The notes under the pieces are model-generated. The model was given only the letters and a program-made list of their open reading frames with translations, was not told the DNA's origin and did no database searches. A DNA stretch of 64,000 bases, from NCBI GenBank assembly GCA_013298595.1, contig JAAFIG010000021.1, positions 1-64,000 on the forward strand, given 5' to 3'. Positions 1 to 64,000 of this stretch are shown piece after piece. How positions within the stretch are numbered: the first letter of the stretch is position 1; every line of letters starts with the position of its first letter. This DNA is from Deinococcales bacterium (lineage in GTDB: Bacteria; Deinococcota; Deinococci; Deinococcales; JAAFIG01). Both the position numbers and the translations under genes were made by a program.

Positions 1-54
1 GAGGACAACATCTTTGCTTACCTCAATTGAATTCGTATTGGTCGGTACGAGCTT

Positions 55-528
55 GTGTTTGCCGCAAGATTGCAGGGCATAATCTGCGGATTTGGTTGGG
101 GCTATAAACCACTAGCACCCGACGTATATTGGTTGGTTCGTTATGCTGTTGAAGACGACCCAAGTTTTGAAGGCGAATTTGAAACGTTTGAGCAATTTAA
201 CCAAAGTATCTGGGATTATTACTGGGCAAATGCTAACGCCGTTTTTATTGCTACGCACCAGCAAACTTGGGTTGCCATGTCAGGTGTTCATCTCGAGGCA
301 CGCAAAAATAACAGCACTTCAACAACTTTAACAGGTACAGCTCGAGATCATCGCGGGCATGGATTAGCCCAAGCTGTGAAATTACTCGCCATCAATCATG
401 CTATGCAGCATGATATTCTCGAGTTAAAAACCGCCAATGACTCGAGGAATACAGCGATGCTGGCAATTAATCAAAAACTTGGTTTTATAGCACATGGCGA
501 ATTTGTTTGGTTTGAACGAAAAATCTAA
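55..528 (+). CDS. GNAT family N-acetyltransferase, 5' part lost or interrupted
   Basis: This is the C-terminal part of a GNAT acetyltransferase, which transfers an acetyl group from acetyl-CoA to an amine. The fold is shown by the acetyl-CoA loop near residues 97-103 (D-H-R-G-H-G-L) and the usual ending N-x-x-M-L-x-I-N-x-K-L-G-F. The GTG start at 55 is only the first available codon. The same frame is open from base 1 but holds a TGA at 28-30, and the residues around it align in position with the first GNAT domain of the next gene. I therefore suspect a longer two-domain enzyme broken by a nonsense change. The substrate is unknown. The next gene follows in the same direction and is a likely paralog. 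Confidence 0.7.
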   Translation: MFAARLQGIICGFGWGYKPLAPDVYWLVRYAVEDDPSFEGEFETFEQFNQSIWDYYWANANAVFIATHQQTWVAMSGVHLEARKNNSTSTTLTGTARDHRGHGLAQAVKLLAINHAMQHDILELKTANDSRNTAMLAINQKLGFIAHGEFVWFERKI

Positions 529-585
529 GCCATTCATCCGCCAATGCGCGTATGCCATCTGGTGCATGAAACGTTAAACTTTTCT

Positions 586-1518
586 ATGGAATTTAAACCA
601 TATCAAACCGCAGATGTACAGGCATATGTTGAATTTATCAACACTGCCAATCCTACTCGTCCAACAACTGCCGAGCGAGTTCAGTACTTTGATTCAACTC
701 GAGAGGCTAGTGCTAAATTTGCGCGTTACTGGGTGCTTGAGTCTAGCATACCAATTGCGGTGGTCAGTTTTGAAACACCTATGTCGAATCCTGCACCCAA
801 TGAATATAGTTTTGAGCTTGTGTTACCAACTGAATCAAAGCACTTGGCTAAAAGCCTTTTTATGGCGGCACAACCTTTAGCTGCTCGGCTCGAGCCAAAA
901 TTATGGCGCGTTGTCTGCCAAGAAGATCATTGGCAATATAAATTTTTTCTCGAGCAGGGTTTTAACGAATTTGATCGGATGTGGGCGAGTCAATTACCAC
1001 TCGAGGATTTTTCTTTTGTACCTTTTCAAACCATTCTCGAGAAAGCCAAAAGTGCTGGTTTAACAATTCGTACTTTAGCCGATGAATTATCTGATCCGAG
1101 TTTCCTGCGGCGCTACTACGATGCCGTTATTGAAATTCTTTACGATATTCCTGCTGCCACACCATTACAACCTTGGAGTTTTGACCTTTGGAAACAACGT
1201 TTGCTCGAGGATCCAACATTCCTCCCAGAAGCCCAATTTATTGGTTTTATTGGCAGAGAAATTGTTGGGGTTTCACAACTTTTTACCTCTGCTCGAGCCG
1301 CCACAATCCAAACTGGTTTAACAGGTGTCAGAGGTACTTATCGCCATCAGGGTTTTGCTTTTGCACTCAAACTCGAGGCTGCCCAGTACGCCCAGAAAAA
1401 AGGGTTCAAGTTTGTACGAACCAATAACCACGTGATAAACCGTCCAATGCTAACCATTAACGAAGCCCTAGGTTTTATGAAAGAACCTGCCACAATTTAC
1501 CTCAGAAAAGAAATCTAA
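586..1518 (+). CDS. Two-domain GNAT family N-acetyltransferase
   Basis: The protein of about 310 residues carries two GNAT folds. The first lies in the N-terminal half and is degenerate. The second ends with the acetyl-CoA loop (T-Y-R-H-Q-G-F-A) and the family ending N-x-x-M-L-x-I-N-x-A-L-G-F. I chose the ATG at 586 because the protein then begins with a typical first strand (M-E-F-K-P-Y) and a TAAACT box lies 5 bp upstream. An in-frame ATG at 544 would add 14 residues that look unlike the family. It lies just after a probable paralog. The target is unknown; single-protein GNATs of this shape acetylate antibiotics, amino acids or protein N-termini. Confidence 0.8.
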   Translation: MEFKPYQTADVQAYVEFINTANPTRPTTAERVQYFDSTREASAKFARYWVLESSIPIAVVSFETPMSNPAPNEYSFELVLPTESKHLAKSLFMAAQPLAARLEPKLWRVVCQEDHWQYKFFLEQGFNEFDRMWASQLPLEDFSFVPFQTILEKAKSAGLTIRTLADELSDPSFLRRYYDAVIEILYDIPAATPLQPWSFDLWKQRLLEDPTFLPEAQFIGFIGREIVGVSQLFTSARAATIQTGLTGVRGTYRHQGFAFALKLEAAQYAQKKGFKFVRTNNHVINRPMLTINEALGFMKEPATIYLRKEI

Positions 1519-1552
1519 CCCCGACGAAAACCACCAAACAACATCAAAAACA

Positions 1553-1577
1553 GGGCGAACACAAGGTTCGCGCCCTA
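1553..1577. repeat. Short palindromic intergenic repeat, copy 1
   Basis: A GGGCGAA arm and an imperfect TTCGCGCCC arm flank an ACAAGG-type loop, and a CTAC tail follows. The same pattern recurs near 4159, 8183, 9453, 9505 and 38616, always between genes or at gene edges. It resembles REP-like elements. It lies in the 220-base gap before the penicillin-binding protein gene, where I see no other gene. Confidence 0.6.
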
Positions 1578-1726
1578 CGAAAACCGATACCTTGAACGTC
1601 GCAATGCACTAACCTCACCTATTTTCAGCGCTGACAATTTGATGAAAGTCATCTATCGTTCAACCTTCATTCTTTGTCCTTCCTCCCTTTTCCCCTTCAT
1701 GAGAACTGTCCTCATATGAAAAAGCG

Positions 1727-1732
1727 TAAAAT
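1727..1732 (+). promoter_or_regulatory. TAAAAT -10 box of a leaderless promoter for PBP1A
   Basis: TAAAAT ends exactly 6 bp before the ATG at 1739, and there is no Shine-Dalgarno sequence. Transcription should therefore start at or next to the start codon. No good -35 box is visible at the usual distance. Confidence 0.6.
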
Positions 1733-1738
1733 ACTTCT

Positions 1739-4087
1739 ATGCGCGTGATAGTACGCATCTTTAAAATTTTATTTGCCTTTGTTTTTGCCGCTCTGATTGC
1801 AGGCACGGCTGTTGCTGCTACGTTCTTGTTTCGCTGGACACGAGAATTACCGCCTGTTTCGCAGCTCGATCAGTATCGGCTTGAGGGTACAACTAAGGTT
1901 TCAGCTCGAGATGGCAGTTTAATTGGTGTGCTTGCACCCACCATTGGTAAAGAGCGGATTGATCGTCGTCCTGTGAAATTAACCGAGGTTGCTCCGCAGG
2001 TAGTGGCTTCGATTGTGGTTGGTGAGGATGAAAATTTCTTTACCCATTACGGGTTTAATCCGTTGCGTTTAGCTGCCAGTATTTTTCAAACAGTGGTTAA
2101 GGATAATTGGCAGGGTGGTAGTACAATCACTCAACAATTGATGAAAAATACGCTGCTTGACGATATTAAAGATGATGTTTCTCGAACAGCCGAACGTAAA
2201 ATCAAGGAAATTATGCTCTCGGTTCAAGCCGAGCGATTCTTTACCAAAGACGAACTTTTAACTTTGTATATTAATACTTCGTTTTGGGGTGGTAATTTAT
2301 ATGGTATTCGTGCTGCTGCACAAGCGTATTACAACAAAGAACCTTCGGATTTAACCTTTGCCCAAGGTTTGTATTTATCCAGTATTATTCCTTCTCCAAA
2401 TGGTTTTTCCAAGGATTTATGCCGTGCCCGTAGTGGTATGAAATTGCGTTTACAACGTTTACTCGAGAATAAATGGGTTTCTTATGATGAAGCTCAAGCT
2501 GCTTGGAAAAATTCGTGGGTGCCTCGAGGTTGGGGTAAGGTCACACTGGATGCAAAAGGTTTAGTGAAGGGTTGCACCTATGCCAAAGGGCGTTTAATCA
2601 CTCCCGAGTTGCTTAATAACCGAATCAATATCATTGATGAAATTCGTACCGAACAAGCGCCGTATTTTATGTTTGAAATTCGTAAGTTTTTAAAAGACAA
2701 ATATGGCGACCAAGCTTTTAGTGGTGGTGGTTTACGGGTTTTTACCACCCTTGATCCAAAAGCCCAATTAGCTGCCGAAGCGGCTGTGAAAAATGCGCGT
2801 CGTCCGTGGGGTGGCAAAGTCGAACAAGTTGCCTTGGTTGCCTTAGACCCCTATACAGGCGAAGTTCGAGCTATGGTTGGTGGCAACGATAATAGTGGAC
2901 GTGACGAATTTAATAGGGCTGCCTCGAGTCAAATGCGACGCAGTCCTGGCTCGAGTGTCAAACCGTTGTTGTACACCTTGGGTATCGAAAAAGGTTTGTA
3001 TCCGTGGACGTATGTTTCTAATTCGTACTTACAAGCGTATTCACCTGGACAACCCTCAAAACCAGGTTGCCCACGCAATTATTATTGCCCGCGTAATTTT
3101 CCTGGAAGTCCTAACAGCACAGGCAGTTTACGGTTCTCGCTTAATTACTCATTGAACTTACCGACAGTACGCATTTTAAAAGATTATGTTGGCATTCCTG
3201 CCTTCCGTGACCGCCTGAAAATGCTTGGCTTTAATGTGGACGATAGCATCGGACTCTCGAGTGCCATTGGTGGTATTGCAGTTAATCCTTTGCAAATGGC
3301 AACGGCTTACTCGAGTTTTGTCAATGGTGGTGTGTACATTCAACCAACCTATATTCGGCGAATCGAAACGGCTGATGGTCGGGTGTTATTCCCCACCCAA
3401 GATGATGTCCAAGTGCGCCGTAAAGTCTGGTCGCCACAAGTTGCTTACACTGGCTTAGATTTAATTCGAGGTGTGGTCAACGATAAAACCAGCAGTGGCG
3501 AATTTGCCAAAGATGCTCGTTTACCCGGACGTGATGTTGGTGGTAAAACAGGTACAACCAACGATGTGGTAGACATGTGGTTTTTGGGCACAACCCCTGG
3601 TTTAGTGGCAGCGGTTTGGATGGGTAACGACGATAACTCCCAGATGCCACAAAATGCGTACAGTGGCGATTACATGCCAAAAATTTGGGCAGATTTTATG
3701 CGCGGCGCACTCGAGGGCGTACCACCCAGCAGTTATCGTGTACCCGATTATGTTGGTTTTAGTAGCCGCCAAGGGGTTCGTATGGCATATCCAACACGGG
3801 TTGACATCCCAGAAAATGCGCCACCGCCACCACCTGCCCAAGAACCTGAGCCATATCGTCGTCCGATTGTTGATACCATCCCTGGTGATGGTGAAGACCG
3901 TGTGATTGTTGCTGTCAATAGTTGTGCTAAAAATGCTGCCAGTGTGCCACCTCGAGCTGATGAATTCACACCACCACGTTGTGTGCAAAACCAAAGTATC
4001 AATGTACGTGACCTCGAGTTATACGATCCAAATTGGCAACCACCCGCCGACCCTGTTCCCGAAAATCCTGTCACACCACCGAATTAA
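1739..4087 (+). CDS. Class A penicillin-binding protein (PBP1A-type)
   Basis: This bifunctional enzyme polymerises lipid II into glycan strands and cross-links the stem peptides in the periplasm. One membrane anchor spans about residues 7-30. The GT51 glycosyltransferase domain follows, with the catalytic E-D-E-N-F-F-x-H-x-G motif, then Q-G-G-S-T-I-T-Q-Q and the conserved Y-I-N-x-x-F-W-G region. The transpeptidase domain has S-S-V-K (serine acyl-enzyme site), S-L-N and K-T-G-T-T. A proline-rich tail of about 100 residues ends the protein. The length of 782 residues is normal for the family. It stands alone, and a TAAAAT box 6 bp upstream suggests a leaderless transcript. Confidence 0.96.
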   Translation: MRVIVRIFKILFAFVFAALIAGTAVAATFLFRWTRELPPVSQLDQYRLEGTTKVSARDGSLIGVLAPTIGKERIDRRPVKLTEVAPQVVASIVVGEDENFFTHYGFNPLRLAASIFQTVVKDNWQGGSTITQQLMKNTLLDDIKDDVSRTAERKIKEIMLSVQAERFFTKDELLTLYINTSFWGGNLYGIRAAAQAYYNKEPSDLTFAQGLYLSSIIPSPNGFSKDLCRARSGMKLRLQRLLENKWVSYDEAQAAWKNSWVPRGWGKVTLDAKGLVKGCTYAKGRLITPELLNNRINIIDEIRTEQAPYFMFEIRKFLKDKYGDQAFSGGGLRVFTTLDPKAQLAAEAAVKNARRPWGGKVEQVALVALDPYTGEVRAMVGGNDNSGRDEFNRAASSQMRRSPGSSVKPLLYTLGIEKGLYPWTYVSNSYLQAYSPGQPSKPGCPRNYYCPRNFPGSPNSTGSLRFSLNYSLNLPTVRILKDYVGIPAFRDRLKMLGFNVDDSIGLSSAIGGIAVNPLQMATAYSSFVNGGVYIQPTYIRRIETADGRVLFPTQDDVQVRRKVWSPQVAYTGLDLIRGVVNDKTSSGEFAKDARLPGRDVGGKTGTTNDVVDMWFLGTTPGLVAAVWMGNDDNSQMPQNAYSGDYMPKIWADFMRGALEGVPPSSYRVPDYVGFSSRQGVRMAYPTRVDIPENAPPPPPAQEPEPYRRPIVDTIPGDGEDRVIVAVNSCAKNAASVPPRADEFTPPRCVQNQSINVRDLELYDPNWQPPADPVPENPVTPPN

Positions 4088-4158
4088 AAAATAAGACTGA
4101 CCGTTAGAAAAGCAAGATGGCTACGATTTCAAAACAAGACAGACACGATTAAAAAACA

Positions 4159-4184
4159 GGACAGACACGGAGGTCTGTCCCTAC
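4159..4184. repeat. Short palindromic repeat, copy 2, between convergent genes
   Basis: GGACAGAC at 4159-4166 and GTCTGTCC at 4173-4180 form a perfect 8-bp stem around a 6-base loop, followed by CTAC. It belongs to the same family as the repeat at 1553 but has different arm bases. It sits between two convergent stop codons and may also act as a terminator, although it lacks a T-run. Confidence 0.6.
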
Positions 4185-4195
4185 CAAGATTATCT

Positions 4196-5983
4196 CTAAC
4201 CCACTAAAGCGCAGAATTCGTTGATCCGTTGGCGAATCTGGTCTAAGCTCGAGCGCCAAAAATCGGGGGTTTGGATATTGATACCAAATCCACTGGCAAG
4301 GCTGGCAGCGTCGGCTAAGCCTGTGCTCGAGAGTAAGGTATCATATTTGCTTTTAAAATCTTCGGGGTTCTGTTCGTACTGGGCGTATAAACCAAGACTA
4401 AAAAGCAATCCAAAGGTGTACGGATAATTATAAAAACTAAGTCCTGCACTGTAATAATGCCCTTTGACTGCCCACATATACGGGTGGTATGTGCTGGCAT
4501 CTAAACCATCACCGTAGGTTTCGTCTTGTGCCTCGAGCATTAGGTTTTTGAGTTCCTGCACCGATAATTCTCGAGCTTCTCGTTTTTGAAAAAGCCTTGA
4601 TTCAAATAAGAAACGGCTGTGAATGTCCACCACCACTTGGTTTTGTCCTTGTAATTCGGTATCAAGAATATACAATTTCTCGAGTCCAGTGGCAGTTTTT
4701 AAGGCAGCATTGGTAACGATGGTTTCGCAGAAAATACTGGCAGTTTCGGCAAGGGTCATCGGGGTTTGGCGTTGAATCGCGGTGCGGTCTTTGAGACACA
4801 AATTGTGATAGCCATGCCCAAGTTCGTGAGCCAATGTAGACAAACTATCTAAGCTCGGCTCGAAATTCATCATGATTCGACTTTCATCGCGGCGCACACC
4901 CATGCAAAAAGCACCATCGCGTTTACCTGCTCGAGGTTCGGCATCAATCCACTGTTCGGTGTAACTGCGTCGCGCAAATGCCTCGAGTTTTGGACTGTAT
5001 GTACCAAATTGTTCGGCAATAAATTCTGTGCCAGAAGCCCAATCCCATGCTCTGCCAGCCTGACCAACGGGGGCAAGCATATCCCACCACGTTAAACTAC
5101 TGGTGCCTAAGAACTTGGCTTTGGCTTTCAGGTACCGCCGAAAATCGGGAAAGGATTCGACACAGGCTTGCTGCATGGCATTCAGCGTGACACGGTCTAT
5201 GTTGGCACCATGTAAACTTGGCTCGAGGGCATCGGCAAAACCTCGGCGCTGATTAACCACATTAACTTCGCCTTTGATGCTGTTCAGTGCCGCAGCTAGT
5301 GGCACTTCTACGGTTTGCCAACCCGCTAGTTCGGCATCATAGGCAGCTTTGCGTTTGCTGGCATCCGTGTGCCGCGCTGCGGCTCGAGCTGCACTCATCG
5401 GGATACGTTCGCCTTGCACCACAACCTCGAGCCGACTGGTGACATTGCCATGCAGTTTGCTCCAAGCACTCGAAGCACTGGGGCTTAAACTGCTGCGTAA
5501 ATCTTCTTCCGCAGGATCCATCTGATGCCTTGCCGAGAACTGCATTTTCTCAAGTGCATAGGTGTAGCCTCGAGCCATTTCAGAAAATTGTAAAGACCCT
5601 GATACATCTATGCTACCAATCCAAGCGGTGAAGCGAGTTGCCAGTTTACCCAGTCGAACGTGCGCTAATTGCAACTCCGAGGCTTTGGCTTGCGCGAGGT
5701 CGTTACGCGAATCGGTACTGGTAAAACAGCTAATAAATCCTTGGACTAACCGAACCTTTTCTTGTATCACATTCATTCCAGATAACACAGCCTCGAGTGG
5801 CTGTGCGGTATCAGCGCCGCTAGGCGAAACCTCAAGCTTCTGGATTTTATGCTGCTCGAAAACTGCCTCGAGCGCAGTAATTTCCGTAAATAAAGCTTGG
5901 AAGTCCGCATTAAACTCGGCAGAATCAAGGGCTGGGTAAAATGCGGTGGTGTTCCACTGCGGCAACAAAGAATTTTGGCTCAT
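4196..5983 (-). CDS. pepF: M3 family oligoendopeptidase F
   Basis: This is a zinc-dependent cytoplasmic oligopeptidase of the M3 (thimet/PepF) family that cuts short peptides. The zinc site H-E-L-G-H lies near residue 388, and a conserved E follows in E-T-A-S-I-F-C-E-T. The length of 595 residues matches PepF. The N-terminal half is the helical lid typical of the family. No signal peptide is present. It converges with the PBP gene. A TATACT box lies 8 bp before the ATG, so the leader is very short or absent. Confidence 0.93.
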   Translation of the reverse strand: MSQNSLLPQWNTTAFYPALDSAEFNADFQALFTEITALEAVFEQHKIQKLEVSPSGADTAQPLEAVLSGMNVIQEKVRLVQGFISCFTSTDSRNDLAQAKASELQLAHVRLGKLATRFTAWIGSIDVSGSLQFSEMARGYTYALEKMQFSARHQMDPAEEDLRSSLSPSASSAWSKLHGNVTSRLEVVVQGERIPMSAARAAARHTDASKRKAAYDAELAGWQTVEVPLAAALNSIKGEVNVVNQRRGFADALEPSLHGANIDRVTLNAMQQACVESFPDFRRYLKAKAKFLGTSSLTWWDMLAPVGQAGRAWDWASGTEFIAEQFGTYSPKLEAFARRSYTEQWIDAEPRAGKRDGAFCMGVRRDESRIMMNFEPSLDSLSTLAHELGHGYHNLCLKDRTAIQRQTPMTLAETASIFCETIVTNAALKTATGLEKLYILDTELQGQNQVVVDIHSRFLFESRLFQKREARELSVQELKNLMLEAQDETYGDGLDASTYHPYMWAVKGHYYSAGLSFYNYPYTFGLLFSLGLYAQYEQNPEDFKSKYDTLLSSTGLADAASLASGFGINIQTPDFWRSSLDQIRQRINEFCALVG

Positions 5984-6036
5984 CTAAGAACAGTATAAAC
6001 ACTCGAGAGAATTCAACAACAGCACACGATGAAAAT

Positions 6037-6066
6037 AAAAAATCCCGCAATGCAGGGGGATTTTTT
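6037..6066 (-). terminator. Intrinsic terminator after the Skp-like gene
   Basis: Ten-base arms (AAAAAATCCC at 6037-6046 and GGGATTTTTT at 6057-6066) give a hairpin with a T-run on the minus strand, just past the stop of the gene at 6077. It also ends transcription in the other direction, away from the pepF promoter. Confidence 0.85.
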
Positions 6067-6076
6067 CTGCTCGAGT

Positions 6077-6610
6077 TTATGCTTTTGGTTTATTAATTTC
6101 CAGAATGACATCATCGGTAATATCCAAGGCAGAGTTTGGATTAACATAAATTACCAAACCAGAATTTGCCGCAATTGCCCTGTCCAGCACAACACCACAC
6201 CCTCGAGCATTAGCGACTTTTGCTACAGCTGCATCCACATCCTTGGTGATTGGTTCAAGCAACTTATCAATCTGGGCTTTTAATTGCGCTTGCCGAGCCT
6301 GACCTGTTTTAATCAGTGTTTCGTATTGTTGACGTTCAGCAGCTGTAGCTGTGCCATTAGAAATTTTGACTTGCAATGCTTGAACTTGATCCGAAAGCAC
6401 CTTTAACTCGTCCTGTGCTTTCTTTTGAGCCTCGAGTACCTTAGCTCCTTGTGGATGATTCTGCAACACCTTCTGAGCATTCACAAAACAAATTGTGGTG
6501 GATGCCGCAGGATTTGGTGGTGTTACAGGTGTGGTTTGTGCATTAGCAACACCTAGCAAACAAACAACCGCTACCAATAAAACTCGAGGGGCAAAGAAAA
6601 GTTTTTTCAT
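6077..6610 (-). CDS. OmpH/Skp-family periplasmic protein, paralog 1
   Basis: A signal peptide of about 24 residues ends at A-N-A-Q. The mature protein begins with the strand C-F-V-N-A-Q-K-V-L, as in Skp, followed by a long charged coiled coil (about residues 58-125) and a C-terminal V-V-L-D strand. Skp proteins are trimeric chaperones that hold unfolded outer-membrane proteins in the periplasm. The length of 177 residues is normal. A second paralog lies 70 bp upstream on the same strand, so the pair may share transcripts. GAGAGG about 11 bp before the ATG may serve for ribosome binding. The client proteins are unknown. Confidence 0.85.
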   Translation of the reverse strand: MKKLFFAPRVLLVAVVCLLGVANAQTTPVTPPNPAASTTICFVNAQKVLQNHPQGAKVLEAQKKAQDELKVLSDQVQALQVKISNGTATAAERQQYETLIKTGQARQAQLKAQIDKLLEPITKDVDAAVAKVANARGCGVVLDRAIAANSGLVIYVNPNSALDITDDVILEINKPKA

Positions 6611-6680
6611 GACCCGTAGCCTCTCATAATCAGGTGAGACAAAACTGAAACTGCTATGAATTGAACCTGCATCTTTGGTA

Positions 6681-7187
6681 CTACTTTTTTAACTCGAGCA
6701 CCACATCTTCTGTGATATTCAAATACTGCTTTGCATCGTAATACATAACACTTGTCGCACCCTCGAGAACGCGATCATCTAGGACAATCCCACAACCACG
6801 GGCAGGTGCAATCTTAGCGATTGCTACTTCAATTTGTTGCATGATGGGCAACCGCGCATTCTCGAGTTGTTTAGCGATTTGCAATTCGCGCATTTCTTTT
6901 GTTTTTACCAATGTGATGTACTTCTGGCGTTCCTCCGTAGTGGCAGTATCCAAAATAATGGCATTATATAAACCTTGTATAAGCACATTTAATTCTTTTA
7001 ATTCTGCATTGGTAGCGCGGCGCAACTCGAGATACTTTCTACCTTGTGGCAAAACTTCAAACAACCGATTGGTTTCCACAAAACACGTTTTGCTCGAAGT
7101 ACTCACGGCACCCTGAGCATACCCAACAGCACCAAAGAACAACACGCTTAGCACCACTGCCCGCACCAATCCAAAAATTGTTTTCAT
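6681..7187 (-). CDS. OmpH/Skp-family periplasmic protein, paralog 2
   Basis: This 168-residue protein has a signal peptide ending near G-Y-A-Q, a coiled coil in the middle and the shared C-terminal pattern A-R-G-C-G-I-V-L-D-D also seen in the next gene. It is clearly a tandem duplicate of the 6077 gene. The conserved G-C-G keeps one cysteine in both copies, which could allow a disulfide. The role is inferred to be periplasmic chaperoning of outer-membrane proteins. GATACT lies close to the start, so the promoter is probably just upstream. Confidence 0.82.
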   Translation of the reverse strand: MKTIFGLVRAVVLSVLFFGAVGYAQGAVSTSSKTCFVETNRLFEVLPQGRKYLELRRATNAELKELNVLIQGLYNAIILDTATTEERQKYITLVKTKEMRELQIAKQLENARLPIMQQIEVAIAKIAPARGCGIVLDDRVLEGATSVMYYDAKQYLNITEDVVLELKK

Positions 7188-7241
7188 TGAACTTCAGTAT
7201 CCTCAAGTTTAATGAAAACCATATCCAAAGATGATGAGGTA

Positions 7242-8096
7242 CTACACGTCCCAGTAGGTCAACGCAACCCCATTTGGTCGCACCAAACTCGAGAATTTCT
7301 CCAAACCTGCTTTATCAGGTAACTCGAGATGATAACGAAAATTCCATAAGTAATGCTGCACAATTCGCTCTGGTAAACCAAGCCGAGCTGCTTCAAGCGA
7401 CGCAATATCCGATAAATGCCCAAGTCCAGAACGCCGCGCTCGACGCATAGAAAGCACCAAATCAAGTGATGGCGGATGGTCGGCTCGGGTTGCCCACACG
7501 GCAAAAACAAATGGCATGCCCGTATGTACAAACCAAGACATGGCTAAATCTGTGACTTCAACATCCTGACCACTCGAGAGTTTGCCACGATTCGGCAAGC
7601 GAAACATCTGCGTTGTCTCAGAAATCGGACCACACAACCGGTACCACTCCGACAATGCCCCATCGCCAATCAGCAACACCGCAGGGTATTTTTGCAACAA
7701 AAGCTCGAGATTTGGTTCTTCACGCACCAACGTTGCCTCGATCCCATCGAGTTTTAACAATGTCTCGAGCAATTTGACACTGGTCGCTGAATGTGTCGTC
7801 ACCGCAATGGTTTTACCTTGCAATTCCGCCCAAGGCACGGTGTGAAAAAGTGCCACGCTATACACCGCGCCTAATACTGAAATCGAAAAATCAGGTAATG
7901 CCCGCAATTTATCTGCATTTTCAATAAACTCAAACGCCGAAATATTTGCCACATCCACCCGCCCCTCGAGCAAAGCCGAGTTAATCTCGGTTGGAACCCC
8001 ACGAAACCAAGAAATATCCTGACCAACCAACTCAGTCTCGAGCGAATGCAAAAGCGGAGCAACATTGGTATACCCAATAATTCCCAAGCGAGTCAT
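7242..8096 (-). CDS. mqnA: Menaquinone biosynthesis protein MqnA (chorismate dehydratase)
   Basis: MqnA dehydrates chorismate to 3-[(1-carboxyvinyl)oxy]benzoate, the first step of the futalosine route to menaquinone. The start (R-L-G-I-I-G-Y-T-N-V-A-P-L) matches the family, as do the periplasmic-binding-like fold and the length of 284 residues. No other mqn gene is in the window. A TAGACT box ends 6 bp before the ATG, which points to a leaderless mRNA. The gene is divergent from deoB. Confidence 0.9.
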   Translation of the reverse strand: MTRLGIIGYTNVAPLLHSLETELVGQDISWFRGVPTEINSALLEGRVDVANISAFEFIENADKLRALPDFSISVLGAVYSVALFHTVPWAELQGKTIAVTTHSATSVKLLETLLKLDGIEATLVREEPNLELLLQKYPAVLLIGDGALSEWYRLCGPISETTQMFRLPNRGKLSSGQDVEVTDLAMSWFVHTGMPFVFAVWATRADHPPSLDLVLSMRRARRSGLGHLSDIASLEAARLGLPERIVQHYLWNFRYHLELPDKAGLEKFSSLVRPNGVALTYWDV

Positions 8097-8102
8097 GGCA
8101 AC

Positions 8103-8108
8103 AGTCTA
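8103..8108 (-). promoter_or_regulatory. TAGACT -10 box of a leaderless promoter for mqnA
   Basis: On the minus strand TAGACT ends 6 bp before the ATG at 8096, and no Shine-Dalgarno sequence is present. It matches the TANNNT-N6-ATG pattern found throughout the window. Confidence 0.55.
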
Positions 8109-8182
8109 AGCCGAGACAACAGGGGCAAAAGGGCGGGAAGAAAGAGGAGAGCGAAAGGACAGAAAGCAAAAGTCAAACAACT

Positions 8183-8206
8183 GTAGGGGCGGGGCTTGCC
8201 TCGCCC
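8183..8206. repeat. Short palindromic repeat, copy 3
   Basis: GTAGGGGCGGGGC, TTGC and CTCGCCC form an imperfect hairpin. It is the reverse-oriented form of the GGGCG...CCCCTAC family. It lies between the divergent mqnA and deoB genes. Confidence 0.6.
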
Positions 8207-8249
8207 AATAAATGTAAGCAAACATAAGCCAGTATGTTACGCTTACGCC

Positions 8250-9419
8250 ATGAAAATCCATGTCATTGTGCTGGATAGCGTTGGTGTTGGCGCATTGCCC
8301 GATGCTCATTTATTCTCGAACAGCTCGGCTTATCCTCGGGGCGATGAGGGTTCGCATACAATCAATCATGTTTTAGAACAAACAGGTATTGTATTACCGA
8401 ATCTCGAGGCGCTGGGTTTGGGTTGGATTCCAACAGTCAAAGCAACTCGAGTGGCAAAACCTACAGGTAGTTATGGTCGGATGCGTGAAGTCAGTATGGG
8501 TAAGGATACCAGTACTGGGCATTGGGAATTTATGGGTATTCAACTCGAGCATCCTTTTCAGGTATTCCCTGATGGTTATCCTAAAGCAGTGATGGATGCG
8601 TTCCAAACAGCCATTGGACGTGGTTGGTTGTGCAATAAAGCATACAGTGGCACCGATGTGATTCGGGATTATGGTGCTCAGCATCTCGAGACAGGTTTTC
8701 CTATTGTGTACACCAGTGCTGATAGTGTTTTTCAAATTGCTACGCACGAAGATCGCGTGCCGCTCGAGACGTTGTATCGTTGGTGCAAGGAAGCTCGAGC
8801 CATTTTACAAAACGAATTTGCTGTAGCTCGAGTGATTGCCCGTCCATTTCGGGGTTTGCATCCGTTTGAACGCGCTGGTGAGCATCGTAAAGATTACTCA
8901 TTGGTGCCACCTGCTAATGCGTTGGATGATTTACTGGCAGCGGGTTTAGATGTGATTGGGTTGGGCAAAATTCCTGATATTTACGCTGGGCGTGGTTTTA
9001 CGCAAAGTATTCATACCGATAATAACGATGATGGTGTGCAGAAAATGCTCGAGATCATGAAAAGCAATTTTCACGGTTTAGCTTTTTTGAACCTTGTAGA
9101 TTTCGATGCCAAATACGGTCATCGTCGAGACGTACTTGGCTATGGCAAAGCTTTAGAAGCCTTTGATAAGCAACTCCCAGAAATTCTTGCTAATGTCTCG
9201 AGTGGTGACGCACTGTACCTCGTCTCGGATCATGGTAACGACCCAACATGGTTTGGTTCAGATCACACTCGAGAACACGCGATGCTGCTCGAGTACCAAC
9301 CAAACACAACCGCTCGAGATTTAGGTGAACGCAGCACCTTTGCTGATTTAGCCGCCACGATTTGTGAAGGCTTACAAGTACCTTGGAGTGGTCATGGCAC
9401 CAGTTTTTACATCAAGTAA
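8250..9419 (+). CDS. deoB: Phosphopentomutase
   Basis: DeoB interconverts ribose-1-phosphate and ribose-5-phosphate (and the deoxy forms) in nucleoside salvage. It belongs to the alkaline phosphatase-like metalloenzymes. Visible motifs are the metal and nucleophile site [11 protein letters not shown] at the start, [10 protein letters not shown] near residue 90, and D-H-G-N-D-P-T with D-H-T-R-E-H near the end. The length of 389 residues is normal. The ATG at 8250 is right because the family begins [16 protein letters not shown] box lies 6 bp upstream. The gene is followed by the folate gene in the same direction. Confidence 0.95.
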
Positions 9420-9452
9420 CAGTTGGCTAAACACCCAAATCATTGATTGTAA

Positions 9453-9480
9453 CAGGGCGACCACAAGGGTACGCCCCTAC
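9453..9480. repeat. Short palindromic repeat, copy 4
   Basis: CAGGGCGACCACAAGG and GTACGCCCCTAC make up this copy, one of the best matches to the family pattern. It follows the deoB stop codon. Confidence 0.65.
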
Positions 9481-9504
9481 AAAAAAAATCTCTCAATCAT
9501 AATC

Positions 9505-9529
9505 GTAGAGGTGAGGCGTGCCTCACCCT
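9505..9529. repeat. Short palindromic repeat, copy 5, overlapping a start codon
   Basis: GGTGAGGC and GCCTCACC form a perfect 8-bp stem with a 2-base loop. The GTG start of the next gene (9518) lies inside it. It is 25 bp from copy 4. Confidence 0.6.
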
Positions 9530-10099
9530 GATAAGCCCACGCTTAGGCTCGAGCAGCGCAAACTTCGGAATGCTTTACCTGATGTCTCGAGTCAGATTTG
9601 TGCTGTACTCATTCCGTGGTTAGCTGCTCAAGCGGTAAAAACTGTGCTGGCATACAAAGCATTTGCTTCTGAAATTTCACTCGAGGCATTGCCAATTGCC
9701 TTACCTGATATCATGTTCTTAACAACTCGAGTGGCGTATAACAAAGTCTTAACATTGCACGATTTCTCGAGTGCCACAACCACCAACAAATACGGGATTT
9801 TAGAACCACCACTTGGCACTCCCGAAATCGAACCTCGAGCTGTGGATGTTGCCTTGATTCCCGGTTTAGCTTTCACTCGAGATGGCGCACGACTTGGGTA
9901 CGGTGGTGGTTTTTACGATCAGTTGCTACCACAACTTCGATCAGATTGTGCCTTGGTTGGTGTGACTCGAGCAGCGCTGTTAGTATCAACTTTACCGCTC
10001 GAGCCTTGGGATGTTGCCATGACACATTTGGTGGTCGAGGAAGGATTATTTGATTGCCGCACTACGAGTTTGCTTAGGGATTTCAAAGATCGTGGTTAA
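9518..10099 (+). CDS. 5-formyltetrahydrofolate cyclo-ligase
   Basis: This enzyme uses ATP to turn 5-formyl-THF into 5,10-methenyl-THF and so recovers a folate storage form. The diagnostic motif R-L-G-Y-G-G-G-F-Y-D-Q lies near residue 125, and the basic N-terminal helix (L-E-Q-R-K-L-R-N-A-L-P) is the ATP-site helix of the family. The length of 193 residues is normal. The only start codon that keeps this helix is a GTG inside a palindromic repeat, so the original start may have been replaced. The 3' end overlaps the shifted tail of the convergent gene by about 50 bp. Confidence 0.88.
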   Translation: MPHPDKPTLRLEQRKLRNALPDVSSQICAVLIPWLAAQAVKTVLAYKAFASEISLEALPIALPDIMFLTTRVAYNKVLTLHDFSSATTTNKYGILEPPLGTPEIEPRAVDVALIPGLAFTRDGARLGYGGGFYDQLLPQLRSDCALVGVTRAALLVSTLPLEPWDVAMTHLVVEEGLFDCRTTSLLRDFKDRG

Positions 10100-10408
10100 A
10101 TCTGAATTCATCCGAATCAACAAGGCTTTGGCTGCTCGGTTTGAACTACCATAATTTACTTTGTTGACATTCAAGAAATCTGCTTGTAATGCTGTTCGGG
10201 ATTTGACAAATTCAATAACTTTGTGTGGTGTTTTGAAATATAAAATACCATCTTGTCCAACTCGAGCCACATCAATGTATTGGATCCTCTTTATACCCAT
10301 TGGATTCTGTGCATTGACTGGGGTAGCAATTGCATAAACCGTGCCAGCAGGTGCATTAATACGAATAGCATGATTTCGTATCCCATATACTCCATTACCA
10401 TTAACCAT
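10046..10408 (-). pseudogene. Shifted-frame 3' part of the HAAS-domain gene
   Basis: This stretch is open for 120 codons in a different frame from the gene at 10291-11208. It continues that protein with a sensible sequence, including N-G-N-G-V-Y-G-I-R-N-H-A-I-R-I near its start. The frame change falls around 10400, where the upstream frame reads G-G-W-L and then turns into unlikely sequence. Either a single-base indel broke the gene or the assembly has an error. The whole original gene would be about 10046-11208. Confidence 0.6.
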
Positions 10409-11208
10409 CCACCAAATTCAGAAACCCCTTCTTGTACTGCCTGAGAAGCAATACTTGAATACAATTGCCACGGTGTGACCAATAGTTTTTCAGACCCAAT
10501 TTGTAAAGTAGTTTTGCCAACTTTCAAACTCGGATTGCGCCATCCTTCAACATTAATTGGCAAACCAGTTTTTTTGAGTTGATGCAAAAAAGACCATAGA
10601 TTCATATAGACACGATCATTGGTAATACTCGCACTTGGTTTAGGATCAAAAACCAGTTCGCCGGCATCAGCTTTCCAAGGGGAATCAAAACCTGGAGCAG
10701 TTTGTAAAACCAAATCTTGCTTTGCATCTGGAAAACGAAACCGCAACGAGGGTTTAGTGGCAAGTGAATAAGCCACAGAGTTTTCAACAGGAGCAAGTGG
10801 TGTGTCATCCACGCTTATACCTGCTGCTTCAAGGTTTTCTTTGATACTGGAAAAACGAAGATAGTACATTGACATTTTGTCTGTGCTCAGACTTTGACCT
10901 ACGGTTTCTACTTGAATTTGAGCTTGACTCGAGGTAAGTGCAGAGATACTTGCAATGGCAAAAATTCCTACGAGTACAGCATTTTTAAGTACATTTGGCA
11001 TCAGATGCTCCTTTATAAGTCCTACACTAATGTTTCTAGCGTCGCCCATCTCGAGTAAGGCTGTCTCGAGAGCGTTTTGATTACCTTGCAACTCGAGTTG
11101 CCAAATTCGTGCTTCAATACTGCCGCGTAATTCGGCTTGTATCTCGAGTTTTTTCTTGCCATACAGCCCTTTGGTAGCTTGAGCGATATATTGCTCGAGG
11201 CGGTTCAT
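10291..11208 (-). CDS. HAAS signalling domain protein partnered with PadR
   Basis: The first 70 residues form a helical domain of the HAAS type (E-Q-Y-I-A-Q-A-T-K-G-L, then R-G-S-I-E-A-R-I), which is normally encoded next to PadR regulators. One membrane segment follows at about residues 75-97 (A-V-L-V-G-I-F-A-I-A-S-I), and then an extracytoplasmic domain of unknown fold. The start overlaps the padR stop by 4 bp, so the two are translationally coupled. The last 30-40 codons look out of frame, and the true end is probably in the shifted frame down to 10046. It is likely a membrane partner or target of the PadR regulator. Confidence 0.7.
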   Translation of the reverse strand: MNRLEQYIAQATKGLYGKKKLEIQAELRGSIEARIWQLELQGNQNALETALLEMGDARNISVGLIKEHLMPNVLKNAVLVGIFAIASISALTSSQAQIQVETVGQSLSTDKMSMYYLRFSSIKENLEAAGISVDDTPLAPVENSVAYSLATKPSLRFRFPDAKQDLVLQTAPGFDSPWKADAGELVFDPKPSASITNDRVYMNLWSFLHQLKKTGLPINVEGWRNPSLKVGKTTLQIGSEKLLVTPWQLYSSIASQAVQEGVSEFGGWLMVMEYMGYEIMLFVLMHLLARFMQLLPQSMHRIQWV

Positions 11209-11555
11209 GTTTTCCTTAATAAACTGCCAAGGCTATCGCCAAGTAATGAGTTCATAGCGCTGCCAAAGGCTTGGTGTTCTTTGCGTTTAGCACTGAGTTC
11301 GCGTTGTCCACTTTCAGTGATTTCGTAGAATTTGACGGGGCTACCACCACGTGGCAAGTATTGGAATGAGCCGCGTATAAAGCCGCTTTTCTCGAGACGG
11401 TGTAGAGCTGGGTAGAGTGTGCCTTCTTTGAAATCAAAGTAGCCATTTGTGCGCTCAGAGGCTTCGCGGGTGATTTCGCCACCGTAAATAGGTTCGGGTT
11501 CGATGATGGCAAGCAGAATAAGGTCGAGGTTGCCTTTAAGCAGGTTTGGGTTCAT
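11205..11555 (-). CDS. PadR family transcriptional regulator
   Basis: This 116-residue winged-helix repressor has the PadR signature G-T-L-Y-P-A-L-H-R-L-E at about residues 45-55 and the start L-L-K-G-N-L-D-L-I-L-L-A-I-I. It overlaps the HAAS-domain gene by 4 bp (ATGA), a common PadR arrangement. It probably represses its own operon and senses an unknown ligand or the membrane partner. The next gene upstream is divergent. Confidence 0.9.
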   Translation of the reverse strand: MNPNLLKGNLDLILLAIIEPEPIYGGEITREASERTNGYFDFKEGTLYPALHRLEKSGFIRGSFQYLPRGGSPVKFYEITESGQRELSAKRKEHQAFGSAMNSLLGDSLGSLLRKT

Positions 11556-11650
11556 GGGTTTACCTCGTTCTCGAGTGGCTGCGTTTCCGGTTTCGCGCTG
11601 CTCGAGATGATGTCCTAGGATAGCGACATCGTAATCCTATGCCTCTAATT

Positions 11651-11708
11651 TTGTCAAGCAGATTAAATTTGTGCTATAACAGTGTTATGAATCGTAACAC
11701 TGTTATAG
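11651..11708 (+). promoter_or_regulatory. Promoter and palindromic operator of the tetR gene
   Basis: TTGTCA (11651-11656), an 18-bp spacer and TATAAC (11675-11680) form a promoter whose -10 box ends 6 bp before the ATG at 11687. A perfect inverted repeat with 14-base arms, 11674-11687 and 11695-11708, covers the -10 box and the start codon. Each arm holds an 11-mer palindrome, TAACAGTGTTA and TAACACTGTTA. The layout is that of an autorepressor site for the TetR protein encoded here. Confidence 0.8.
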
Positions 11709-12346
11709 TTAATCCTCAGATTGTCAATTTTCAACAATCACAACAAGACAATAAAGCTGTCTTACGCAAAAGTATTCTCGATACTGCCAGTCAACTTTTA
11801 GCCACCGAAGGTGCAGAAGCTCTCTCGATGCGTCGTATCGCCATTGCTATCAATGCCTCAACCAGCGTGCTTTACACCATGTTTCAAAGCAAAGACGGAC
11901 TTGCCAATGCTCTATACCTCGAGGGATTCGAGCGTTTTGGTGCAGCTTTAGTAAAAAGTATAGAAAGTAAAAAAAAGTTATCTGGATTGCATAAACTTGA
12001 GAAAATTTGTTATGCCTACCGAGATTTTGCCCTCGAGCAACCCGCGTATTACAAAGCTATGTTTCTGGGTGCAATTCCACAATTTGTCTTACAACCCGAA
12101 ACTGTTGCCAAAGGCTGGATTAGCTTACAAATTCTCGAGGATACAGTGCGCGAATGCCAACAACAAAACCTGATTTTTGCAGCCGATACTCGAGCCACTG
12201 CTAAAGCCATTTGGGCAATGGGGCACGGTGCAGTCAGTCTCGAGTTAATGGGGTCTTTTCTCGAGCCAAACGAGCGCTTAACTGTGTACAAAATTTTGGT
12301 TCGTACTATCATTCAGGGTTTACAAATGGCAACAGAAAGGAAATAA
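11687..12346 (+). CDS. TetR family transcriptional regulator
   Basis: The protein has 219 residues. The HTH lies at about residues 25-70 (K-S-I-L-D-T-A-S-Q-L-L-A-T-E-G, then R-R-I-A-I-A-I-N-A-S-T-S-V-L-Y-T-M-F), followed by an all-helical ligand domain of the WHG/TetR_C type. The start at 11687 is supported by the -10 box and operator. An upstream in-frame start at 11639 would run through the promoter. A SnoaL-like gene begins 2 bp after the stop, so the two form an operon. The ligand is unknown. Confidence 0.88.
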   Translation: MNRNTVIVNPQIVNFQQSQQDNKAVLRKSILDTASQLLATEGAEALSMRRIAIAINASTSVLYTMFQSKDGLANALYLEGFERFGAALVKSIESKKKLSGLHKLEKICYAYRDFALEQPAYYKAMFLGAIPQFVLQPETVAKGWISLQILEDTVRECQQQNLIFAADTRATAKAIWAMGHGAVSLELMGSFLEPNERLTVYKILVRTIIQGLQMATERK

Positions 12347-12348
12347 AT

Positions 12349-12759
12349 ATGTATCATCAAATTGTGGCAAGTATTGTTCGGCAAGGATTTATAGATATCA
12401 GTGCAGGACAATTCGAGAATGTTCTGGCAAAATTTGCACCTAACATTGTATTTTCGTTTCTTGGCGATCATGCTTTAGGTGGCGAAAAACATGGTTTAGA
12501 AGCAGTGAGAAAATGGTTTGCCCAAATTCATGGTTTCTTTCCTAATTTACGCATTACACCAACTTCTATTGTGGTCAGTGGTTGGGCATGGAACACGGTG
12601 GTTATCACACATTTTACTGTTCAAGCCAGCCTACCAAATGCTACACAGTACAACAATCAAGGTTTACAAATCCTGCGTATTCGCTGGGGCAAAATTGTTG
12701 AAGACCGGCTTTTTGAAGATACTGCAAAATTACAAAACGCCTTACAACAACTCGAGTAA
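12349..12759 (+). CDS. SnoaL-like / NTF2-fold protein
   Basis: This 136-residue protein fits the SnoaL-like NTF2 fold: an opening helix (I-V-R-Q-G-F-I-D-I-S-A-G-Q-F), then G-D-H-A-L-G-G-E-K-H-G and a C-terminal set of strands. Members are cyclases, hydrolases or ligand-binding proteins. The ATG at 12349 follows the tetR stop by 2 bp and has AAAGGA about 9 bp upstream. It is probably regulated by that TetR and ends at a clear terminator. The substrate is not known. The gene itself has no CTCGAG until its final codons. Confidence 0.75.
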   Translation: MYHQIVASIVRQGFIDISAGQFENVLAKFAPNIVFSFLGDHALGGEKHGLEAVRKWFAQIHGFFPNLRITPTSIVVSGWAWNTVVITHFTVQASLPNATQYNNQGLQILRIRWGKIVEDRLFEDTAKLQNALQQLE

Positions 12760-12786
12760 AACAAATTAGCAATTTCAAGCAAGCAA

Positions 12787-12815
12787 AAACCGCCGAAATA
12801 GAATCGGCGGTTTCT
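12787..12815. terminator. Bidirectional terminator
   Basis: AAACCGCCGA (12787-12796) and TCGGCGGTTT (12804-12813) form a perfect 10-bp stem between convergent genes. A CTCGAG follows at once. Confidence 0.8.
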
Positions 12816-12828
12816 CGAGCACAACAAC

Positions 12829-14589
12829 TTATTTATTAAAGATAATATGATTCGTCACATACGAAGGAATTGGACCCAAGTTGTATACAAAGTTACCAAT
12901 TTTGGTACTGACAGCTGCGATATTAGCTGGTTTAGCAATCATAATCACAGGTAAGTATTTGGCGTTTAAGAGTTGCCATTCGTCGTACAACGCACCGCGT
13001 CTGCCTTGATCGGTAATCTTTGAGGCTTCTTCAAAAATATCAAAAATCCTTTTCTCCCAGCTTTTCATGTTGGCTTTGCTGATTGGTTGCCCAGCTTTTG
13101 GACGTAAGCTCGAGTGCCAGTAGTACAAATCGCCGCCAGGTTGCCAAATGGCTTTACGCAGCTGTGGGTCTGGTTGATTACCAAAGCCGTAAATGGCTGC
13201 TTCAAAGTCGCCTGCATTGGCTTTAGAAAACGTGGCGCTGGTGGTCAGGATTTGCAAATTGGCTTTCATACCAATGGCTTTGAGGTCGGCTTGAATGACA
13301 GGGGCAATTAACTGCCCAGGAAAAAACGCATTATCGTTTGGGGCAATCAAACTAAATTCCATTTCTTTGCCACCAGCAAAATTACGAATACCATCGCCGT
13401 TGGTATCTTTTAAACCAAGTGCATCTAAAGCAGCATTGGCAGCTTTGAGGTCGTAGTTACCAAGGTAACTGCGGGTATCGTAATACCAACTCGAGACAGG
13501 AGCCACTGGTGTGCCAGGCAACTCGGCAAGACCATTAAAAATATCATCAATGATACGTTTACGATTAACGGCTGGCTGTACTGCCTGACGGAATTTATCG
13601 TTACTAAACAACCGTGCCAAATCTGGGTCTTTGGCATCAAAGTTAAATGCTAAGTGCGGAGGGCTACCAAAAAGCGCGGCTGCCCGAATAACTTTAATTG
13701 GTGCACCAGCCACTTCAGCAGCTTTTAATTCTGGAAACAACGCACCTGTAATATTCAGTGCATCTATGCCACCTGATTTAATCTGAGCAATTTGGGCATT
13801 GCTATCTTTAATAATTAAGTACTCGAGTCTTTCGACATACGGCAATTTATTACCAAACGCATCTGATTTCCAGTAATTGGTATTTTTACCCAGCACGATT
13901 TTTTGATCAGCTGTGTAACTCGTAAACTTAAATGGTCCCGTGCCAACAATATCTGCAAGGTTGGTATTGGTACCCCACGCTGTGTTGATATCTGATGGTT
14001 TTGCCCCACCTTCAATACTGAATTTCAGCAACTTATGCTTAGGCATGATAAAGGTACGCAATTGCTGAACGATCGCACCCGATGGTGTAGGCATGGTCAT
14101 CCGCATGGTAAAATCATCGACTTTATCGAACTTTGTACCCGCTGGAAAACCCGCAGCGCTGTTACCTCGAGCTTCTGGATTTAGAATCATGTTATTAAAG
14201 GTAAACACCACATCGTCAGCATTGAATTCCTGACCATCATGCCATTTGACATTGCGCCGCAATTTAAAAGTATAAACCTTACCATCTTCAGAAACTGTCC
14301 AAGATTGCGCCAAGTTTGGTTCCATTTTGTATGTCTCGAGGTTATACTCCACTAAACCCTCAAAAACATTGCCAATCACGGTATAAGCGTTGTTATCAGT
14401 GATGCCATAATAATTAAAACTCCCAGGGGCTGCTGGCAGCATCAGGGTGTAACTACCACCATATTTGCCTTCAACCACACCAAGTTTAGGCATAGCTGTT
14501 AATTGTGGAGCGCCTTTAGGGTCGGCAGCGAAAGCTGTGGATAATGTACCCGACAGCAAAACGGACAAAGCAAGTAGCTTGTGTTTCAT
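12829..14589 (-). CDS. ABC transporter substrate-binding protein, family 5 (oligopeptide type)
   Basis: This exported binding protein of 586 residues delivers peptides or similar solutes to an ABC importer. A signal peptide ends near A-F-A-A-D at residue 22. Family features are the F-E-G-L-V-E-Y region near residue 77, the motif W-x-V-S-E-D-G-K-V-Y-T-F-K-L-R and the stretch V-K-W-H-D-G-Q. An AGGAGG site lies 5 bp before the ATG, so this gene has a normal leader, unlike many neighbours. No permease or ATPase gene is nearby. CTCGAG is sparser here than in neighbouring genes. Confidence 0.9.
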   Translation of the reverse strand: MKHKLLALSVLLSGTLSTAFAADPKGAPQLTAMPKLGVVEGKYGGSYTLMLPAAPGSFNYYGITDNNAYTVIGNVFEGLVEYNLETYKMEPNLAQSWTVSEDGKVYTFKLRRNVKWHDGQEFNADDVVFTFNNMILNPEARGNSAAGFPAGTKFDKVDDFTMRMTMPTPSGAIVQQLRTFIMPKHKLLKFSIEGGAKPSDINTAWGTNTNLADIVGTGPFKFTSYTADQKIVLGKNTNYWKSDAFGNKLPYVERLEYLIIKDSNAQIAQIKSGGIDALNITGALFPELKAAEVAGAPIKVIRAAALFGSPPHLAFNFDAKDPDLARLFSNDKFRQAVQPAVNRKRIIDDIFNGLAELPGTPVAPVSSWYYDTRSYLGNYDLKAANAALDALGLKDTNGDGIRNFAGGKEMEFSLIAPNDNAFFPGQLIAPVIQADLKAIGMKANLQILTTSATFSKANAGDFEAAIYGFGNQPDPQLRKAIWQPGGDLYYWHSSLRPKAGQPISKANMKSWEKRIFDIFEEASKITDQGRRGALYDEWQLLNAKYLPVIMIAKPANIAAVSTKIGNFVYNLGPIPSYVTNHIIFNK

Positions 14590-14649
14590 ATTCCTCCTAT
14601 TGTGATTCGCTACTCAGTTTAACGTATTCTCGAGGCGGATTGAAAGTCC

Positions 14650-15681
14650 TTATTTTAAGTAATTGGCAGTGTCCTTTGTCCAACGCGCCACGCTGTTACC
14701 AACTGCCCATTCAAGCATGACAGGTGACACATTATTTTTAAAACTCAGTTGATTCTCGAGTTGACCAAGTTTTGAACCTTGCACAGAAAAAGTTCGTAAC
14801 AGTTTTTTCTCGAGCACAAAAAATAAATCTTTATTAGGACTCGAGAAAGCGTCTATTGCATTGGGGTAACGAGTTTTGATTTCTTTCCATGAAATTTGTA
14901 GAGTGTCGTGTCCAACTAGGTTCTTTGGTGGTGTAATACCAGAATCAAAGTCTATGCAGCAAAAGCCTCGAGCCGCTTCAAACGAATAACCCAGTCTGCC
15001 ACGCAAAACCCATTGCCCTGAACGACGAATCAATGCCCAATTAGTGGTATTTGGTGATGATTCAAAGACTTCTTGTTTACCGGTTGGGAGTGCTTTATGG
15101 AAAACCTCGCCAGCTTTGACAAATTGGCTTTGAGCTGCACTATTAATTGCATCTTTGATATCAACCTTGACACTATCTGCTTGTAGTACTGCAGAGGTAT
15201 TACCAAGTCGGTTAAGCACATCTAATTCTCGTACCTCGAGAACACGAGCAGCCCACGGGTGAGCAGCACCCTCGCAGTAACCACCACCGCTGTTCTCAAA
15301 AGCCAAGTATTTTTCGTGTACCCACAGCAAATCGGCATTTTGAGTCACTTGGCAATCCGCTTCAAAGCTTGGTTTAGACCCCCGAGATGTGCTATTAGCG
15401 GGTACTGCCCACAAGTATTGATCGGTGGACACTTCACCTTTTTGGGTTTTACTGCTGGCAGTACTCGAGCCAATACGCCACCAACCAGATTGGCGCGGCA
15501 CAAGGATATCTGCGCCGCTACGCGTCACTATTTTGCCATTTTGCGCTGCAATCCAAACGGTTTGATACGAATCACCTTGACGCAAACCAAGCAACAAACC
15601 ACTTGAAACATTGGCTTGACTCGAGACAATACTAACCAAAGAAGCAACAAGAATTGCTAAACCCAGAAAACGTTTTTTCAT
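14650..15681 (-). CDS. Secreted protein of unknown function
   Basis: The 343-residue protein starts with a clear signal peptide (K-K-R-F-L-G-L-A-I-L-V, cut near S-S-Q-A-N). The rest is strand-rich with many W, G and S residues and has a C-C pair near residue 250. I do not recognise a family. It lies behind the substrate-binding protein gene on the same strand, but with its own promoter, so a link is uncertain. It probably works in the periplasm or at the surface. Confidence 0.6.
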   Translation of the reverse strand: MKKRFLGLAILVASLVSIVSSQANVSSGLLLGLRQGDSYQTVWIAAQNGKIVTRSGADILVPRQSGWWRIGSSTASSKTQKGEVSTDQYLWAVPANSTSRGSKPSFEADCQVTQNADLLWVHEKYLAFENSGGGYCEGAAHPWAARVLEVRELDVLNRLGNTSAVLQADSVKVDIKDAINSAAQSQFVKAGEVFHKALPTGKQEVFESSPNTTNWALIRRSGQWVLRGRLGYSFEAARGFCCIDFDSGITPPKNLVGHDTLQISWKEIKTRYPNAIDAFSSPNKDLFFVLEKKLLRTFSVQGSKLGQLENQLSFKNNVSPVMLEWAVGNSVARWTKDTANYLK

Positions 15682-15688
15682 CTATTTT

Positions 15689-15716
15689 ATTGTACTCGAG
15701 AATCCAAAAAAACCAA
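15689..15716 (-). promoter_or_regulatory. Promoter of the secreted-protein gene
   Basis: On the minus strand TTGGTT (15711-15716), a 16-bp spacer and TACAAT (15689-15694) precede the ATG by 7 bp. The mRNA would be leaderless or nearly so. Confidence 0.6.
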
Positions 15717-15839
15717 TCAGAAACCTCATTCATTCGTTAGTGACAACAAAAATTCATTACAAGTACTTAGCTACGTTATCCGATGCCAAACGTGATAACC
15801 GCTTGACCTTAGAATGCTTCTAGGGTTTATCGTGACTGG

Positions 15840-17123
15840 GTGAAAAATCAATTTGCTTTACTTCTTGCCCTCACACTGACATCTTGTGGTGTCGCTTATA
15901 ACCGTACAGGCGATAGGAACAAAGATATTTTTGAAGAAACTCGAGCTTATATCGAGCGTGATTATTACGGGTTTAATACCGATAAAATTGCTGGTTTAGC
16001 CCAATTTCGTGTCGAACTCGAGAATCGATGCAGTGGCGAAAGCAATCCTTGCCCAATGCCAATTGTGGAAAAAGTGATAGAGCAAATGGTTGGTTCTTTA
16101 AATGATCCACATACGTATTACCAAAATCCAGAATTGGTGTCCGAACCTGTTGATTACGCTCGTTTTGGCATATTTTTACGCTATTACAGCAATAGCCCAG
16201 ACGTTTGGGTCTCGAGTCTTGAACAAAACAGTGCAGCCCAAACAGCTGGTATCAAACGTGGTGACCGCATTATTGCTGTCAATGGCAAAAGCTTTACAGA
16301 ATATGCACCAAACTCACCACGCCGAGTATTGCGTACCTTTGGTAAAAGCCTCGAGCCAACTCAAATAACCATTACTCGAGCCAATCAAACCCTAAAATTT
16401 ACTTTACAAGGCACAACATTAACCCTTGCCAGACCAACTCTACAAGTACTCGAGCAAAAAACAGGTTTACTCAAAATTCCAAGTTTTGATAGTGGCACAG
16501 CTCAGATTGTCCATGATTTAGTGATTCAAGCCCAACAGCAACAACTCGAGATTATTATTCTGGATTTACGCGATAATCTTGGAGGCAAAGTCACAGAAAC
16601 TGCGTTATCAGAAATTGCTTTTGTACCCCGTGGCGGCTTTCAACAAGAAGATAAATCTGGTATTGCAGATATTGCCTACGAAGGAGCTTGCCGCCCAAGT
16701 GGTGTAGGTAACTCGAGCCTCAGTCGTAATGCTTGTTGGAAAGGCAAATTGGTAGTGCTAGTCAATCAATTCAGTGCCAGTGGTGCAGAGTACACCGCTC
16801 AGCTTTTTCAAGACGAAAAACGGGCTCATATTATTGGCGAACAAACATATGGCGCTGGCAATACAGTTTCACGTGGCAATACATTACAAAACCGAGGCGC
16901 AATCAGTATTAGTATTGCCCGCTCGAGACGATTTTTAGATGGTACATACAACCCTGCTTTTGTCACACCTAACACTGTTCTGTTCGAGAATCCAGAGCGT
17001 TTACAACAAGGTATTGATGATTTACTCGAGGCTGCACTTGGAAAAGTCACAATAGCTTTACAAAAACCACAAGGCATAACACATCAAAAACTCCCCATTT
17101 CGTTTAGTGTGATAGAAAACTAA
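15840..17123 (+). CDS. S41 family peptidase, lipoprotein with PDZ domain
   Basis: A short signal with the lipobox L-T-S-C near residue 15 predicts a lipid-anchored protein. A PDZ domain covers about residues 115-190 (G-I-K-R-G-D-R-I-I-A-V-N-G-K). The S41 protease core follows with L-D-L-R-D-N-L-G-G and the nucleophile region N-Q-F-S-A-S-G-A-E-Y. The usual lysine after the serine (F-G-K-G in CtpA) is replaced: the sequence reads T-Y-G-A-G. The GTG start has a TATCGT box 6 bp upstream. The family trims periplasmic proteins at their C-termini. Activity here depends on an alternative base. Confidence 0.85.
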   Translation: MKNQFALLLALTLTSCGVAYNRTGDRNKDIFEETRAYIERDYYGFNTDKIAGLAQFRVELENRCSGESNPCPMPIVEKVIEQMVGSLNDPHTYYQNPELVSEPVDYARFGIFLRYYSNSPDVWVSSLEQNSAAQTAGIKRGDRIIAVNGKSFTEYAPNSPRRVLRTFGKSLEPTQITITRANQTLKFTLQGTTLTLARPTLQVLEQKTGLLKIPSFDSGTAQIVHDLVIQAQQQQLEIIILDLRDNLGGKVTETALSEIAFVPRGGFQQEDKSGIADIAYEGACRPSGVGNSSLSRNACWKGKLVVLVNQFSASGAEYTAQLFQDEKRAHIIGEQTYGAGNTVSRGNTLQNRGAISISIARSRRFLDGTYNPAFVTPNTVLFENPERLQQGIDDLLEAALGKVTIALQKPQGITHQKLPISFSVIEN

Positions 17124-17129
17124 ACAACT

Positions 17130-17672
17130 ATGCACTAAAGTGCATAGGTTTCAGACGGACTCAAAGTCCCACTCAATCTTCCAATATAAACGCGTCCCGA
17201 CTTGCACTTGATGGGCTTCTATGATGTTCCAAATACTTCGTTACCACTTCTTCCGTGATATTCCCTGTACTCCACACCCCATACCCTACTGCCCAAAAGT
17301 GCTGTCCCCAATATCGTTTCTTGATGCTCGGAAATTCTTGTTGCAACAGTCTTGATGTTCGCCCTTTTAATCGTTTGACAATATCGCTCACATTCAGCTT
17401 TGGAGGATACTCGATCAATATATGCACATGGTCTTTGCTCACAACACCTTTCAAAACTACAATATCCTCAGCTTCGCATATTTGGATAATCAGTTCCCGA
17501 CACCTTATTTTGATGTCCCCGACCAAGATGTGATACCGATACTTCGTCACCCACACGATATGCGCGGTCAGTCTCGAGACACTATGACTTCCAGAACGCG
17601 TTCGATTCACTCGGCTATCTTACACAGCTCCTATAAGTGGGTAGCAACTGAAAGTCTTGCACTAAAGTGCAT
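17130..17672 (-). mobile_element. IS200-like insertion sequence
   Basis: The element holds only a TnpA gene. Both ends carry the same hairpin, TGCACTAAAGTGCAT, at 17131-17145 and 17658-17672, each followed by GGTTTC. Such subterminal hairpins, without terminal inverted repeats, are typical of IS200/IS605 elements moved as single strands. The exact cleavage points cannot be fixed by eye, so the borders are approximate. It sits between the S41 gene and the merR gene. Confidence 0.75.
17173..17610 (-). CDS. tnpA: IS200/IS605 family transposase TnpA
   Basis: This 145-residue Y1 transposase belongs to the HUH superfamily. The metal motif is H-V-H in S-K-D-H-V-H-I-L-I, near residue 62. The catalytic tyrosine lies in V-V-T-K-Y-L-E-H-H near residue 126. 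The start H-I-V-W-V-T-K-Y-R matches the family. The length is normal, so the gene looks intact. No TnpB is present, which places it in the IS200 group rather than IS605. Confidence 0.95.
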   Translation of the reverse strand: MNRTRSGSHSVSRLTAHIVWVTKYRYHILVGDIKIRCRELIIQICEAEDIVVLKGVVSKDHVHILIEYPPKLNVSDIVKRLKGRTSRLLQQEFPSIKKRYWGQHFWAVGYGVWSTGNITEEVVTKYLEHHRSPSSASRDAFILED

Positions 17673-17696
17673 GGTTTCCACCAGCGAGTTGGGACA

Positions 17697-18455
17697 ATGA
17701 ATATCACCGACTTCTCGAAAAAAACAGGTATTGGTACGGATAGTTTACGGCACTATGATCGTCTAGGCTTGCTCTCCCCTACTCGCCAAGAAAATGGTTA
17801 CCGCAATTACACAGATAAACAACTCGAGACAGCCGCACAAATTCGGGCATTACGAGATTTAGATGTACCACTCGAGGAAATTGCTTTACTGCTTCAAGGC
17901 AGTATCAGCAATGCCGCACTACTCGAGCAGCACGAAGCCCGTTTATTAACCCGTTTTGTCGCGCAACGCAAAGCGCTAACAACATTACAAGGTTTATTGC
18001 GTGGTAAACGCCGCAATAATACGCTCGAAGTACAAGAAATGATTTTGCCTGCTAGTCATATCCTAAGCATTCGAGCCTTAGTGACTTGGGATGACATTGC
18101 CACTTTTCGTACAGAAACGACACTCGAGTTTCAAACATTACTAGAAAGTCAAAAAGCCATTGCGGTCAACCAACCCATTGTGCTGCAACATAATCTTGAT
18201 TTCGTCGTAGATCAATTAGACTTAGAGGTACTGATACCAGTTTCTAAAGCATTACATGGCAACGGTAGAATTCGAGCTGGACAGATGCCACAAATACGAT
18301 TGATTTTTACTAAAAATACGCAAAAAGCCAACAACGCATTACCTGTGTACAAAAAATTATTTCAACACCTTGAGAATCAAGGATTTCGTACTGGCATTGC
18401 AGTTTGGCTCGAGGGTAGCAGCTCAATTGGTTTTGAAATTTTGGAGGCATCATGA
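17697..18455 (+). CDS. MerR family regulator with GyrI-like effector domain
   Basis: The N-terminal winged helix (F-S-K-K-T-G-I-G, then S-L-R-H-Y-D-R-L-G-L-L) is MerR-type, followed by a dimer helix to about residue 115. The rest resembles the BmrR/GyrI effector-binding fold. The ATG at 17697 is chosen because the MerR domain starts there. It lies about 25 bp past the right end of IS200, so the insertion may have displaced the original promoter. The stop overlaps the next start by 4 bp, which suggests an operon with the membrane protein and S41 gene. Confidence 0.88.
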   Translation: MNITDFSKKTGIGTDSLRHYDRLGLLSPTRQENGYRNYTDKQLETAAQIRALRDLDVPLEEIALLLQGSISNAALLEQHEARLLTRFVAQRKALTTLQGLLRGKRRNNTLEVQEMILPASHILSIRALVTWDDIATFRTETTLEFQTLLESQKAIAVNQPIVLQHNLDFVVDQLDLEVLIPVSKALHGNGRIRAGQMPQIRLIFTKNTQKANNALPVYKKLFQHLENQGFRTGIAVWLEGSSSIGFEILEAS

Positions 18456-19099
18456 ATATATACTCGGTTTTGTTAATACTGCATATTGGCGCTGGTTGTA
18501 TTACGTTAGTAACAGCTTTGATTGCTACGCTCTCTAAGCAACTCGAGGCAAAACATCATATCCATGTCATCAGTGGAAAAATCTTTGCTATTGCGATGTC
18601 AATTATTTTTCTGACAGCTTTTCCAATGTCATTAATCAAATTTAATTTATTTTTACTACTAATTTCGGTTTTTAGTTTTTATATGATGCTGGCAGGTTGG
18701 TTATACGCTACCGACCGCAAAGGCAACCGCGCCAATGTATTACTAATTGTCTCGAGTATCATGTTAGTTGTCAGTACTGCCATGATTGGTTTTGGTATTT
18801 GGGCAATACTGAACGGCAATAGCAGCGCAATTCCAGTTTTTGTTTTTGGCGTGATTGGTACTTTACTCGCTCGAGCCGATTGGCTGGTTGCCCGAAAAGG
18901 TGGCGCGAAAGGAAAGTTTCGCATTGCCAAGCATTTAGCATCAATGCTTGGAGCAACCATTGCAGCAGTTACGGCGTTCTTGGTCAATGTTGTTCAACTC
19001 GGGGGGTTTTTGGGTATTGCCATGTGGTTGTTACCAACTTTAGTTTTAACACCTATTATTGTGATGCAAAGCCGTAAAGTGCAAAAAACAGTACAGTGA
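18452..19099 (+). CDS. DUF2306-like multi-pass membrane protein
   Basis: The 215-residue protein has about six hydrophobic segments. The first holds L-H-I-G-A-G, and H-V-I-S-G-K-I-F follows, which resembles DUF2306-type membrane proteins whose histidines may bind heme. The start overlaps the merR stop (ATGA) and the end overlaps a possible GTG of the next gene. It is probably controlled by that MerR protein. The function is unknown. Confidence 0.65.
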   Translation: MNIYSVLLILHIGAGCITLVTALIATLSKQLEAKHHIHVISGKIFAIAMSIIFLTAFPMSLIKFNLFLLLISVFSFYMMLAGWLYATDRKGNRANVLLIVSSIMLVVSTAMIGFGIWAILNGNSSAIPVFVFGVIGTLLARADWLVARKGGAKGKFRIAKHLASMLGATIAAVTAFLVNVVQLGGFLGIAMWLLPTLVLTPIIVMQSRKVQKTVQ

Positions 19100-19107
19100 T
19101 AGCGTTA

Positions 19108-20445
19108 ATGAAAAAACGCCTGATAACCATTTTGCTTGTTTTACTCGCGCCGATTCCCATTATTCTGTTGGGATTGTACGGGTATGCTTGGATGGCTTTT
19201 GGACTCAATCCAATTGCCCTAACTCGAGATATTGTCATGCTCCCCTTGCTCGAGTTACCTAATGATTTATTACAACTTGCCAGTCGTCCAAAACCAAGTC
19301 CTACACCCACACCAGCACTTACTCGAGTAGGGCGTTGGCAGCAAGACCTCGAGTACTTATACAAAAATTTACCCAAATTACATGTGCAACCGTGGGCAAA
19401 TACCAATCAGCGAACCTTCCAAGCTCGGACTGAAGCGCTTTCTAAACTGATTCCAACTGCTTCAGATACTGTACTACTGGCAGAATTCTCGAGTATTGTA
19501 GCCAGTTTAGGTGATGGTCACAGCGAATTATATAGTTTAGGCAGCACCATGCCTCGGCATCGTTTACCAGTGCAATTGAAATGGTTTAACCAGCAACTTT
19601 GGATTGTGGCAACCACACCCAAACACGCCAATTTATTTGGACTCGAAGTGCTTAGCTTCGATGGTGTCAGCGCCTCAGAAGCTGCTCGGCGCATTCTGCC
19701 CTTTGCTCCAGCCGAAAATACCACAGCCCAACTCAAAGCCACTGCCACCAGTTTAGGAATACTCGAGTTACTGCGCGGCGCGGGTATACGAGGTAATACA
19801 ACAAGCATTCAGTTAGAACTCCGCAATACCCAAGGACAAAAAAGCACAGCGCAACTCGAGGGTTTAACAACGGCTATCTCGTACAGCAAAATGCTCGAAA
19901 AACCTGCACTATATCAACAAAACCCCGAACAAGATTTTTGGTACAAATATCTCGAGCCGCAACAAATAACTTACTTAAAACTCAATAGTTTCAGCAATTT
20001 ACTTGGTTTTTGGCAATTACTCGAAACCATACGCAACGAATCTCGAGTGAGCAAAAAATTGATTGTAGACCTGCGTGGTAACGGCGGTGGCAGTGGTTTA
20101 CTGATACCCGCCTTACTCGAGATCATTCGTTTCAAAGGTACACCCGCGTATGTTCTCACCGACCGTGATTCATTTTCAGCCGCTGTCAGTGCAACAGCTG
20201 CCCTAATAAAAATGGGTGCAAAACACATCGGAGAAGCTCCAGGGCAAAAACCAAATTACTGGGGAACAGCCCAAATTTTTACTTTACCAAACTCGAAATT
20301 CGAGATTCAGTACGCCACTACCTTTGAACAAAATGTGGAAGGCAACCCCAATCAACTCGAGCCAGAAAAAATAGTTATACCCACTGCTAAGCAATACTTT
20401 AATAGCCAAGACCCTGTTCTCGAGACTGTACTAGCAGAGAAATAG
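19108..20445 (+). CDS. S41 family peptidase, membrane-anchored
   Basis: An N-terminal anchor (about residues 5-30) is followed by an S41 core: G-D-G-H-S-E-L near residue 135, D-L-R-G-N-G-G-G near 320 and the serine region S-F-S-A-A-V-S near 355. After it comes G-E-A-P-G-Q-K, the form found in the subfamily without a Ser-Lys dyad. I chose the ATG at 19108; a GTG at 19096 would overlap the previous stop. It is the third gene of the MerR operon. The substrate is unknown. Confidence 0.82.
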   Translation: MKKRLITILLVLLAPIPIILLGLYGYAWMAFGLNPIALTRDIVMLPLLELPNDLLQLASRPKPSPTPTPALTRVGRWQQDLEYLYKNLPKLHVQPWANTNQRTFQARTEALSKLIPTASDTVLLAEFSSIVASLGDGHSELYSLGSTMPRHRLPVQLKWFNQQLWIVATTPKHANLFGLEVLSFDGVSASEAARRILPFAPAENTTAQLKATATSLGILELLRGAGIRGNTTSIQLELRNTQGQKSTAQLEGLTTAISYSKMLEKPALYQQNPEQDFWYKYLEPQQITYLKLNSFSNLLGFWQLLETIRNESRVSKKLIVDLRGNGGGSGLLIPALLEIIRFKGTPAYVLTDRDSFSAAVSATAALIKMGAKHIGEAPGQKPNYWGTAQIFTLPNSKFEIQYATTFEQNVEGNPNQLEPEKIVIPTAKQYFNSQDPVLETVLAEK

Positions 20446-20934
20446 CTATACACCAAGTTGGCGCTGAATGCTATTCAAAACAAACCAACTTGCTATGGTC
20501 ACAAAAATCAGCAGAATAGCTGTCCAAACAAATTCTCCTGGGTCTTGCTGAATCAACAAAAACAATAAACCCGCGAAACCCAGTCGGACAAAACCAACTG
20601 TAAACACTTGTAACGCAGCCACCCGAAACACTGATCGATACCAACGCAAACTCAGCAGTGGCATAGCAATAAAGATAAAACCAATGCAACCAGAAATCAG
20701 CACAACAAAAGCAATATTCTTGGAATTTATATTGTTACCCACAGTTAAAAAAATCATAACAACGGCAGGTGTCACAAAACTCTCGAGGGCATTAAGGGCA
20801 ATAAAGCGCTTCACCAAAACACCAAAAAGGTTAGAGTGCCGCGCCTTAAACCCCCAAATAATTCCCAAAATTCCTGACACAACAGCACACGTCAAAGCAC
20901 AAATAATCATCAAATCAAGTCCAAGACCAAACAT
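20446..20934 (-). CDS. Small four-helix membrane protein, paralog A
   Basis: The 162-residue protein has about four hydrophobic helices. It shares with the next two genes the pattern G-I-L-G-x-x-W-x-F-K-A, V-x-V-K-R-F-I-A-L-N-x-L-E-S-F and a C-terminal V-L-N-S-I-Q-R-Q. I recognise no known family. A TACACT box lies 6 bp before the ATG. The three genes form a tandem array on one strand, each with its own leaderless promoter. Confidence 0.65.
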   Translation of the reverse strand: MFGLGLDLMIICALTCAVVSGILGIIWGFKARHSNLFGVLVKRFIALNALESFVTPAVVMIFLTVGNNINSKNIAFVVLISGCIGFIFIAMPLLSLRWYRSVFRVAALQVFTVGFVRLGFAGLLFLLIQQDPGEFVWTAILLIFVTIASWFVLNSIQRQLGV

Positions 20935-20955
20935 GACTCGAGTGTACAGCGTAAT

Positions 20956-21477
20956 TCAAAGTTGTGTTTTTAACTTACTTTGCACATCGTCCAGCAAAAA
21001 CAAACTCACTATGGTAACAATTATCAGGCAAACCAAAATAAGACTAAAGCCAATGAGTAGACTATTCTGCGAGGCAAGATCAGTATTTTGCAACGTAACG
21101 ATTACCAGCAAACCAAGCAAAGCAATGCTAACTCGAGCTAAACCAATTTTCAGCACTTGCAACGCCATTTTTCGGTAAACCAAATTCGTCCAAGATAAAC
21201 TCGAGAGTGGTTGCAAAATCAGCACCAAAGCAAGTAAACCAACAGCTGTTCCAATCACAGCAAAATTTTTGGAATCTGCTGCACCAAGTAATAAAAGTAA
21301 ATTTGGAGTGGCAAATATTTCGATAGTATTACAGTCAATAAGCACCTTGACTCTAGCGCCAAACGGGTTGACATGTTGTGTTGCCATCAACCAAAAAAAG
21401 CCAAGAATACCTGCAATAACAGCACAACAAACAGCCAGTAAAATTAATAGAACAAATAAACCAGCACTTGAATTCAC
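20956..21477 (-). CDS. Small four-helix membrane protein, paralog B
   Basis: This 173-residue paralog of the genes on both sides starts with GTG. A TACACT box ends 6 bp upstream of the GTG, which supports this start and shows that leaderless starts are not limited to ATG here. It has four hydrophobic helices, and its C-terminal L-L-D-D-V-Q-S-K corresponds to S-I-Q-R-Q in the other copies. It is the most divergent of the three. The function is unknown. Confidence 0.65.
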   Translation of the reverse strand: MNSSAGLFVLLILLAVCCAVIAGILGFFWLMATQHVNPFGARVKVLIDCNTIEIFATPNLLLLLGAADSKNFAVIGTAVGLLALVLILQPLSSLSWTNLVYRKMALQVLKIGLARVSIALLGLLVIVTLQNTDLASQNSLLIGFSLILVCLIIVTIVSLFLLDDVQSKLKTQL

Positions 21478-21497
21478 AGCTCGAGTGTACTGCGAAT

Positions 21498-21989
21498 TTA
21501 TTCGAGTTTACTCACTTGACGTTGAATACTTGTCAGCAAAAACCATCCTAGGATAGTAAAAACCAGTAATACTAAAAAGATAGCAAAGAATTCAACTTGA
21601 TTACTTTGAACAGCCAGTAAAAAAATGGCTGCCAAGCCCACTCGAGTTAAACCAATGGCTAAAACCTGCAAAGCAGCATTGCGATACTCTTGAATCTGCC
21701 AGCGTAAACTGGAAAGCGGCGGTAGTAGCAACGCCAACGAAACACTCACAGCTATGAGTACAATTATTGTTAAATTCTCCTCGAGGTCTTCGTGTCCCAA
21801 GATCAGCACAACCGCTGGTGTTGCAAAGCTCTCAAGCACATTCAAAGCAATAAATCGTTTCACCCAAACCCCTAACGGATTAGTGTGCTGCGCTTTGAAT
21901 AACCAAATCAAACCCAGAACTGCTGGAATACAGACACAAGCCACAGCCACAGCAATAATGGCAACAATCAGCACTTGCGTCGAATCCAT
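21498..21989 (-). CDS. Small four-helix membrane protein, paralog C
   Basis: This 163-residue protein is closest to paralog A, sharing W-V-K-R-F-I-A-L-N-V-L-E-S-F-A-T-P-A-V-V and T-S-I-Q-R-Q. A TAGGCT box lies 6 bp before the ATG. It is the first of the tandem trio. Differences between copies are concentrated in the loop after the second helix. Its location in the inner membrane is predicted; no function can be assigned. Confidence 0.65.
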   Translation of the reverse strand: MDSTQVLIVAIIAVAVACVCIPAVLGLIWLFKAQHTNPLGVWVKRFIALNVLESFATPAVVLILGHEDLEENLTIIVLIAVSVSLALLLPPLSSLRWQIQEYRNAALQVLAIGLTRVGLAAIFLLAVQSNQVEFFAIFLVLLVFTILGWFLLTSIQRQVSKLE

Positions 21990-22044
21990 TTACTTAGCCT
22001 ATAACACATCGAAGTCAACTGCACCGTTTACAGCTCAGCACAAC

Positions 22045-23442
22045 CTATTCTTTAGAGTATGTCATCTCGAGCGGAATCACCCACTGGGTAAATTCGTCAT
22101 CGGTAACGAACCCAAGTTTTAAAGCAGCTTCGCGTAAACTTAACCCTTCTTTGTGGGCTTTTTTCGCAATCGCTGCTGCTTTGTCATAACCAATATGCCG
22201 ATTTAGGGCTGTAACCTGCATCAGATTTGTCCCCAAATTCTGAGCGATACGCTCGAGGTTCGGTTCGATACCCTCGGCACAATTATCATTAAACGAAACA
22301 CAGGCATCACCCAGCAAAGAAATACTCTCGAGTACATTATGTACCATTACTGGCTTAAAGACATTGAGTTGAAAATTGCCTTGCGAACCCGCAAATGCCA
22401 CTGTTGCATCGTTACCAAAAACTTGGGCAACCACCATGGTCATCGCTTCGGATTGTGTTGGATTGACTTTACCTGGCATGATACTCGAGCCTGGTTCGTT
22501 TTCGGGGATATCAATTTCGCCAATGCCATTGCGTGGACCACTGGCTAACCAACGCACATCATTTGCCATTTTCATTAAAGCACCAGCCAACGTCCGCAAG
22601 CTACTCGAGGTTGTGACTAAGGCATCATGAGCCGAAAGAGCAGCAAATTTATTCGGCGCAGAAGTAAATGGTAAACCTGTAATTTCTGCCATTTTTTGCG
22701 CTGCTAAATCACCAAATTTCGGATGAGCATTTAAGCCTGTACCAACTGCCGTACCACCGATAGCTAATTCGTACAAACCTTTTTCGGCATGACGAATTTG
22801 CTCGAGACAAAAATCTATTTGCGCTACCCAACCACCAATTTCTTGCCCAAGGGTAATTGGCGTAGCATCTTGAAGATGGGTACGTCCAACTTTAACAATA
22901 CTCGAGAAAAGTTCGGCTTTTTGATGCAGTGTATCGCGTAAAATTTTTACTTTTGGGTACAACTGCCGATGCAATTCTTCGACCACGGCAATGTGCATGG
23001 CTGTTGGAAACGTATCGTTGCTACTCTGCCCACGATTGACATGATCGTTTGGATGCACAGGTTTTTTACTACCCAATTCGCCACCTGCCAAAGCAATGGC
23101 TCGGTTGCTAATCACTTCGTTGGCATTCATATTACTTTGCGTACCAGAACCCGTTTGCCAAACCACCAACGGAAAATGATCGTCCAGTTTACCCACGATC
23201 ACTTCATCAGCAGCTCGAAATACCAAATCAGCTACATCTGATGGCAACTGCCCTAACTCGGCATTGGCAAGTGCAGCCGCTTTTTTCAGTACACCAAGCG
23301 CACGAATAATAGCTCGACCCCAAATAAAACGATCCCGCCCAATTGGGAAATTCTGAATACTACGTTGCGTCTGGGCACCCCAGTAACGGCTCGAGTCCAC
23401 TTCTAAAGCGCCCATTGTGTCTGTTTCAATTCGAGTTGACAT
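22045..23442 (-). CDS. fumC: Fumarate hydratase class II
   Basis: This iron-independent fumarase of the TCA cycle hydrates fumarate to malate. The superfamily signature [12 protein letters not shown] is near residue 317. The substrate sites [13 protein letters not shown] and H-P-N-D-H-V-N are also visible. The length of 465 residues is normal. The class II fumarase signature separates it from aspartase and argininosuccinate lyase, although aspartase is close. A TAAAAT box ends 6 bp before the ATG. Confidence 0.95.
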
Positions 23443-23448
23443 ACAAAG

Positions 23449-23454
23449 ATTTTA
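23449..23454 (-). promoter_or_regulatory. TAAAAT -10 box of a leaderless promoter for fumC
   Basis: On the minus strand TAAAAT is followed by 6 bp and then the ATG at 23442. There is no Shine-Dalgarno sequence. Confidence 0.6.
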
Positions 23455-23574
23455 CCATTGCTCGAGCGGGGCGATATTCCTCACTGCTCGTATTGCTCTT
23501 ATCACGAATTTTTAACAATCCACTTTAGACTGTCTATAAAGCATGAATTGCTTACTTACACATGGGGGTTTTCA

Positions 23575-24135
23575 ATGAATTTCAGCACAAAAACAAGTTT
23601 AGGTTTGGTTAGTCTCGTTTTACTTGTCTCGTGTAGTAAGCCACTCGAGATGGGAGCATTGGTAGCTGCTGAAAAATTTGAATTACTTAGCACAGATCTA
23701 AAAAACGAAGGTAAACGCATTGCTTTTGATGGTTTTGTTTCGATTGGTGACACTTCAGGCTTTGGTTTGAAAACTTATATTGACCCCGATAACATCAATG
23801 CCGCTGTGACACTCGAGGGGTACGGCGAAGGTAGCCGTTTAACGTACATCAAACCAAGTTTTGGTAAAGGCGCAAATCAAATGTATTTCCCCGAGAAGGC
23901 ATCTTTTGAAGATGTGCTAGTTGCTACAAATGATGGTAAATCGTTCCAAGCCATGAAACAAAAATTTCGTATTTCTGCCACGATACACTTGGATGCTACG
24001 AAAACCAGTCAGCGCTTAATTAGCGCTGAGGGTAGTGTTTTAAAAACCTTTGCGGGAGAAATGAAACTCAATATCCCCAAGCTGATGCAAACCTACGAAA
24101 TGACTTTGACGGATATACGCTTTGACCTTCCATAA
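23575..24135 (+). CDS. Lipoprotein of unknown function
   Basis: The 186-residue protein has a lipobox L-V-S-C near residue 20 and so is predicted to be lipid-anchored. The ATG at 23575 follows a G-rich GGGGG stretch at about 8 bp and begins a proper signal peptide, whereas the upstream in-frame start would not. The mature part is strand-rich without known motifs. An M48 protease gene follows 12 bp after the stop, so the two are probably co-transcribed. Confidence 0.72.
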   Translation: MNFSTKTSLGLVSLVLLVSCSKPLEMGALVAAEKFELLSTDLKNEGKRIAFDGFVSIGDTSGFGLKTYIDPDNINAAVTLEGYGEGSRLTYIKPSFGKGANQMYFPEKASFEDVLVATNDGKSFQAMKQKFRISATIHLDATKTSQRLISAEGSVLKTFAGEMKLNIPKLMQTYEMTLTDIRFDLP

Positions 24136-24147
24136 ATCTCGAGCCTT

Positions 24148-26295
24148 ATGAAAACATTGAAATTACTTGGCTTTGTTTTATTGTTACCATTGCTTTTGGG
24201 AAGCATAGGATTTTGGCAATCACAGCGTATTGGGGTAACACTCAAAGAAGATGCACTCAAACGCGTGATAGCCACACGTGAAATAACCGCTCTGCAAAAA
24301 GAAATCACTCGAGTTAAAGCCATTCAAGCTCGAGAGCCAAATACTGTTTTTACGATGGGTGATAACTCAAGTATTAAGTTGAATGCAGCTCAGGTTTTAA
24401 TGCAGTTAGATTCCGAATTAAGTCAAGTGAAGCTCGATCCTACTAAGTTGATGGCGCATACTTGGCAGCAGTATTTAGCTGGTTTTAGTGTCGTTGCGGC
24501 TTTACTGGCTTTGGTTGTGGGTAGTTTTGGCTTGCTAGTTGTTTTTATTGCCAGCCTGAATGCAATGCGGTCTCGAGGGGCTTTATTACGTGGTTTTAAC
24601 GCAGCTCGAGGTTTGCTGCCACTTTTAATTGTTACTTTAACTATGACACTTGGCTTGTCGTTTTGTTCGATACTGATTTTTGAAGCACTGGCTTCGTTTT
24701 TCTCTGGAGTTCGGCACGATGCACGTTTAGAGATAGGAGCAGTACTAGTAGCCTTGGCTGGTTTTTACACGGTTTTCAGGTTGTTATGGTCATCACCGAG
24801 TACTTTCAAACGCTTTCGACCAGAACCTTTAGAAGTCCTTGGACAACGTATTGCAATCACCGAAGCACCCGATTTATGGGCTTTTATCAAAGATTTAGCC
24901 AAAAAAGCCAATGCACTCGAGCCTGAGCATATTATTTTTGGTTTAACAGATAGTTTTTATGTGACTTCAGGAGTTCTGCAACTCATGCCAAGTAAGTCTG
25001 TTCTCGAGGGGCGAACCTTACATTTGCCCCTGCATGAAGTGGCGTTGCTGAGCCAAGAAGAAACAGCAGCCATTATTGGTCATGAGCTTGGTCATTTTTC
25101 TGGTCAAGACACCGAGTATAGCCAGCGTTTTATTCCAATTTATGCTGGTGTTTCACGCAACATGCAAAATTTAGCAGAACAACTTGGGACAGGAAGTTTT
25201 ATTGAACTTATTATTTTGCAACCTTCATTTTTGTTTAGTTCTTGGTTTATGGAACGTTTTGATATTGCTGTGCAACACTGGAGTCGGCAACGTGAATTTG
25301 CAGCCGATCAAGTGGGCATACAAGTTGCAGGTGCGACTGCATCTGCTAGTGCTTTAATCCGAGTTGCAGCCATTCGGGAAATCATCGGAGAAGTTTTTGA
25401 TGCTATTTATAAAAATCCAAGCACTGCTTCTCGAGATTTCATTGCTACCGTTCTGGCAGCGGCTGCGAATCATAAGTTAACCATACCTCTGGATTTACTT
25501 GAGCAAAGCGCCACACATCCCACCGATACGCATCCACCGACTTCTCAACGGCTCGAGGCAATGGGTGTGGCTTTTCCGCCGCGAACCGATTTAGCGTTAT
25601 TAGCCTTGCGTCGCAATCCTGCTAACACAAAGTTATGGCTCGAAGAGTCTTGGTTTACACAGTCAACACTGACCTTAACCCAAATTTCTGAGCAACTGAG
25701 TACTGATCTTTTAGCCAATGTTCTCGAGCAGGATTTAGCCTATGAAGTGGCTTTGCAAGAAGTTGCGAGTCAAGGTAAGCAAGAAGTAACAATTTACGAA
25801 AACACCTTATCCATGATGATAATCTCAGTATTACTGACAGTCTTATTTGCTGCAATTGGTGGATCACTGCTTTTTTCGGATTTTGCTACAAAGATTTTTG
25901 CAATTGTGGTTTTAGGAGTCGCCGCATTTTTTGCTTATTTGGTTGCAATTTTTTATCGTCGTGGGCGTGACCCTGTGCTGCATTTAAGTATTGAAGGTTT
26001 GCAAATTCATAAAGACCATCTGATACCCTGGAAAGCTGTTCGTAATTGGCAAACATTAAGTAATGGCGGCATTCATTTTATTCTCGAGTCAGGATTTGAT
26101 TCAACCTTAAAAGGTGGTATTGGTTCTCGAGGCGTGTTTCAAAAGAAAACCAATACCTTGAAACTGATCCCCATGAGTTATCGTAAACTACAACTGGTAC
26201 AAGTTTTTCAGTTGATTCATCAGTATCAGGCTGCCAGTCTAGCTCGAGCTGAGCTTGTGCAACGGCAAGTTGACCGAAGTGCAGAAGAACTATAG
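24148..26295 (+). CDS. M48 family metallopeptidase with membrane segments
   Basis: The 715-residue protein has an N-terminal membrane helix, three or more further helices (about residues 110-210), then the M48 domain with the zinc motif H-E-L-G-H near residue 314 and E-F-A-A-D near 383. A second membrane block follows at about residues 550-600, then a short C-terminal domain. Related membrane M48 enzymes (HtpX, Ste24 type) cut damaged membrane proteins. It follows a lipoprotein gene at 12 bp. The long N- and C-terminal additions are unusual for HtpX. Confidence 0.85.
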   Translation: MKTLKLLGFVLLLPLLLGSIGFWQSQRIGVTLKEDALKRVIATREITALQKEITRVKAIQAREPNTVFTMGDNSSIKLNAAQVLMQLDSELSQVKLDPTKLMAHTWQQYLAGFSVVAALLALVVGSFGLLVVFIASLNAMRSRGALLRGFNAARGLLPLLIVTLTMTLGLSFCSILIFEALASFFSGVRHDARLEIGAVLVALAGFYTVFRLLWSSPSTFKRFRPEPLEVLGQRIAITEAPDLWAFIKDLAKKANALEPEHIIFGLTDSFYVTSGVLQLMPSKSVLEGRTLHLPLHEVALLSQEETAAIIGHELGHFSGQDTEYSQRFIPIYAGVSRNMQNLAEQLGTGSFIELIILQPSFLFSSWFMERFDIAVQHWSRQREFAADQVGIQVAGATASASALIRVAAIREIIGEVFDAIYKNPSTASRDFIATVLAAAANHKLTIPLDLLEQSATHPTDTHPPTSQRLEAMGVAFPPRTDLALLALRRNPANTKLWLEESWFTQSTLTLTQISEQLSTDLLANVLEQDLAYEVALQEVASQGKQEVTIYENTLSMMIISVLLTVLFAAIGGSLLFSDFATKIFAIVVLGVAAFFAYLVAIFYRRGRDPVLHLSIEGLQIHKDHLIPWKAVRNWQTLSNGGIHFILESGFDSTLKGGIGSRGVFQKKTNTLKLIPMSYRKLQLVQVFQLIHQYQAASLARAELVQRQVDRSAEEL

Positions 26296-26329
26296 CCTGA
26301 ATTCATTTTTACTGATTACACTTAATATT

Positions 26330-26947
26330 ATGAAAGCACTAGCCATTATAACGATGATTTTTCTTAGCTTCAGCACTTGGGCAGCACCTGCATTAGGCAA
26401 ACCAAAAAGTATTCTTGGCTCGAGTTTTTGTGCAATATATCAATGTCGTTGGATTGGTTTAAACGATAGTTTTGATAGTTTTGGTATTGGTCATTCCTGC
26501 GGTGTTGATTACGATTTCGATCATTATCGATTAGAGCAAACGGCTGCTTTATATCAATACCGAACCTTGGGTGATAGAGATCAATTTGGTCAGTATGACC
26601 GCCGTAAAAATCCTGTGGTGGGTTTTCAATTATTATTCGGTTTTACAAAAACAAAATCCCTTGAGTACGAACGTATGATGCAGCGTTTACTCGAGTATGC
26701 CACAGGAGTCAAAGCGTTATTGCGATTTGCAAGACTTGAACAGTTGTACAGTATCGAGTTTCAGCGACGGGAAACGTACAACGCAACGCACCCAAATGAT
26801 TTATTGCCTTTAGATTTTGAAATAGAGTTACCAATTATGCTTAATCCAAAGAAAAAAAGTGATTATGTGCTACGGTTCTCTTATGGTGCTGGGAGAAGCA
26901 CTGGTTACACAATTTTTATTGGGCAGTCAGGCACTTTTGAATGCTAG
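26330..26947 (+). CDS. Secreted protein of unknown function
   Basis: The protein of 205 residues has a signal peptide cut near T-W-A-A-P. The mature part has conserved-looking cysteines and many aromatic residues (C-A-I-Y-Q-C-R-W-I-G-L). I chose the ATG at 26330, which begins the signal and has a TACACT box 7 bp upstream. The 3' end overlaps the convergent DUF2239 gene by about 30 bp. No family is recognised. Confidence 0.62.
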   Translation: MKALAIITMIFLSFSTWAAPALGKPKSILGSSFCAIYQCRWIGLNDSFDSFGIGHSCGVDYDFDHYRLEQTAALYQYRTLGDRDQFGQYDRRKNPVVGFQLLFGFTKTKSLEYERMMQRLLEYATGVKALLRFARLEQLYSIEFQRRETYNATHPNDLLPLDFEIELPIMLNPKKKSDYVLRFSYGAGRSTGYTIFIGQSGTFEC

Positions 26948-27470
26948 TCTCGAGGTACGTGTAAATATCTGCGTGCCAATCGGCAATAAGTTCTAAGAAT
27001 CGCGCCCAATCTCTGGCATACAAAGCTCGAGTGGCTTCTTCGTAATTGGGTGCATCGCCAGTCATACTGGTCATAAAACGACTCATGGCTTCGATGGTTT
27101 GTCGTGTTTTTTCTTCGCTCGAGTTGCGTGTCACTTCGATTAAACGCCTCAAGGTTGCTGATGCCCCACTCGGTTGAGCCTCGAGCCATTGCCAGTGACG
27201 TGGTAGCAAAGTCACTTCGCGGCTGGTCACACCAAGTTTTGGTCTGCCACGCCCAGTCTGGACTGGTGGTATGGCTCGAGCGAGGATTTCTTCTGGGCTG
27301 CCACGAAAATCAAAATCGATTTGTTTGCCTGTTATATCTGCAAAGATCAGCATGTGGTGTTCGCCATGCTGTTCGATATGCTTTTTTGTCTCGAGTAGCA
27401 TTGTTTCGAGGTTACCGTGGGCAATGCGTTTTTGTTGATAAAAACTGGTGTAAGTATCTTGGTTTTCCAT
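26916..27470 (-). CDS. DUF2239 family protein
   Basis: The 184-residue protein matches DUF2239: the core G-R-G-R-P-K-L-G-V-T-S-R-E-V-T-L-L-P-R-H-W near residues 92-112, then L-E-A-Q-P-S-G-A-S-A-T-L-R-R-L. The composition and the repeated motif before the gene suggest that it may be a DNA-binding autoregulator, but this is inference. The promoter region has two copies of a 13-bp motif. The mRNA should be leaderless. Confidence 0.88.
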   Translation of the reverse strand: MENQDTYTSFYQQKRIAHGNLETMLLETKKHIEQHGEHHMLIFADITGKQIDFDFRGSPEEILARAIPPVQTGRGRPKLGVTSREVTLLPRHWQWLEAQPSGASATLRRLIEVTRNSSEEKTRQTIEAMSRFMTSMTGDAPNYEEATRALYARDWARFLELIADWHADIYTYLETSIQKCLTAQ

Positions 27471-27476
27471 GATTTT

Positions 27477-27520
27477 ATTTTACCCAGATAAAAAGGTTTG
27501 TCAATTCTACCCAGATAAAA
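27477..27520 (-). promoter_or_regulatory. Promoter and two operator repeats of the DUF2239 gene
   Basis: On the minus strand a consensus promoter is visible: TTGACA (27499-27504), a 16-bp spacer and TAAAAT (27477-27482), ending 6 bp before the ATG. Two direct copies of TTTTATCTGGGTA lie at 27481-27493 and 27508-27520, 27 bp apart. One overlaps the -10 box and the other lies upstream of the -35 box. A repressor bound to both would block the promoter. Confidence 0.8.
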
Positions 27521-27541
27521 TAAGTTATTAGGCTTAGCAAC

Positions 27542-28045
27542 TCACCAACCCTGTGTACCGAGTTCGCCTTTAAATGGACCAACTACATCAGCTGTAATCC
27601 AACCACCATAAAAATTTCCTGCTTGCGCTGTGACTCGTTCATCGTCAACAAAACAACCATCGCCCGCTTGTATCACAACTCGAGACGCGTAAAAAGCAAC
27701 ATGATTTTGTAAGGCAAAATAGGCTTTGGTAGGGTTTGGATAGAACCAACCCACACTTCGTTGCAATTGCGTTCCAATACTTAAATCGTAATAAGCAGCT
27801 TCACCTTTGAATTCACAAAAGCTCGAGGCTGTACTGCGCTGCAAAAACTCGAGTTTGATATCCTCGGGTGGCACATAATAACTCGGTGGATGTGAAGTCT
27901 CGAGTAAACGTAAAGCCTGTGTTGAATCGGCTAAAACAAGCCCACCTGAAATAATCCGAATACGTTTTTTACAAACCTCGAGTCTTGGTGGACGAGGATA
28001 ATCCCAAACACTTTCTTGTCCTTGTTGTGGTACAATTTTTTTCAT
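27542..28045 (-). CDS. DUF427 domain protein
   Basis: The protein of 167 residues is of the DUF427 type: W-D-Y-P-R-P-P, then a first half-domain (S-Y-Y-V-P-P-E-D-I) and C-E-F-K-G-E-A-A-Y-Y-D. Members form small beta-tent folds of unknown role. I chose the ATG at 28045 because a TAGACT box ends 6 bp upstream. A GTG directly before it would add one residue. It lies upstream of the DUF2239 gene on the same strand. Confidence 0.85.
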   Translation of the reverse strand: MKKIVPQQGQESVWDYPRPPRLEVCKKRIRIISGGLVLADSTQALRLLETSHPPSYYVPPEDIKLEFLQRSTASSFCEFKGEAAYYDLSIGTQLQRSVGWFYPNPTKAYFALQNHVAFYASRVVIQAGDGCFVDDERVTAQAGNFYGGWITADVVGPFKGELGTQGW

Positions 28046-28130
28046 CACTCAAGTCTAAAACGTTGCGGATTTCAACACAGCAAGACATCACCCGTTCTAC
28101 TCTCGAGTTGCACTGTACTTGCAAACAGCC

Positions 28131-29828
28131 TTACTCGGGTAAATGCACCACTTGCAAAGCCCGATTTGATGTGCTGACAAAAACCATACTCGAGCCATTG
28201 GGAGAAACTTGCCAGTCGTCCACTGCCACTTTGGTTTGTAAGTCAACCAGTTTTCTTTGTGCTGCATTACGAATATCCCACTCGAGTAAAATGTGGGTTT
28301 GGTCGTTTTTCATTGGGATAAACACAACACGGTTTGCATCTCGGAAACGATACGCGCCAAACCAAGGCAATTTTTGGGTTGAGCCAGTTTGTGCATTTAA
28401 TAAGTACAACCCATTTCTGGTTTTGCTATCAAAAGCGATGTAATACAAAACATATTGCCCATTTGGAGCGATAGTAATACCGCGAAAATTGAGCGCACTC
28501 GAGAAAATTTTCAGATTCTTTGATCGGAGTTCTAAACGCATTAAAGTTCGGTCTCGAGTATTGGCTTGGCGTTTACCACTAAGTAGTAATTCTTTTTCAT
28601 TTAACCATCCGCTCAGTCCACCGCCGTACAGAGTTGCAACCACTCGAGTATTTTTAAGTTGTAAACGTGGTTTGCGAATTAAATCGGCAACAAAAACATT
28701 GCTTTGTACGGTATCAAACCGAGCACTTTGATTAGAAGTTGTCCAAGCAATTTGCTTTTCAGATGGCGAGAAAAATACAGCATTGCTTGCAATACTGACT
28801 CGTTCACCAGAAGTTAAATCCTCAAGACGTGTTGGTGTTCCACTCAGAATTGCAAATTGCTCTGAAGGTGAGAGTCGAACAACACTCGAGATTTCTCGTT
28901 TGACAGCTTTGGGGTTTGCAATGTCAATACTATAAATTGCAGCTGGTTCAGCTGTGGGTTTGTCAATAAACATTACACGTTTAGAATCTTTTGTCCAAAG
29001 TGGTGCAACACAACAACCAGCCTGAGAAATATCAAAAAGTGTGCCAATAGTATTTTCGCCATCGGTTGTACTAGATAAATTATTGCGGTAAATCCGATTG
29101 GGATAGGCTAAAGCGCGATCATTCAGCACCACAGGAAACGGCAAAGCATAATTGTTTAACAATGCCCCACCACGTCGAGCCGATGGTTGATCCTCGAGTG
29201 ATTGCCAACGACGTGGGTTATTCAGATTGCGTTGATAACCTCTGCCAAAACTTCCCAGCAAAGCAAGCGTATTCCAATCGGCTGCAATAAACCCAACAGG
29301 ATTAAAAAAACGTTGATGACTGCGATCTCGAATCTCGAGATGTAAATGCGGTGCGCTAATACAAGTAAATTGCGAATCACCAGACAAACCAATTTGCTGA
29401 CCACGTTTGACACGCTGCCCGACTCGTAAACTCGAGCGCTGCAGTAAATGCCCATATAAACTTGCCAGATTCCCTGCGTGTTCAATCACCAGATTATGTG
29501 GTGCACTCCCATGGGAACCATCCACTTCTGAAACCACACCATCACCAATAGCAAGTACAGGTGTGCCACACGCTGCACTAAAATCCATACCAAAATGAAT
29601 ACCTTGTCCAGATCGGTAATCGGTGTTACGCCGACGATACGCTCCTGTGGTATTACCGTACAACTGCCCAAGTAACCACGAATTCACACTTGGTTCGCCT
29701 GCAAACGGTAAAGAGAATTGTCTGGCTGGCTGGGCTATCTGTGCGTCTGGCAGAGCAGGAGCTGAGTGGGATAACGCCACCGAAAAAACGCTCAACCCAA
29801 GTAACACCACCCAACCTCGAGATTTCAT
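28131..29828 (-). CDS. M23 family peptidase fused to a beta-propeller-like domain
   Basis: A signal peptide is followed by an M23/LytM zinc endopeptidase domain at about residues 70-190: H-F-G-M-D-F, then G-H-L-L and H-L-H-L-E, the zinc and catalytic residues. These enzymes cut peptidoglycan cross-links. The remaining 370 residues contain repeats such as P-N-G-Q-Y-V-L-Y-Y and S-P-N-G-S-S-M-V-F, typical of TolB/WD40-like propellers. This fusion order, peptidase first, is uncommon. TATAAC lies 7 bp before the ATG. Confidence 0.85.
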   Translation of the reverse strand: MKSRGWVVLLGLSVFSVALSHSAPALPDAQIAQPARQFSLPFAGEPSVNSWLLGQLYGNTTGAYRRRNTDYRSGQGIHFGMDFSAACGTPVLAIGDGVVSEVDGSHGSAPHNLVIEHAGNLASLYGHLLQRSSLRVGQRVKRGQQIGLSGDSQFTCISAPHLHLEIRDRSHQRFFNPVGFIAADWNTLALLGSFGRGYQRNLNNPRRWQSLEDQPSARRGGALLNNYALPFPVVLNDRALAYPNRIYRNNLSSTTDGENTIGTLFDISQAGCCVAPLWTKDSKRVMFIDKPTAEPAAIYSIDIANPKAVKREISSVVRLSPSEQFAILSGTPTRLEDLTSGERVSIASNAVFFSPSEKQIAWTTSNQSARFDTVQSNVFVADLIRKPRLQLKNTRVVATLYGGGLSGWLNEKELLLSGKRQANTRDRTLMRLELRSKNLKIFSSALNFRGITIAPNGQYVLYYIAFDSKTRNGLYLLNAQTGSTQKLPWFGAYRFRDANRVVFIPMKNDQTHILLEWDIRNAAQRKLVDLQTKVAVDDWQVSPNGSSMVFVSTSNRALQVVHLPE

Positions 29829-29988
29829 ATTGGTCGTTATACAGCTTTTAGTATCATTTGGCAGCAGGGTGGACTACGATCAAGACTTTACAAATGCAAT
29901 CAATCTTGATATGAACAACCTTGTCTCGAGCATAGTTCGAGTCTCGAGAAAGCAATAGAACAAGCAAAAAGCCTTTGTCTATTTCCGT

Positions 29989-29994
29989 TACAAT
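29989..29994 (+). promoter_or_regulatory. TACAAT -10 box of a leaderless promoter
   Basis: TACAAT ends 6 bp before the ATG at 30001, and no ribosome-binding site is present. Confidence 0.55.
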
Positions 29995-30000
29995 AACTTT

Positions 30001-30762
30001 ATGACAACCCAACCCATTGCTTTTATTACTGGTGCAGCCCAAGGTATTGGTAAACGCACCGCTGAAGTACTTGCCGAACGTGGTTACGCCTTAATCCTTA
30101 ACGACCTTCGCCCGACCAATCTCGAGTTGGGTGTACCAACCCTCGAGGCAACAGGTGATATTTCCGATGAAGCAGTAGTCAAACGCTTTGTAACCCAAAG
30201 CCTCGAGCGGTTTGGACGCATCGATGTGCTGGTCAATAACGCTGGTATTAGTTGCATCACACCCGCCGAAGATACAAGCCTCGAGCAATGGGAACGAGTG
30301 ATGGCGGTCAATTTAACCGCTCCTTTTTTGCTTTGCCGAGAATTTGGCAAGATCATGCTGGGGCAAAAAAGTGGCAGTATTGTCAATATTGCTAGTGTGG
30401 CAGGTTTGCTTGGCGTTTCGGATCGCAGTGCGTACAACGCCAGCAAACATGGCTTAATTGGTTTGACCAAAACCCTCGCTGCCGAATGGGGCGGGCGTGG
30501 CGTGCGGGTCAATGCTGTTTGTCCAGGCTGGGTACTGACCGAAATGGATCATGCCGATACTGGTGTAGGCACGTATACCCATGCCGATATCACTGGGCGT
30601 GTACCAATGGGGCGTTACGCCCTGCCCGACGACATTGCCCAAGCTGTGGCATTCCTCGCCGACTCGAGCCAAAGTGGGTTTATTAATGGGCATAATTTAT
30701 CTGTAGATGGAGGCTGGGCAAGTGATGGTAGCTGGGAGAATCTACGTTTGAAAAAACGTTAA
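30001..30762 (+). CDS. SDR family NAD(P)-dependent oxidoreductase
   Basis: This 253-residue classical short-chain dehydrogenase has the cofactor motif G-A-A-Q-G-I-G near residue 13, N-N-A-G near 83, catalytic S near 138 and Y-N-A-S-K near 151. It resembles FabG, but no fatty acid genes are nearby. The C-terminal S-V-D-G-G-W is also typical. The substrate cannot be told. The mRNA is predicted to be leaderless. Confidence 0.92.
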   Translation: MTTQPIAFITGAAQGIGKRTAEVLAERGYALILNDLRPTNLELGVPTLEATGDISDEAVVKRFVTQSLERFGRIDVLVNNAGISCITPAEDTSLEQWERVMAVNLTAPFLLCREFGKIMLGQKSGSIVNIASVAGLLGVSDRSAYNASKHGLIGLTKTLAAEWGGRGVRVNAVCPGWVLTEMDHADTGVGTYTHADITGRVPMGRYALPDDIAQAVAFLADSSQSGFINGHNLSVDGGWASDGSWENLRLKKR

Positions 30763-30765
30763 ATA

Positions 30766-31221
30766 CTATTCTCGAGGTAAAAAAACTTGGATTTGCACAT
30801 CGGATAAATCTGCTAGTGCCACCTCGAGGCAAGGTTTAACAACAACCCAATCCAAACCACCTAAACCACAGCCCAAAGCGGGCAAAGCAATTGAACGAAT
30901 CTGCAACTCGAGAACAACTCGTTTTAAATCGATCAGACCAGCCTCGATGAACTCGAGCTGAGCAGGGTTACGCCAATGTTTTTTGGTTGGAAAATTAATA
31001 ATCCAACGCGGTTGTGCTTGCTTGCCAGCATCAAAAACCAGCATCGAACCAATATCTAATAAACCTGCTTGGCAGGTACTGTGGTACATTTCGTAATTTT
31101 CGGGAAAACGCTTTTTGAACGCCAAAGCAATACCTTTGCCCATCACACCGACTGTATTGACAGCATTGACCAAGGCTTCGGTATTCGCGCTGAGTAAATC
31201 GCCTTCAACAAACTCGAGCAT
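30766..31221 (-). CDS. Macro domain protein
   Basis: The 151-residue protein is a single macro domain: G-D-L-L near residue 7, N-A-V-N near 19, G-V-M-G-K-G-I-A near 25, and A-L-P-A-L-G-C-G-L-G-G-L-D-W near the end, which bind ADP-ribose. This form is closest to DarG-type ADP-ribose hydrolases acting on DNA or proteins. No DarT-like toxin is next to it, so it is not a visible toxin-antitoxin pair. It converges with the SDR gene with 3 bp between the stops. Confidence 0.9.
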   Translation of the reverse strand: MLEFVEGDLLSANTEALVNAVNTVGVMGKGIALAFKKRFPENYEMYHSTCQAGLLDIGSMLVFDAGKQAQPRWIINFPTKKHWRNPAQLEFIEAGLIDLKRVVLELQIRSIALPALGCGLGGLDWVVVKPCLEVALADLSDVQIQVFLPRE

Positions 31222-31244
31222 GATGCGAAACTGTAACAGAAACC

Positions 31245-31280
31245 GAAAAGGACATAAACCATAAGATTCATGTCCTTTTC
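31245..31280 (-). terminator. Hairpin terminator after tRNA-Lys
   Basis: GAAAAGGACAT (31245-31255) and ATGTCCTTTTC (31270-31280) form an 11-bp stem just past the tRNA 3' end on the minus strand, with T's in the right arm. Confidence 0.7.
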
Positions 31281-31284
31281 TTTG

Positions 31285-31360
31285 TGGTGGCCCGTGAGGG
31301 GCACGATCCCCCGACCCACTGATTAAAAGTCAGTTGCTCTACCGACTGAGCTAACGGGCC
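31285..31360 (-). tRNA. tRNA-Lys (anticodon TTT)
   Basis: The 76-nt gene reads 5' GGCCCGT, TA, then the D arm GCTC...GAGC, an anticodon arm CTGAC-TTTTAAT-CAG with the TTT anticodon, a T arm, and ACGGGCC pairing with the 5' arm. Discriminator A and CCA are encoded. It decodes AAA and AAG. Confidence 0.95.
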
Positions 31361-31417
31361 ACAAACTTTCCTCTCTCGAGGTTAGCCGAGAGAGTATATT
31401 GGCGGGTACTGAACTTG

Positions 31418-32251
31418 TCAAGGGTCTTGTCCAATTGCAATTTGTCTGGTTTGATCCGAAACCCAATCGCTCCAACTGCCTGTGTACAATTTTGCGCCAT
31501 GCAAACCTGCAATCTCGAGCGCAAGCAAATTCGCACAAGCACTGACCCCACTACCGCAGTACAAAATTGTATCCTCGGGATTCTCGAGGTTAAAACGAGC
31601 TTGTTGGCTTTGCGGGCTTTTCCAAATGCCGTTTTCAAAGCTATCCGCCCAGTTCAGATTGATTGCCCCTGGAATATGCCCAGCTTTCTTATCAAGTGGT
31701 TCGGTTATCCCCATGTAACGCTCAGAAGCTCGAGAATCTATCAGGGTGGTGCTACTGGCTCGAGTAGCCACGGTTTGGGCATCCACGATCATCTCGGAGC
31801 GTACTCGAGGGGTGAAGGTGGTTGTAGGATACACTGGCACAGTAGTCTCGAGGGGTGCTGTCCAAGTGGCAATACCTCCATCTAACACTTGCACAGCATC
31901 ATGCCCAAGGTAACGCAGCAACCACCACAAATGCGCGGCATAAAAACCTTGTCCTGAGCTTGGATCGTCGTAAGCAATAATCTGGTGCTGATTGCCAATA
32001 CCAAGGCTACCCAGTTTAGCGGCTAAAACATCAGGGTTCGGTAGTGGATGCCGCCCGCCAATACCATCTGGGTGCTTTACACTCGAGAGATCAGATTCTA
32101 AATCCAAAAAAACAGCACCAGCAATATGCCCAGCCTGATACGCCTCGAGTCCAGCGTTGGGTTTACCAAGCCAGAAACGAGTATCCACAATACGAAGATT
32201 GGGGTTAGCAATATGCTCGAGTAACCAAGTGGGGCTAACAAGTGGGTTCAT
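31418..32251 (-). CDS. sseA: Sulfurtransferase, two rhodanese domains (3-mercaptopyruvate type)
   Basis: The protein of 277 residues has two rhodanese domains. The second has the active loop C-G-S-G-V-S-A near residue 230, whose cysteine carries the sulfur. The C-G-S-G-V form points to 3-mercaptopyruvate sulfurtransferase rather than thiosulfate rhodanese. The start at 32251 (M-N-P-L-V-S-P-T-W-L) is supported by a TACGAT box 6 bp upstream; an upstream ATG at 32281 would add ten residues. Confidence 0.9.
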   Translation of the reverse strand: MNPLVSPTWLLEHIANPNLRIVDTRFWLGKPNAGLEAYQAGHIAGAVFLDLESDLSSVKHPDGIGGRHPLPNPDVLAAKLGSLGIGNQHQIIAYDDPSSGQGFYAAHLWWLLRYLGHDAVQVLDGGIATWTAPLETTVPVYPTTTFTPRVRSEMIVDAQTVATRASSTTLIDSRASERYMGITEPLDKKAGHIPGAINLNWADSFENGIWKSPQSQQARFNLENPEDTILYCGSGVSACANLLALEIAGLHGAKLYTGSWSDWVSDQTRQIAIGQDP

Positions 32252-32334
32252 AGGGAAATCGTACCAAGAAAGTAAGCACATTTAGAATTTCATTGCCTAA
32301 GGTGACAAGAACTATTCGAGATAGAATAACTACT

Positions 32335-33219
32335 ATGATTTCTAAAAAAGTAGATGATTTAACCATTCAAGACATTGAAAACTTAGTAAGTACAGGTCAA
32401 TCAGAAAGTCAAAGACTCGAGTATAAACAAGAAATACGTTTTAAAGAACGAGAAGACAAAAAAGAACTCATCCGTGATTTAAGTGCCTTAGCAAACACTC
32501 AGGGCGGTTATTACATCATTGGAATTCAGGAGGAAAGGGGTGAAGCGATTGGATTGATGGGAATAGAATTAGACGATGTAGATAAATATCTCTTACAACT
32601 TGATCAAGTAATTAGGGATAGTCTCGAGCCACGTTTATTTGGGTTAAAGACACGATATTTTGAATTATCTACGGGTCGATTTGTTATTGTCATTTTTGTG
32701 CCACGCAGTCTGTTTCCACCCCACCGAATGCGTGATGATACAATCTTTGAACGCTCAACTACAGGAAAGTACCCTTTGAATATGGATCAAATTCGCCGAT
32801 TATTTACACGAGGTTTATTGCTTAGAGAGGAAATTCGCAACTTCATTCATGAACGCCAAGATTTAGTATGTACAAAACGAGATGGCGCTATTGAATTTAA
32901 CGGTCATTCTGTTGTGATGGTACATCTGATACCTTTCGCCGCTTTTGAATCGGAAATATCTATCGCAATCAATTCAAAAAATCGAGAAGCATTTGCGTCA
33001 AATATACGTCCGTTTGGACCCAATACTGGTTGGAATTTAAATTTTAACGCAGATGGTTACATTTGGGGCGCACAAAATAATGAGAGAGGTTGGTATACCC
33101 AGCTTTTTAGAAACGGAATTTTTGAGGGAGCTTGCGATACTTTAATCAGGGACTACAACGGAATAAATGCCATTATGGTAAATCAACTAGAAATCAACAC
33201 TATTGATTGGCTTGCTTAA
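32335..33219 (+). CDS. AlbA_2/Schlafen-type ATP-binding domain protein, cut by a stop
   Basis: The N-terminal AlbA_2 domain shows E-Y-K near residue 30 and L-S-A-L-A-N-T-Q-G-G-Y-Y-I-I-G-I near 52-67, the usual nucleotide-binding pattern of Schlafen-like regulators. The ATG at 32335 has TAGAAT 7 bp upstream, and a TTG at 32293 is a weaker choice. The frame stays open with protein-like sequence for another 106 codons after the TAA at 33217, so the gene is probably broken. Most of it lacks CTCGAG, which suggests recent acquisition. Confidence 0.8.
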   Translation: MISKKVDDLTIQDIENLVSTGQSESQRLEYKQEIRFKEREDKKELIRDLSALANTQGGYYIIGIQEERGEAIGLMGIELDDVDKYLLQLDQVIRDSLEPRLFGLKTRYFELSTGRFVIVIFVPRSLFPPHRMRDDTIFERSTTGKYPLNMDQIRRLFTRGLLLREEIRNFIHERQDLVCTKRDGAIEFNGHSVVMVHLIPFAAFESEISIAINSKNREAFASNIRPFGPNTGWNLNFNADGYIWGAQNNERGWYTQLFRNGIFEGACDTLIRDYNGINAIMVNQLEINTIDWLA

Positions 33220-33540
33220 TGTTTAAAAACACTAAAAGGATTTGATATCTCTACACCATTTGAAATTGCAATTACACTACAAAATGTTAGAGATGCAAAA
33301 ATACTTTATAGTGATGGATTTTCAACAGATGGATCACCTGTTAAAAAAGACGTATTTTATTTACCAACTACAACCCTTGAAAACATTGACGAATTATCAT
33401 TTCTGCAAATTGATAATGTGGCAGATAGACAAACTATAGCTAAAAAACTGCAACCCGTATTTGATGTACTTTGGCAAGCAAGTGGCTTTGAACAAAGTAA
33501 TAGCTATGATATCAATGGAAGATGGTCTCCCAGAAACTAA
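33220..33540 (+). pseudogene. 3' remainder of the AlbA_2 gene, past an in-frame TAA
   Basis: In the same frame as the upstream gene, 106 codons encode a plausible continuation (K-G-F-D-I-S-T-P-F-E-I-A-I-T-L, later V-F-D-V-L-W-Q-A-S-G-F) and end at a TAA at 33538. No start or ribosome site is present. The simplest reading is a nonsense change in a protein of about 400 residues. Confidence 0.65.
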
Positions 33541-33591
33541 ATGCCCATCAGGTATCCTTTTTGCACACTCACTCGAGTTTAGGTTAAGCTG

Positions 33592-34518
33592 TTACATCGA
33601 TTTTTGCGAAGATTTTGCCAGTATCATCTTGCCCAGCAATTCAATTTTTGGCAGTTGCAAATTAGCTTCGGTTAGCAGTGCAACTCGAGCAATCTCGAGG
33701 TTTAACGATTCAATTTCGGTTGGTCTGCCCAGATTGATATCTTGGAGTGTGGATATCAGTTGTCCATTGGAGCGCTTACTGACCAGCATAATTTGTTCCA
33801 TCACTTCGGTTTCTTGTAAATCTAGCCCAAGTTTTTCCGTCAGGGTAATACACTCCAGAACCAATTCCCTTGCCAGTTCTGCCACTGCTTGATCTCGAGC
33901 AAAAACGCCGTTATCTATGTTGAGTAAAGGACAAATCGAATTAAATACAGCGTTTAAAATCACTTTTTTCCAAATTTCTCTTTGGATATTGCTTTCAGCT
34001 CGAAATGGAAACTTGGGAGTATGCAAAGCATCAACGCATTGTTGTAAGCCTGTTTGGTTACCACTAATAATGCCAATCGGTGAACTGGTAACAGGGCGGA
34101 ACAGAAAATGATTTTCGCTGCTGGCTTGACTGGTGACATACAAAACACAGCGGTATACTTCGGCAAATTGCGCCTCGAGAAAGGGCTTTTCAACACCAAG
34201 CCCATTTTGCATCATCACAATCGGACTGGTTGCAGCTTTTTCTTTGAGTTGCAAAGCAATGGCTTTATTGGCATAAGACTTCGTGGCAATTACAATAATG
34301 CCTTCGAGTTTGGGTAATTGAGCCAAAGAAATTGTTTCAATTGGTGCGCTTAGTTGGTGTGAATCATTATGTGCCGAAATAGTTTTAGTGCTTTTTGGTA
34401 CATCGCTGGTGGTTGTTCGCACAGCTATAACAGTTCGACCTGCATTGGCAAGATACACAGCTAATGGAGAACCCACTGCTCCTGAGCCAAGGATATAAAT
34501 TGTGGCTTGCGATTTCAT
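33592..34518 (-). CDS. panE: 2-dehydropantoate 2-reductase
   Basis: PanE reduces ketopantoate to pantoate with NADPH in coenzyme A synthesis. The nucleotide motif G-S-G-A-V-G-S is near residue 9, and the middle holds M-M-Q-N-G-L-G-V-E. K-K-V-I-L-N-A-V-F-N-S holds the catalytic lysine region. The ATG at 34518 is preferred because TATGCT ends 6 bp upstream and the Rossmann strand starts at once; a start at 34536 is also open. The length of 308 residues is normal. Other PanE-like enzymes with different substrates exist. Confidence 0.88.
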   Translation of the reverse strand: MKSQATIYILGSGAVGSPLAVYLANAGRTVIAVRTTTSDVPKSTKTISAHNDSHQLSAPIETISLAQLPKLEGIIVIATKSYANKAIALQLKEKAATSPIVMMQNGLGVEKPFLEAQFAEVYRCVLYVTSQASSENHFLFRPVTSSPIGIISGNQTGLQQCVDALHTPKFPFRAESNIQREIWKKVILNAVFNSICPLLNIDNGVFARDQAVAELARELVLECITLTEKLGLDLQETEVMEQIMLVSKRSNGQLISTLQDINLGRPTEIESLNLEIARVALLTEANLQLPKIELLGKMILAKSSQKSM

Positions 34519-34539
34519 TTTTCGAGCATACAGCATCCA

Positions 34540-35802
34540 TTAAGGACTCGAGAATTTTGTTCTTAATGCTTCGAGTCGAGTTCGGATTTTTTCTTCCCAG
34601 CCCTCCCCTGTTGCAACATAAAAATGGTTTTGCTCGAGTTCTGATGGCAAGTACGTTTGCTTAAAACTACCTTCGGGGTCGTCAAAATAATACGCGTACC
34701 CTTTTCCGTAACCTAGGGTTTTCATATAACTGGTTGGTGCATTTCGTAAGTGCAGTGGCACAGGTGCGCCAGTGTGTTGTTGGGCTGCCTCGAGTGCAGC
34801 TTTCCAAGCGGTGTACACACTATTGCTTTTTGGGGCTAGAGCTAAGTACACCACGGCTTGAGCAAGGGCTAAATCACCTTCTGGGCTACCTAGAAATTCG
34901 GCGCTGTCCTTTGCTGCGATAGCTAGACGCAACGCAACTGGGTCTGCTAATCCAATATCCTCGGATGCCATTCGCACTAAACGCCGTGCCACATATAAAC
35001 TATCTGCACCACCTGCAATCATCCGAGCCAACCAGTATAAGGCTGCATCCACATGTGAAGCTCGCACAGATTTATGCAATGCCGAAATCAGGTTGTAAAA
35101 ATCTTCGCCATTTTTATCCATAGCAGGAGTTTGTGCACCCAGTGCCTCACGGATACTCTCGAGTGTGATGTGTTCACCTGTTTGGGCTGCTACCTCGAGC
35201 GCAGTTAAGGCTTTGCGGGCATCGCCATCCACAGCTCTGGAAAGTGCCTCAAGTGCATCTAAATCCGCTTTGGCATTTGGTAAACCTCGAGCATCGATTA
35301 AAGCACGATTGAGTAATCCAAGAATCTCTTCGGGTGGTATTGGCTCGAGTTTTAAAGTGCGTGCTCTCGAGCGTAACGCAGAATTTATTTCAAAGCTAGG
35401 ATTTTCAGTTGTTGCGCCAATAAGTACCAGTAAGCCAGATTCAACATGCGGCAAAAGTGCATCTTGCTGGGCTTTGTTAAACCGATGGATTTCATCTAAA
35501 AATAACACTGTTCGTTGCCCAAAACCTCTGGCGGTTTCGGCATGTCCCACAACATCACGCACATCTTTGATACCAGCACTAACTGCCGATAAACCAATAA
35601 ATTGGGCATTGGCTAAACTCGAGATTAAACGAGCCAGCGTGGTTTTTCCGCATCCAGGGCTACCCCACAAAATCAGGCTCGAGAGTTGCCCTCGCTCGAG
35701 CATTAAGCGTAACGGTTTGCCTTGACCTGTTAGATGTGGTTGCCCAACAACTTCTTCAAGGGTTTGAGGGCGCATTCGTTCGGCGAGTGGTGCGTTTAGC
35801 AT
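34540..35802 (-). CDS. rarA: Replication-associated recombination protein A (AAA+ ATPase)
   Basis: RarA (MgsA/WRNIP1) is an AAA+ ATPase that works at stalled replication forks. The start [13 protein letters not shown] and Walker [10 protein letters not shown] are diagnostic, with Walker B L-F-L-D-E-I-H-R near residue 98 and sensor A-T-T-E-N-P-S-F. The C-terminal tetramer domain is complete. The length of 420 residues is normal. TATGCT ends 6 bp before the ATG. The panE gene lies 21 bp beyond its stop. Confidence 0.95.
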
Positions 35803-35843
35803 AGGAAAAGCATAAACAATTTTACGAAGGAGTATGCTTGACT

Positions 35844-36653
35844 ATGCCACTAACCGAAATCTTTGACGCTCGTCTTGACCCTCGAGTCCGAATGTTCGAT
35901 ACCCCAGAAGTCAGTTGTTTTGCTGTACTGACCAGCTCACATGCCATTATCGTGGATACTTTTGGCACACCTGAAGAAGCCCTCGAGATGATACACTTGT
36001 TACAACCCAATCTCGAGAATCGGCAATTATTGGTCATAAACACCCATCAGCATTGGGATCATGTTTGGGGGAACAGTATTTTTGCCAGCAATGGAATATT
36101 CCCTGCACCGATTCTAGCGCATATTCATGCAAAAGATGAACTCGAGATGCTGCAAAAAGAATTACTTGAGAAACAAGCTTCAGATTCTCGTTTTGCTCAT
36201 GTACAAATTTTACCACCAAATATCTATATCGAAAATGCTTTCATTGATGCTGGTGAATTAACTCTCGAGTTGGTACCTACTTTTGGACATGCTCATGACC
36301 AAATTGCCATTTGGATTCCTGAAATAGAAACACTACTTGCCGCTGATGCACTCGAGTTTCCATTTCCTTATGGCAATGATGTACCGCAATTACTTGTAAC
36401 CATGCACGATTTGCAAGAGCTTAAACCTCGAGTGGTTTTACCCTGTCATGGTGGCATTCATGATGCCAGTTTAATCACAAAAAACCTCGAGTATTTTGCT
36501 TGGCTGAAAAAACAAATTCGTATAGGTGAAAAATACACATTTACTGATGCCCTCGAGTTTTTACAACTAGATTCTACTGATAAAATCTACGCCGATTTTC
36601 ACAAATTAAACATTGCTGCTACTCAAAAAATACTGGCTTCTCGAGAGCATTAA
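35844..36653 (+). CDS. Metallo-beta-lactamase fold hydrolase
   Basis: The protein of 269 residues has the dinuclear metal motif T-H-Q-H-W-D-H near residue 68, a later G-H-A-H-D, A-A-D-A and P-C-H-G-G. It belongs to the glyoxalase II/beta-lactamase-like hydrolases with unknown substrate. The ATG at 35844 is preceded by GAAGGAG at about 11 bp and also by TATGCT 5 bp upstream. A TTG at 35838 is less likely. It overlaps the convergent HAD gene by 4 bp. Confidence 0.88.
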   Translation: MPLTEIFDARLDPRVRMFDTPEVSCFAVLTSSHAIIVDTFGTPEEALEMIHLLQPNLENRQLLVINTHQHWDHVWGNSIFASNGIFPAPILAHIHAKDELEMLQKELLEKQASDSRFAHVQILPPNIYIENAFIDAGELTLELVPTFGHAHDQIAIWIPEIETLLAADALEFPFPYGNDVPQLLVTMHDLQELKPRVVLPCHGGIHDASLITKNLEYFAWLKKQIRIGEKYTFTDALEFLQLDSTDKIYADFHKLNIAATQKILASREH

Positions 36654-37234
36654 GCCATAACCTGCTCAAATATATTTTTTATCTCGAGCAAGGTTTGGAT
36701 TCGTTGCACACCAAGAATTTCTTTATTATATGGTTCATCGAGCAAGTAGCAAACAATACCAGCTGCTTGGGCTGCACCTGCATCGGGTTGGGTATCACCG
36801 ACCATGATCGCATTTCTGACGCGCACCTCGAGTATTTGCAAGGCTTTGAGCAACATGTCAGGCGCAGGTTTCATTGATGCTTCATCCCTCGAGAGTACCA
36901 AATCAAAAGCAATGCCGTGTTTTTCGCACATGGTTTGGGCACTCAAGCTTGAGTTATTTGTCACCAAAGCTGTTTTAATGCCTCGAGTTTGTAAAATCGC
37001 GAGTAATTCCTTAGTACCCGCTCGCAACTCACTGGTCGCTGCAATTTTTGCTTCAAAATCCAGTAACTGCGTTGTTGCCTCAGGTGGTAAACGCCCAAGA
37101 CTTGGCACAATCAATTCGTTGGTGGCAATACCCCAGCGTTGTTTATACTCGAGTAATTCTGGGTTGTTATGCAAATGCGGCTCGAGGAGTGTGCCATCCA
37201 TATCGAACAGCACAGCGTGTCGTGTAGCAATCAT
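36650..37234 (-). CDS. HAD family hydrolase
   Basis: This 194-residue haloacid dehalogenase-type phosphatase has motif I D-M-D-G-T-L-L near residue 11, motif II T-N-N-S-S near 95 and motif IV G-D-T-Q-P-D near 148. A small helical cap is inserted after motif I, as in phosphoglycolate phosphatase-like enzymes. The substrate is unknown. TAGATT ends 6 bp before the ATG. It overlaps the previous gene end by 4 bp. Confidence 0.9.
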   Translation of the reverse strand: MIATRHAVLFDMDGTLLEPHLHNNPELLEYKQRWGIATNELIVPSLGRLPPEATTQLLDFEAKIAATSELRAGTKELLAILQTRGIKTALVTNNSSLSAQTMCEKHGIAFDLVLSRDEASMKPAPDMLLKALQILEVRVRNAIMVGDTQPDAGAAQAAGIVCYLLDEPYNKEILGVQRIQTLLEIKNIFEQVMA

Positions 37235-37252
37235 GCTTGGAATCTACCATGC

Positions 37253-37891
37253 TTATGACATCCCTAAAAGCACTTTGTATAGCTTACCTTTGCGATTTGA
37301 TCGCCGAGCATACTTGGCAGCTACGGCTAATAACTCGAGCTGCATGGCTTTAGCCTCCGCAGAACTCAGTTGTACCTGTGTGTACTCGAGCATGGTTGGT
37401 GGTGAAGTTGCATCGGCTGGTAAACAAAAGTCCTCGGCAGATTTGACTGGACGCACCGACCACTGCTTTTCTTGGACAGTAAAAAGCACGCCCCAATCTC
37501 GAGACAAGTTTTCACCTGCTTGCACATAGGCTCGCAGAAAATCAGTAAAAATCGGTGTATACACATTGTTAGCAAGGGCTACTAAATCCTCAGCAGATGT
37601 TGCTGTATACGGCACAAAATAAGCTTGGGCAGTTGAACCATACAACCGCATCGAGCCTTTAGCGACAGGTACAGATTGTGTCTCGAGCAGTAAACCCAAC
37701 CGCTGCCAGCGTTTGACTCGGTACAACATGGTATTCGGTAATTCACCAACCTCGAGTGCCGCTTGCGAAACCGAAATTTCTCGATGCAAAAAAGGCAAGA
37801 ATGCACTACGTTGACGTGAATCGAATAAAACGTCAATGGCTTCTAATGAATTTAGGACAGCTAACTCAACAGGTGAATAGAGTGTCTGCAT
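37253..37891 (-). CDS. Winged-helix transcriptional regulator, ArsR-like
   Basis: The 212-residue protein has an N-terminal HTH (about residues 25-75) of ArsR-like type (V-S-Q-A-A-L-E-V-G-E-L, then M-L-Y-R-V-K-R-W-Q-R-L-G-L). The remaining part is an effector or dimer region with no clear motif. It lies divergent from the metallo-hydrolase at 37922, so it may control that gene. TATCAT is found 8 bp upstream of its ATG. Confidence 0.75.
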   Translation of the reverse strand: MQTLYSPVELAVLNSLEAIDVLFDSRQRSAFLPFLHREISVSQAALEVGELPNTMLYRVKRWQRLGLLLETQSVPVAKGSMRLYGSTAQAYFVPYTATSAEDLVALANNVYTPIFTDFLRAYVQAGENLSRDWGVLFTVQEKQWSVRPVKSAEDFCLPADATSPPTMLEYTQVQLSSAEAKAMQLELLAVAAKYARRSNRKGKLYKVLLGMS

Positions 37892-37909
37892 TTCATGTCA
37901 TGATACTTG

Positions 37910-37915
37910 TACAGT
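37910..37915 (+). promoter_or_regulatory. TACAGT -10 box of a leaderless promoter
   Basis: TACAGT ends 6 bp before the ATG at 37922. It lies in the 30-bp gap between divergent genes, so a regulator bound here could act on both. Confidence 0.5.
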
Positions 37916-37921
37916 CGGGGC

Positions 37922-38593
37922 ATGATAACCGAAGTCGCTCGAGATGTTTTTCATATTCCCTTACTTGGCACAGCATCTATCAACGCGTATTTGATTGGCG
38001 ATGTGCTGATAGACGCTGGTATTCGCAGTTCAGCCTCTAAACTCGAGCGAGCACTGATTGCTCACAAATTGCGAGCACATGCTTTAACTCATGTGCATTC
38101 AGATCATCAAGGCTCGAGCCATACAATTTGTCAGGCACGAAAAATTCCTTTGTGGGTTCATGAAGAAGAAGTCGAAATCATGGAAAAAGGCGCACCTGCC
38201 ATGCAGCATAATTCACCAAATAACACCATTACACAACTCCAGCGCCACTTCTGGGCAGGCAAAGCCCATCCTGTATCTCGAGCTTTACAAGCAGGTGATG
38301 ACATCAATGGTTTTGAAGTTCTCGAGACCCCAGGTCATGCTCGAGGGCATATTTCGTTATGGCGTGAAACAGACAAAACTTTAATCATTGGTGATGTACT
38401 CACCAATATGAATGTGCTCACAACCCAAGCTGGTTTACGAGAACCGCTAAGTATTTTTACCTTGGACATCGCACAGAATCGGCAGCATATCAAACGCTTA
38501 GCCAAACTCGAGCCTGCCCTGGTTTTGTTTGGGCATGGCAAACCATTGCGTGACCCAGAAGCGTTGCTGCGATTTTCTTCTACCATTGAGTGA
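37922..38593 (+). CDS. Metallo-beta-lactamase fold hydrolase
   Basis: The protein of 223 residues has T-H-V-H-S-D-H near residue 60, T-P-G-H-A-R-G-H near 140, G-D-V-L near 160 and G-H-G-K-P near the end, which make a complete dinuclear metal site. The ATG at 37922 is supported by the TACAGT box. A TTG at 37907 would run through the promoter. The divergent ArsR-like gene may regulate it. The substrate is unknown. Confidence 0.88.
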   Translation: MITEVARDVFHIPLLGTASINAYLIGDVLIDAGIRSSASKLERALIAHKLRAHALTHVHSDHQGSSHTICQARKIPLWVHEEEVEIMEKGAPAMQHNSPNNTITQLQRHFWAGKAHPVSRALQAGDDINGFEVLETPGHARGHISLWRETDKTLIIGDVLTNMNVLTTQAGLREPLSIFTLDIAQNRQHIKRLAKLEPALVLFGHGKPLRDPEALLRFSSTIE

Positions 38594-38615
38594 ATATGTT
38601 GATGTTTAATCAGTC

Positions 38616-38636
38616 GTAAGGGGCGGGGCTTGCCCC
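38616..38636. repeat. Short palindromic repeat, copy 6
   Basis: GTAAGGGGCGGGGCTTGCCCC resembles copy 3 with a shorter right arm. It lies between convergent genes. Confidence 0.5.
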
Positions 38637-38647
38637 ATCTTTAGGGT

Positions 38648-39019
38648 TTAAACAAATTTCTCGAGGTAAACCAAAGTTAATTCGTCTGAAATAATCTTTC
38701 TTCGACACTCGAGATAGCCTAATTTTTTGTACAAATAAACGTTTTTTTCACTACGGTGCTCGGTAAATAACTCGAGCCGATGGTTCTTGAACTTGTCTTC
38801 AATTGTTTGCAATAACTGCTGACCTATTCCTTGCCCCGCATGTTCTGGATGCACAATCAACCGACCAATGTGCACGGTTCGCCCATCCACTTGAGCACGT
38901 ATTGAACCAATGATTTGCTGTTCAGACATTGCAACCAGGCAAGTACTTTCTGTAAACTCGAGTGGAAATTCTGCTGGTGTTTGCGTTAAAGCTGGAATAA
39001 TTGTATTTGGATAAAGCAA
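38648..39019 (-). CDS. GNAT family N-acetyltransferase, N-terminus disrupted
   Basis: The acetyl-CoA loop is intact (H-P-E-H-A-G-Q-G-I-G near residue 58) and the ending Y-K-K-L-G-Y is typical. The only start in frame is a TTG at 39019, which leaves out the first strand and helix. Just upstream, an adjacent frame reads L-R-A-N-T-R-Q-L-E-E-I-L-A, the expected N-terminal GNAT sequence, so a frameshift near 39050 is likely. No ATG, GTG or TTG begins that upstream frame. The product may be inactive. Confidence 0.65.
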   Translation of the reverse strand: MLYPNTIIPALTQTPAEFPLEFTESTCLVAMSEQQIIGSIRAQVDGRTVHIGRLIVHPEHAGQGIGQQLLQTIEDKFKNHRLELFTEHRSEKNVYLYKKLGYLECRRKIISDELTLVYLEKFV

Positions 39020-39108
39020 TGCCTCAGATTGATAACAAAGGTATTGTAAGCCAGAATTTCCTCGAGTTGCCTAGTATTGGCACGAAGGTTGAGTATGAAG
39101 GTATGACT

Positions 39109-39501
39109 TCATGAAAACGAGCTGGTCGCATAGACATGAGGCTCGAGTTTGGCTTGTAATTTTTGTGGCGCAACCGCACAATACGCTTCAAGTAAATGGT
39201 TGTAAATCACTTCCCACTCGAGACCAGCATCAAATCGCACGCCCAGCCAACCTCGGTATCCAACATAGGGTGGTGAAAAATATGCTTTGGGGTTTTGGGC
39301 AATCATGGCTTGTTGAAATTCCATGCTACCAGCACACCAAATAGCAATCCAACCAACATTGTGATGATTGTCGTTGTACATTAAAAAACACTTTGATTTC
39401 CTGACAAAAAACGTTGGTGCACCATGACTCAGCCGCTCGGAGACCTCAGGCATTTGCAAACAGTACAACCGAATTTTCTCGAGGATTTCTTTGGAAGTCA
39501 T
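39109..39501 (-). CDS. MmcQ/YjbR family protein
   Basis: The 130-residue protein matches the MmcQ/YjbR (CyaY-like fold) family: an N-terminal helix ending P-E-V-S-E, then G-A-P-T-F-F-V-R, and Y-V-G-Y-R-G-W-L-G-V-R-F near residue 78. Members are thought to bind DNA but the role is unknown. TAGGAT ends 6 bp before the ATG, which suggests a leaderless mRNA. It lies in a cluster of similar small proteins. Confidence 0.85.
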   Translation of the reverse strand: MTSKEILEKIRLYCLQMPEVSERLSHGAPTFFVRKSKCFLMYNDNHHNVGWIAIWCAGSMEFQQAMIAQNPKAYFSPPYVGYRGWLGVRFDAGLEWEVIYNHLLEAYCAVAPQKLQAKLEPHVYATSSFS

Positions 39502-39563
39502 GGTATTATCCTAGCAAGCAACTCCGCAAGATTTGTCAAATCTACTCGTGTTACCTTGGCGGC

Positions 39564-40010
39564 ATGAAAATACAAACCTTAGCAAAACCTATCAGCATTA
39601 TTGGTCTCGAATTACGCACCAACAACGACATTGCCAGCAGAGAAATCCCGCTACATTGGGAGAAATTTATGGGTGCAAATCTACTCGAGCAAATTCCCAA
39701 TAAAATCTCGAGTGATATTTACGCAATTTACACCAATTTTGAGCATCAGGGTTTGAATAATGCTGGTGTTTACTCGTGTGTACTTGGGGCTTCGGTGAGT
39801 CATCTCGAGCAAATTCCAGATGGTTTGATGACTGTGCAACTGCCCGTCTCGAGTTACGAAATTATTCCTGTGCCACATGGTCGCCCTGATTTGGTTGGGC
39901 AAGTTTGGCAGCAGATTTGGCAACAAGATACGACGAAGCGCACGTTTCTTGCCGATTTTGAAGTGTACAAACCTGATGGCAGTATCAACATCTGGCTTGG
40001 TGTGCGTTAA
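39564..40010 (+). CDS. GyrI-like / effector-binding domain protein
   Basis: The 148-residue protein is a stand-alone bacterial effector-binding fold, as in GyrI and integron-associated Cass2 proteins: I-G-L-E-L-R-T near the start, I-Y-A-I-Y-T-N-F near residue 55 and F-E-V-Y at the end. Such proteins bind small amphipathic molecules. The ATG at 39564 has TACCTT 6 bp upstream. An AraC regulator with the same kind of domain follows 13 bp after the stop, so the two may share a ligand. Confidence 0.8.
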   Translation: MKIQTLAKPISIIGLELRTNNDIASREIPLHWEKFMGANLLEQIPNKISSDIYAIYTNFEHQGLNNAGVYSCVLGASVSHLEQIPDGLMTVQLPVSSYEIIPVPHGRPDLVGQVWQQIWQQDTTKRTFLADFEVYKPDGSINIWLGVR

Positions 40011-40023
40011 AATAGGCTGAATC

Positions 40024-40881
40024 GTGAATCGCGCCCATGATGCCCTGACCTACGATCAACGCTTGCAGCGTGTGGCAGCGTATATCCAAGCTAACCTCGC
40101 CGCGTCTTTTGATTTGCAAACATTAGCCGATATCGCCCATTTATCGCCGTATCATTTTCATCGAATTTACCATGCAATTTCTGGTGAAACAATTGCTGCT
40201 ACTGTTAAACGCTTGCGTTTGCAACGGGCTGCTGGGTACTTAGTGCAAACCTCACTAAGCATTGCCGAAATTGCCAAACAAACAGGCTATGCCAACGTAC
40301 AATCCTTTACTCGGATTTTCAAACAAGAATTTTTATTACCACCAGCCTTGTATCGTCAAAACGGTAGCCATACACGATTTCAAACCACCACCGAAACAAT
40401 TGCAACACTCAGGCGGGAAGTACGAATTCTTGAGTTGCCAGCCATGTTGGGCATTTGTGCCGAGCATCATGGTTCGTACTTAATGATCGAAAAAGCTTTT
40501 GACACAGTTTTTCGTTACGTGCAAGCCCATCATCTCGAGGATGCCATCACAGCTGTGGTAGGTATTTACGATGATGACCCATTTGCTGTTGCCGAATCAA
40601 AACTCCGATCTCGAGCTTGTATCATGCTGGCTTTCGATACTCAACCAAAACCACCAATAGCTCGAGTGCAAATCGAAGCGGGCACATGTGCGATGTTACG
40701 TCACCAAGGTCCGTATGCCGATATGCGTGTTGCTTATCTGTGGTTGTACGGGCAGTGGTTGCCACACTCAGGGTATTTGGTCGCCGATGCTCCAGTGTTC
40801 GAGGTTTACTTAAATCATCCTCGAGATACCAAACCATCTGATTTACTGGTGGATATTTACTTGCCTTTGCAAACGAGGTGA
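40024..40881 (+). CDS. AraC family regulator with GyrI-like effector domain
   Basis: The N-terminal 105 residues hold two HTHs (L-A-D-I-A-H-L-S-P-Y-H-F-H-R-I-Y and I-A-E-I-A-K-Q-T-G-Y). A GyrI-like domain of about 150 residues follows (E-H-H-G-S-Y, later D-I-Y-L-P-L). This is the Rob/SoxS-like layout, in which the C-terminal domain binds small molecules. The start codon is GTG. The DUF1801 gene begins close to its stop. It probably controls the neighbouring detoxification-type genes. Confidence 0.9.
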   Translation: MNRAHDALTYDQRLQRVAAYIQANLAASFDLQTLADIAHLSPYHFHRIYHAISGETIAATVKRLRLQRAAGYLVQTSLSIAEIAKQTGYANVQSFTRIFKQEFLLPPALYRQNGSHTRFQTTTETIATLRREVRILELPAMLGICAEHHGSYLMIEKAFDTVFRYVQAHHLEDAITAVVGIYDDDPFAVAESKLRSRACIMLAFDTQPKPPIARVQIEAGTCAMLRHQGPYADMRVAYLWLYGQWLPHSGYLVADAPVFEVYLNHPRDTKPSDLLVDIYLPLQTR

Positions 40882-40963
40882 ACCAATACAAAACTTTACA
40901 AACCCCGATATCGCCACTATTTTTGCCAATTACCCAGAGCCATTACAAACAAAATTACTCGAG

Positions 40964-41332
40964 TTGCGAGAACTAATTTTTGCGGTGGCTGCGAAAACCA
41001 AAGGCGTTGGCAAGCTCGAGGAAGTTCTGCGTTGGCAGCAACCAAGTTTTATCACCATCTCGAGAAGTGGTAGCTTGATTCGGATTGATCGAATCAAGAA
41101 TTCGGCAAGTTTATATGGCATATTTTTTCTGTGCCAAACAAGTTTTGTGGCTACTTTTTGGGAATTGTACGGCGCGGAATTTGTTTTCCAAGGCAATCGC
41201 TGCATTATTTTGGATAGTCATAAAACTTTTGACCCCAAGAAACTCGAGCATTGCATTGCACTGGCATTGACCTATCATCAAAAACCATCAGCACAACTCG
41301 AGCGTATTGCAAAAAAACGTATTTCAATCTAG
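40964..41332 (+). CDS. DUF1801 family protein, true start probably upstream
   Basis: The core (L-I-F-A-V-A near the start, L-R-W-Q-Q-P-S-F near residue 24, then D-S-H-K-T-F) is a DUF1801/YdhG-type domain of unknown function. The first conventional codon is a TTG at 40964, but the open frame upstream encodes the usual N-terminus (A-N-Y-P-E-P-L-Q-T-K-L-L-E-L). An ATA at 40886, a few bases after AGGTGA, would give the full protein of about 148 residues. The start is therefore uncertain. Confidence 0.75.
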   Translation: MRELIFAVAAKTKGVGKLEEVLRWQQPSFITISRSGSLIRIDRIKNSASLYGIFFLCQTSFVATFWELYGAEFVFQGNRCIILDSHKTFDPKKLEHCIALALTYHQKPSAQLERIAKKRISI

Positions 41333-41355
41333 GCTACGATCAGGAGAATTCACCC

Positions 41356-41802
41356 ATGCCCTATCCCGCAATTGAATACGCCGAAGCCTTCCTTGGACAT
41401 CGTGAACCACTGCTGAGTTTACTCGAGAAAATCCCCAATGAACATGGTAATTTTACGGCTCGAGATGGTTCTATGACTTTGCTCGAGATGGTGGATCATT
41501 TGTACCTTACAGATGTTTACTTGCTAGGTATTTTTGATGGTATTAAGTTTGTGCCACCACCACCGAGTGATGATTTACAAAGTGCCGTGGCTCGTTTTAA
41601 GACCAGTATTCCAAAAGTTTATCAAAAACTCGAGAGCTTAACCGATGCACAGCTCAGTGCAGAAATCCAAGCCTTTGGCAAACCGTGGAAAGCGTATCGT
41701 TTAATTGAATTTGGACGCGAACACGAAGCACACCATAAGGGACAAATTTGGGTCATGGCACGGTTAATGGGGATTGAACCACCAATGTTTTATAAGTTCT
41801 AA
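41356..41802 (+). CDS. DinB family protein
   Basis: The 148-residue protein is a DinB-type four-helix bundle with a metal triad: H in M-V-D-H-L-Y-L near residue 44 and H-E-A-H-H near residue 126. Family members are damage-induced proteins or thiol-dependent enzymes. The ATG at 41356 follows an AGGAG site at about 9 bp, so this gene is normally led. It is probably the last gene in a run from 39564. Confidence 0.82.
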   Translation: MPYPAIEYAEAFLGHREPLLSLLEKIPNEHGNFTARDGSMTLLEMVDHLYLTDVYLLGIFDGIKFVPPPPSDDLQSAVARFKTSIPKVYQKLESLTDAQLSAEIQAFGKPWKAYRLIEFGREHEAHHKGQIWVMARLMGIEPPMFYKF

Positions 41803-41849
41803 GCCATCTAACGATGGTACAATTGGCTACCCTACTCTAAACTTTTGCC

Positions 41850-42086
41850 ATGTCCGAAGAAGATTTAGGTTTTACCTATCAAACCAGTAAATCTGGTGAA
41901 GTTCGTATCTCGAGAAATGGTAGGGAAATCACGGTTTTACGCTATGACGCCGCCCAAGCCTTTCTCGAGGATGTGGACGGTGCCACGTTGCTTGAGGAAC
42001 AACAATTGATGGCAAGACTAACAGGGCATTACAAGCATGGGAATGAGCGATTAGCCGCGCAACATCCAAGAAATCAACGAAGATAG
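41850..42086 (+). CDS. Small protein of unknown function
   Basis: The 78-residue protein is rich in charged residues (S-E-E-D-L-G-F-T-Y-Q, later R-L-T-G-H-Y-K-H). TAAACT ends 6 bp before the ATG, which is the best evidence that it is real. I recognise no family. Confidence 0.6.
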   Translation: MSEEDLGFTYQTSKSGEVRISRNGREITVLRYDAAQAFLEDVDGATLLEEQQLMARLTGHYKHGNERLAAQHPRNQRR

Positions 42087-42153
42087 TGGTTGCTCGAATT
42101 CTCGAGGAAAATCTGTCATACTGTGACCAGACCCACAATTCTCGAGGAGAACA

Positions 42154-42699
42154 ATGCAAGTGTACTTAGACAATATCAAAGCCAAAACAGGTAAAACCCC
42201 AGCCGATTTTGGCATTCTAGCCACAGAAAAAGGCTTGGTTAAGCACAGCGATATTATTGCTTGGTTAAAAACCGATTTTGGACTAGGACACGGTCATGCC
42301 AATGCCATTGCGGCTGTGCTAAGAAACCCCGAATTTGGTAAAACCAGCACAGAAGATAAGCTCGAGAAAATATTTACGGGCAGCAAAGCCTCTTGGCGAG
42401 CAACCTTTGAAACTTTGCTCGAGAAAATTAAAGTATTTGCGCCTGATCTCGAGTTAGCCCCAACCGATACGTATATCAGTTTATTAAAAAATAAGAAGAA
42501 GTTTGCGATTGTACAACCATCGAGTAAAGACCGTTTAGATATCGGTATTAAACTCAAAAGCCTCAAGGAATCCACTCAACTCGAGCTTGCAGGTACTTGG
42601 AATACTATGGTTACTCATCGGGTACGTATTAGCGACGAAAGCGAGATCAATGCCGAAGTATTATCATGGCTCGAGCAAGCCTACCTTGCTATTAAGTAA
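42154..42699 (+). CDS. DUF4287/DUF5655 domain protein
   Basis: The 181-residue protein has an N-terminal DUF4287 part (Y-L-D-N-I-K-A-K-T-G-K-T-P-A-D-F) with G-L-G-H-G-H-A-N-A-I-A near residue 47, and a C-terminal DUF5655 part (F-A-I-V-Q-P-S near residue 117). A strong GAGGAG site lies before the ATG. VOC and YdeI genes follow on the same strand. The function is unknown; homologs usually occur in such clusters. Confidence 0.82.
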   Translation: MQVYLDNIKAKTGKTPADFGILATEKGLVKHSDIIAWLKTDFGLGHGHANAIAAVLRNPEFGKTSTEDKLEKIFTGSKASWRATFETLLEKIKVFAPDLELAPTDTYISLLKNKKKFAIVQPSSKDRLDIGIKLKSLKESTQLELAGTWNTMVTHRVRISDESEINAEVLSWLEQAYLAIK

Positions 42700-42707
42700 A
42701 GGAAAAT

Positions 42708-43109
42708 ATGTCGAGAATGATGTTTGTTAATCTACCCGTCGAGAATCTCGAGCAAAGCAAAACCTTTTATACCCAATTGGGTTTTACATTTAATCCGCAA
42801 TTCACCAATGAAACAGGTGCTTGTATGATTATTTCCGAAAGCAATTTTGCCATGCTTGTCACCAAACCATTCTTTCAAACCTTCACACCTAATCCCATTG
42901 CCGATGCCCATACAACCACGCAATGCCTGATTGCCATCAATTGTGAATCTCGAGAAGAAGTGGTTTCTATGATTGAAAAAGCTGTTGCTGCTGGCGGCAA
43001 AACGTATAAAGAACCCAACGACCATGGTTTTATGTACCAACATGGTTTTCAAGATTTAGATGGGCATATTTGGGAACCATTTTGGATGAACCCAGAACAC
43101 GTCCAATAA
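42708..43109 (+). CDS. VOC family protein (glyoxalase-like)
   Basis: The 133-residue protein is one vicinal-oxygen-chelate domain: F-V-N-L-P-V-E-N-L, Y-T-Q-L-G-F and the C-terminal F-Q-D-L-D-G-H-I-W-E-P-F, whose H and E supply metal ligands. These proteins include isomerases, dioxygenases and antibiotic-binding proteins. It lies 8 bp after the DUF5655 gene and shares AAGGAAA before the ATG. Confidence 0.85.
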   Translation: MSRMMFVNLPVENLEQSKTFYTQLGFTFNPQFTNETGACMIISESNFAMLVTKPFFQTFTPNPIADAHTTTQCLIAINCESREEVVSMIEKAVAAGGKTYKEPNDHGFMYQHGFQDLDGHIWEPFWMNPEHVQ

Positions 43110-43142
43110 AACCACAACTCGAGTAAATAAGGTATACACTCA

Positions 43143-43586
43143 ATGAAAACTTTTCAAACCACATTGTTACAAGCAGGCAAAACAGCTACTGGCATCGAAG
43201 TTCCAGCCGATATTGTGGATAGTCTCAGCTCGAGTAAAAAACCTGCTGTTAAAGTCAACATCAATGGCTACACCTACCGCAGCACCATCGCGGTGCTGGG
43301 TGGTAAATATCTAATTCCAGTCAGTGCCGAACACCGCACAGGAGCAAAAGTCAACGGTGGCGATAGCATTACGGTCAGCCTCGAGTTAGACACCGAACCT
43401 CGAGTGCTCGAAATACCCGCAGATTTAGCTGTTGCTCTCGAGCAAAATGCGGCTGCCAAAGCAAAATTTGAGAAATTATCGTACAGCCAAAAACGCATTC
43501 ACACATTATCTGTAGAAGGTACAAAAAATCCCGAAACTCGAGCTAAACGCATTATCAAAGCCATTGAAACATTACAAGGAAATTGA
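43143..43586 (+). CDS. YdeI/OmdA-type DUF1905 protein
   Basis: The N-terminal 95 residues are DUF1905 (T-G-I-E-V-P-A-D-I-V, then Y-T-Y-R-S-T-I and D-S-I-T-V-S-L-E-L). The C-terminal part is the OmdA type (Y-S-Q-K-R-I-H, then K-N-P-E-T-R-A-K-R). The length of 147 residues is normal. The function is unknown; YdeI is linked to cationic peptide resistance in enteric bacteria. It ends the run started at 42154. Confidence 0.85.
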   Translation: MKTFQTTLLQAGKTATGIEVPADIVDSLSSSKKPAVKVNINGYTYRSTIAVLGGKYLIPVSAEHRTGAKVNGGDSITVSLELDTEPRVLEIPADLAVALEQNAAAKAKFEKLSYSQKRIHTLSVEGTKNPETRAKRIIKAIETLQGN

Positions 43587-43682
43587 TAACTCGCGTTTCA
43601 ATCATAAATTGTATCTTAAACCCATGTTCTTCTGTGGGTTGCGATAACTTCTCAGACTGCACTTCACTTAGACTACTCATCT

Positions 43683-44435
43683 ATGGAATGGATCTCAGAC
43701 CCAGCAGCGTGGACAGCACTTCTCACATTAGCAGCACTCGAAATCGTACTCGGCGTAGATAACGTCATTTTTATCAGCATATTAGCCGCAAAATTACCCA
43801 AAGAACAACAAGCCAAAGCCAGACAAACAGGTTTAATTCTTGCGGCTGGAATGCGAATTTTATTTTTATTCTCGATCTCATTGATTCTGCAATTAAAAGC
43901 CGATTTGTTTAATATTTTCGGACAAGGAATATCAGGCAAAGACCTGATTTTACTCGCAGGTGGCTTATTTTTACTCTACAAAGCCACCAAAGAAATTCAC
44001 GATAAACTCGAGGGCGAACATGGCAAAGTCTCGAGTCGGGTTGCACCAACCTTTGCCGCTGTTATTGGTCAGGTGCTGATACTCGATTTGGTTTTTAGTA
44101 TTGACAGTGTAATAACAGCGGTTGGTATGACCACCATTGTTCCAGTCATGGTGATTGCTGTGCTGATTTCAGTGGCGATTATGCTCTTTGCCTCAGGTGG
44201 CATCTTTAACTTTGTTAACCAACACCCAAGCGTCAAAATTCTGGCATTATCGTTTTTATTACTGATTGGATTTACCCTGATAGCCGAGGCATTCGATGTT
44301 AAAATTCCTAAAGGCTATGTGTACTTTGCCATGGGCTTCTCGGTAATGGTTGAATTCCTTAATTTACGAGCCAGCACCCGCAAAGCCAAACCAGTAGAAT
44401 TGCATCAACCGATTGTTGAAGACAAACCTGCATAA
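43683..44435 (+). CDS. TerC family integral membrane protein
   Basis: The 250-residue protein has about seven membrane helices and TerC signatures: L-E-I-V-L-G-V-D-N-V-I-F near residue 17 and the mirrored D-L-V-F-S-I-D-S-V near residue 136. These acidic motifs may pass metal ions. Members act in tellurite resistance or in Mn export and metal loading of secreted proteins. TAGACT lies 8 bp before the ATG. A clear terminator follows. Confidence 0.92.
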   Translation: MEWISDPAAWTALLTLAALEIVLGVDNVIFISILAAKLPKEQQAKARQTGLILAAGMRILFLFSISLILQLKADLFNIFGQGISGKDLILLAGGLFLLYKATKEIHDKLEGEHGKVSSRVAPTFAAVIGQVLILDLVFSIDSVITAVGMTTIVPVMVIAVLISVAIMLFASGGIFNFVNQHPSVKILALSFLLLIGFTLIAEAFDVKIPKGYVYFAMGFSVMVEFLNLRASTRKAKPVELHQPIVEDKPA

Positions 44436-44447
44436 ATTTGTACGACA

Positions 44448-44485
44448 AATCCCCCTCGAGCTTAGTCAATCTCGAGGGGATTTTA
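44448..44485 (+). terminator. Terminator with CTCGAG in both stem arms
   Basis: AAATCCCC + CTCGAG and CTCGAG + GGGATTTT pair into a long stem with one bulged base, followed by T-rich sequence. It follows terC. The 22-base right arm reuses the common palindrome. Confidence 0.8.
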
Positions 44486-44564
44486 TTTTGAACTAAGAAT
44501 CAGTTGGTTACCTTGTGGATTGCCCAAAAACATTATGCAAGGTATGCCTCGCCCTACGAGTCAA

Positions 44565-45152
44565 CTAACGTTTAATTAAAGCAAATTCAAAAATCTTGGT
44601 TGGACGGTTCTTCTCGATGTTCATGTTTTCGGTGCGTAAACCAGTGAATAATTGGTTGTTCTCGAGTTTTAGAATGTCGAATTCTTGCGAGTAATCTTTG
44701 ACGTTAATCACGCCAAATGCCATGCAACCGGTAATGCTAATGTCGCGTTCAGTGTTGATTGGCAGTTTGCTGTCACCGCAACCAGCTTGGTTGAGAGCCG
44801 CTTGAATATCTGGAACATGGGCGGTGATGAATTTAGCAGTTTGACCCCAAGTGACTTTTAAGGTGTTGCTGTTGATGGCTTCGCCGAACGTGTAGGGTCC
44901 AATAATTTTGTTGGTGAACAACTGCACGTTACAAGCAGGGTCAGCAAAAATGGTGTATTTGAGTTGCCAAGTGCCTGTGGTGAAAACAAAATTGCGTTTA
45001 ATGAAGGCGGTATCAGAACCTAAGACAAATGTTTCGCACCCCTTACTTTCCCATGTACCAACAATATCGGTGTTCTTAAAAGCAGTTTGCTGAGCGGAAA
45101 CTTGAAGGGCAGCCAAACCAGCAACGATAGCAGCGAGAATAATTTTTTTCAT
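44565..45152 (-). CDS. Secreted protein, possibly APCDD1-like fold
   Basis: The protein of 195 residues has a signal peptide cut near V-S-A-Q. The mature part contains I-V-G-T-W-E-S-K-G-C-E-T, then F-V-F-T-T-G-T-W-Q and Y-T-I-F-A-D-P-A-C. This order of W, C, aromatic strand and D-P-x-C resembles the APCDD1 domain known from animal Wnt regulators. The match is from memory and weak. The ATG at 45152 has AAGGAG 6 bp upstream. Confidence 0.6.
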   Translation of the reverse strand: MKKIILAAIVAGLAALQVSAQQTAFKNTDIVGTWESKGCETFVLGSDTAFIKRNFVFTTGTWQLKYTIFADPACNVQLFTNKIIGPYTFGEAINSNTLKVTWGQTAKFITAHVPDIQAALNQAGCGDSKLPINTERDISITGCMAFGVINVKDYSQEFDILKLENNQLFTGLRTENMNIEKNRPTKIFEFALIKR

Positions 45153-45227
45153 AAGAACTCCTTTTTGGCAATACAATGCCGTCTCGAGGCGTGCAGCACT
45201 CTGAGTGAAGAGAAGATTTTGAGCGGA

Positions 45228-45261
45228 CTTGCTCGAGGAAAACTGTTTTTACTCGAGCAAG
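45228..45261. repeat. Inverted repeat built on two CTCGAG sites
   Basis: CTTGCTCGAG (45228-45237) and CTCGAGCAAG (45252-45261) form a perfect 10-bp stem around a 14-base loop with T's. It lies between the stop of the VOC gene and the secreted-protein promoter and may act as a terminator. Confidence 0.55.
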
Positions 45262-45275
45262 CGAGACTGGTTGAA

Positions 45276-45671
45276 TTAGCGGGGTGCGGGTTGTAACACA
45301 CTGATTAAATTGCCGTACAAGTCTTTGAGGTAAAATTGCCGTCCCCAGGGCATATTCTCTGGTTCGCCCATCAGTTCTACACCTTTTGCTTTGAATTCTG
45401 CGTGGGTTTTATCGGCATCATCGGTAGTGAAAACCAGCAGGGCAGTATCGCCAGCTTGTTTGCCAATTGCATTTTTTTGTTCTTCTGAAGCTGCCACATC
45501 CAAACTAATCTCTGGGTAATCCACACCAACTGGAGCAACGGTAATCCAACGTTGTTCTGGGGTGAATGGGACATCCATGCGTAACTCGAGTCCAAGGGAT
45601 TCTTGGTAGAACTGCAGGGCTTGATCTTGATTACTAACGAGAACTGTGATGTATGCGTATCCGTTTAACAT
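45276..45671 (-). CDS. VOC family protein (glyoxalase-like)
   Basis: The 131-residue VOC domain starts Y-I-T-V-L-V-S-N-Q-D-Q-A-L-Q-F-Y and ends with F-Y-L-K-D-L-Y-G-N-L-I-S-V. The typical E near the end is changed to S in this region, so metal binding may differ. It is downstream of the AraC gene (45777) on the same strand, so co-regulation is plausible. A GGAG-type site (AAAGGAGAAA) is before the ATG. Confidence 0.85.
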   Translation of the reverse strand: MLNGYAYITVLVSNQDQALQFYQESLGLELRMDVPFTPEQRWITVAPVGVDYPEISLDVAASEEQKNAIGKQAGDTALLVFTTDDADKTHAEFKAKGVELMGEPENMPWGRQFYLKDLYGNLISVLQPAPR

Positions 45672-45776
45672 GGTGTTTCTCCTTTAGGTGCTTTGTTTGG
45701 CGCTTTCCTTGGCGCTTGAAAAGAGTTTAATGGAGCAGGGGGCATGGGCGCTTATCCAAAATTGCTAAGTTTGAAA

Positions 45777-46676
45777 TCAGACTCGAGAAGCCAAACGGTA
45801 CTGAGTCGGTGCAACCCGAAACCGAGCTTTGAAATTCCTCGAGAATGTTCCGAGGCTATCAAAACCCAAGTCAAAACAAATGTCTGTCACGTCTTTATCG
45901 GTGTCGGTCAGCCATTTCTTAGCCAATTCAAGGCGTTTATGGGTGACAAATTGGTACGGGGCGAGTTCAAAGACTTGCTTAAAAAGACGCAAAAAGTGAT
46001 GCGGTGATAAGTTCACCACATCGGCAATGCTAAATAAATTGATTGGCTCGAGGAACGAGGCTTCAATAAAATCTCGGGCAATGTGTAAACGCCGAAATAA
46101 TTCTTCTCGAGTGCTGCGTTTTGCGGCTGGCAAACGCTCAATGTCTGCTTCGAGATTGCGATGCAGCACCAGTAAATGCTCAATAATCGGGTGCATCGCT
46201 TGCTCGAGCGGGTCTTGGCTGACTTCTGCCCAGATAAAGGCTCGTAAAACACCCATGAATTGCGATAAGCGCACATCCCGAGGGTAAGTGCGTTCGTAAA
46301 ACTCGAGTGGTAAACGCAAATCGGGGTTATCTAATTGTTTTTCTGGTGGTAATGCCGCTGCGCTGTACACATCTGCGCCCAGCCCCGTGCGGAAACGAAG
46401 CGTTAGCACTTCGGTATTATCTTCGATGCGGTGAGCATGACGCTGATTATCGTTCAGTAGCAAATACCGATCTGGTGTGACTGCAAACCGAGCGCGTCCG
46501 ACTTCGTGCAACTCGAGACCAGAAAAAACGCTGTACAAAGACAAAGATGTGGTATGCACAGGGATTTCTTGGGCGTTGCCTTTGGCATGAATTAAGACAT
46601 TCATCCACCCCTTTGGGTTAGGTGCGTCCAAACTGCGTCCAATGGTTTTTAGGGCGGCATAATCGGTTAAGAACAC
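45777..46676 (-). CDS. AraC family transcriptional regulator
   Basis: The 299-residue protein has an N-terminal cupin-like region (Y-L-L-L-N-D-N-Q-R-H near residue 72) and a C-terminal double HTH (I-A-D-V-V-N-L-S-P-H-H-F-L-R-L-F and V-T-D-I-C-F-D-L-G-F). The start is a GTG; TACAAT lies 5 bp upstream with GTGACA as a possible -35 box. The VOC gene downstream is a likely target. The inducer is unknown. Confidence 0.88.
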   Translation of the reverse strand: MFLTDYAALKTIGRSLDAPNPKGWMNVLIHAKGNAQEIPVHTTSLSLYSVFSGLELHEVGRARFAVTPDRYLLLNDNQRHAHRIEDNTEVLTLRFRTGLGADVYSAAALPPEKQLDNPDLRLPLEFYERTYPRDVRLSQFMGVLRAFIWAEVSQDPLEQAMHPIIEHLLVLHRNLEADIERLPAAKRSTREELFRRLHIARDFIEASFLEPINLFSIADVVNLSPHHFLRLFKQVFELAPYQFVTHKRLELAKKWLTDTDKDVTDICFDLGFDSLGTFSRNFKARFRVAPTQYRLASRV

Positions 46677-46846
46677 ACGGTATTGTAACTCGAGAGATTA
46701 TTGTGTCACTGCAAGCTACTGAACATGTTTGGGAATCAGCTTTTTTATTATGCAACCAGAAAACGAACTGACTCGAGACAGAGCATTAAGCAAATTCAAA
46801 CTTAAAACTCGAGTGCAATACCAAAGATGTTGCACAAGTCTTACAA

Positions 46847-47416
46847 TTACTGTATCGCTGCTCGTAAAAACAAAACGGTTTCTCTAACATATGTTTCGGT
46901 AGGGATACCCGTTTGCCCAATCAAACAATCGTAAGCCACACGATTTAAGGTGCTGTCTAATAATCTCACCAGTACACGTAAATCAGCACCTTGTCGCAAG
47001 AAACCACGGGTTTGGTCTTGCTCAAGTTTTTTGGTAAGCAAAGTCAAAACAGGGATACGTTGTGATTGACCTTGTGGTGTTTCCGAAAACAATAAGGCAT
47101 CCGTTTTCAAAAATCCAAGAATATCTTGGTAGGCACGACTGCTATTTAAGGCGACATGCAAAATTGTCTCGAGTTGCGCGACCAATGGTTGGTCTAGCAT
47201 CATCACATTGTGAATGGCTGTGGCAACTGAATCATTTAATTCTTGACCAAGTGCATCTATTAAAGAATTTTTTGAGTGAAAATAACGATAAAACGTACCT
47301 TGTGCCACACCTGCTAATCGAACGATTTCGGGTACGCTGACATCATCAAAGCGGCGTTGAGAGAATAAATTACGAGCCGCTTCAATGATGCGTTGACGTT
47401 TGTCAGATACAATCAC
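46847..47416 (-). CDS. TetR family transcriptional regulator
   Basis: The 189-residue protein has an N-terminal HTH (R-I-I-E-A-A-R-N-L-F-S-Q-R-R-F, then V-A-Q-G-T-F-Y-R-Y-F). The start is GTG. It is the last gene of a minus-strand operon with the SCP2 and monooxygenase-like genes, and a strong tandem operator lies before the first gene. It is probably an autoregulated repressor of that operon. Confidence 0.9.
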   Translation of the reverse strand: MIVSDKRQRIIEAARNLFSQRRFDDVSVPEIVRLAGVAQGTFYRYFHSKNSLIDALGQELNDSVATAIHNVMMLDQPLVAQLETILHVALNSSRAYQDILGFLKTDALLFSETPQGQSQRIPVLTLLTKKLEQDQTRGFLRQGADLRVLVRLLDSTLNRVAYDCLIGQTGIPTETYVRETVLFLRAAIQ

Positions 47417-47477
47417 AGGTGTAGCCTATCGCAAATCGGACTTAGCGTGCTAAATGTCTTTTAGGGTTATGAATTGG

Positions 47478-47816
47478 CTAAGCAGATTTCAAAAGCCTAT
47501 CAAGAGCTAAGGCTTCACGCATATTGCCCTCGAGTTTCATACGACCTGTTACCATACCAGCCATTGGGTGCAATTTCCCCAGCACCAAGGCTGCAAAATC
47601 AGCACTGGTTAAACTGACTTTGAATTTGGCTTCTAAGCCATGCTGTGAAGGGTTGCCTGTTAGCCAGCCTTGGATTAAACCAGCTTGTGCAGCTAATGTG
47701 AAGTCTTGGGTTGTATCTGTAAAATAAAAAGCAATGATTGTGTTGAGTTGAGCTAACGTGGTTGGTGTGAGTTTTGCTTTGAGTTGCTCGAGCGCTGTCT
47801 GTAATGTTGGGTTCAT
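47478..47816 (-). CDS. SCP2 sterol-binding domain protein
   Basis: The 112-residue protein matches the SCP2 fold, which binds lipids in a hydrophobic tunnel: the strand-rich middle, then G-K-L-H-P-M-A-G-M-V-T-G-R-M-K-L-E-G-N near residue 82. It lies 14 bp after the monooxygenase-like gene and 61 bp before tetR. A role with a lipophilic substrate or inducer is plausible. Confidence 0.85.
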   Translation of the reverse strand: MNPTLQTALEQLKAKLTPTTLAQLNTIIAFYFTDTTQDFTLAAQAGLIQGWLTGNPSQHGLEAKFKVSLTSADFAALVLGKLHPMAGMVTGRMKLEGNMREALALDRLLKSA

Positions 47817-47830
47817 GGTTTTTCCTTTTT

Positions 47831-48448
47831 CTATGAATGGGCAGCAAAAGCCAGTGTGTAAAACCGAAAATCTGGGCTAGCAATTTGAATGGTTTCTTCA
47901 AGATTGATGTCCTCGTCTGCCATGCTACTGATGGCGGTTATTAAGTCGGCTTCACTGTCCCATAAGCTGTAATTAACGGCGCATTCACCATCAAGACTAC
48001 GATGAAAGTTGGCACTGCGATACCCCACAAAATCAAGTGAAATTTTTTCGTTGTTAGCAATGACCAACTCGAGTAAACGGTGTTGTTTTGTGGGTAAAGT
48101 AGAAATTTCATTGATGAAAGTTACACCTTGATAATCATTCGTAATCACACTGATTGCTTCTGGGCTGCGGTCATGGGTGTAAAACACTTCATAGGTGCGG
48201 ATATTGTGTTCAAATTGGCTGGTGAATACTGGAAGATTGTGGTTTTTTTGCCATTGAATGTAACTGCAAATGCGACTGTGGTCGGTGGAAGATAACAAGT
48301 TAATGGCTACAAACCCAGAAGTACCAACAAAGTGTTCAGCTTGTTTTTTGAGTGCTTGTAGTGCATTTTCGTGTTGGTCGTCTGACAAATGGAAAAAACC
48401 AATTTGTGTGGTAAGGGTGATGTTTTTTTCGATAAGGGTTGGATTCAT
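47831..48448 (-). CDS. Tandem antibiotic-biosynthesis-monooxygenase-like protein
   Basis: The 205-residue protein appears to have two ferredoxin-like ABM domains. The first has F-V-G-T-S-G-F-V-A-I-N-L-L and Y-I-Q-W, and the second has S-A-N-F-H-R-S-L-D-G and Y-S-L-W-D-S. ABM proteins oxidise aromatic polyketides or degrade heme without cofactors. An AAGGAG site lies 6 bp before the ATG. It heads the TetR operon. Confidence 0.75.
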   Translation of the reverse strand: MNPTLIEKNITLTTQIGFFHLSDDQHENALQALKKQAEHFVGTSGFVAINLLSSTDHSRICSYIQWQKNHNLPVFTSQFEHNIRTYEVFYTHDRSPEAISVITNDYQGVTFINEISTLPTKQHRLLELVIANNEKISLDFVGYRSANFHRSLDGECAVNYSLWDSEADLITAISSMADEDINLEETIQIASPDFRFYTLAFAAHS

Positions 48449-48462
48449 AAAATACTCCTTTT

Positions 48463-48510
48463 ACTAGAATGACAGTCATTCTAGTAAATTGTAATGACAG
48501 TCATTCTAGT
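48463..48510 (-). promoter_or_regulatory. Tandem TetR-type operator
   Basis: ACTAGAATGAC-A-GTCATTCTAGT at 48463-48485 is a perfect 23-bp palindrome. A second copy of the core plus right arm, AATGACAGTCATTCTAGT, lies at 48493-48510, with centres 25 bp apart. TACAAT between them (minus strand) may be the -10 box. The layout predicts cooperative repression by the TetR protein at 46847. Confidence 0.85.
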
Positions 48511-48580
48511 TTTGTGTATTCGGTAATACCTCAAGGATTCACCACCAGCATCAGGTTTGTTGAGTCGCAAACTCGAGTGA

Positions 48581-49192
48581 CTAGTCTGTGACAGCAAGTC
48601 GCACACCCAAAGCCGCAAAAATAACCGCAAACGACCTACGAAGCCAAAACAGGGTTTTAGGTGATTGCAACACAAAATTTCGCACTGCACTAGCAAGAAC
48701 ACCGTAGACCACAAAAACAATCAGGGTAATTAGCATAAAAACAGCACTGAGCAACAAGAAAATCCCAATTGGCGAGTCGGAATCTCGAGGAATAAATAGT
48801 GGTAAGAACGCCAAAAAGAAAATGGTTAATTTGGGATTGAGGATATTGAGTAAAAACGCCTTCACTGCAATCTGCCAAGCGCTTTTGCTCGAGCCAGCCG
48901 AATTAAACGTCAGGGCGTTATTATCGCGCCACATTTGCCATGCCAAATACAACAAGTACGCTGCACCAACAAATTTAAGCAATTGAAAAACCACTGCACT
49001 GATATGTAGCACCAATGTAAGCCCCAAAATACTTGCCAGTAAATGCGGCAAAATACCAGCCGTACAACCAACGGCGGCAGCAATACTGGCACGCCAACCC
49101 AGAAAAATACCTGTGGAAATCGTGTAAATTGCACCAGTACCAGGAATTAACACCACAATCAAAGAAGTCAGTAAAAACTCAGCATTCAACAC
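48581..49192 (-). CDS. LysE/RhtB family exporter
   Basis: The protein of 203 residues has about six membrane helices and the LysE signature (P-G-T-G-A-I-Y-T, then G-W-R-A-S-I-A-A-A-V-G and A-F-L-L-N-I-L-N-P-K). It exports amino acids or similar small solutes. I chose the GTG at 49192 because AGGAGG lies 6 bp upstream. The next gene upstream is an AraC regulator 36 bp away, so the two form an operon. Confidence 0.9.
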   Translation of the reverse strand: MLNAEFLLTSLIVVLIPGTGAIYTISTGIFLGWRASIAAAVGCTAGILPHLLASILGLTLVLHISAVVFQLLKFVGAAYLLYLAWQMWRDNNALTFNSAGSSKSAWQIAVKAFLLNILNPKLTIFFLAFLPLFIPRDSDSPIGIFLLLSAVFMLITLIVFVVYGVLASAVRNFVLQSPKTLFWLRRSFAVIFAALGVRLAVTD

Positions 49193-49228
49193 ATTAAGCC
49201 TCCTGCTCGAGTCTCGAGCAAACAAAGC

Positions 49229-50080
49229 CTACTGTGGCAAGCTGTACGCGTCTTGTACGCTCTTGCGGTACTGGGCGGGCGTAACTGCCCAAAGTCGTTT
49301 GAACCAGCGCGTTAAATGGCTCTGATCGGTAAAACCACAAGCCAAAGCAACCTCGGCAATACCCTGTCCCTCGAGTAATAATTTCTTGGCATTTCGCACC
49401 CGAACCTGACGCAAAAACGCATGAGGCGCAATACCAACGGTTTTGGTAAAAACATGAACCAAATGAAACCGATTCAAACCCGTGACTCGAGAAAGAGCAT
49501 CCAAAGAAACATCTGCCGAAAAATTTTCCTCGAGAAACTGTTTCATTAGCGTCACGGCTCGAGGTTCACGCCCAAATTTCCGTGGTCGCAGATTCACATC
49601 AGCATAACGCTCAATAAAACGCGCCAGCACAGATTGCAATAAAGTCTCAGACTCGAGCAGCGAAGTATCTGGCTTCTCGAGCAACCGATGCAAATGCAAA
49701 AAATCTTGTGCAACCACATCATCCGAAATCACACCCGACTGAAAAAACGGCAAGCCTCGAGAACACCCAGATACATCCGACACAACACCCTCGAGGAAAC
49801 TTGGCTCGAGATAAAACATTCGATAACCCCAACCCTCGAGCGTCACAGGCTGCCCTGTATGCGGTTCATCAGGAATACACAAATTAATCTGCCCTCGAGC
49901 CGCCACGATGTTTTCACCACGGTAGAAATACCCAAGAGCGCCATGTTCAATCACACCAATTGCGTACTGCTCATGCGTATGCAAAGGAAACGACTGCGTA
50001 AGATGCTGACTGCGCAAAAGTTCCAAGTTATGAAGTCTTGGAATTCGCCAGATTTTAGAGATGGGTGGGGCGGGAAGCAT
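49229..50080 (-). CDS. AraC family regulator with cupin domain
   Basis: The 283-residue protein has an AraC-type cupin (L-H-T-H-E-Q-Y-A-I-G near residue 33) and a C-terminal double HTH (L-D-A-L-S-R-V-T-G-L-N-R-F-H-L and I-A-E-V-A-L-A-C-G-F-T-D-Q-S-H). It is encoded just before a LysE exporter, a frequent arrangement in which the regulator senses the exported amino acid. TATCAT lies 7 bp before the ATG. Confidence 0.9.
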   Translation of the reverse strand: MLPAPPISKIWRIPRLHNLELLRSQHLTQSFPLHTHEQYAIGVIEHGALGYFYRGENIVAARGQINLCIPDEPHTGQPVTLEGWGYRMFYLEPSFLEGVVSDVSGCSRGLPFFQSGVISDDVVAQDFLHLHRLLEKPDTSLLESETLLQSVLARFIERYADVNLRPRKFGREPRAVTLMKQFLEENFSADVSLDALSRVTGLNRFHLVHVFTKTVGIAPHAFLRQVRVRNAKKLLLEGQGIAEVALACGFTDQSHLTRWFKRLWAVTPAQYRKSVQDAYSLPQ

Positions 50081-50134
50081 TGCGGCAATGATACCGAATT
50101 TTCTCGAGAAAAAATTGAAGAATAACTCGCATGA

Positions 50135-50323
50135 TTATTGTGGCGGCAACCCAAAACGCTGACGAACTTCTTGTGAGGTAAAATGCCGTCCTGCATCAAT
50201 ATCAGCTTGACCAGCTTCAACAGCTTGATGTACATAAATCGCGTACTGTAAATCTTCCCATGTTGCATCGTCAGGCAACTGCTCGAGCAAACGCTGGGCT
50301 TGTTCACGAATCAGGGTTTTCAT
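50135..50323 (-). CDS. Small antitoxin-like protein without a toxin partner
   Basis: The 62-residue protein has an opening helix and the motif L-P-D-D-A-T-W-E-D-L-Q-Y-A-I-Y-V, then A-G-R-H-F-T-S-Q-E-V-R-Q-R-F-G-L. This pattern is common in type II antitoxins paired with ParE/RelE toxins. No toxin gene is beside it: the neighbours are an AraC and a MerR gene. TATCTT lies 7 bp before the ATG at 50323, chosen over upstream in-frame starts that lie in noncoding sequence. Confidence 0.7.
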   Translation of the reverse strand: MKTLIREQAQRLLEQLPDDATWEDLQYAIYVHQAVEAGQADIDAGRHFTSQEVRQRFGLPPQ

Positions 50324-50475
50324 GGGTATAAAGATACAACTAGAACTTAAAAGTAGCAAGAAAATAATGTAATTCGAGATTAAACCCCAACCCATAGTTC
50401 TTTTACAAAAGATACTACGCCATGTCCGAAATAAATCGCTTGACTTCGAGTGAACTCTAAGGTTTAAGGTTAGGT

Positions 50476-50853
50476 ATGTCCATTGATTATTCAATTGCAG
50501 AAATTTCACAGCGAACAAAGCTAAGTGACCATACACTGCGTTACTACGAGCAAATAGGACTTATTGGACCTATTTTTCGCACAAAAGCGGGGTATCGTCG
50601 CTATCAGCAAAAAGACATTGAAGCCATTGAATTTGTTAAACATCTTCGGGCAACGGGGATGTCTGTTGCAGATATGACACGAATGGGTGAGTTGCGTGCT
50701 CAAGGTCTTCATACACAAGCAACTCGGATGCAGATTCTTTTTAACCATCGCAACGCTGTGCGATTACAAATCAACGAATTAGAAGCTAACTTAATTGCAA
50801 TAGAAGATAAATTAGCTTCACATGGCTGGATCATTAATACAAAGGAATCATGA
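50476..50853 (+). CDS. MerR family transcriptional regulator
   Basis: The 125-residue protein is a short MerR type: I-A-E-I-S-Q-R-T-K-L-S-D-H-T-L-R-Y-Y-E near the start, K-A-G-Y-R-R-Y near residue 38, then a dimer helix. There are no C-terminal cysteines, so it is not a metal sensor of the MerR/CueR kind. It overlaps the hydrolase region downstream and probably controls it. The pair lacks CTCGAG completely. Confidence 0.9.
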   Translation: MSIDYSIAEISQRTKLSDHTLRYYEQIGLIGPIFRTKAGYRRYQQKDIEAIEFVKHLRATGMSVADMTRMGELRAQGLHTQATRMQILFNHRNAVRLQINELEANLIAIEDKLASHGWIINTKES

Positions 50854-50855
50854 CA

Positions 50856-51734
50856 ATGAAAACACTAAAATCTTTCTTCAAAAGTGAAGCTGGCATCATT
50901 CATTACGAAATTCAGGGTGATGGTTTTCCTGTTTTAGTTGTACCAGGTGGTCCGGGTTCAAGTCATGGTAAGTTTCCCGAACTTGCTGCACATCATAAAG
51001 TTGTATATTTTGACCCACTTGGAACGGGTCAATCAGATCGTCTTGTTAACCAGCAGAGTTATACGGTGGAGCTATATGCAAAAACCATGTTGCAATTGCT
51101 CGATCACCTTGGTATTCAAACAACGCATGTGCTAGGAGTGTCCTTTGGAGGTATTCCTGCGGCTGAGTTTGCTGCGTCTTATCCTGAGCGGGTCACATCA
51201 TTGATTCTTTCCAATGCACAAGTAGATGCCCAAAGTTGGCAGTTGGGAAATATAGATGCCTTTAATCACCATATTCGTCATCAATACCCAGAAGTATGGG
51301 AAAAAATTATGAATCTCCGAGCGGCAGGAGTCTTATCAAATGACCCACGTTATCAAGACCTTTTAGCACTTCCCAATAAACAGATGTTGTGGGCTGGCGT
51401 TGACCCAATTGCACTTCCTCCAAGTGAGGAGGAAACATTTGATGAACACACGTATTTGGCATTTATTGGGAATGACCCTGAGTGGACAATCAATGGAACA
51501 TTGTCTGGTCACACGGTTTTGGATCGGCTTGCTCATTTGGGATTACCAACTTTGATTCTGACAGGTCGGCGCGATTTAATGTCTTCTCCTGCATTAGCAA
51601 AACGCATTGTAGATGCGTTATTGCCAAGCAAAACAACGCAAGTGATTTTTGAACGGTCTGCACATCGCCCTTGGGCTGAAGAACCAGATAGTTATTTTAA
51701 TTTGCTATATACGTTTATGGAACGCCTATCGTAA
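50856..51734 (+). CDS. Alpha/beta hydrolase (proline iminopeptidase-like)
   Basis: The protein of 292 residues has the oxyanion region V-P-G-G-P-G-S near residue 30, the nucleophile elbow G-V-S-F-G-G near 97 and a late S-A-H-R catalytic histidine region. V-P-G-G-P-G is typical of proline iminopeptidase-like enzymes. I chose the ATG at 50856, 9 bp after AGGA; an ATG at 50850 overlaps the merR stop. The substrate is unknown. Codon use looks foreign. Confidence 0.87.
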   Translation: MKTLKSFFKSEAGIIHYEIQGDGFPVLVVPGGPGSSHGKFPELAAHHKVVYFDPLGTGQSDRLVNQQSYTVELYAKTMLQLLDHLGIQTTHVLGVSFGGIPAAEFAASYPERVTSLILSNAQVDAQSWQLGNIDAFNHHIRHQYPEVWEKIMNLRAAGVLSNDPRYQDLLALPNKQMLWAGVDPIALPPSEEETFDEHTYLAFIGNDPEWTINGTLSGHTVLDRLAHLGLPTLILTGRRDLMSSPALAKRIVDALLPSKTTQVIFERSAHRPWAEEPDSYFNLLYTFMERLS

Positions 51735-51846
51735 AATAATTTTTACGACAGATTTGCCATAAACTTTGCTCGAGCAGAAAAGAAACTCACATTTGAAGGG
51801 TACACCAACTAATGTCAATATTCACTTTTCCTGAAATAAATTAATT

Positions 51847-53271
51847 CTAAGGCAGAATCTCGAGGGTACGGATTTTATTGAATCCTGTTTGGCTTTCCCA
51901 AACACCTTGATTAGCCAGTCGAATCGCAAATTCACTTCTGTTTTTTAAGTTTGTTTCAGGGTCAAAAAGATGCAGAAGCACGTCGTACTGACCTGCTTCT
52001 AAGTTACTTGGTAGCGTTAAAGTCGTCTCGAGTTGCGTGGTCTGACCAGCTATCCAGAATCGTGGGTCAAGCAAACGATTTTCTGGGATGCCCCGCCCAT
52101 CGGTAATGTTGAGGATATACGTTTTTTTGCCACGCAGAACCAGCGCCAATCCTCGAGGGTTAAAAGGCACAGCAAATCCTGTGTTTTTTAGACTGATTTT
52201 TAAACTGAGTTTTTCACTTGCTTTGATTGCATTGGGCATGGTGGTCTCGAGTAATTCAAAACGGTAGCCTAGTCGGCGTTTAATGTCTTCTAAACACCCT
52301 TCTTTTTGCCATCTGGCGTAGACATCGATGTGGTAGCCACGGTTTAAGGCGGTGTATTTCATGCGTTGCAAATCGAGTAACGCGTTTTCACAACCAATAA
52401 AGGGTTGCGCTTCGGTGTTGGCATTGCAAGTTTCGCCTCCTTGGGGTAAGAACCGATTGTCTGACTCGAGAAAGGCTTTGATGGATTCTCGAGCTTCAGC
52501 ATTTTCTGGATACGTGCCCCAATCGGTTTTGGAAGCTAAGAAACAATCGTTGTGAGCACCAACTCGAGCTTGGTCTGAACCCGTAAAGGCTTTTGTGGTA
52601 TCTAACGGAGCTGTTCCAAAAATTTGTTGTTTATGCTTTGGATAACGCAGTGCCAGCATTCTTGTTTTTGGTAGGATTTGCAGTATTCGTTGCACAATCT
52701 GGGTTGATGCGGCATTGACTCCATTAGAACCAACCAGTTGATTGGTGGAGCTGTGCCATTCGCCCCATGCGCCAATAAAACCTGCTTCCATAAAATCCAG
52801 AATATCGGCATTATTCTTGAGTAACGGCTCGAGTTGATCGAGGTGCGAAAGTACGCGTTCTAACGAGGCATCAGGGTCTTTGTATGGGTACGACCCGCCT
52901 TCTGGGAAGTTGTACGTGAAACGCGGAATGATTTTCAGACCTGCATCTCTGACTTTGGTAAATTCGGTATTCAAAAAAGCCAACGCTTCTGGGCTAATGG
53001 CGGTTTCGAGGAATTCATCGAGCATGATGTACAAACGCAGGGTCGAAACACCTTCGGCTCGAGCTTGACGCAACGAATTGGTGTTTAGTGGGTTTAATTT
53101 TGTTCCACGATCCATCAAACCTTCTTGTTGATAAAATCCGCGTTCTGGGTTGGCAAAATTTTCCAAACTTGGTTGGTATGTCTGGGTGCGGAGAACAGGA
53201 GCAGATGTGGGCGCAGCCGAGGCACAAGCGCAAATAACGCCGAGTAACAAGAAAAGTTGGTGCTTTTTCAT
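51847..53271 (-). CDS. DUF4874/DUF4832 domain secreted protein
   Basis: The 474-residue protein has a signal peptide, then the DUF4874 start F-A-N-P-E-R-G-F-Y near residue 39 with a TIM-barrel-like domain (R-L-Y-I-M-L-D-E-F, later G-A-W-G-E-W). A C-terminal DUF4832 beta domain follows. Such proteins are thought to be glycoside hydrolase-like, but no substrate is known. TAATCT ends 6 bp before the ATG. Confidence 0.85.
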   Translation of the reverse strand: MKKHQLFLLLGVICACASAAPTSAPVLRTQTYQPSLENFANPERGFYQQEGLMDRGTKLNPLNTNSLRQARAEGVSTLRLYIMLDEFLETAISPEALAFLNTEFTKVRDAGLKIIPRFTYNFPEGGSYPYKDPDASLERVLSHLDQLEPLLKNNADILDFMEAGFIGAWGEWHSSTNQLVGSNGVNAASTQIVQRILQILPKTRMLALRYPKHKQQIFGTAPLDTTKAFTGSDQARVGAHNDCFLASKTDWGTYPENAEARESIKAFLESDNRFLPQGGETCNANTEAQPFIGCENALLDLQRMKYTALNRGYHIDVYARWQKEGCLEDIKRRLGYRFELLETTMPNAIKASEKLSLKISLKNTGFAVPFNPRGLALVLRGKKTYILNITDGRGIPENRLLDPRFWIAGQTTQLETTLTLPSNLEAGQYDVLLHLFDPETNLKNRSEFAIRLANQGVWESQTGFNKIRTLEILP

Positions 53272-53449
53272 GACTCAAGATTATGCGGTTCAATTCCCAA
53301 TGGTATGAGTCACCTGTGAAGTATTTTACGAACGAATTTTCTCGAGTTGAAATTCCGATTCGCTCGGCTAGAAACCAATAGTATTTGTAATTCAATTAAA
53401 ACAGGTTTTGTATCAACTTCAAGTCATATTGACCAAAGGAAGTTTGCTT

Positions 53450-53509
53450 ATGGTTTTTCTTACCTTGATCGGTTTGCTCATTCTACATTTGTATGGTTAT
53501 AGATTATAA
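53450..53509 (+). pseudogene. Truncated duplicate of the Kelch gene 5' end
   Basis: The short frame encodes M-V-F-L-T-L-I-G-L-L-I-L and stops after 19 codons. It copies the signal peptide start of the Kelch gene at 54707 (M-V-F-L-K-A-L-I-G-L-L-I). About 60 bases before both starts are also alike (GTAATTCAATT, then ACAGGTTTTG). It is probably the remains of a tandem duplication. Confidence 0.65.
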
Positions 53510-53539
53510 GTACCATTGTTTAGGTTACTAATCTAACAA

Positions 53540-53576
53540 CACCTCGAGCCTCAGCTTTTGCTCGAGGGTTTTATTT
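53540..53576. terminator. Terminator-like hairpin made of two CTCGAG sites
   Basis: CCTCGAGC (53542-53549) and GCTCGAGG (53560-53567) form an 8-bp stem followed by GTTTTATTT. It lies about 30 bp past the truncated copy. The rest of the 445-base gap between 53272 and 53717 shows only the truncated duplicate. Confidence 0.6.
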
Positions 53577-53717
53577 CAGCTTGAACTTGGGCAGCAGACG
53601 GTACATTAGATTTGTACCAGCCATCACAGGTATGCAGTTCTACACCACATTTTGGGTTTAGACTTCAATCGTGAAAATAAGCAATTTTTCGTTATAGACA
53701 ACCATTACACTTTGACC

Positions 53718-53861
53718 ATGAACCCACCAAGTCACTGGCTCACGCGATCAGCATACATAATACTTGTTCCTAATTCAAAGCGTATTTTGGCATTGCAAAC
53801 ACCAGTAAATTGTGCTGCGAGTAACTTATACCTCGAGTTCAGCAATCAAAGGGGACACTAA
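53718..53861 (+). CDS. Small open frame, possibly a Nudix remnant
   Basis: The 47-residue frame has TACACT ending 6 bp before its ATG. The region T-R-S-A-Y-I-I-L-V-P-N-S-K-R-I-L-A-L resembles the first strands of Nudix hydrolases, but the Nudix box is absent. The stop overlaps the next start (TAATG), so it may act as a translational coupler. It could also be the stub left after the DUF2306 gene was inserted. Confidence 0.45.
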   Translation: MNPPSHWLTRSAYIILVPNSKRILALQTPVNCAASNLYLEFSNQRGH

Positions 53862-54469
53862 TGCTCAAAGGTATACCTTGGTTGGTGATGACGGTGCTTG
53901 CACTGGTAGTTGCTGGTTATGCCATTGCCATCCTGTTCGCAGCAGAACTCAGACCCGCGCTCATTAAAATTCTTTTCAATGAAGTCCCTATTGTTGCTGT
54001 CGCACATTTTGCTGGCGGAGCGATTGCTTTAGCAGTTGGCGCTTTCGGATTTAACACTACGCTTCGCCATCGTTTTCTCGGAGTCCATCGGTGGCTTGGT
54101 CGGTTGTATGTCATGGCGGTTATTGTTGGCGGCATTGCATCTTTCTTGCTGGCATTACGTGCCAATGGTGGACTTATCGCGCAATGGGGATTTGGCGTGC
54201 CTGCGGTGTGTTGGCTTGGCAGCACGCTTAGTGCTTACTTCCAGATTCGAGGCGGCAATCTGAACGCACATCAAAACTGGATGATGCGTAGTTATGCGCT
54301 TACGTTATCAGCTGTCACGCTACGTATATATTTGCCTGCCAGTCAGATGCTAGGAATACCAATTGTGACAGCATTACCAGTAATTGCTTGGCTCGCTTGG
54401 GTTCCCAACCTTTTAATTGTCGAGTTGTTGATATGGTTTCGACGCTCTCGAACACCCATTGTTGCTTAA
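53861..54469 (+). CDS. DUF2306 family membrane protein
   Basis: The 202-residue protein has about six membrane helices and the DUF2306 pattern H-R-W-L-G-R near residue 75 and H-Q-N-W-M-M-R-S near 145, whose histidines may bind heme. The GC content is higher than that of its neighbours and CTCGAG is absent, which suggests transfer from another genome. The start overlaps the stop of the small frame before it. Confidence 0.88.
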   Translation: MLKGIPWLVMTVLALVVAGYAIAILFAAELRPALIKILFNEVPIVAVAHFAGGAIALAVGAFGFNTTLRHRFLGVHRWLGRLYVMAVIVGGIASFLLALRANGGLIAQWGFGVPAVCWLGSTLSAYFQIRGGNLNAHQNWMMRSYALTLSAVTLRIYLPASQMLGIPIVTALPVIAWLAWVPNLLIVELLIWFRRSRTPIVA

Positions 54470-54706
54470 CTGCCCATACAACCAGAGGGAAATCCCAGAA
54501 ACTTGGACAGGTACGGTCATTCTCAAGGCTTGTATGTTTCCAGAGTCAATTTCAAAGTAATCCGAAATTTGTGCATCCCAAGTAGTGCCCACCACGAGCC
54601 TTCTTTGCCATTTTGTGCTAAATCTTAGACAACTTACTTGTAATTCAATTGAAACAGGTTTTGCATAGACTTCTTTTACGTCCGCATGGAAAGAAGGAGG
54701 GTTTCT

Positions 54707-55810
54707 ATGGTTTTTCTAAAAGCCCTAATTGGTTTACTGATCCCAATAACTGCCCTTGCGTCTTTACACTCAGTAAACACTGAACGTATTTTGCCTGCCG
54801 CTCATCTAACAATTCCTCGAGCAGCCCATTCAGCTACTAAGTTACCGAATGGAAAAGTTCTGATTGCAGGTGGTTGTGTTGCCGATGGCTGTGAACGTGA
54901 AGTCACCAATACCGCAGAAGTTTTTGACTCAACGAGCGGTGTGTTTTCTCGAGTAGGCAATATGACGACAGCTCGAGTTGGGCATCAAGCTATTTTGTTA
55001 AAGACAGGTTTAGTCTTGATTGTTGGTGGTTGGACTGGGCAGAACACCACTGCCAAAGCCGAATTATTTGATTTTAAGACAGGGCAGTTCACCTTTGTTG
55101 GCAATATGCTCCAAGAGCGGGATGGTTTTACAGCGACACGCCTTCAGGATGGACGTATTTTGATTGCTGGTGGGTATCGTGGGGCGATTCAAAGACTGAT
55201 AGATGCAGAAATTTTTGACCCAACAACCAATCAGTTTATGCGTGTTGGTAATATGAATTCACCTCGAATGGCGCATAGCGCAGCTTTACTTTCGGATGGA
55301 CGGGTTTTAATTGTTGGTGGTTCGCAAGCTAAAGGTCGTGTTGTTGCTAGTGCCGAAATTTTTGACCCAACCGATAATTTGTTTTCAATCGTTTCCAATA
55401 TGAATGTTCCACAGCATAAACAAGCGGCTGTTAGCCTTGAAGATACTCGAGTCCTGATTGTAGGTGGCGCAAATTCTAATGATTTTACGGGGCAGTATAC
55501 GACAACAGAAATTTTTGATACTAAAACATATCGGTTTACCTCGAGTGGTAACATGAATGTGGCTCGTTTCAAAATTTCGGATAGTGTAGTTCAACTCCAA
55601 AATGGTCAAGTGTTGATTGCAGGCAGTGACCGCCAAGCTGAGGTTTTTGACCCTGATACCAATACATTTCGTCTGGTTCAAGGCGAATTTGATGCTGAAC
55701 GGGCTTATATGACAGCAACGCGTTTAGACGATGGAAGTGTGTTGATTGTAGGAGGTTACGACTCAAGTATCCGTGTGACTGATCGTACTTGGTTGTATAC
55801 CACGAAGTAA
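54707..55810 (+). CDS. Kelch repeat protein, exported
   Basis: The protein of 367 residues has a signal peptide (L-I-P-I-T-A-L-A-S) and about six Kelch repeats, each with L-x-x-G-x-V-L-I-x-G-G (for example near residues 43, 93, 143 and 193) and a following A-E-x-F-D motif. These form a beta-propeller used for binding. The ATG at 54707 is supported by AGAAGGAGG 6 bp upstream. A truncated duplicate of its 5' end lies 1.2 kb upstream. Confidence 0.87.
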   Translation: MVFLKALIGLLIPITALASLHSVNTERILPAAHLTIPRAAHSATKLPNGKVLIAGGCVADGCEREVTNTAEVFDSTSGVFSRVGNMTTARVGHQAILLKTGLVLIVGGWTGQNTTAKAELFDFKTGQFTFVGNMLQERDGFTATRLQDGRILIAGGYRGAIQRLIDAEIFDPTTNQFMRVGNMNSPRMAHSAALLSDGRVLIVGGSQAKGRVVASAEIFDPTDNLFSIVSNMNVPQHKQAAVSLEDTRVLIVGGANSNDFTGQYTTTEIFDTKTYRFTSSGNMNVARFKISDSVVQLQNGQVLIAGSDRQAEVFDPDTNTFRLVQGEFDAERAYMTATRLDDGSVLIVGGYDSSIRVTDRTWLYTTK

Positions 55811-55872
55811 TCGACTAAAATCTCAATGAAAACGCTACAAGCTTCTAGCAATAGCCTTTGCTCGAGGTAACA

Positions 55873-55904
55873 AAAAAGGGGGAGCCTTGGCTTCCCCTTT
55901 TTCT
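55873..55904. terminator. Bidirectional terminator between Kelch and ilvC genes
   Basis: AAAAAGGGGGAGCC and GGCTTCCCCTTTTT form a 13- to 14-bp stem with a 2-base loop and T-runs on both strands. CTCGAG flanks it on both sides. Confidence 0.85.
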
Positions 55905-55912
55905 CGAGTTTG

Positions 55913-57256
<1,344 letters not shown>

Positions 57257-58435
57257 ATGCGTTTACCTATTTCGGCTGTTGTACCAGATTACGCTGGTGG
57301 CAGCATTGTTAATCTTAGCTCGAGTTTTGCTGGTCATTTTGGTGTGCAAGCTTTAGCTGCGCCACTTGCAACAGCTTTACCTTTAGATGATGTTGAAACC
57401 ATTGTTTTATTTGTGGTGGATGGTTTAGGGCAATGGCAACTCGAGAAGCATCTGGCAGACCATGATATGCCTACAGTGCGGGGTTTACTCGAGGAAAGCC
57501 AAGTAGGTACTTTGACCAGTGTTTTTCCGAGTACCACTATGGCAGCCATTACGGGTTTGCATATGGCAGCTACGCCTGCTCAGACTGGATGGCTTGGTTA
57601 TTTGATGTGGCTTGAAGAAGTTCAAGCTGTCACAGAGATGATTGGGCAAGTTGATGTGGCAAAGCAACAAAAACTCGAGTCTCCACATTTTCTTAAACAC
57701 ACCGAAGGTATGTACGCGCAACTCGAGCGGGTTGGGGTGAGTGCGTATTCGGTTGCTCCTACCGAGTACAGAGGAACATGGTTAAACGAGTGGTATTGGC
57801 AGGGGGCAATGCAGTACGGGTATGTTACAGCCAATACTTGTGCCAGTGTTGGGCAAGTGGCATTGCAACTCGAGGGTAAAAAAATCGTTGTTGTGTATTG
57901 GGCAGATTACGATTCGGTTTGTCATAAGCACGGACCTTCAAGCCGAGCAGCTTCGGATGAAGTCAGCGCTGTGGATCATGCTTTGCAGCGTTTTATCAAG
58001 CATATTCCCAAGGATGGTAAAACACTTTTTGCGTTAACTGCCGATCATGGGCAAATAGATTTACTCGAGAAAAAAGCCATTTACCTCGAGCAAAACCAAG
58101 AGTTCATGCAGTGCTTACGCAGTCCACCTTCGGGTGACCGGGTCTGCCGTAATTTGCGGGTGCATCCCGAGAAAATTACTTTAGCCCGAGAAATTCTTGA
58201 GGTACATTCGGATACCATTTTGGCTTCTGAGGCTTGGGAGGCAGGTTTATTTGGTGGTTTGCCCGACAAAGAAACCTTTCGTCAGCGGGTTGGCGATATC
58301 ATTGCTTTTCCTCGAGATGGTGCACAATTGTTGTTTACTTTTCCGAATAAACAACCAAGCCGTCCTCATCGGGGTTCGCATGGGGCGCTCTCGAGTGAAG
58401 AAATGGTTGTGCCTTTAATTGTCACACGGTTTTGA
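57257..58435 (+). CDS. Alkaline phosphatase-like phosphodiesterase/nucleotide pyrophosphatase
   Basis: The 392-residue protein has the metal motif F-V-V-D-G-L-G near residue 53, a nucleophile region S-V-F-P-S-T-T-M near 90, then D-S-V-C-H-K-H-G near 220 and A-D-H-G-Q near 265. It belongs to the type I phosphodiesterase family and acts on an unknown phosphoester. TAAACT ends 6 bp before the ATG, so the mRNA is leaderless. Confidence 0.87.
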   Translation: MRLPISAVVPDYAGGSIVNLSSSFAGHFGVQALAAPLATALPLDDVETIVLFVVDGLGQWQLEKHLADHDMPTVRGLLEESQVGTLTSVFPSTTMAAITGLHMAATPAQTGWLGYLMWLEEVQAVTEMIGQVDVAKQQKLESPHFLKHTEGMYAQLERVGVSAYSVAPTEYRGTWLNEWYWQGAMQYGYVTANTCASVGQVALQLEGKKIVVVYWADYDSVCHKHGPSSRAASDEVSAVDHALQRFIKHIPKDGKTLFALTADHGQIDLLEKKAIYLEQNQEFMQCLRSPPSGDRVCRNLRVHPEKITLAREILEVHSDTILASEAWEAGLFGGLPDKETFRQRVGDIIAFPRDGAQLLFTFPNKQPSRPHRGSHGALSSEEMVVPLIVTRF

Positions 58436-58478
58436 ACCTCGAGCTGCCAAAGAGCGTACACTGTATCAAGGAGACATC

Positions 58479-58895
58479 ATGACGAAGTATGTTCTAGCAA
58501 TTGTTTTAGCTGGTATGGGTTTTGTTTTTGCGGCTGGTTTAAAAGGCTTACCCAGTACTTTGGGGGGGTTTGAAAAATGGGCTGTGGTAGCTAAAAACTT
58601 GGATACTGGTGGACCTCATAGTGGTTTAAGTAAACAAGTTTTTGCTAATAAAATAGCAGCAGCCGCTTGGAAGAAAACAGGTAAATTACCTGTCGGTAGT
58701 ATTGTTGTTAAAACCAGTGGCAAAATCTCGAGTCCTGGATTTGTGGCTGTGATGTATAAAAGAAGTTCAGGTTGGTACTACGAAGAGTACTTTGCCAAAA
58801 ATGGTTCGTATAGCATTGGTGCGGGCGGAGCAAATGGGCAAGCATTGTGTAAAGATTGCCATGCTGGTGGTAAAGACGAATTATTTACTCGTTAA
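58479..58895 (+). CDS. Cytochrome P460-type c-heme protein
   Basis: The protein of 138 residues has a signal peptide and one c-heme site, C-K-D-C-H, near residue 128. The body (F-E-K-W-A-V near the start, later Y-K-R-S-S-G-W-Y-Y-E-E-Y) resembles cytochrome P460, which reacts with hydroxylamine or related nitrogen compounds. The ATG at 58479 has AAGGAG 5-6 bp upstream. It follows the phosphodiesterase gene by 43 bp. The physiological substrate is uncertain. Confidence 0.8.
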   Translation: MTKYVLAIVLAGMGFVFAAGLKGLPSTLGGFEKWAVVAKNLDTGGPHSGLSKQVFANKIAAAAWKKTGKLPVGSIVVKTSGKISSPGFVAVMYKRSSGWYYEEYFAKNGSYSIGAGGANGQALCKDCHAGGKDELFTR

Positions 58896-58907
58896 GTTTT
58901 TTTTAGT

Positions 58908-58939
58908 AACGCGACAGATCAGTTGATCTGTCGCGTTTT
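58908..58939. terminator. Strong hairpin terminator
   Basis: AACGCGACAGATCA and TGATCTGTCGCGTT form a perfect 14-bp stem with a 2-base loop, followed by TTTT. It lies 12 bp after the cytochrome gene stop. Confidence 0.85.
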
Positions 58940-58959
58940 ACTGTCACTAAGCCATTTAC

Positions 58960-59127
58960 TCAAGGGTGAACTACGCCGCTCGGCAGATGATTTTGTCCTG
59001 ACAAAAGCGCACAATAGTAACCACGAAAGGAGGCGAGTTTGAAAACCTTCAACCCGCCGCACTTGAGATAGCAAAACCCAAAGCTACACGAGTGCGAAAC
59101 CCCAGATTCCAAATTTAGGAGTACACC
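58960..59127 (+). other. Structured leader region before a small gene
   Basis: This 168-base stretch holds three plausible hairpins: TTTGTC-CT-GACAAA near 58991, GGCG...CGCC near 59031-59062, and a longer one with CGCACT/AGTGCG and TAGC/GCTA near 59060-59098. A GGAGG site near 59030 precedes TTG, which could start a ten-residue peptide. It may be a regulatory leader or a small RNA gene. No known class is recognised. Confidence 0.4.
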
Positions 59128-59286
59128 ATGAATTACCAACTTGCTCTGCACCTTGGTCAGGAACGCCTCGAGTCTCTTCGTCACGAAGCCAGTTTAATGC
59201 GACAAATCAAAGCCTTGCTTGCTCCACGTCCAATGAAACGCAATCAGTCTTTGCAGCAATTTGAACAACGCCGTGTTTCTACTTAA
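59128..59286 (+). CDS. Small charged protein of unknown function
   Basis: The 52-residue protein (N-Y-Q-L-A-L-H-L-G-Q at the start, then R-H-E-A-S-L-M-R-Q-I-K) is rich in Q, R and L. AGGAG lies 7 bp before the ATG at 59128, and a terminator follows 25 bp after the stop, so it looks like a complete single-gene unit. Homologs are not recognised. Confidence 0.6.
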   Translation: MNYQLALHLGQERLESLRHEASLMRQIKALLAPRPMKRNQSLQQFEQRRVST

Positions 59287-59310
59287 AATTTCTTCTACTT
59301 TCTCCTCCTA

Positions 59311-59345
59311 CCCTGCTTGTTTCATGCCAAGCAGGGAAATTTTTG
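59311..59345 (+). terminator. Terminator after the small gene
   Basis: CCCTGCTTG (59311-59319) and CAAGCAGGG (59328-59336) form a perfect 9-bp stem followed by AAATTTTTG. Confidence 0.8.
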
Positions 59346-59437
59346 TTTCACTTCCAAAACAACTGGTTTTGCCTGTCTTGGCTATTAGGTTATCGTCAAT
59401 ACTCGAATTCTGCTAAGAACTCCATAAACTAGCTCCC

Positions 59438-60322
59438 ATGCCTTGGCTCGAGAACCGTTCAATTTCGGCAACAGCGACAACGGCATTCGATGCGTTTTTG
59501 CATGATTTCAATGCAAAGCTATCGGATGCAAGTACAAATCGCGCTGAATTATGTCGTGAATTACTCGCCGAGTTCTTGTATGCCAGTTCGTATGCCGATC
59601 TCGAGGCTCGTTTGCCTTTGGTGGCTTTGAATCTCGATCCGAACAATGTTTTACTCGAGGCAGAGCATTATCAGCCGCTGGATCACACTAAATTTGCTCG
59701 AGTCAAACCGCTTTTATGGCTTTGGTATAATTTTGACACTAGCCCAGCCGCCCAGAATTTAGCCTTTGGTATTGCGTTTCGCCGAGTTTTAGCTCAGCAT
59801 ATTTTTGCCCACTGTGGACAGAACATTAAAATTTTTCCTGGCGTGCAGTTTAGTGTTGGCTATAATGTCTCGGCTGGTGATGATGTGGTGATTCATCGCA
59901 ATGTGCTGATTGATGATATTGGTGGCGTAACGCTGCATAATCATGTTTCAATTTCCGACTATGCCAATATTTACAGCCATACCCACAGCCCACTCGAGCC
60001 TAATGATGTAACTTTAAAGCATACAACCATTGGGGCTGGAGTCAGAATTACCTACCATGCCACAGTCTTAGCAGGTAGCACCATTTCCGATGACAGTATC
60101 GTTGGCACCATGAGTATTGTGACTAAGGATATCGAACCGCATGTGATTGCTTATGGTATTCCAGCTAAACCCATGCGTGAAAAGTTGCGTCCGCCAATGC
60201 CAATTGTGGTTGACTCAAGGGTTTTTGTGCACCCAGAAGACCGTCAGGGCAATCCAGATTACCCAACGGCAGGAACAAATAATGCCACGAAAGCATTAAA
60301 AACCCTCAGTATTAGCCGTTAA
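59438..60322 (+). CDS. Hexapeptide-repeat acyltransferase
   Basis: The 294-residue protein has an N-terminal helical region of about 130 residues and then a left-handed beta-helix with hexapeptide repeats (V-S-A-G-D-D-V-V-I, I-S-D-Y-A-N-I-Y-S-H-T-H, I-S-D-D-S-I-V-G). The H-T-H stretch and Y-G-I-P-A-K-P match the maltose/nodulation-type O-acetyltransferases. The acceptor is unknown. TAAACT lies 7 bp before the ATG. The aminotransferase gene follows in the same direction. Confidence 0.85.
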   Translation: MPWLENRSISATATTAFDAFLHDFNAKLSDASTNRAELCRELLAEFLYASSYADLEARLPLVALNLDPNNVLLEAEHYQPLDHTKFARVKPLLWLWYNFDTSPAAQNLAFGIAFRRVLAQHIFAHCGQNIKIFPGVQFSVGYNVSAGDDVVIHRNVLIDDIGGVTLHNHVSISDYANIYSHTHSPLEPNDVTLKHTTIGAGVRITYHATVLAGSTISDDSIVGTMSIVTKDIEPHVIAYGIPAKPMREKLRPPMPIVVDSRVFVHPEDRQGNPDYPTAGTNNATKALKTLSISR

Positions 60323-60369
60323 CAAACAGTTTATTTTGGGGCGGGGTTCCGTTTTGCCGTTTTCTCGAG

Positions 60370-60375
60370 TAGACT
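60370..60375 (+). promoter_or_regulatory. TAGACT -10 box of a leaderless promoter for a leader peptide
   Basis: TAGACT ends 6 bp before the ATG at 60382, which begins a 23-codon frame. It fits the pattern of other starts in the window. Confidence 0.5.
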
Positions 60376-60381
60376 CTTTTC

Positions 60382-60453
60382 ATGAGGTCACTGCGGTTAA
60401 GCGCTGGATTTAGTGGCACAAGCGGCTCTACCGATCCGCCTTGTGTATTCTAA
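60382..60453 (+). CDS. Possible leader peptide overlapping an attenuator hairpin
   Basis: The 23-residue frame (M-R-S-L-R-L-S-A-G-F-S, then P-C-V-F) is rich in serine, glycine and threonine. Its promoter box is 6 bp upstream and its stop lies in the right arm of the hairpin at 60407-60456. Such an arrangement could let ribosome speed control read-through into the aminotransferase gene. It is inferred only from the sequence; the peptide may have no function of its own. Confidence 0.4.
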   Translation: MRSLRLSAGFSGTSGSTDPPCVF

Positions 60454-60465
60454 ATCGTTTTTCGT
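60407..60465 (+). terminator. Long hairpin with T-run, possible attenuator
   Basis: GATTTAG (60407-60413) pairs with CTAAATC (60450-60456), and CACAAGCGG (60417-60425) pairs with CCG-C-CTTGTG, leaving a small internal loop. GTTTTT follows. It is either the terminator of the acyltransferase gene or an attenuator of the next gene, 60 bp downstream. Confidence 0.6.
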
Positions 60466-60519
60466 GTTGCTTAACAATCTTTTTTAGCTCGAGCTAATCT
60501 CGAGCCGTGGGGTGAATTC

Positions 60520-61812
60520 ATGAATTCAAATTTTTCTTTACCAAATCAGAAATCCAAAGCCATTCTCGAGCGGTATGCCAGTTCGATGAGTACATCTAAT
60601 GCTGTTTCTTTTCCAATGGTTATTTCGCATGGCGAAGGTTGCTGGTTAACAGATGTGGATGGCAATAAATACTTAGATATGATGGCTGGAATTGCTGTTA
60701 ATACCACTGGTTATGCCCATCCTGCGGTGGTTAAGGCGGTGCAAGAACAAGCTGCTAAAGTGCAACACTTATGCTTTGCTGTTTTTGCCTCCGAACCACA
60801 AGTGGCATTAGCCGAACGCTTAAAAAAGCATGTTGGACAAGATTATCGTGTTTTCTTTGGCAATAGTGGCACCGAAGGTATCGAAGCGGCTATGAAATTA
60901 GCCCGTTACCACACCAAACGCCCTTATTTTATTGCTTTTACAGGTAGTTTTCATGGTCGTAGCATGGGTGCTCTGAGTTTAACCGCCAGTGTTTCCAAGT
61001 ACCGTAAAGGGTTTGGTAATCTTGTTCCAGGTGTTTTTCATGCACCTTACCCGCAACCATATAAGTACCCGCGCACTGCCGAGATGGTTCTCGAGCATCT
61101 CGAGTTTTTGTTTAAGCACACCACTCCACCCGAAGAAGTAGCTGGTATTTTTGTTGAACCCATCCAAGGCGAAGGTGGGTATATTGTGCCACCTGCTGGT
61201 TTTATGCAGGATTTACGCAGTATTTGCGATAAGCATGGCATTTTATTGGTCGCTGATGAAGTCCAAACAGGGGTTGGACGCACTGGGCAATTCTTAGCTT
61301 CGGAGTTTGATAATGTTCAACCAGACATTGTGGTACTAGCAAAAGGGCTTGCCAGTGGTTACCCGATTAGTGCAGTCATGTTCAAAGAACACATTTCGAC
61401 ATGGGGTGCAGGCGCACACGGCACAACCTTTGGTGGTAATCCTGTCTCGAGTGCCGCTGCACTTGCTACCCTTGATATTCTCGAGAATGGTGCGATGGAA
61501 AATGCTCGAGTACAAGGCGAGTACTTATTAGGTCGGATGCGGGCATTACAAGCTCGAGTACCACAATTAGGTGATGTGCGTGGACGTGGATTGATGATTG
61601 GTTTAGAGTTTGTCAAAGACCCTGTATCTAAGCTCGAGCATCCAGAGTTACGTGACCGTGTGCAGCAACTGGGTTTAGAGCATGGTTTAATTTTACTTGG
61701 GGCTGGCAGTCATGCTATTCGTTTGGCACCACCACTGGTTTTAACAACCGAGGATGCCAAATATGCAGCCGATACTTTAGAAAAAATTATTCTTGAAGCA
61801 GCAAGCCACTAG
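60520..61812 (+). CDS. Class III (acetylornithine/4-aminobutyrate-type) aminotransferase
   Basis: The 430-residue PLP enzyme has G-N-S-G-T-E-G near residue 108, F-H-G-R near 142, D-E-V-Q-T-G near 247 and the PLP lysine in L-A-K-G near 275. The family includes acetylornithine, ornithine and GABA aminotransferases, and racemase-like members that cannot be told apart here. GGGGTGA lies 6-7 bp before the ATG. A possible attenuator precedes it and a strong terminator follows. Confidence 0.9.
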   Translation: MNSNFSLPNQKSKAILERYASSMSTSNAVSFPMVISHGEGCWLTDVDGNKYLDMMAGIAVNTTGYAHPAVVKAVQEQAAKVQHLCFAVFASEPQVALAERLKKHVGQDYRVFFGNSGTEGIEAAMKLARYHTKRPYFIAFTGSFHGRSMGALSLTASVSKYRKGFGNLVPGVFHAPYPQPYKYPRTAEMVLEHLEFLFKHTTPPEEVAGIFVEPIQGEGGYIVPPAGFMQDLRSICDKHGILLVADEVQTGVGRTGQFLASEFDNVQPDIVVLAKGLASGYPISAVMFKEHISTWGAGAHGTTFGGNPVSSAAALATLDILENGAMENARVQGEYLLGRMRALQARVPQLGDVRGRGLMIGLEFVKDPVSKLEHPELRDRVQQLGLEHGLILLGAGSHAIRLAPPLVLTTEDAKYAADTLEKIILEAASH

Positions 61813-61829
61813 TTTTTTTACAAGTAATG

Positions 61830-61860
61830 AACTGGGCTGGTGTTAACCGCCCAGTTTTTT
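61830..61860 (+). terminator. Terminator after the aminotransferase gene
   Basis: AACTGGGC (61830-61837) and GCCCAGTT (61849-61856) form an 8-bp stem followed by TTTTTT. Confidence 0.85.
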
Positions 61861-61902
61861 ATTACTAAAATTCTCAGATAAACCCAAGCTACACTACATA
61901 AC

Positions 61903-63057
61903 ATGAAATTGTTTCGTTGGTCATGGTTACTCGCATTTGGTGTTGCTGGCGTTGTTTTAGCCCAACAAACAGTATCGGTGCTGATTAATAATAAAACAGC
62001 GCAACTCGAGACTGTACAGCGTAATGGCAAGGTTTTTGTGGAGGCAGTAGCATTTGCTAAAGCGCTTGGTGCAACCGCTAAACTCGAGGGGGGCAAACTT
62101 AGTGTAACAACAGCCAATGCACCTTTGTATACGCAAGGCACAACTCAGCAAGCAGGTGGGATAGGTGTGCTGGGGCAGTCTTATACACTTGGGCGGACAA
62201 AACCGTTAAATTTTTTGTTACGCAGTGCTGAATTTCAAGTCTCGAGGGTTGTGATTGGTAGTGAAATTTATGCACCAAGCTTGGATCAAAAATTATTGTT
62301 ATTGCGTGGTACGGTGCAAAATCCACAAAAAGTCGAAGCGTATTTATCCAATTATCATTTTAAATTAACAGCTGTGGATACAAATGGCGAAAATCATGTG
62401 TTTGCGAATTTTCTAGGCAGAGAAGGCAGTACTACGGCTTTAAATCTTTACTTAAAACCGACACAAAAAATAGACGTTTTTATTCCAATTCTGGTGCCTG
62501 CCAAAGGTACTATTCCTAAGTTGATTATCGAAAATAAAGACGAAAATGGCTCACCTGTATTGCGTTACGATCTGAGTAAATCTATTCGTGGTTTAAGTGC
62601 GCCTTATGCAGCTACTGACCCTTTTACAGCCTTATCCGTTGTGACCGCCACATCGGGTGTGTATTACTCAACAAAAAAATTTGATTTTAAACTCGCTTCA
62701 GTTGATTACTCAACTGAAGCCATGACTAATGAATCACTCGAGCCATCAGAGCGCTTGTTGCTGGCAACTTTTGTTGCTCGTAACCCAATAGATAACTCTG
62801 ATAGTCGGTATTTATTAGACTTAAAAAATGACCTCGAGTTTAGTGCCTTAGATGCGGATGATAATATCAACAAAGCGTTGTACGACTGGTATAAAGTCAG
62901 CCGACCTGAACCACTGCGTGAATTCCCACAAATGGTCTTTAATCAAGAAGCCAAATTCCGTATTGCTTTTAAAATTCCTCGAGACCTGTTGGTAAAAAAG
63001 CTCAAAGTTCGTGGTGGATTACGTGATTTTGTTTTTGATGTTTCGGGTACGAAATAA
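61903..63057 (+). CDS. Secreted protein with copper-amine-oxidase-like N-terminal domain
   Basis: The 384-residue protein has a signal peptide ending near V-L-A-Q-Q. The next 60 residues look like the copper amine oxidase N-terminal type domain (V-S-V-L-I-N, then F-V-E-A-V-A-F-A-K-A-L-G). The rest has two beta-rich domains similar to DUF4352-like folds (L-R-G-T-V-Q-N-P). TACACT lies 7 bp before the ATG. No catalytic motif is visible. Confidence 0.7.
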   Translation: MKLFRWSWLLAFGVAGVVLAQQTVSVLINNKTAQLETVQRNGKVFVEAVAFAKALGATAKLEGGKLSVTTANAPLYTQGTTQQAGGIGVLGQSYTLGRTKPLNFLLRSAEFQVSRVVIGSEIYAPSLDQKLLLLRGTVQNPQKVEAYLSNYHFKLTAVDTNGENHVFANFLGREGSTTALNLYLKPTQKIDVFIPILVPAKGTIPKLIIENKDENGSPVLRYDLSKSIRGLSAPYAATDPFTALSVVTATSGVYYSTKKFDFKLASVDYSTEAMTNESLEPSERLLLATFVARNPIDNSDSRYLLDLKNDLEFSALDADDNINKALYDWYKVSRPEPLREFPQMVFNQEAKFRIAFKIPRDLLVKKLKVRGGLRDFVFDVSGTK

Positions 63058-63366
63058 GTTTGCATTACAATTTTAAGATGCAGCTGTCACTCGAGATTTC
63101 GAGAATACTACTCACCTACAATCTCTAGGCAACGTGTTTTCAATTACCTCAGGGCAAAAAGTATAACAACTGCAATCGAATGCAGTTGTTATGGGTTGTT
63201 ATTTAACCTGCCTGACACATTTTAATGTGTAAGATACTCCTATGTGCGCTTTTCCACATCGCGTGTAAAATGCGTGTGCAATTTGCACACTGTTCTTGTT
63301 CAAAGCCTGATAGCGTATGCTAATAGAGATACGTTCTCAATTCCAAGTTTCAACCCGAGGTATTTC
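63058..63366. other. Intergenic region with several palindromes
   Basis: ATAACAACTGCA and TGCAGTTGTTAT (63163-63192) form a perfect 12-bp hairpin that probably terminates the previous gene. ACACATTTTAATGTGT (63215-63230) is a 16-bp palindrome. GTGTGCAA-T-TTGCACAC (63274-63290) is a 17-bp palindrome. The last two may be regulatory sites for the response-regulator gene. No gene is visible. Confidence 0.6.
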
Positions 63367-63735
63367 ATGGCAAAAATCATCGCTGTAGACGATTCAATGG
63401 CAGACTTAAAACTCGAAGAATCTATTTTAATCGGTGCAGGACATCAAGTTTCTTTGTGTATCAATGGTGATGGTGTCGAAGCGTTAATCGCTGCCGAACA
63501 ACCCGATCTGATTTTGTTAGATGTTGTCATGCCACAGCGCAATGGATACGAAATTCTACGCAAATTACGCCGCGAAGAAAGCAGTAAAGGCATTCCTGTT
63601 TGTATTATCTCGAGTAAAGATCAACCTACAGATATCGAATGGGGCAAACGCCAAGGTGCCTCGGATTACTTACCAAAACCCTACACTGCCGATGGTTTAT
63701 TGGCAATGGTGGCTCGTTTAACCGCTAAGGAGTGA
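63367..63735 (+). CDS. CheY-like response regulator
   Basis: The 122-residue receiver domain has the acidic pocket V-D-D near residue 7, phospho-acceptor D in L-L-D-V-V-M-P near 52, and K in L-P-K-P near 102. There is no output domain. A GAGG site lies about 7 bp before the ATG at 63367, chosen over an upstream start. A CheW gene follows 5 bp downstream, so the two belong to a chemotaxis or twitching (Pil-Chp) cluster. Confidence 0.92.
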   Translation: MAKIIAVDDSMADLKLEESILIGAGHQVSLCINGDGVEALIAAEQPDLILLDVVMPQRNGYEILRKLRREESSKGIPVCIISSKDQPTDIEWGKRQGASDYLPKPYTADGLLAMVARLTAKE

Positions 63736-63740
63736 ATGCA

Positions 63741-64000
63741 ATGGTATCAAATCGTGTTTGTGTGGTTCGTTTCGGACAGCATATTGTTGCTGTTCCAGGC
63801 GCGTATGCTCGGCAAATTCATAGTTTAACCGAGTTGCGCCGCACACCCCGAACCCCAAATACATTACTTGGTTTATTTGCAGTCCGCTCACAAGTGATAC
63901 CTATTGTGACACTCGAGCCTTTACTTGGTCTAAACATCGAAAAACATGAATTTGCTGTACAACTCGAGTTTGAAAAAAAGCAATTTGGTTTTGCCATAGA
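63741..64000 (+). CDS. CheW-like coupling protein, cut by the window end
   Basis: The partial frame of 86 residues starts with a CheW-type domain (V-V-R-F-G-Q-H-I-V-A-V-P, then V-I-P-I-V-T-L-E-P-L-L-G). CheW links receptors to the CheA kinase. AAGGAG lies about 9 bp before the ATG at 63741, past the stop of the response regulator. The rest of the cluster lies beyond the window. Confidence 0.82.
   Translation, partial: MVSNRVCVVRFGQHIVAVPGAYARQIHSLTELRRTPRTPNTLLGLFAVRSQVIPIVTLEPLLGLNIEKHEFAVQLEFEKKQFGFAI

Follow-up and report, generated by a model that had tools for sequence, protein, structure and literature searches.

CTCGAG is a highly iterated palindrome in the genomes of two related Deinococcales families

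What makes one palindromic hexamer recur, on average every 157 bp, along a stretch of Deinococcales DNA? The window (the whole stretch analysed, 64 kb) contains 407 copies of CTCGAG, or 6.36/kb; dinucleotide-preserving shuffles of the same DNA (n = 100) gave a mean of 6.2 copies and a maximum of 15. CTCGAG is the commonest hexamer of the window, and the runner-up, ACTCGA (141), overlaps it. A preliminary description had reported 22 copies in the first 4,000 bases, about five per kilobase over most of the window and a GC content near 43%. We counted 21 copies and 43.9% GC, and the density proved higher than claimed; as described, copies lie throughout the window, within genes of both strands and between genes (Table 1). 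Intergenic hairpins, named there as a setting, are not a preferred one, copies near enough to pair being depleted. No rRNA was found in four of the longest CTCGAG-free stretches examined.

Table 1. Positions of CTCGAG features in the window.
Feature	Positions	Strand	Remarks
CTCGAG, 407 copies	1..64000	.	across the window, in genes of both strands and between genes
CTCGAG, first copy in the window	292..297	.	palindrome, identical on both strands
Densest 1-kb bin, 14 CTCGAG	9001..10000	.	
Longest stretch without CTCGAG, about 1.5 kb	50288..51768	.	spans alpha/beta-hydrolase-like ORF 50850-51734

The excess is neither close to expectation nor confined to the window: the window's genome has 27,159 copies in 4.58 Mb (5.9/kb), against only 15 of the reversed control GAGCTC. 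Genomes of the motif-rich family, which is uncultured, carry about 27,000 copies each, 30-50 times above expectation. Over 462 kb of the window's genome, coding DNA has 5.97 CTCGAG/kb and intergenic DNA 5.45/kb, and strictly intergenic DNA pooled from three genomes has an observed/expected ratio (O/E) of 36. All three reading frames are used, frame 0 taking the largest share. By these counts CTCGAG fits the description of a highly iterated palindrome: no other oligomer of the genome is as over-represented, and it recurs across coding and non-coding DNA alike.

Among 111 genomes of the phylum Deinococcota, densities above 5 CTCGAG/kb were found only in one family (f1, 4 genomes with 26,619-28,178 copies each) and in one genus of a second (g11 of family f2, 2 genomes). 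These six motif-rich genomes (G000-G003, G012 and G016; 58-94% complete), from two related Deinococcales families, have about 6-8 CTCGAG/kb, and the density stays near 6/kb over 45-59% GC. Relatives of the window's genome are the metagenome-assembled genomes (MAGs) JAAFJQ01 (G001), JANYHH01 (G002) and JANXTZ01 (G003), all named Deinococcales bacterium. A stringent triple-site scan of 85k genomes found the motif-rich level in these three Deinococcales MAGs and in no fourth genome; its haloarchaeal matches were largely frame-0, in a TCGA-rich background. Separately, Natrialbaceae haloarchaea (L215, L217, L219, L227, L241) carry CTCGAG at 4-5/kb, exceeding codon usage (pooled odds ratio 5.7), and GTCGAC is also abundant in them.

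Within genes, CTCGAG encodes 67-79% of all Leu-Glu dipeptides of the motif-rich genomes, with an odds ratio over codon usage of up to about 120. In the window's genome the share is 67%, against 1.6% predicted by codon usage; outside Leu-Glu, CTC makes up 8% of its Leu codons and GAG 19% of its Glu codons. Similarly, CGA accounts for 80-94% of Arg codons in the context xCT_Gxx and 10-15% elsewhere (91% and 15% in the window's genome), and TCG for 80-86% of Ser codons in C_AG and 11-18% elsewhere (80% and 11%). Moreover, the process has altered protein sequence, since Leu-Glu is itself 2.3-fold over-used: across a sample of five motif-rich genomes its O/E ranges over 2.2-2.4, where Glu-Leu and Leu-Asp give about 1.0 and 0.7-1.0, and it falls to 1.74 in the intermediate G008 and 1.05 in the non-iterated relative G004. 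Ser-Ser and [SPTA]R[EDGAV] are likewise over-used in motif-rich genomes.

The Leu-Glu codon-pair odds ratio also orders the lineages: 24-121 in f1, 47-111 in g11, 30 in G101 (a relative within Truepera's family), 17 in G052 (f5, Meiothermus-like), 7.8 in G008, 2.3 in Truepera radiovictrix (G009), 0.8 in G004, 0.4 in a D. deserti plasmid and 0.3 in Thermus pTT27, several of these values coming from small samples. CTCGAG iteration is thus present in weaker form in Meiothermus-group species, marginal in Truepera and absent from the Thermus and Deinococcus DNA sampled. In Allomeiothermus silvanus, which we take to be G044, the odds ratio is 2.0 on plasmid pMESIL01 and 6.2 on the likely chromosome (L394, L397).

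Are individual sites inherited? Between G000 and G001, 62% of aligned CTCGAG are conserved, against 20% for all hexamers. We rejected this conservation as a sign of fixed function, since independent equilibrium occupancy gives the same. Indeed, where Leu-Glu is conserved between species, both carry CTCGAG with a frequency of 0.52, against 0.48 expected under independence, and further species pairs gave observed/expected values of 0.79/0.78, 0.70/0.72 and 0.63/0.65, from small ortholog alignments (about 3,200-7,700 aligned residues per pair). Joint occupancy nearly matches independent draws; the sites are therefore kept statistically, not as inherited positions. They are re-made independently in each species, and every lineage must have the process at work. 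Leu-Glu found in one species only is CTCGAG-coded in 69-85% of cases, its counterpart being most often IE, LD, FE, VE or LQ, each one step away, and the motif is therefore made via amino-acid changes. The leftover, non-CTCGAG Leu-Glu are enriched in the single C-to-T decay products CTTGAG and CTCGAA; C-to-T deviations are about equal at position 1 (O/E 1.79) and position 3 (O/E 2.04), and all one-mismatch neighbours together are not depleted (O/E 1.04).

Gaps between sites are near exponential (coefficient of variation 0.94-1.06), and no regular period was found in the spacing. Start-to-start gaps shorter than 16-20 bp are rarer by up to about threefold, and none of 6 was seen. Occupancy of Leu-Glu by CTCGAG is 0.30-0.35 with a neighbouring site 6-14 bp off, 0.53-0.61 with one at 15-20 bp, and flat at 0.66-0.78 with the nearest site at 21-300 bp: beyond about 20 bp the sites are independent of one another. 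Occupancy does not rise with isolation, which speaks against the kind of mark that the published HIP1 model calls for, one required per kilobase (PMC4390886); a segregation or long-range repair mark would also be expected to saturate with distance, which is not seen. The short-range deficit, weaker between genes, suggests a protein footprint. Hairpin avoidance is a less likely cause, because the deficit persists where no loop fits.

Other palindromes are avoided in the same genomes. In motif-rich genomes (loci L109-L198), depletion beyond fivefold affects 40-54% of palindromic hexamers other than CTCGAG, compared with about 2% of non-palindromes; in G008 and G004 it affects 0-3% of palindromes. 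Both motif-rich families share one avoidance profile (Spearman 0.57-0.77), uncorrelated with that of non-iterated relatives; in the window, GGCC (2 copies) and CCGG (10 copies) are almost absent. This avoidance may reflect heavy restriction pressure.

The iteration extends to a phage. A first viral scan gave mostly high-GC contigs with weaker enrichment, among the matches listed, and a scan with the AT-flanked motif found IMGVR_UViG_3300049491_000613 (L393; positions 1-21581, 21.6 of its 24.7 kb, were examined). This contig carries 117 CTCGAG (5.4/kb, O/E 28, odds ratio 61), no GAGCTC and one GGCC and, like its presumed hosts, is almost devoid of GAGCTC, GTCGAC and GGCC. Its gene products include a DnaB-like helicase, RecT, a terminase, a portal and head proteins. 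The phage probably infects the window's family, as judged from one of its proteins, which is 67% identical over 156 residues to a protein of G003. Low-GC polysaccharide-synthesis genes without CTCGAG (L112:10631-12731, L113:1435-3407) are probably recent acquisitions, and absence of the motif could serve to date gene transfers.

How might such a density be maintained? We tentatively favour an ongoing, sequence-specific and position-independent drive, which would hold CTCGAG at equilibrium via repair or recombination that favours it. A protein would bind CTCGAG, occupying about 15-20 bp, and thereby sway how repair or recombination between chromosome copies turns out: a CTCGAG newly arisen by mutation of a one-letter neighbour would tend to prevail, and one broken by mutation would tend to be restored. 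On a log-odds scale derived from the codon odds ratios, the bias would amount to about 3-5 in the motif-rich families and about 2-3 in genomes of the Meiothermus type, while Thermus and Deinococcus would be at about 0. Such a drive would account for the equal density of coding and intergenic DNA with use of all frames, the near-independent occupancy at conserved Leu-Glu, the over-use of this dipeptide and the C-to-T decay products among its leftovers. The probably recent motif-free genes and the phage density are also consistent with it, although a lytic phage could gain CTCGAG in this way only if host repair acted on it for a long time. Occupancy flat over 21-300 bp and lowered at 6-14 bp fits as well, but exclusion below 15-20 bp could also be short-hairpin avoidance, one-mismatch neighbours in total are not depleted, and equilibrium site frequencies are the same under biased repair and weak selection. 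In a fuller version, possible but held with considerable reserve, the drive would be methylation-independent: a lineage-specific DNA-transaction protein would convert the genome and its phages to CTCGAG, rewriting the proteome, at sites without fixed-position function.

The main rival, which we consider less likely, is weak selection for motif number, each CTCGAG being slightly beneficial as a self mark, as a Chi-like guard against degradation, or through binding by a nucleoid, uptake or defence protein. A phage at full CTCGAG density together with palindrome avoidance looks as if unadapted DNA were attacked, and the avoidance somewhat favours a self mark; footprint-like exclusion and a palindrome readable in both directions would also fit. 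However, no diminishing return is apparent, Leu-Glu 40 bp from a site being occupied as often as at 200-300 bp, the sites lack positional conservation, and proteins have taken on amino-acid changes at many points. A classical Chi function in particular is unlikely, because a palindrome cannot be oriented.

An Elhai-type methylation-directed mismatch repair, in which the old strand is marked by methylation of CTCGAG and new sites build up by directing repair in their own favour, appears improbable. This model was put forward for HIP1 and the alternate HIPs, all of which have a cognate methylase (PMC4390886), and the phylum does have XhoI-type modification genes. However, the solitary CTCGAG methylase suggested in the preliminary description has so far found no support: five Pfam families (PF07669, PF02384, PF01555, PF00145 and PF02086) were searched, and none of their methyltransferases in the window's genome has a clade-wide orthologue, a provisional absence given genomes 58-94% complete and the existence of other methylase families; nor can methylase specificity be read from sequence. 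A C5 methylase is the only one of the window's genome to have a clear orthologue in G001 (74%; 59% in G012); in G002 and G003 its C5 relatives are distant, at 26-30% identity at best, which makes it an unlikely clade-wide cause. A search for MT-A70 gave no match in any DNA searched and was uninformative. The XhoI-family endonuclease (PF04555) and the Vsr endonuclease (PF03852) are absent from all six motif-rich genomes. Within the phylum the former was found only in G018 and, broken, in Truepera, and the methylases adjoining XhoI-family nucleases are not closely matched in any motif-rich genome (at most 24.6%, in G002). Moreover, CTCGAG is about twice as dense as HIP1 at its densest, without saturating at distance, and decay at C1 and C3 is about equal and so gives no sign of m5C at one position.

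Methyltransferase genes were also noted in three particular settings. In Truepera radiovictrix (L001, L374, L375) the XhoI-family endonuclease gene is broken by in-frame stops or a frameshift and adjoins an apparently intact Eco57I-type methyltransferase gene (583 aa). The window's genome has a defence-like cluster (L027:629-11715) with a DpdE/DrmD-like helicase, a DrmMI/type IIG-like methyltransferase and a large neighbour. At L028:4650-6496, an N6/N4 methyltransferase adjoins a distant NotI-family nuclease, likely as a restriction-modification pair.

A preference for CTC and GAG codons, or for the dipeptide, is hardly credible as the whole explanation: frame 0 holds the largest share of copies, and codon usage explains much of the count in high-GC relatives such as Truepera, but for motif-rich genomes it is refuted by the coding/intergenic parity and by the Leu-Glu codon-pair bias, with strong bias in the other two frames too. 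An artefact of assembly, cloning linkers or contamination can be practically dismissed, for although the strongest genomes are metagenome-assembled, the six assemblies include three named records from separate projects, the sites keep reading frames and differ between species, and CTCGAG also recurs in a phage and, at a weak level, in cultured species that have been sequenced.

Whatever its cause, the process carries a warning, as codon and dipeptide statistics of motif-rich genomes reflect a DNA process and not translation. The graded form in cultured relatives (Allomeiothermus silvanus and, marginally, Truepera radiovictrix) and its absence from sampled Thermus make the cause testable by comparison and mutation accumulation.

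Among known systems, XhoI/PaeR7I restriction-modification shares the recognition sequence CTCGAG, but restriction sites are normally avoided and the motif-rich genomes have no XhoI-family nuclease; a Vsr-linked motif of the Dcm/CCWGG kind is not matched either, Vsr being absent. DNA uptake sequences (DUS, USS) number about 1/kb, against about 6/kb for CTCGAG. DUS and USS are likewise dispersed, accumulate by molecular drive and tolerate coding DNA, but, unlike CTCGAG, are not palindromes (PMC1939737). The alternate HIPs of single cyanobacteria (GGCGCC, rCCGGy, GCsGC) are also short palindromes at high density; they are sporadic and each have a predicted cognate methylase (PMC4390886), whereas CTCGAG is clade-wide and graded across several families.

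The likeness to HIP1 (GCGATCGC) drawn in the preliminary description holds: both are short palindromes, each the top oligomer of its genome, found genome-wide within and between genes. They are unrelated in sequence, CTCGAG being a hexamer with a TCGA core from the phylum Deinococcota, and with one CGATCG in the window and relatives among the Deinococcales this is not the cyanobacterial HIP1. HIP1 deviations concentrate at end positions, those of CTCGAG are C-to-T at positions 1 and 3 about equally, and CTCGAG has no detectable cognate methylase in the five Pfam families searched. HIP1 has awaited an explanation since 1995. HIP1 reaches 0.3-2.7/kb (Elhai 2015), against 5.9/kb for CTCGAG. Open-access papers yielded no account of iterated CTCGAG, nor of any HIP beyond the cyanobacteria, and a methylation-independent drive, if true, would on the evidence of that literature be the first reported beyond that phylum. 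With an independent and denser case from a second phylum, general features of HIPs can be told apart from cyanobacterial ones, and those that bear on generality here are no apparent need for a cognate methylase, no saturation with distance, rapid turnover and altered amino-acid use.

Follow-up and report, generated by a model that had tools for sequence, protein, structure and literature searches.

A probable leader-peptide regulatory element before a putative ornithine aminotransferase gene in an uncultured Deinococcota lineage

Several described systems control a gene through the translation of a short leader peptide ahead of it. In attenuators of the trp/his type, a leader peptide overlaps a hairpin and the gene behind it serves the pathway of the sensed amino acid, while in translation attenuators of the ErmCL type a leader ORF is combined with a masked downstream ribosome-binding site. 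In a further group the nascent chain itself is conserved and arrests the ribosome at termination: arrest of TnaC occurs at proline and responds to tryptophan, and SpeFL senses ornithine (PMC8429421). Finally, mgtP (the mgtCBR leader) and mgtL (the mgtA leader) of Salmonella are short leader ORFs that contain consecutive proline codons and act on the next gene through the decoding of these codons; in mgtP, two such codons in a row are enough for proline limitation to be sensed (PMC3641672).

The leader described here lies between a hexapeptide-type acetyltransferase gene directly upstream (59438-60322) and a class-III aminotransferase gene of 430 residues, within the window, i.e. the whole 64 kb stretch of DNA that was analysed. 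If the enzyme feeds proline, the arrangement resembles the trp/his type, but no antiterminator common to the two species carrying the leader was found, the hairpin overlaps most of the leader frame and the T-run is weak. The consecutive proline codons recall mgtP and mgtL, but those leaders control Mg2+/virulence genes and not proline synthesis, and have alternative stem-loops of which none was found here; in addition, residues outside the Pro codons are conserved in the present leader, and its start is expected to be leaderless. Like TnaC and SpeFL it has a conserved nascent chain, with a presumed arrest at proline as in TnaC, and the ligand of SpeFL is the substrate of the probable enzyme; here, however, Pro-Pro stands 3-8 codons before the stop. 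Compared with the ErmCL type, the masking arm is the extreme 5′ end of a leaderless message, and in the model the downstream site stays masked when a ribosome stands where the pause is presumed. A search of one literature collection returned no paper joining proline biosynthesis, a leader peptide, attenuation and ornithine.

Leader frame, promoter and RNA fold

The original prediction described a TAGACT box, a 23-codon frame and a long hairpin with a T-run as a transcription attenuator. All three are present at the positions given there, and the stop codon (60451-60453) does fall inside the right arm of the hairpin (60407-60456). That hairpin is real and conserved, but it is only the inner part of a larger predicted fold, in which the ribosome-binding site of the aminotransferase gene is included as well; the full element, as modelled, is longer than first described and extends from 60370 to about 60521, its outer helix reaching the aminotransferase start region. 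Its features and those flanking it are as follows, with the equivalents in a related species (G001):

60340..60358, plus strand: weak terminator-like hairpin closing the acetyltransferase unit; equivalent at the same place in G001, AAGCCC...GGGCTT followed by ACTTTTT
60370..60375, plus strand: -10 element TAGACT, 6 nt before the leader ATG; TACAAT in G001; leaderless start expected
60382..60453, plus strand: leader ORF, 23 codons and a stop, MRSLRLSAGFSGTSGSTDPPCVF; 18 of 20 residues kept in G001, with 13 third-position changes
60382..60395, plus strand: P1 left arm, formed by the first leader codons, predicted to pair with 60508-60521; same columns in G001, with an A-U to G-C double change at column 9; significance modest
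60396..60404, plus strand: P2 left arm, predicted to pair with 60466-60475; A-U to G-C double change at column 19
60407..60428, plus strand: P3 left arm (the hairpin described first); double changes at columns 27, 30 and 36
60433..60441, plus strand: Asp-Pro-Pro (GAT CCG CCT), the last conserved codons and presumed pause site; nucleotide-identical in G001
60433..60456, plus strand: P3 right arm, holding the Asp-Pro-Pro codons and the leader stop codon; predicted in both species
60458..60462, plus strand: T-run after P3; its tail scores 2.46, and the terminator behind the aminotransferase gene reaches 4.85
60466..60475, plus strand: P2 right arm; predicted in both species
60480..60485, plus strand: second T-run, after P2; CTCTTTTC in G001
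60487..60505, plus strand: P4, a predicted hairpin formed from two CTCGAG copies, possibly incidental
60509..60515, plus strand: Shine-Dalgarno sequence GGGGTGA of the aminotransferase gene, paired in P1; AGGCGGT in G001
60520..61812, plus strand: probable ornithine delta-aminotransferase gene, class III; 561.4 bits against NF004426, cut-off 552

The related species, known from a Deinococcales metagenome bin (contig JAAFJQ010000012.1), is the only other member of the genus in the comparison and has the same gene order. Since the leader is known from these two species only, all of the comparative evidence amounts to one comparison. The frame at the same place in the relative reads MRSLRLGAGFSGTSGSIDPPVIPLLLRF before its stop, and the two peptides share the consensus MRSLRLxAGFSGTSGSxDPP. 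More specifically, the first 20 codons differ at 15 nucleotides, 13 of them in third positions, giving 11 synonymous and 2 non-synonymous codon changes; within codons 2-17, third positions differ in 13 of 16. When the same substitutions were placed at random 200,000 times, no placement gave so few amino-acid changes (P below 5e-6), and the constraint is as strong as that on the enzyme itself (88% identity, 49% third-position divergence). Judged by this substitution pattern, the leader peptide is under selection. Immediately after Pro20 the two peptides diverge, and GAT CCG CCT, whose consecutive proline codons are present in both ORFs, is the sole run of three degenerate codons that has not changed at all (P 0.02).

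Conservation of the amino-acid sequence would also be expected of a small stable protein with a function of its own that merely lies beside the aminotransferase gene. This is very unlikely, as the product would have only 23-28 residues with a C-terminus that is not conserved, its coding region lies within a hairpin that is itself under selection, and 111 genomes of the phylum contained no other copy of the peptide. A scan by sequence pattern over 84,980 species returned the related species and, beyond it, 15 frames that lack the MRSLRL start. Orthologues of the aminotransferase at 60% identity have no leader, and in another genome of the same bacterial family (G003) the acetyltransferase gene is kept, the next gene is a different one and the leader is absent. 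The T-box, riboswitches and other Rfam RNAs were rejected as candidates, one tRNA being the only match at gathering score in the window and the region itself giving only a chance match of 14.6 bits.

Upstream of the frame, the -10 element of the relative stands 7 nt before the leader ATG, and in both species a weak terminator-like hairpin precedes the box. The leader is thus expected, from this context, to have its own leaderless-type promoter, separate from the acetyltransferase unit. A hairpin with a T-run 84 bases after the acetyltransferase gene might otherwise be taken for the mere terminator of that gene, with the ORF as a chance frame; but the frame is conserved by synonymous change, and a -10 element and another terminator-like hairpin come before it in both species, so that synonymous conservation and a separate promoter rule this explanation out for practical purposes and we give it next to no credence. 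Boxes of the form TANNNT lie 4-9 nt before the start (mode 6) at 21 of the 41 gene starts examined in the window, against 9.7% of all ATGs, which suggests that about half of the window's genes are leaderless (examples are the starts at 8096, 20934, 23442 (minus strand) and 30001 (plus strand)). Leaderless messages are also common in Deinococcus deserti (PMC9031893). The aminotransferase gene itself has no TANNNT box at its start and has a Shine-Dalgarno site. Many of its orthologues in other families have no leader and are themselves of the leaderless type, TAGACT standing 6-8 nt ahead of the gene's own ATG, and the leader therefore seems to have been added, in this genus, between the promoter and the gene.

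The RNA fold was assessed against several null models. Between leader start and aminotransferase start, folding z-scores against dinucleotide shuffles are -3.5 here and -3.4 in the relative, and the minimum-energy folds of the two species, computed independently, follow the same plan, i.e. an outer P1, a long P2/P3 hairpin and P4. The leader hairpin (60407-60456) has a predicted energy of -20.4 kcal/mol and is followed by GTTTTTCG; when the same peptide was re-coded with synonymous codons drawn at each species' own usage, its stability was matched by 2 of 2000 re-codings here and by 11 of 2000 in the relative. In the first 47 columns, which are free of gaps, seven differences fall at columns paired in both species and all seven keep a standard pair, five of these changes being two-sided (columns 9, 19, 27, 30 and 36). 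An equal sharing of P1 and P2/P3 columns was found in 2 of 1500 null sequences, while P1 alone is less secure (54 of 1500 in the same null). The modelled hairpin is thus under selection beyond what the peptide needs. The original prediction had proposed alignment with relatives as its check, and both frame and stem are kept in the relative, so that a leader-peptide regulator is well supported. With a conserved peptide and a selected fold, we are confident that this is a real cis-acting leader-peptide regulatory element.

P4 may be incidental, because CTCGAG is strongly over-represented across the window. It occurs 407 times in 64 kb against 6 expected, within and between genes, and stretches from two other genera of the family (G003 and G002) have it at 20 to 30 times the expected frequency, making it a HIP1-like palindrome in Deinococcota. 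One further CTCGAG hairpin (56949-56968) stands upstream of a minus-strand gene at 55913-56917, named by eye as ketol-acid reductoisomerase (ilvC). Elsewhere in the window, an intergenic inverted repeat of 13 pairs at 63162-63193 (TATAACAACTGCAATCGAATGCAGTTGTTATG) is terminator-like on both strands.

The aminotransferase and the proline pathway

The product of the downstream gene passes the NCBIfam equivalog model NF004426, with a score of 561.4 against the cut-off of 552. Its best solved relative is 7vno, which we take to be PH1423 of Pyrococcus horikoshii and which scores 702 with the same model; the alanine/serine racemase PH0782 (presumably entry 9wqz) scores 511, below the cut-off. Raw phmmer scores of 7vno and the racemase are near each other (353 and 345 bits), and for this reason the assignment as an ornithine delta-aminotransferase is probable and not certain. 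PH1423 is listed as an ornithine delta-aminotransferase (PMC9986279), and the reference list of that paper includes a study by its title giving the Thermococcus homologue TK2101 as needed for growth without proline (Zheng 2018, as listed in PMC9986279).

Neither proB nor proA was found in any of the four genomes of the bacterial family (G000-G003, 91-94% complete), and proC was found in all genomes searched, these four included. The same proB/proA searches matched in each of the 14 controls, 12 of them above the cut-off, and found both genes in three sampled genomes of other families. Since proB and proA are absent and proC is present, an ornithine aminotransferase would supply the substrate of ProC, and the two conserved proline codons probably precede a gene that makes proline. 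Ornithine might also be converted to proline without this enzyme, as a cyclodeaminase-family protein exists, although it is over no specific model's cut-off; in the relative its gene directly follows one with a threonine dehydratase-like product (judged by eye), which suggests catabolism. G003 has neither the cyclodeaminase family nor a close orthologue of the aminotransferase. In the genome to which the window belongs, the stretch ahead of proC was examined for a proline leader and none was seen.

The peptide is rich in Ser, Gly and Thr, and these had been proposed as the signal. This part of the original prediction is probably wrong, because Asp-Pro-Pro is exactly where conservation ends, the enzyme is a member of the PH1423 family, and the genomes have proC without proB and proA; conservation edge and pathway both point to Pro-Pro. 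The Ser, Gly and Thr residues are indeed conserved, but so are the rest.

Ribosome position, signal and readout

The peptide, the fold, the promoter context, the enzyme family and the absence of proB/proA were all read from sequence; from them we infer a pause, its signal and a readout by termination or translation. Our preferred reading, which on balance we favour, is a ribosome-controlled attenuator in which the ribosome pauses at Pro-Pro and senses either the supply of proline or, via the nascent chain, a metabolite such as ornithine. The strength of its parts differs: (i) control through the position of the ribosome on the leader is likely, (ii) Pro-Pro is somewhat favoured as the pause site and (iii) proline as the signal is tentative.

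In this attenuator, RNA polymerase would start at, or 1-2 bases from, the A of the leader ATG, so that the leader would be translated leaderless. The ORF runs through both arms of the long P2/P3 hairpin, and its first codons are predicted to pair with the aminotransferase ribosome-binding site (P1). A translating ribosome would hold P3 open, while the free RNA would close P3 and P1, with lower expression as the result. A pause at Asp-Pro-Pro, aided by the conserved nascent chain above it and caused by a shortage of prolyl-tRNA or by a metabolite read by that chain, would keep the hairpin open and thus lead to more of the probable ornithine aminotransferase and to proline supply. At codons 18-20 the ribosome would cover about nucleotides 38-71 of the message, a position that excludes the full P3 helix. 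Should transcription terminate at P3 or P2/P3, the pause would give readthrough, and with plentiful proline the ribosome would exit at the stop and the hairpin could form.

The claim of transcription attenuation stands as far as a leader-peptide regulator is concerned, but termination is no more than a possible readout, given modest T-runs, an A+U-rich stem base and the lack of an antiterminator. Specifically, the tail scores of the leader hairpins are 2.46, 1.16 and 1.66, against 4.85 and 5.23 for terminators after the gene; the stem base is A+U-rich compared with those terminators; the stem is stable in both species, but the hairpin of the relative has no good T-run; and folding with a ribosome placed at each codon yielded no mutually exclusive antiterminator common to both.

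A rival explanation is translational coupling that needs no pause: P1 would hide the ribosome-binding site, any ribosome that starts on the leader would open it, and leader initiation would set the output of enzyme. P1 is predicted on the same columns in both species with one double change, and in the folding model a ribosome over codons 1-4, and over these first codons only, makes the site cheaper to open in either species. Masking alone, however, is not significant, either against synonymous re-coding (equalled by 53 of 400 and 54 of 400) or against the ribosome-binding sites of other genes of the relative, as some foreign sites pair equally well, and conservation through codon 20 would be left unexplained. 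We therefore consider coupling of this kind unlikely. For the preferred attenuator, a ribosome modelled at Pro19/Pro20 leaves the Shine-Dalgarno site masked, i.e. unmasking was not reproduced by folding.

A sharper form of the preferred reading, compatible with it, is a metabolite-sensing arrest peptide, in which the enzyme would be induced when the nascent chain and a ligand, for example ornithine, arrest the ribosome at Pro-Pro. Residues 2-16 are kept despite heavily diverged third positions, which plain starvation attenuators and codon-only sensing do not require; their conservation, unexplained by codon counting, suggests a role for the nascent chain like that in TnaC or SpeFL. In addition, the 18 identical residues of 20 extend up to Pro20, so that conservation stops at the presumed arrest point, and an ornithine-sensing arrest peptide is already known (PMC8429421). 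On the other hand, the arrest is putative, and pairing in P1/P2 places a constraint of its own on the N-terminal codons. We regard this form as possible but doubtful. Equally speculative is a fuller version, which starts from the loss of proB/proA in an uncultured Deinococcota lineage: ornithine aminotransferase would be the way into proline synthesis, under the control of a leaderless-initiated arrest peptide of new sequence that responds to proline or ornithine and whose first codons double as a mask of the downstream ribosome-binding site.

If the preferred reading is true, it would (i) add an attenuator of the proline pathway, (ii) provide a leader-peptide regulator with a leaderless start, and thereby show a route to attenuation in phyla that are rich in leaderless messages, and (iii) offer a short new candidate arrest sequence.
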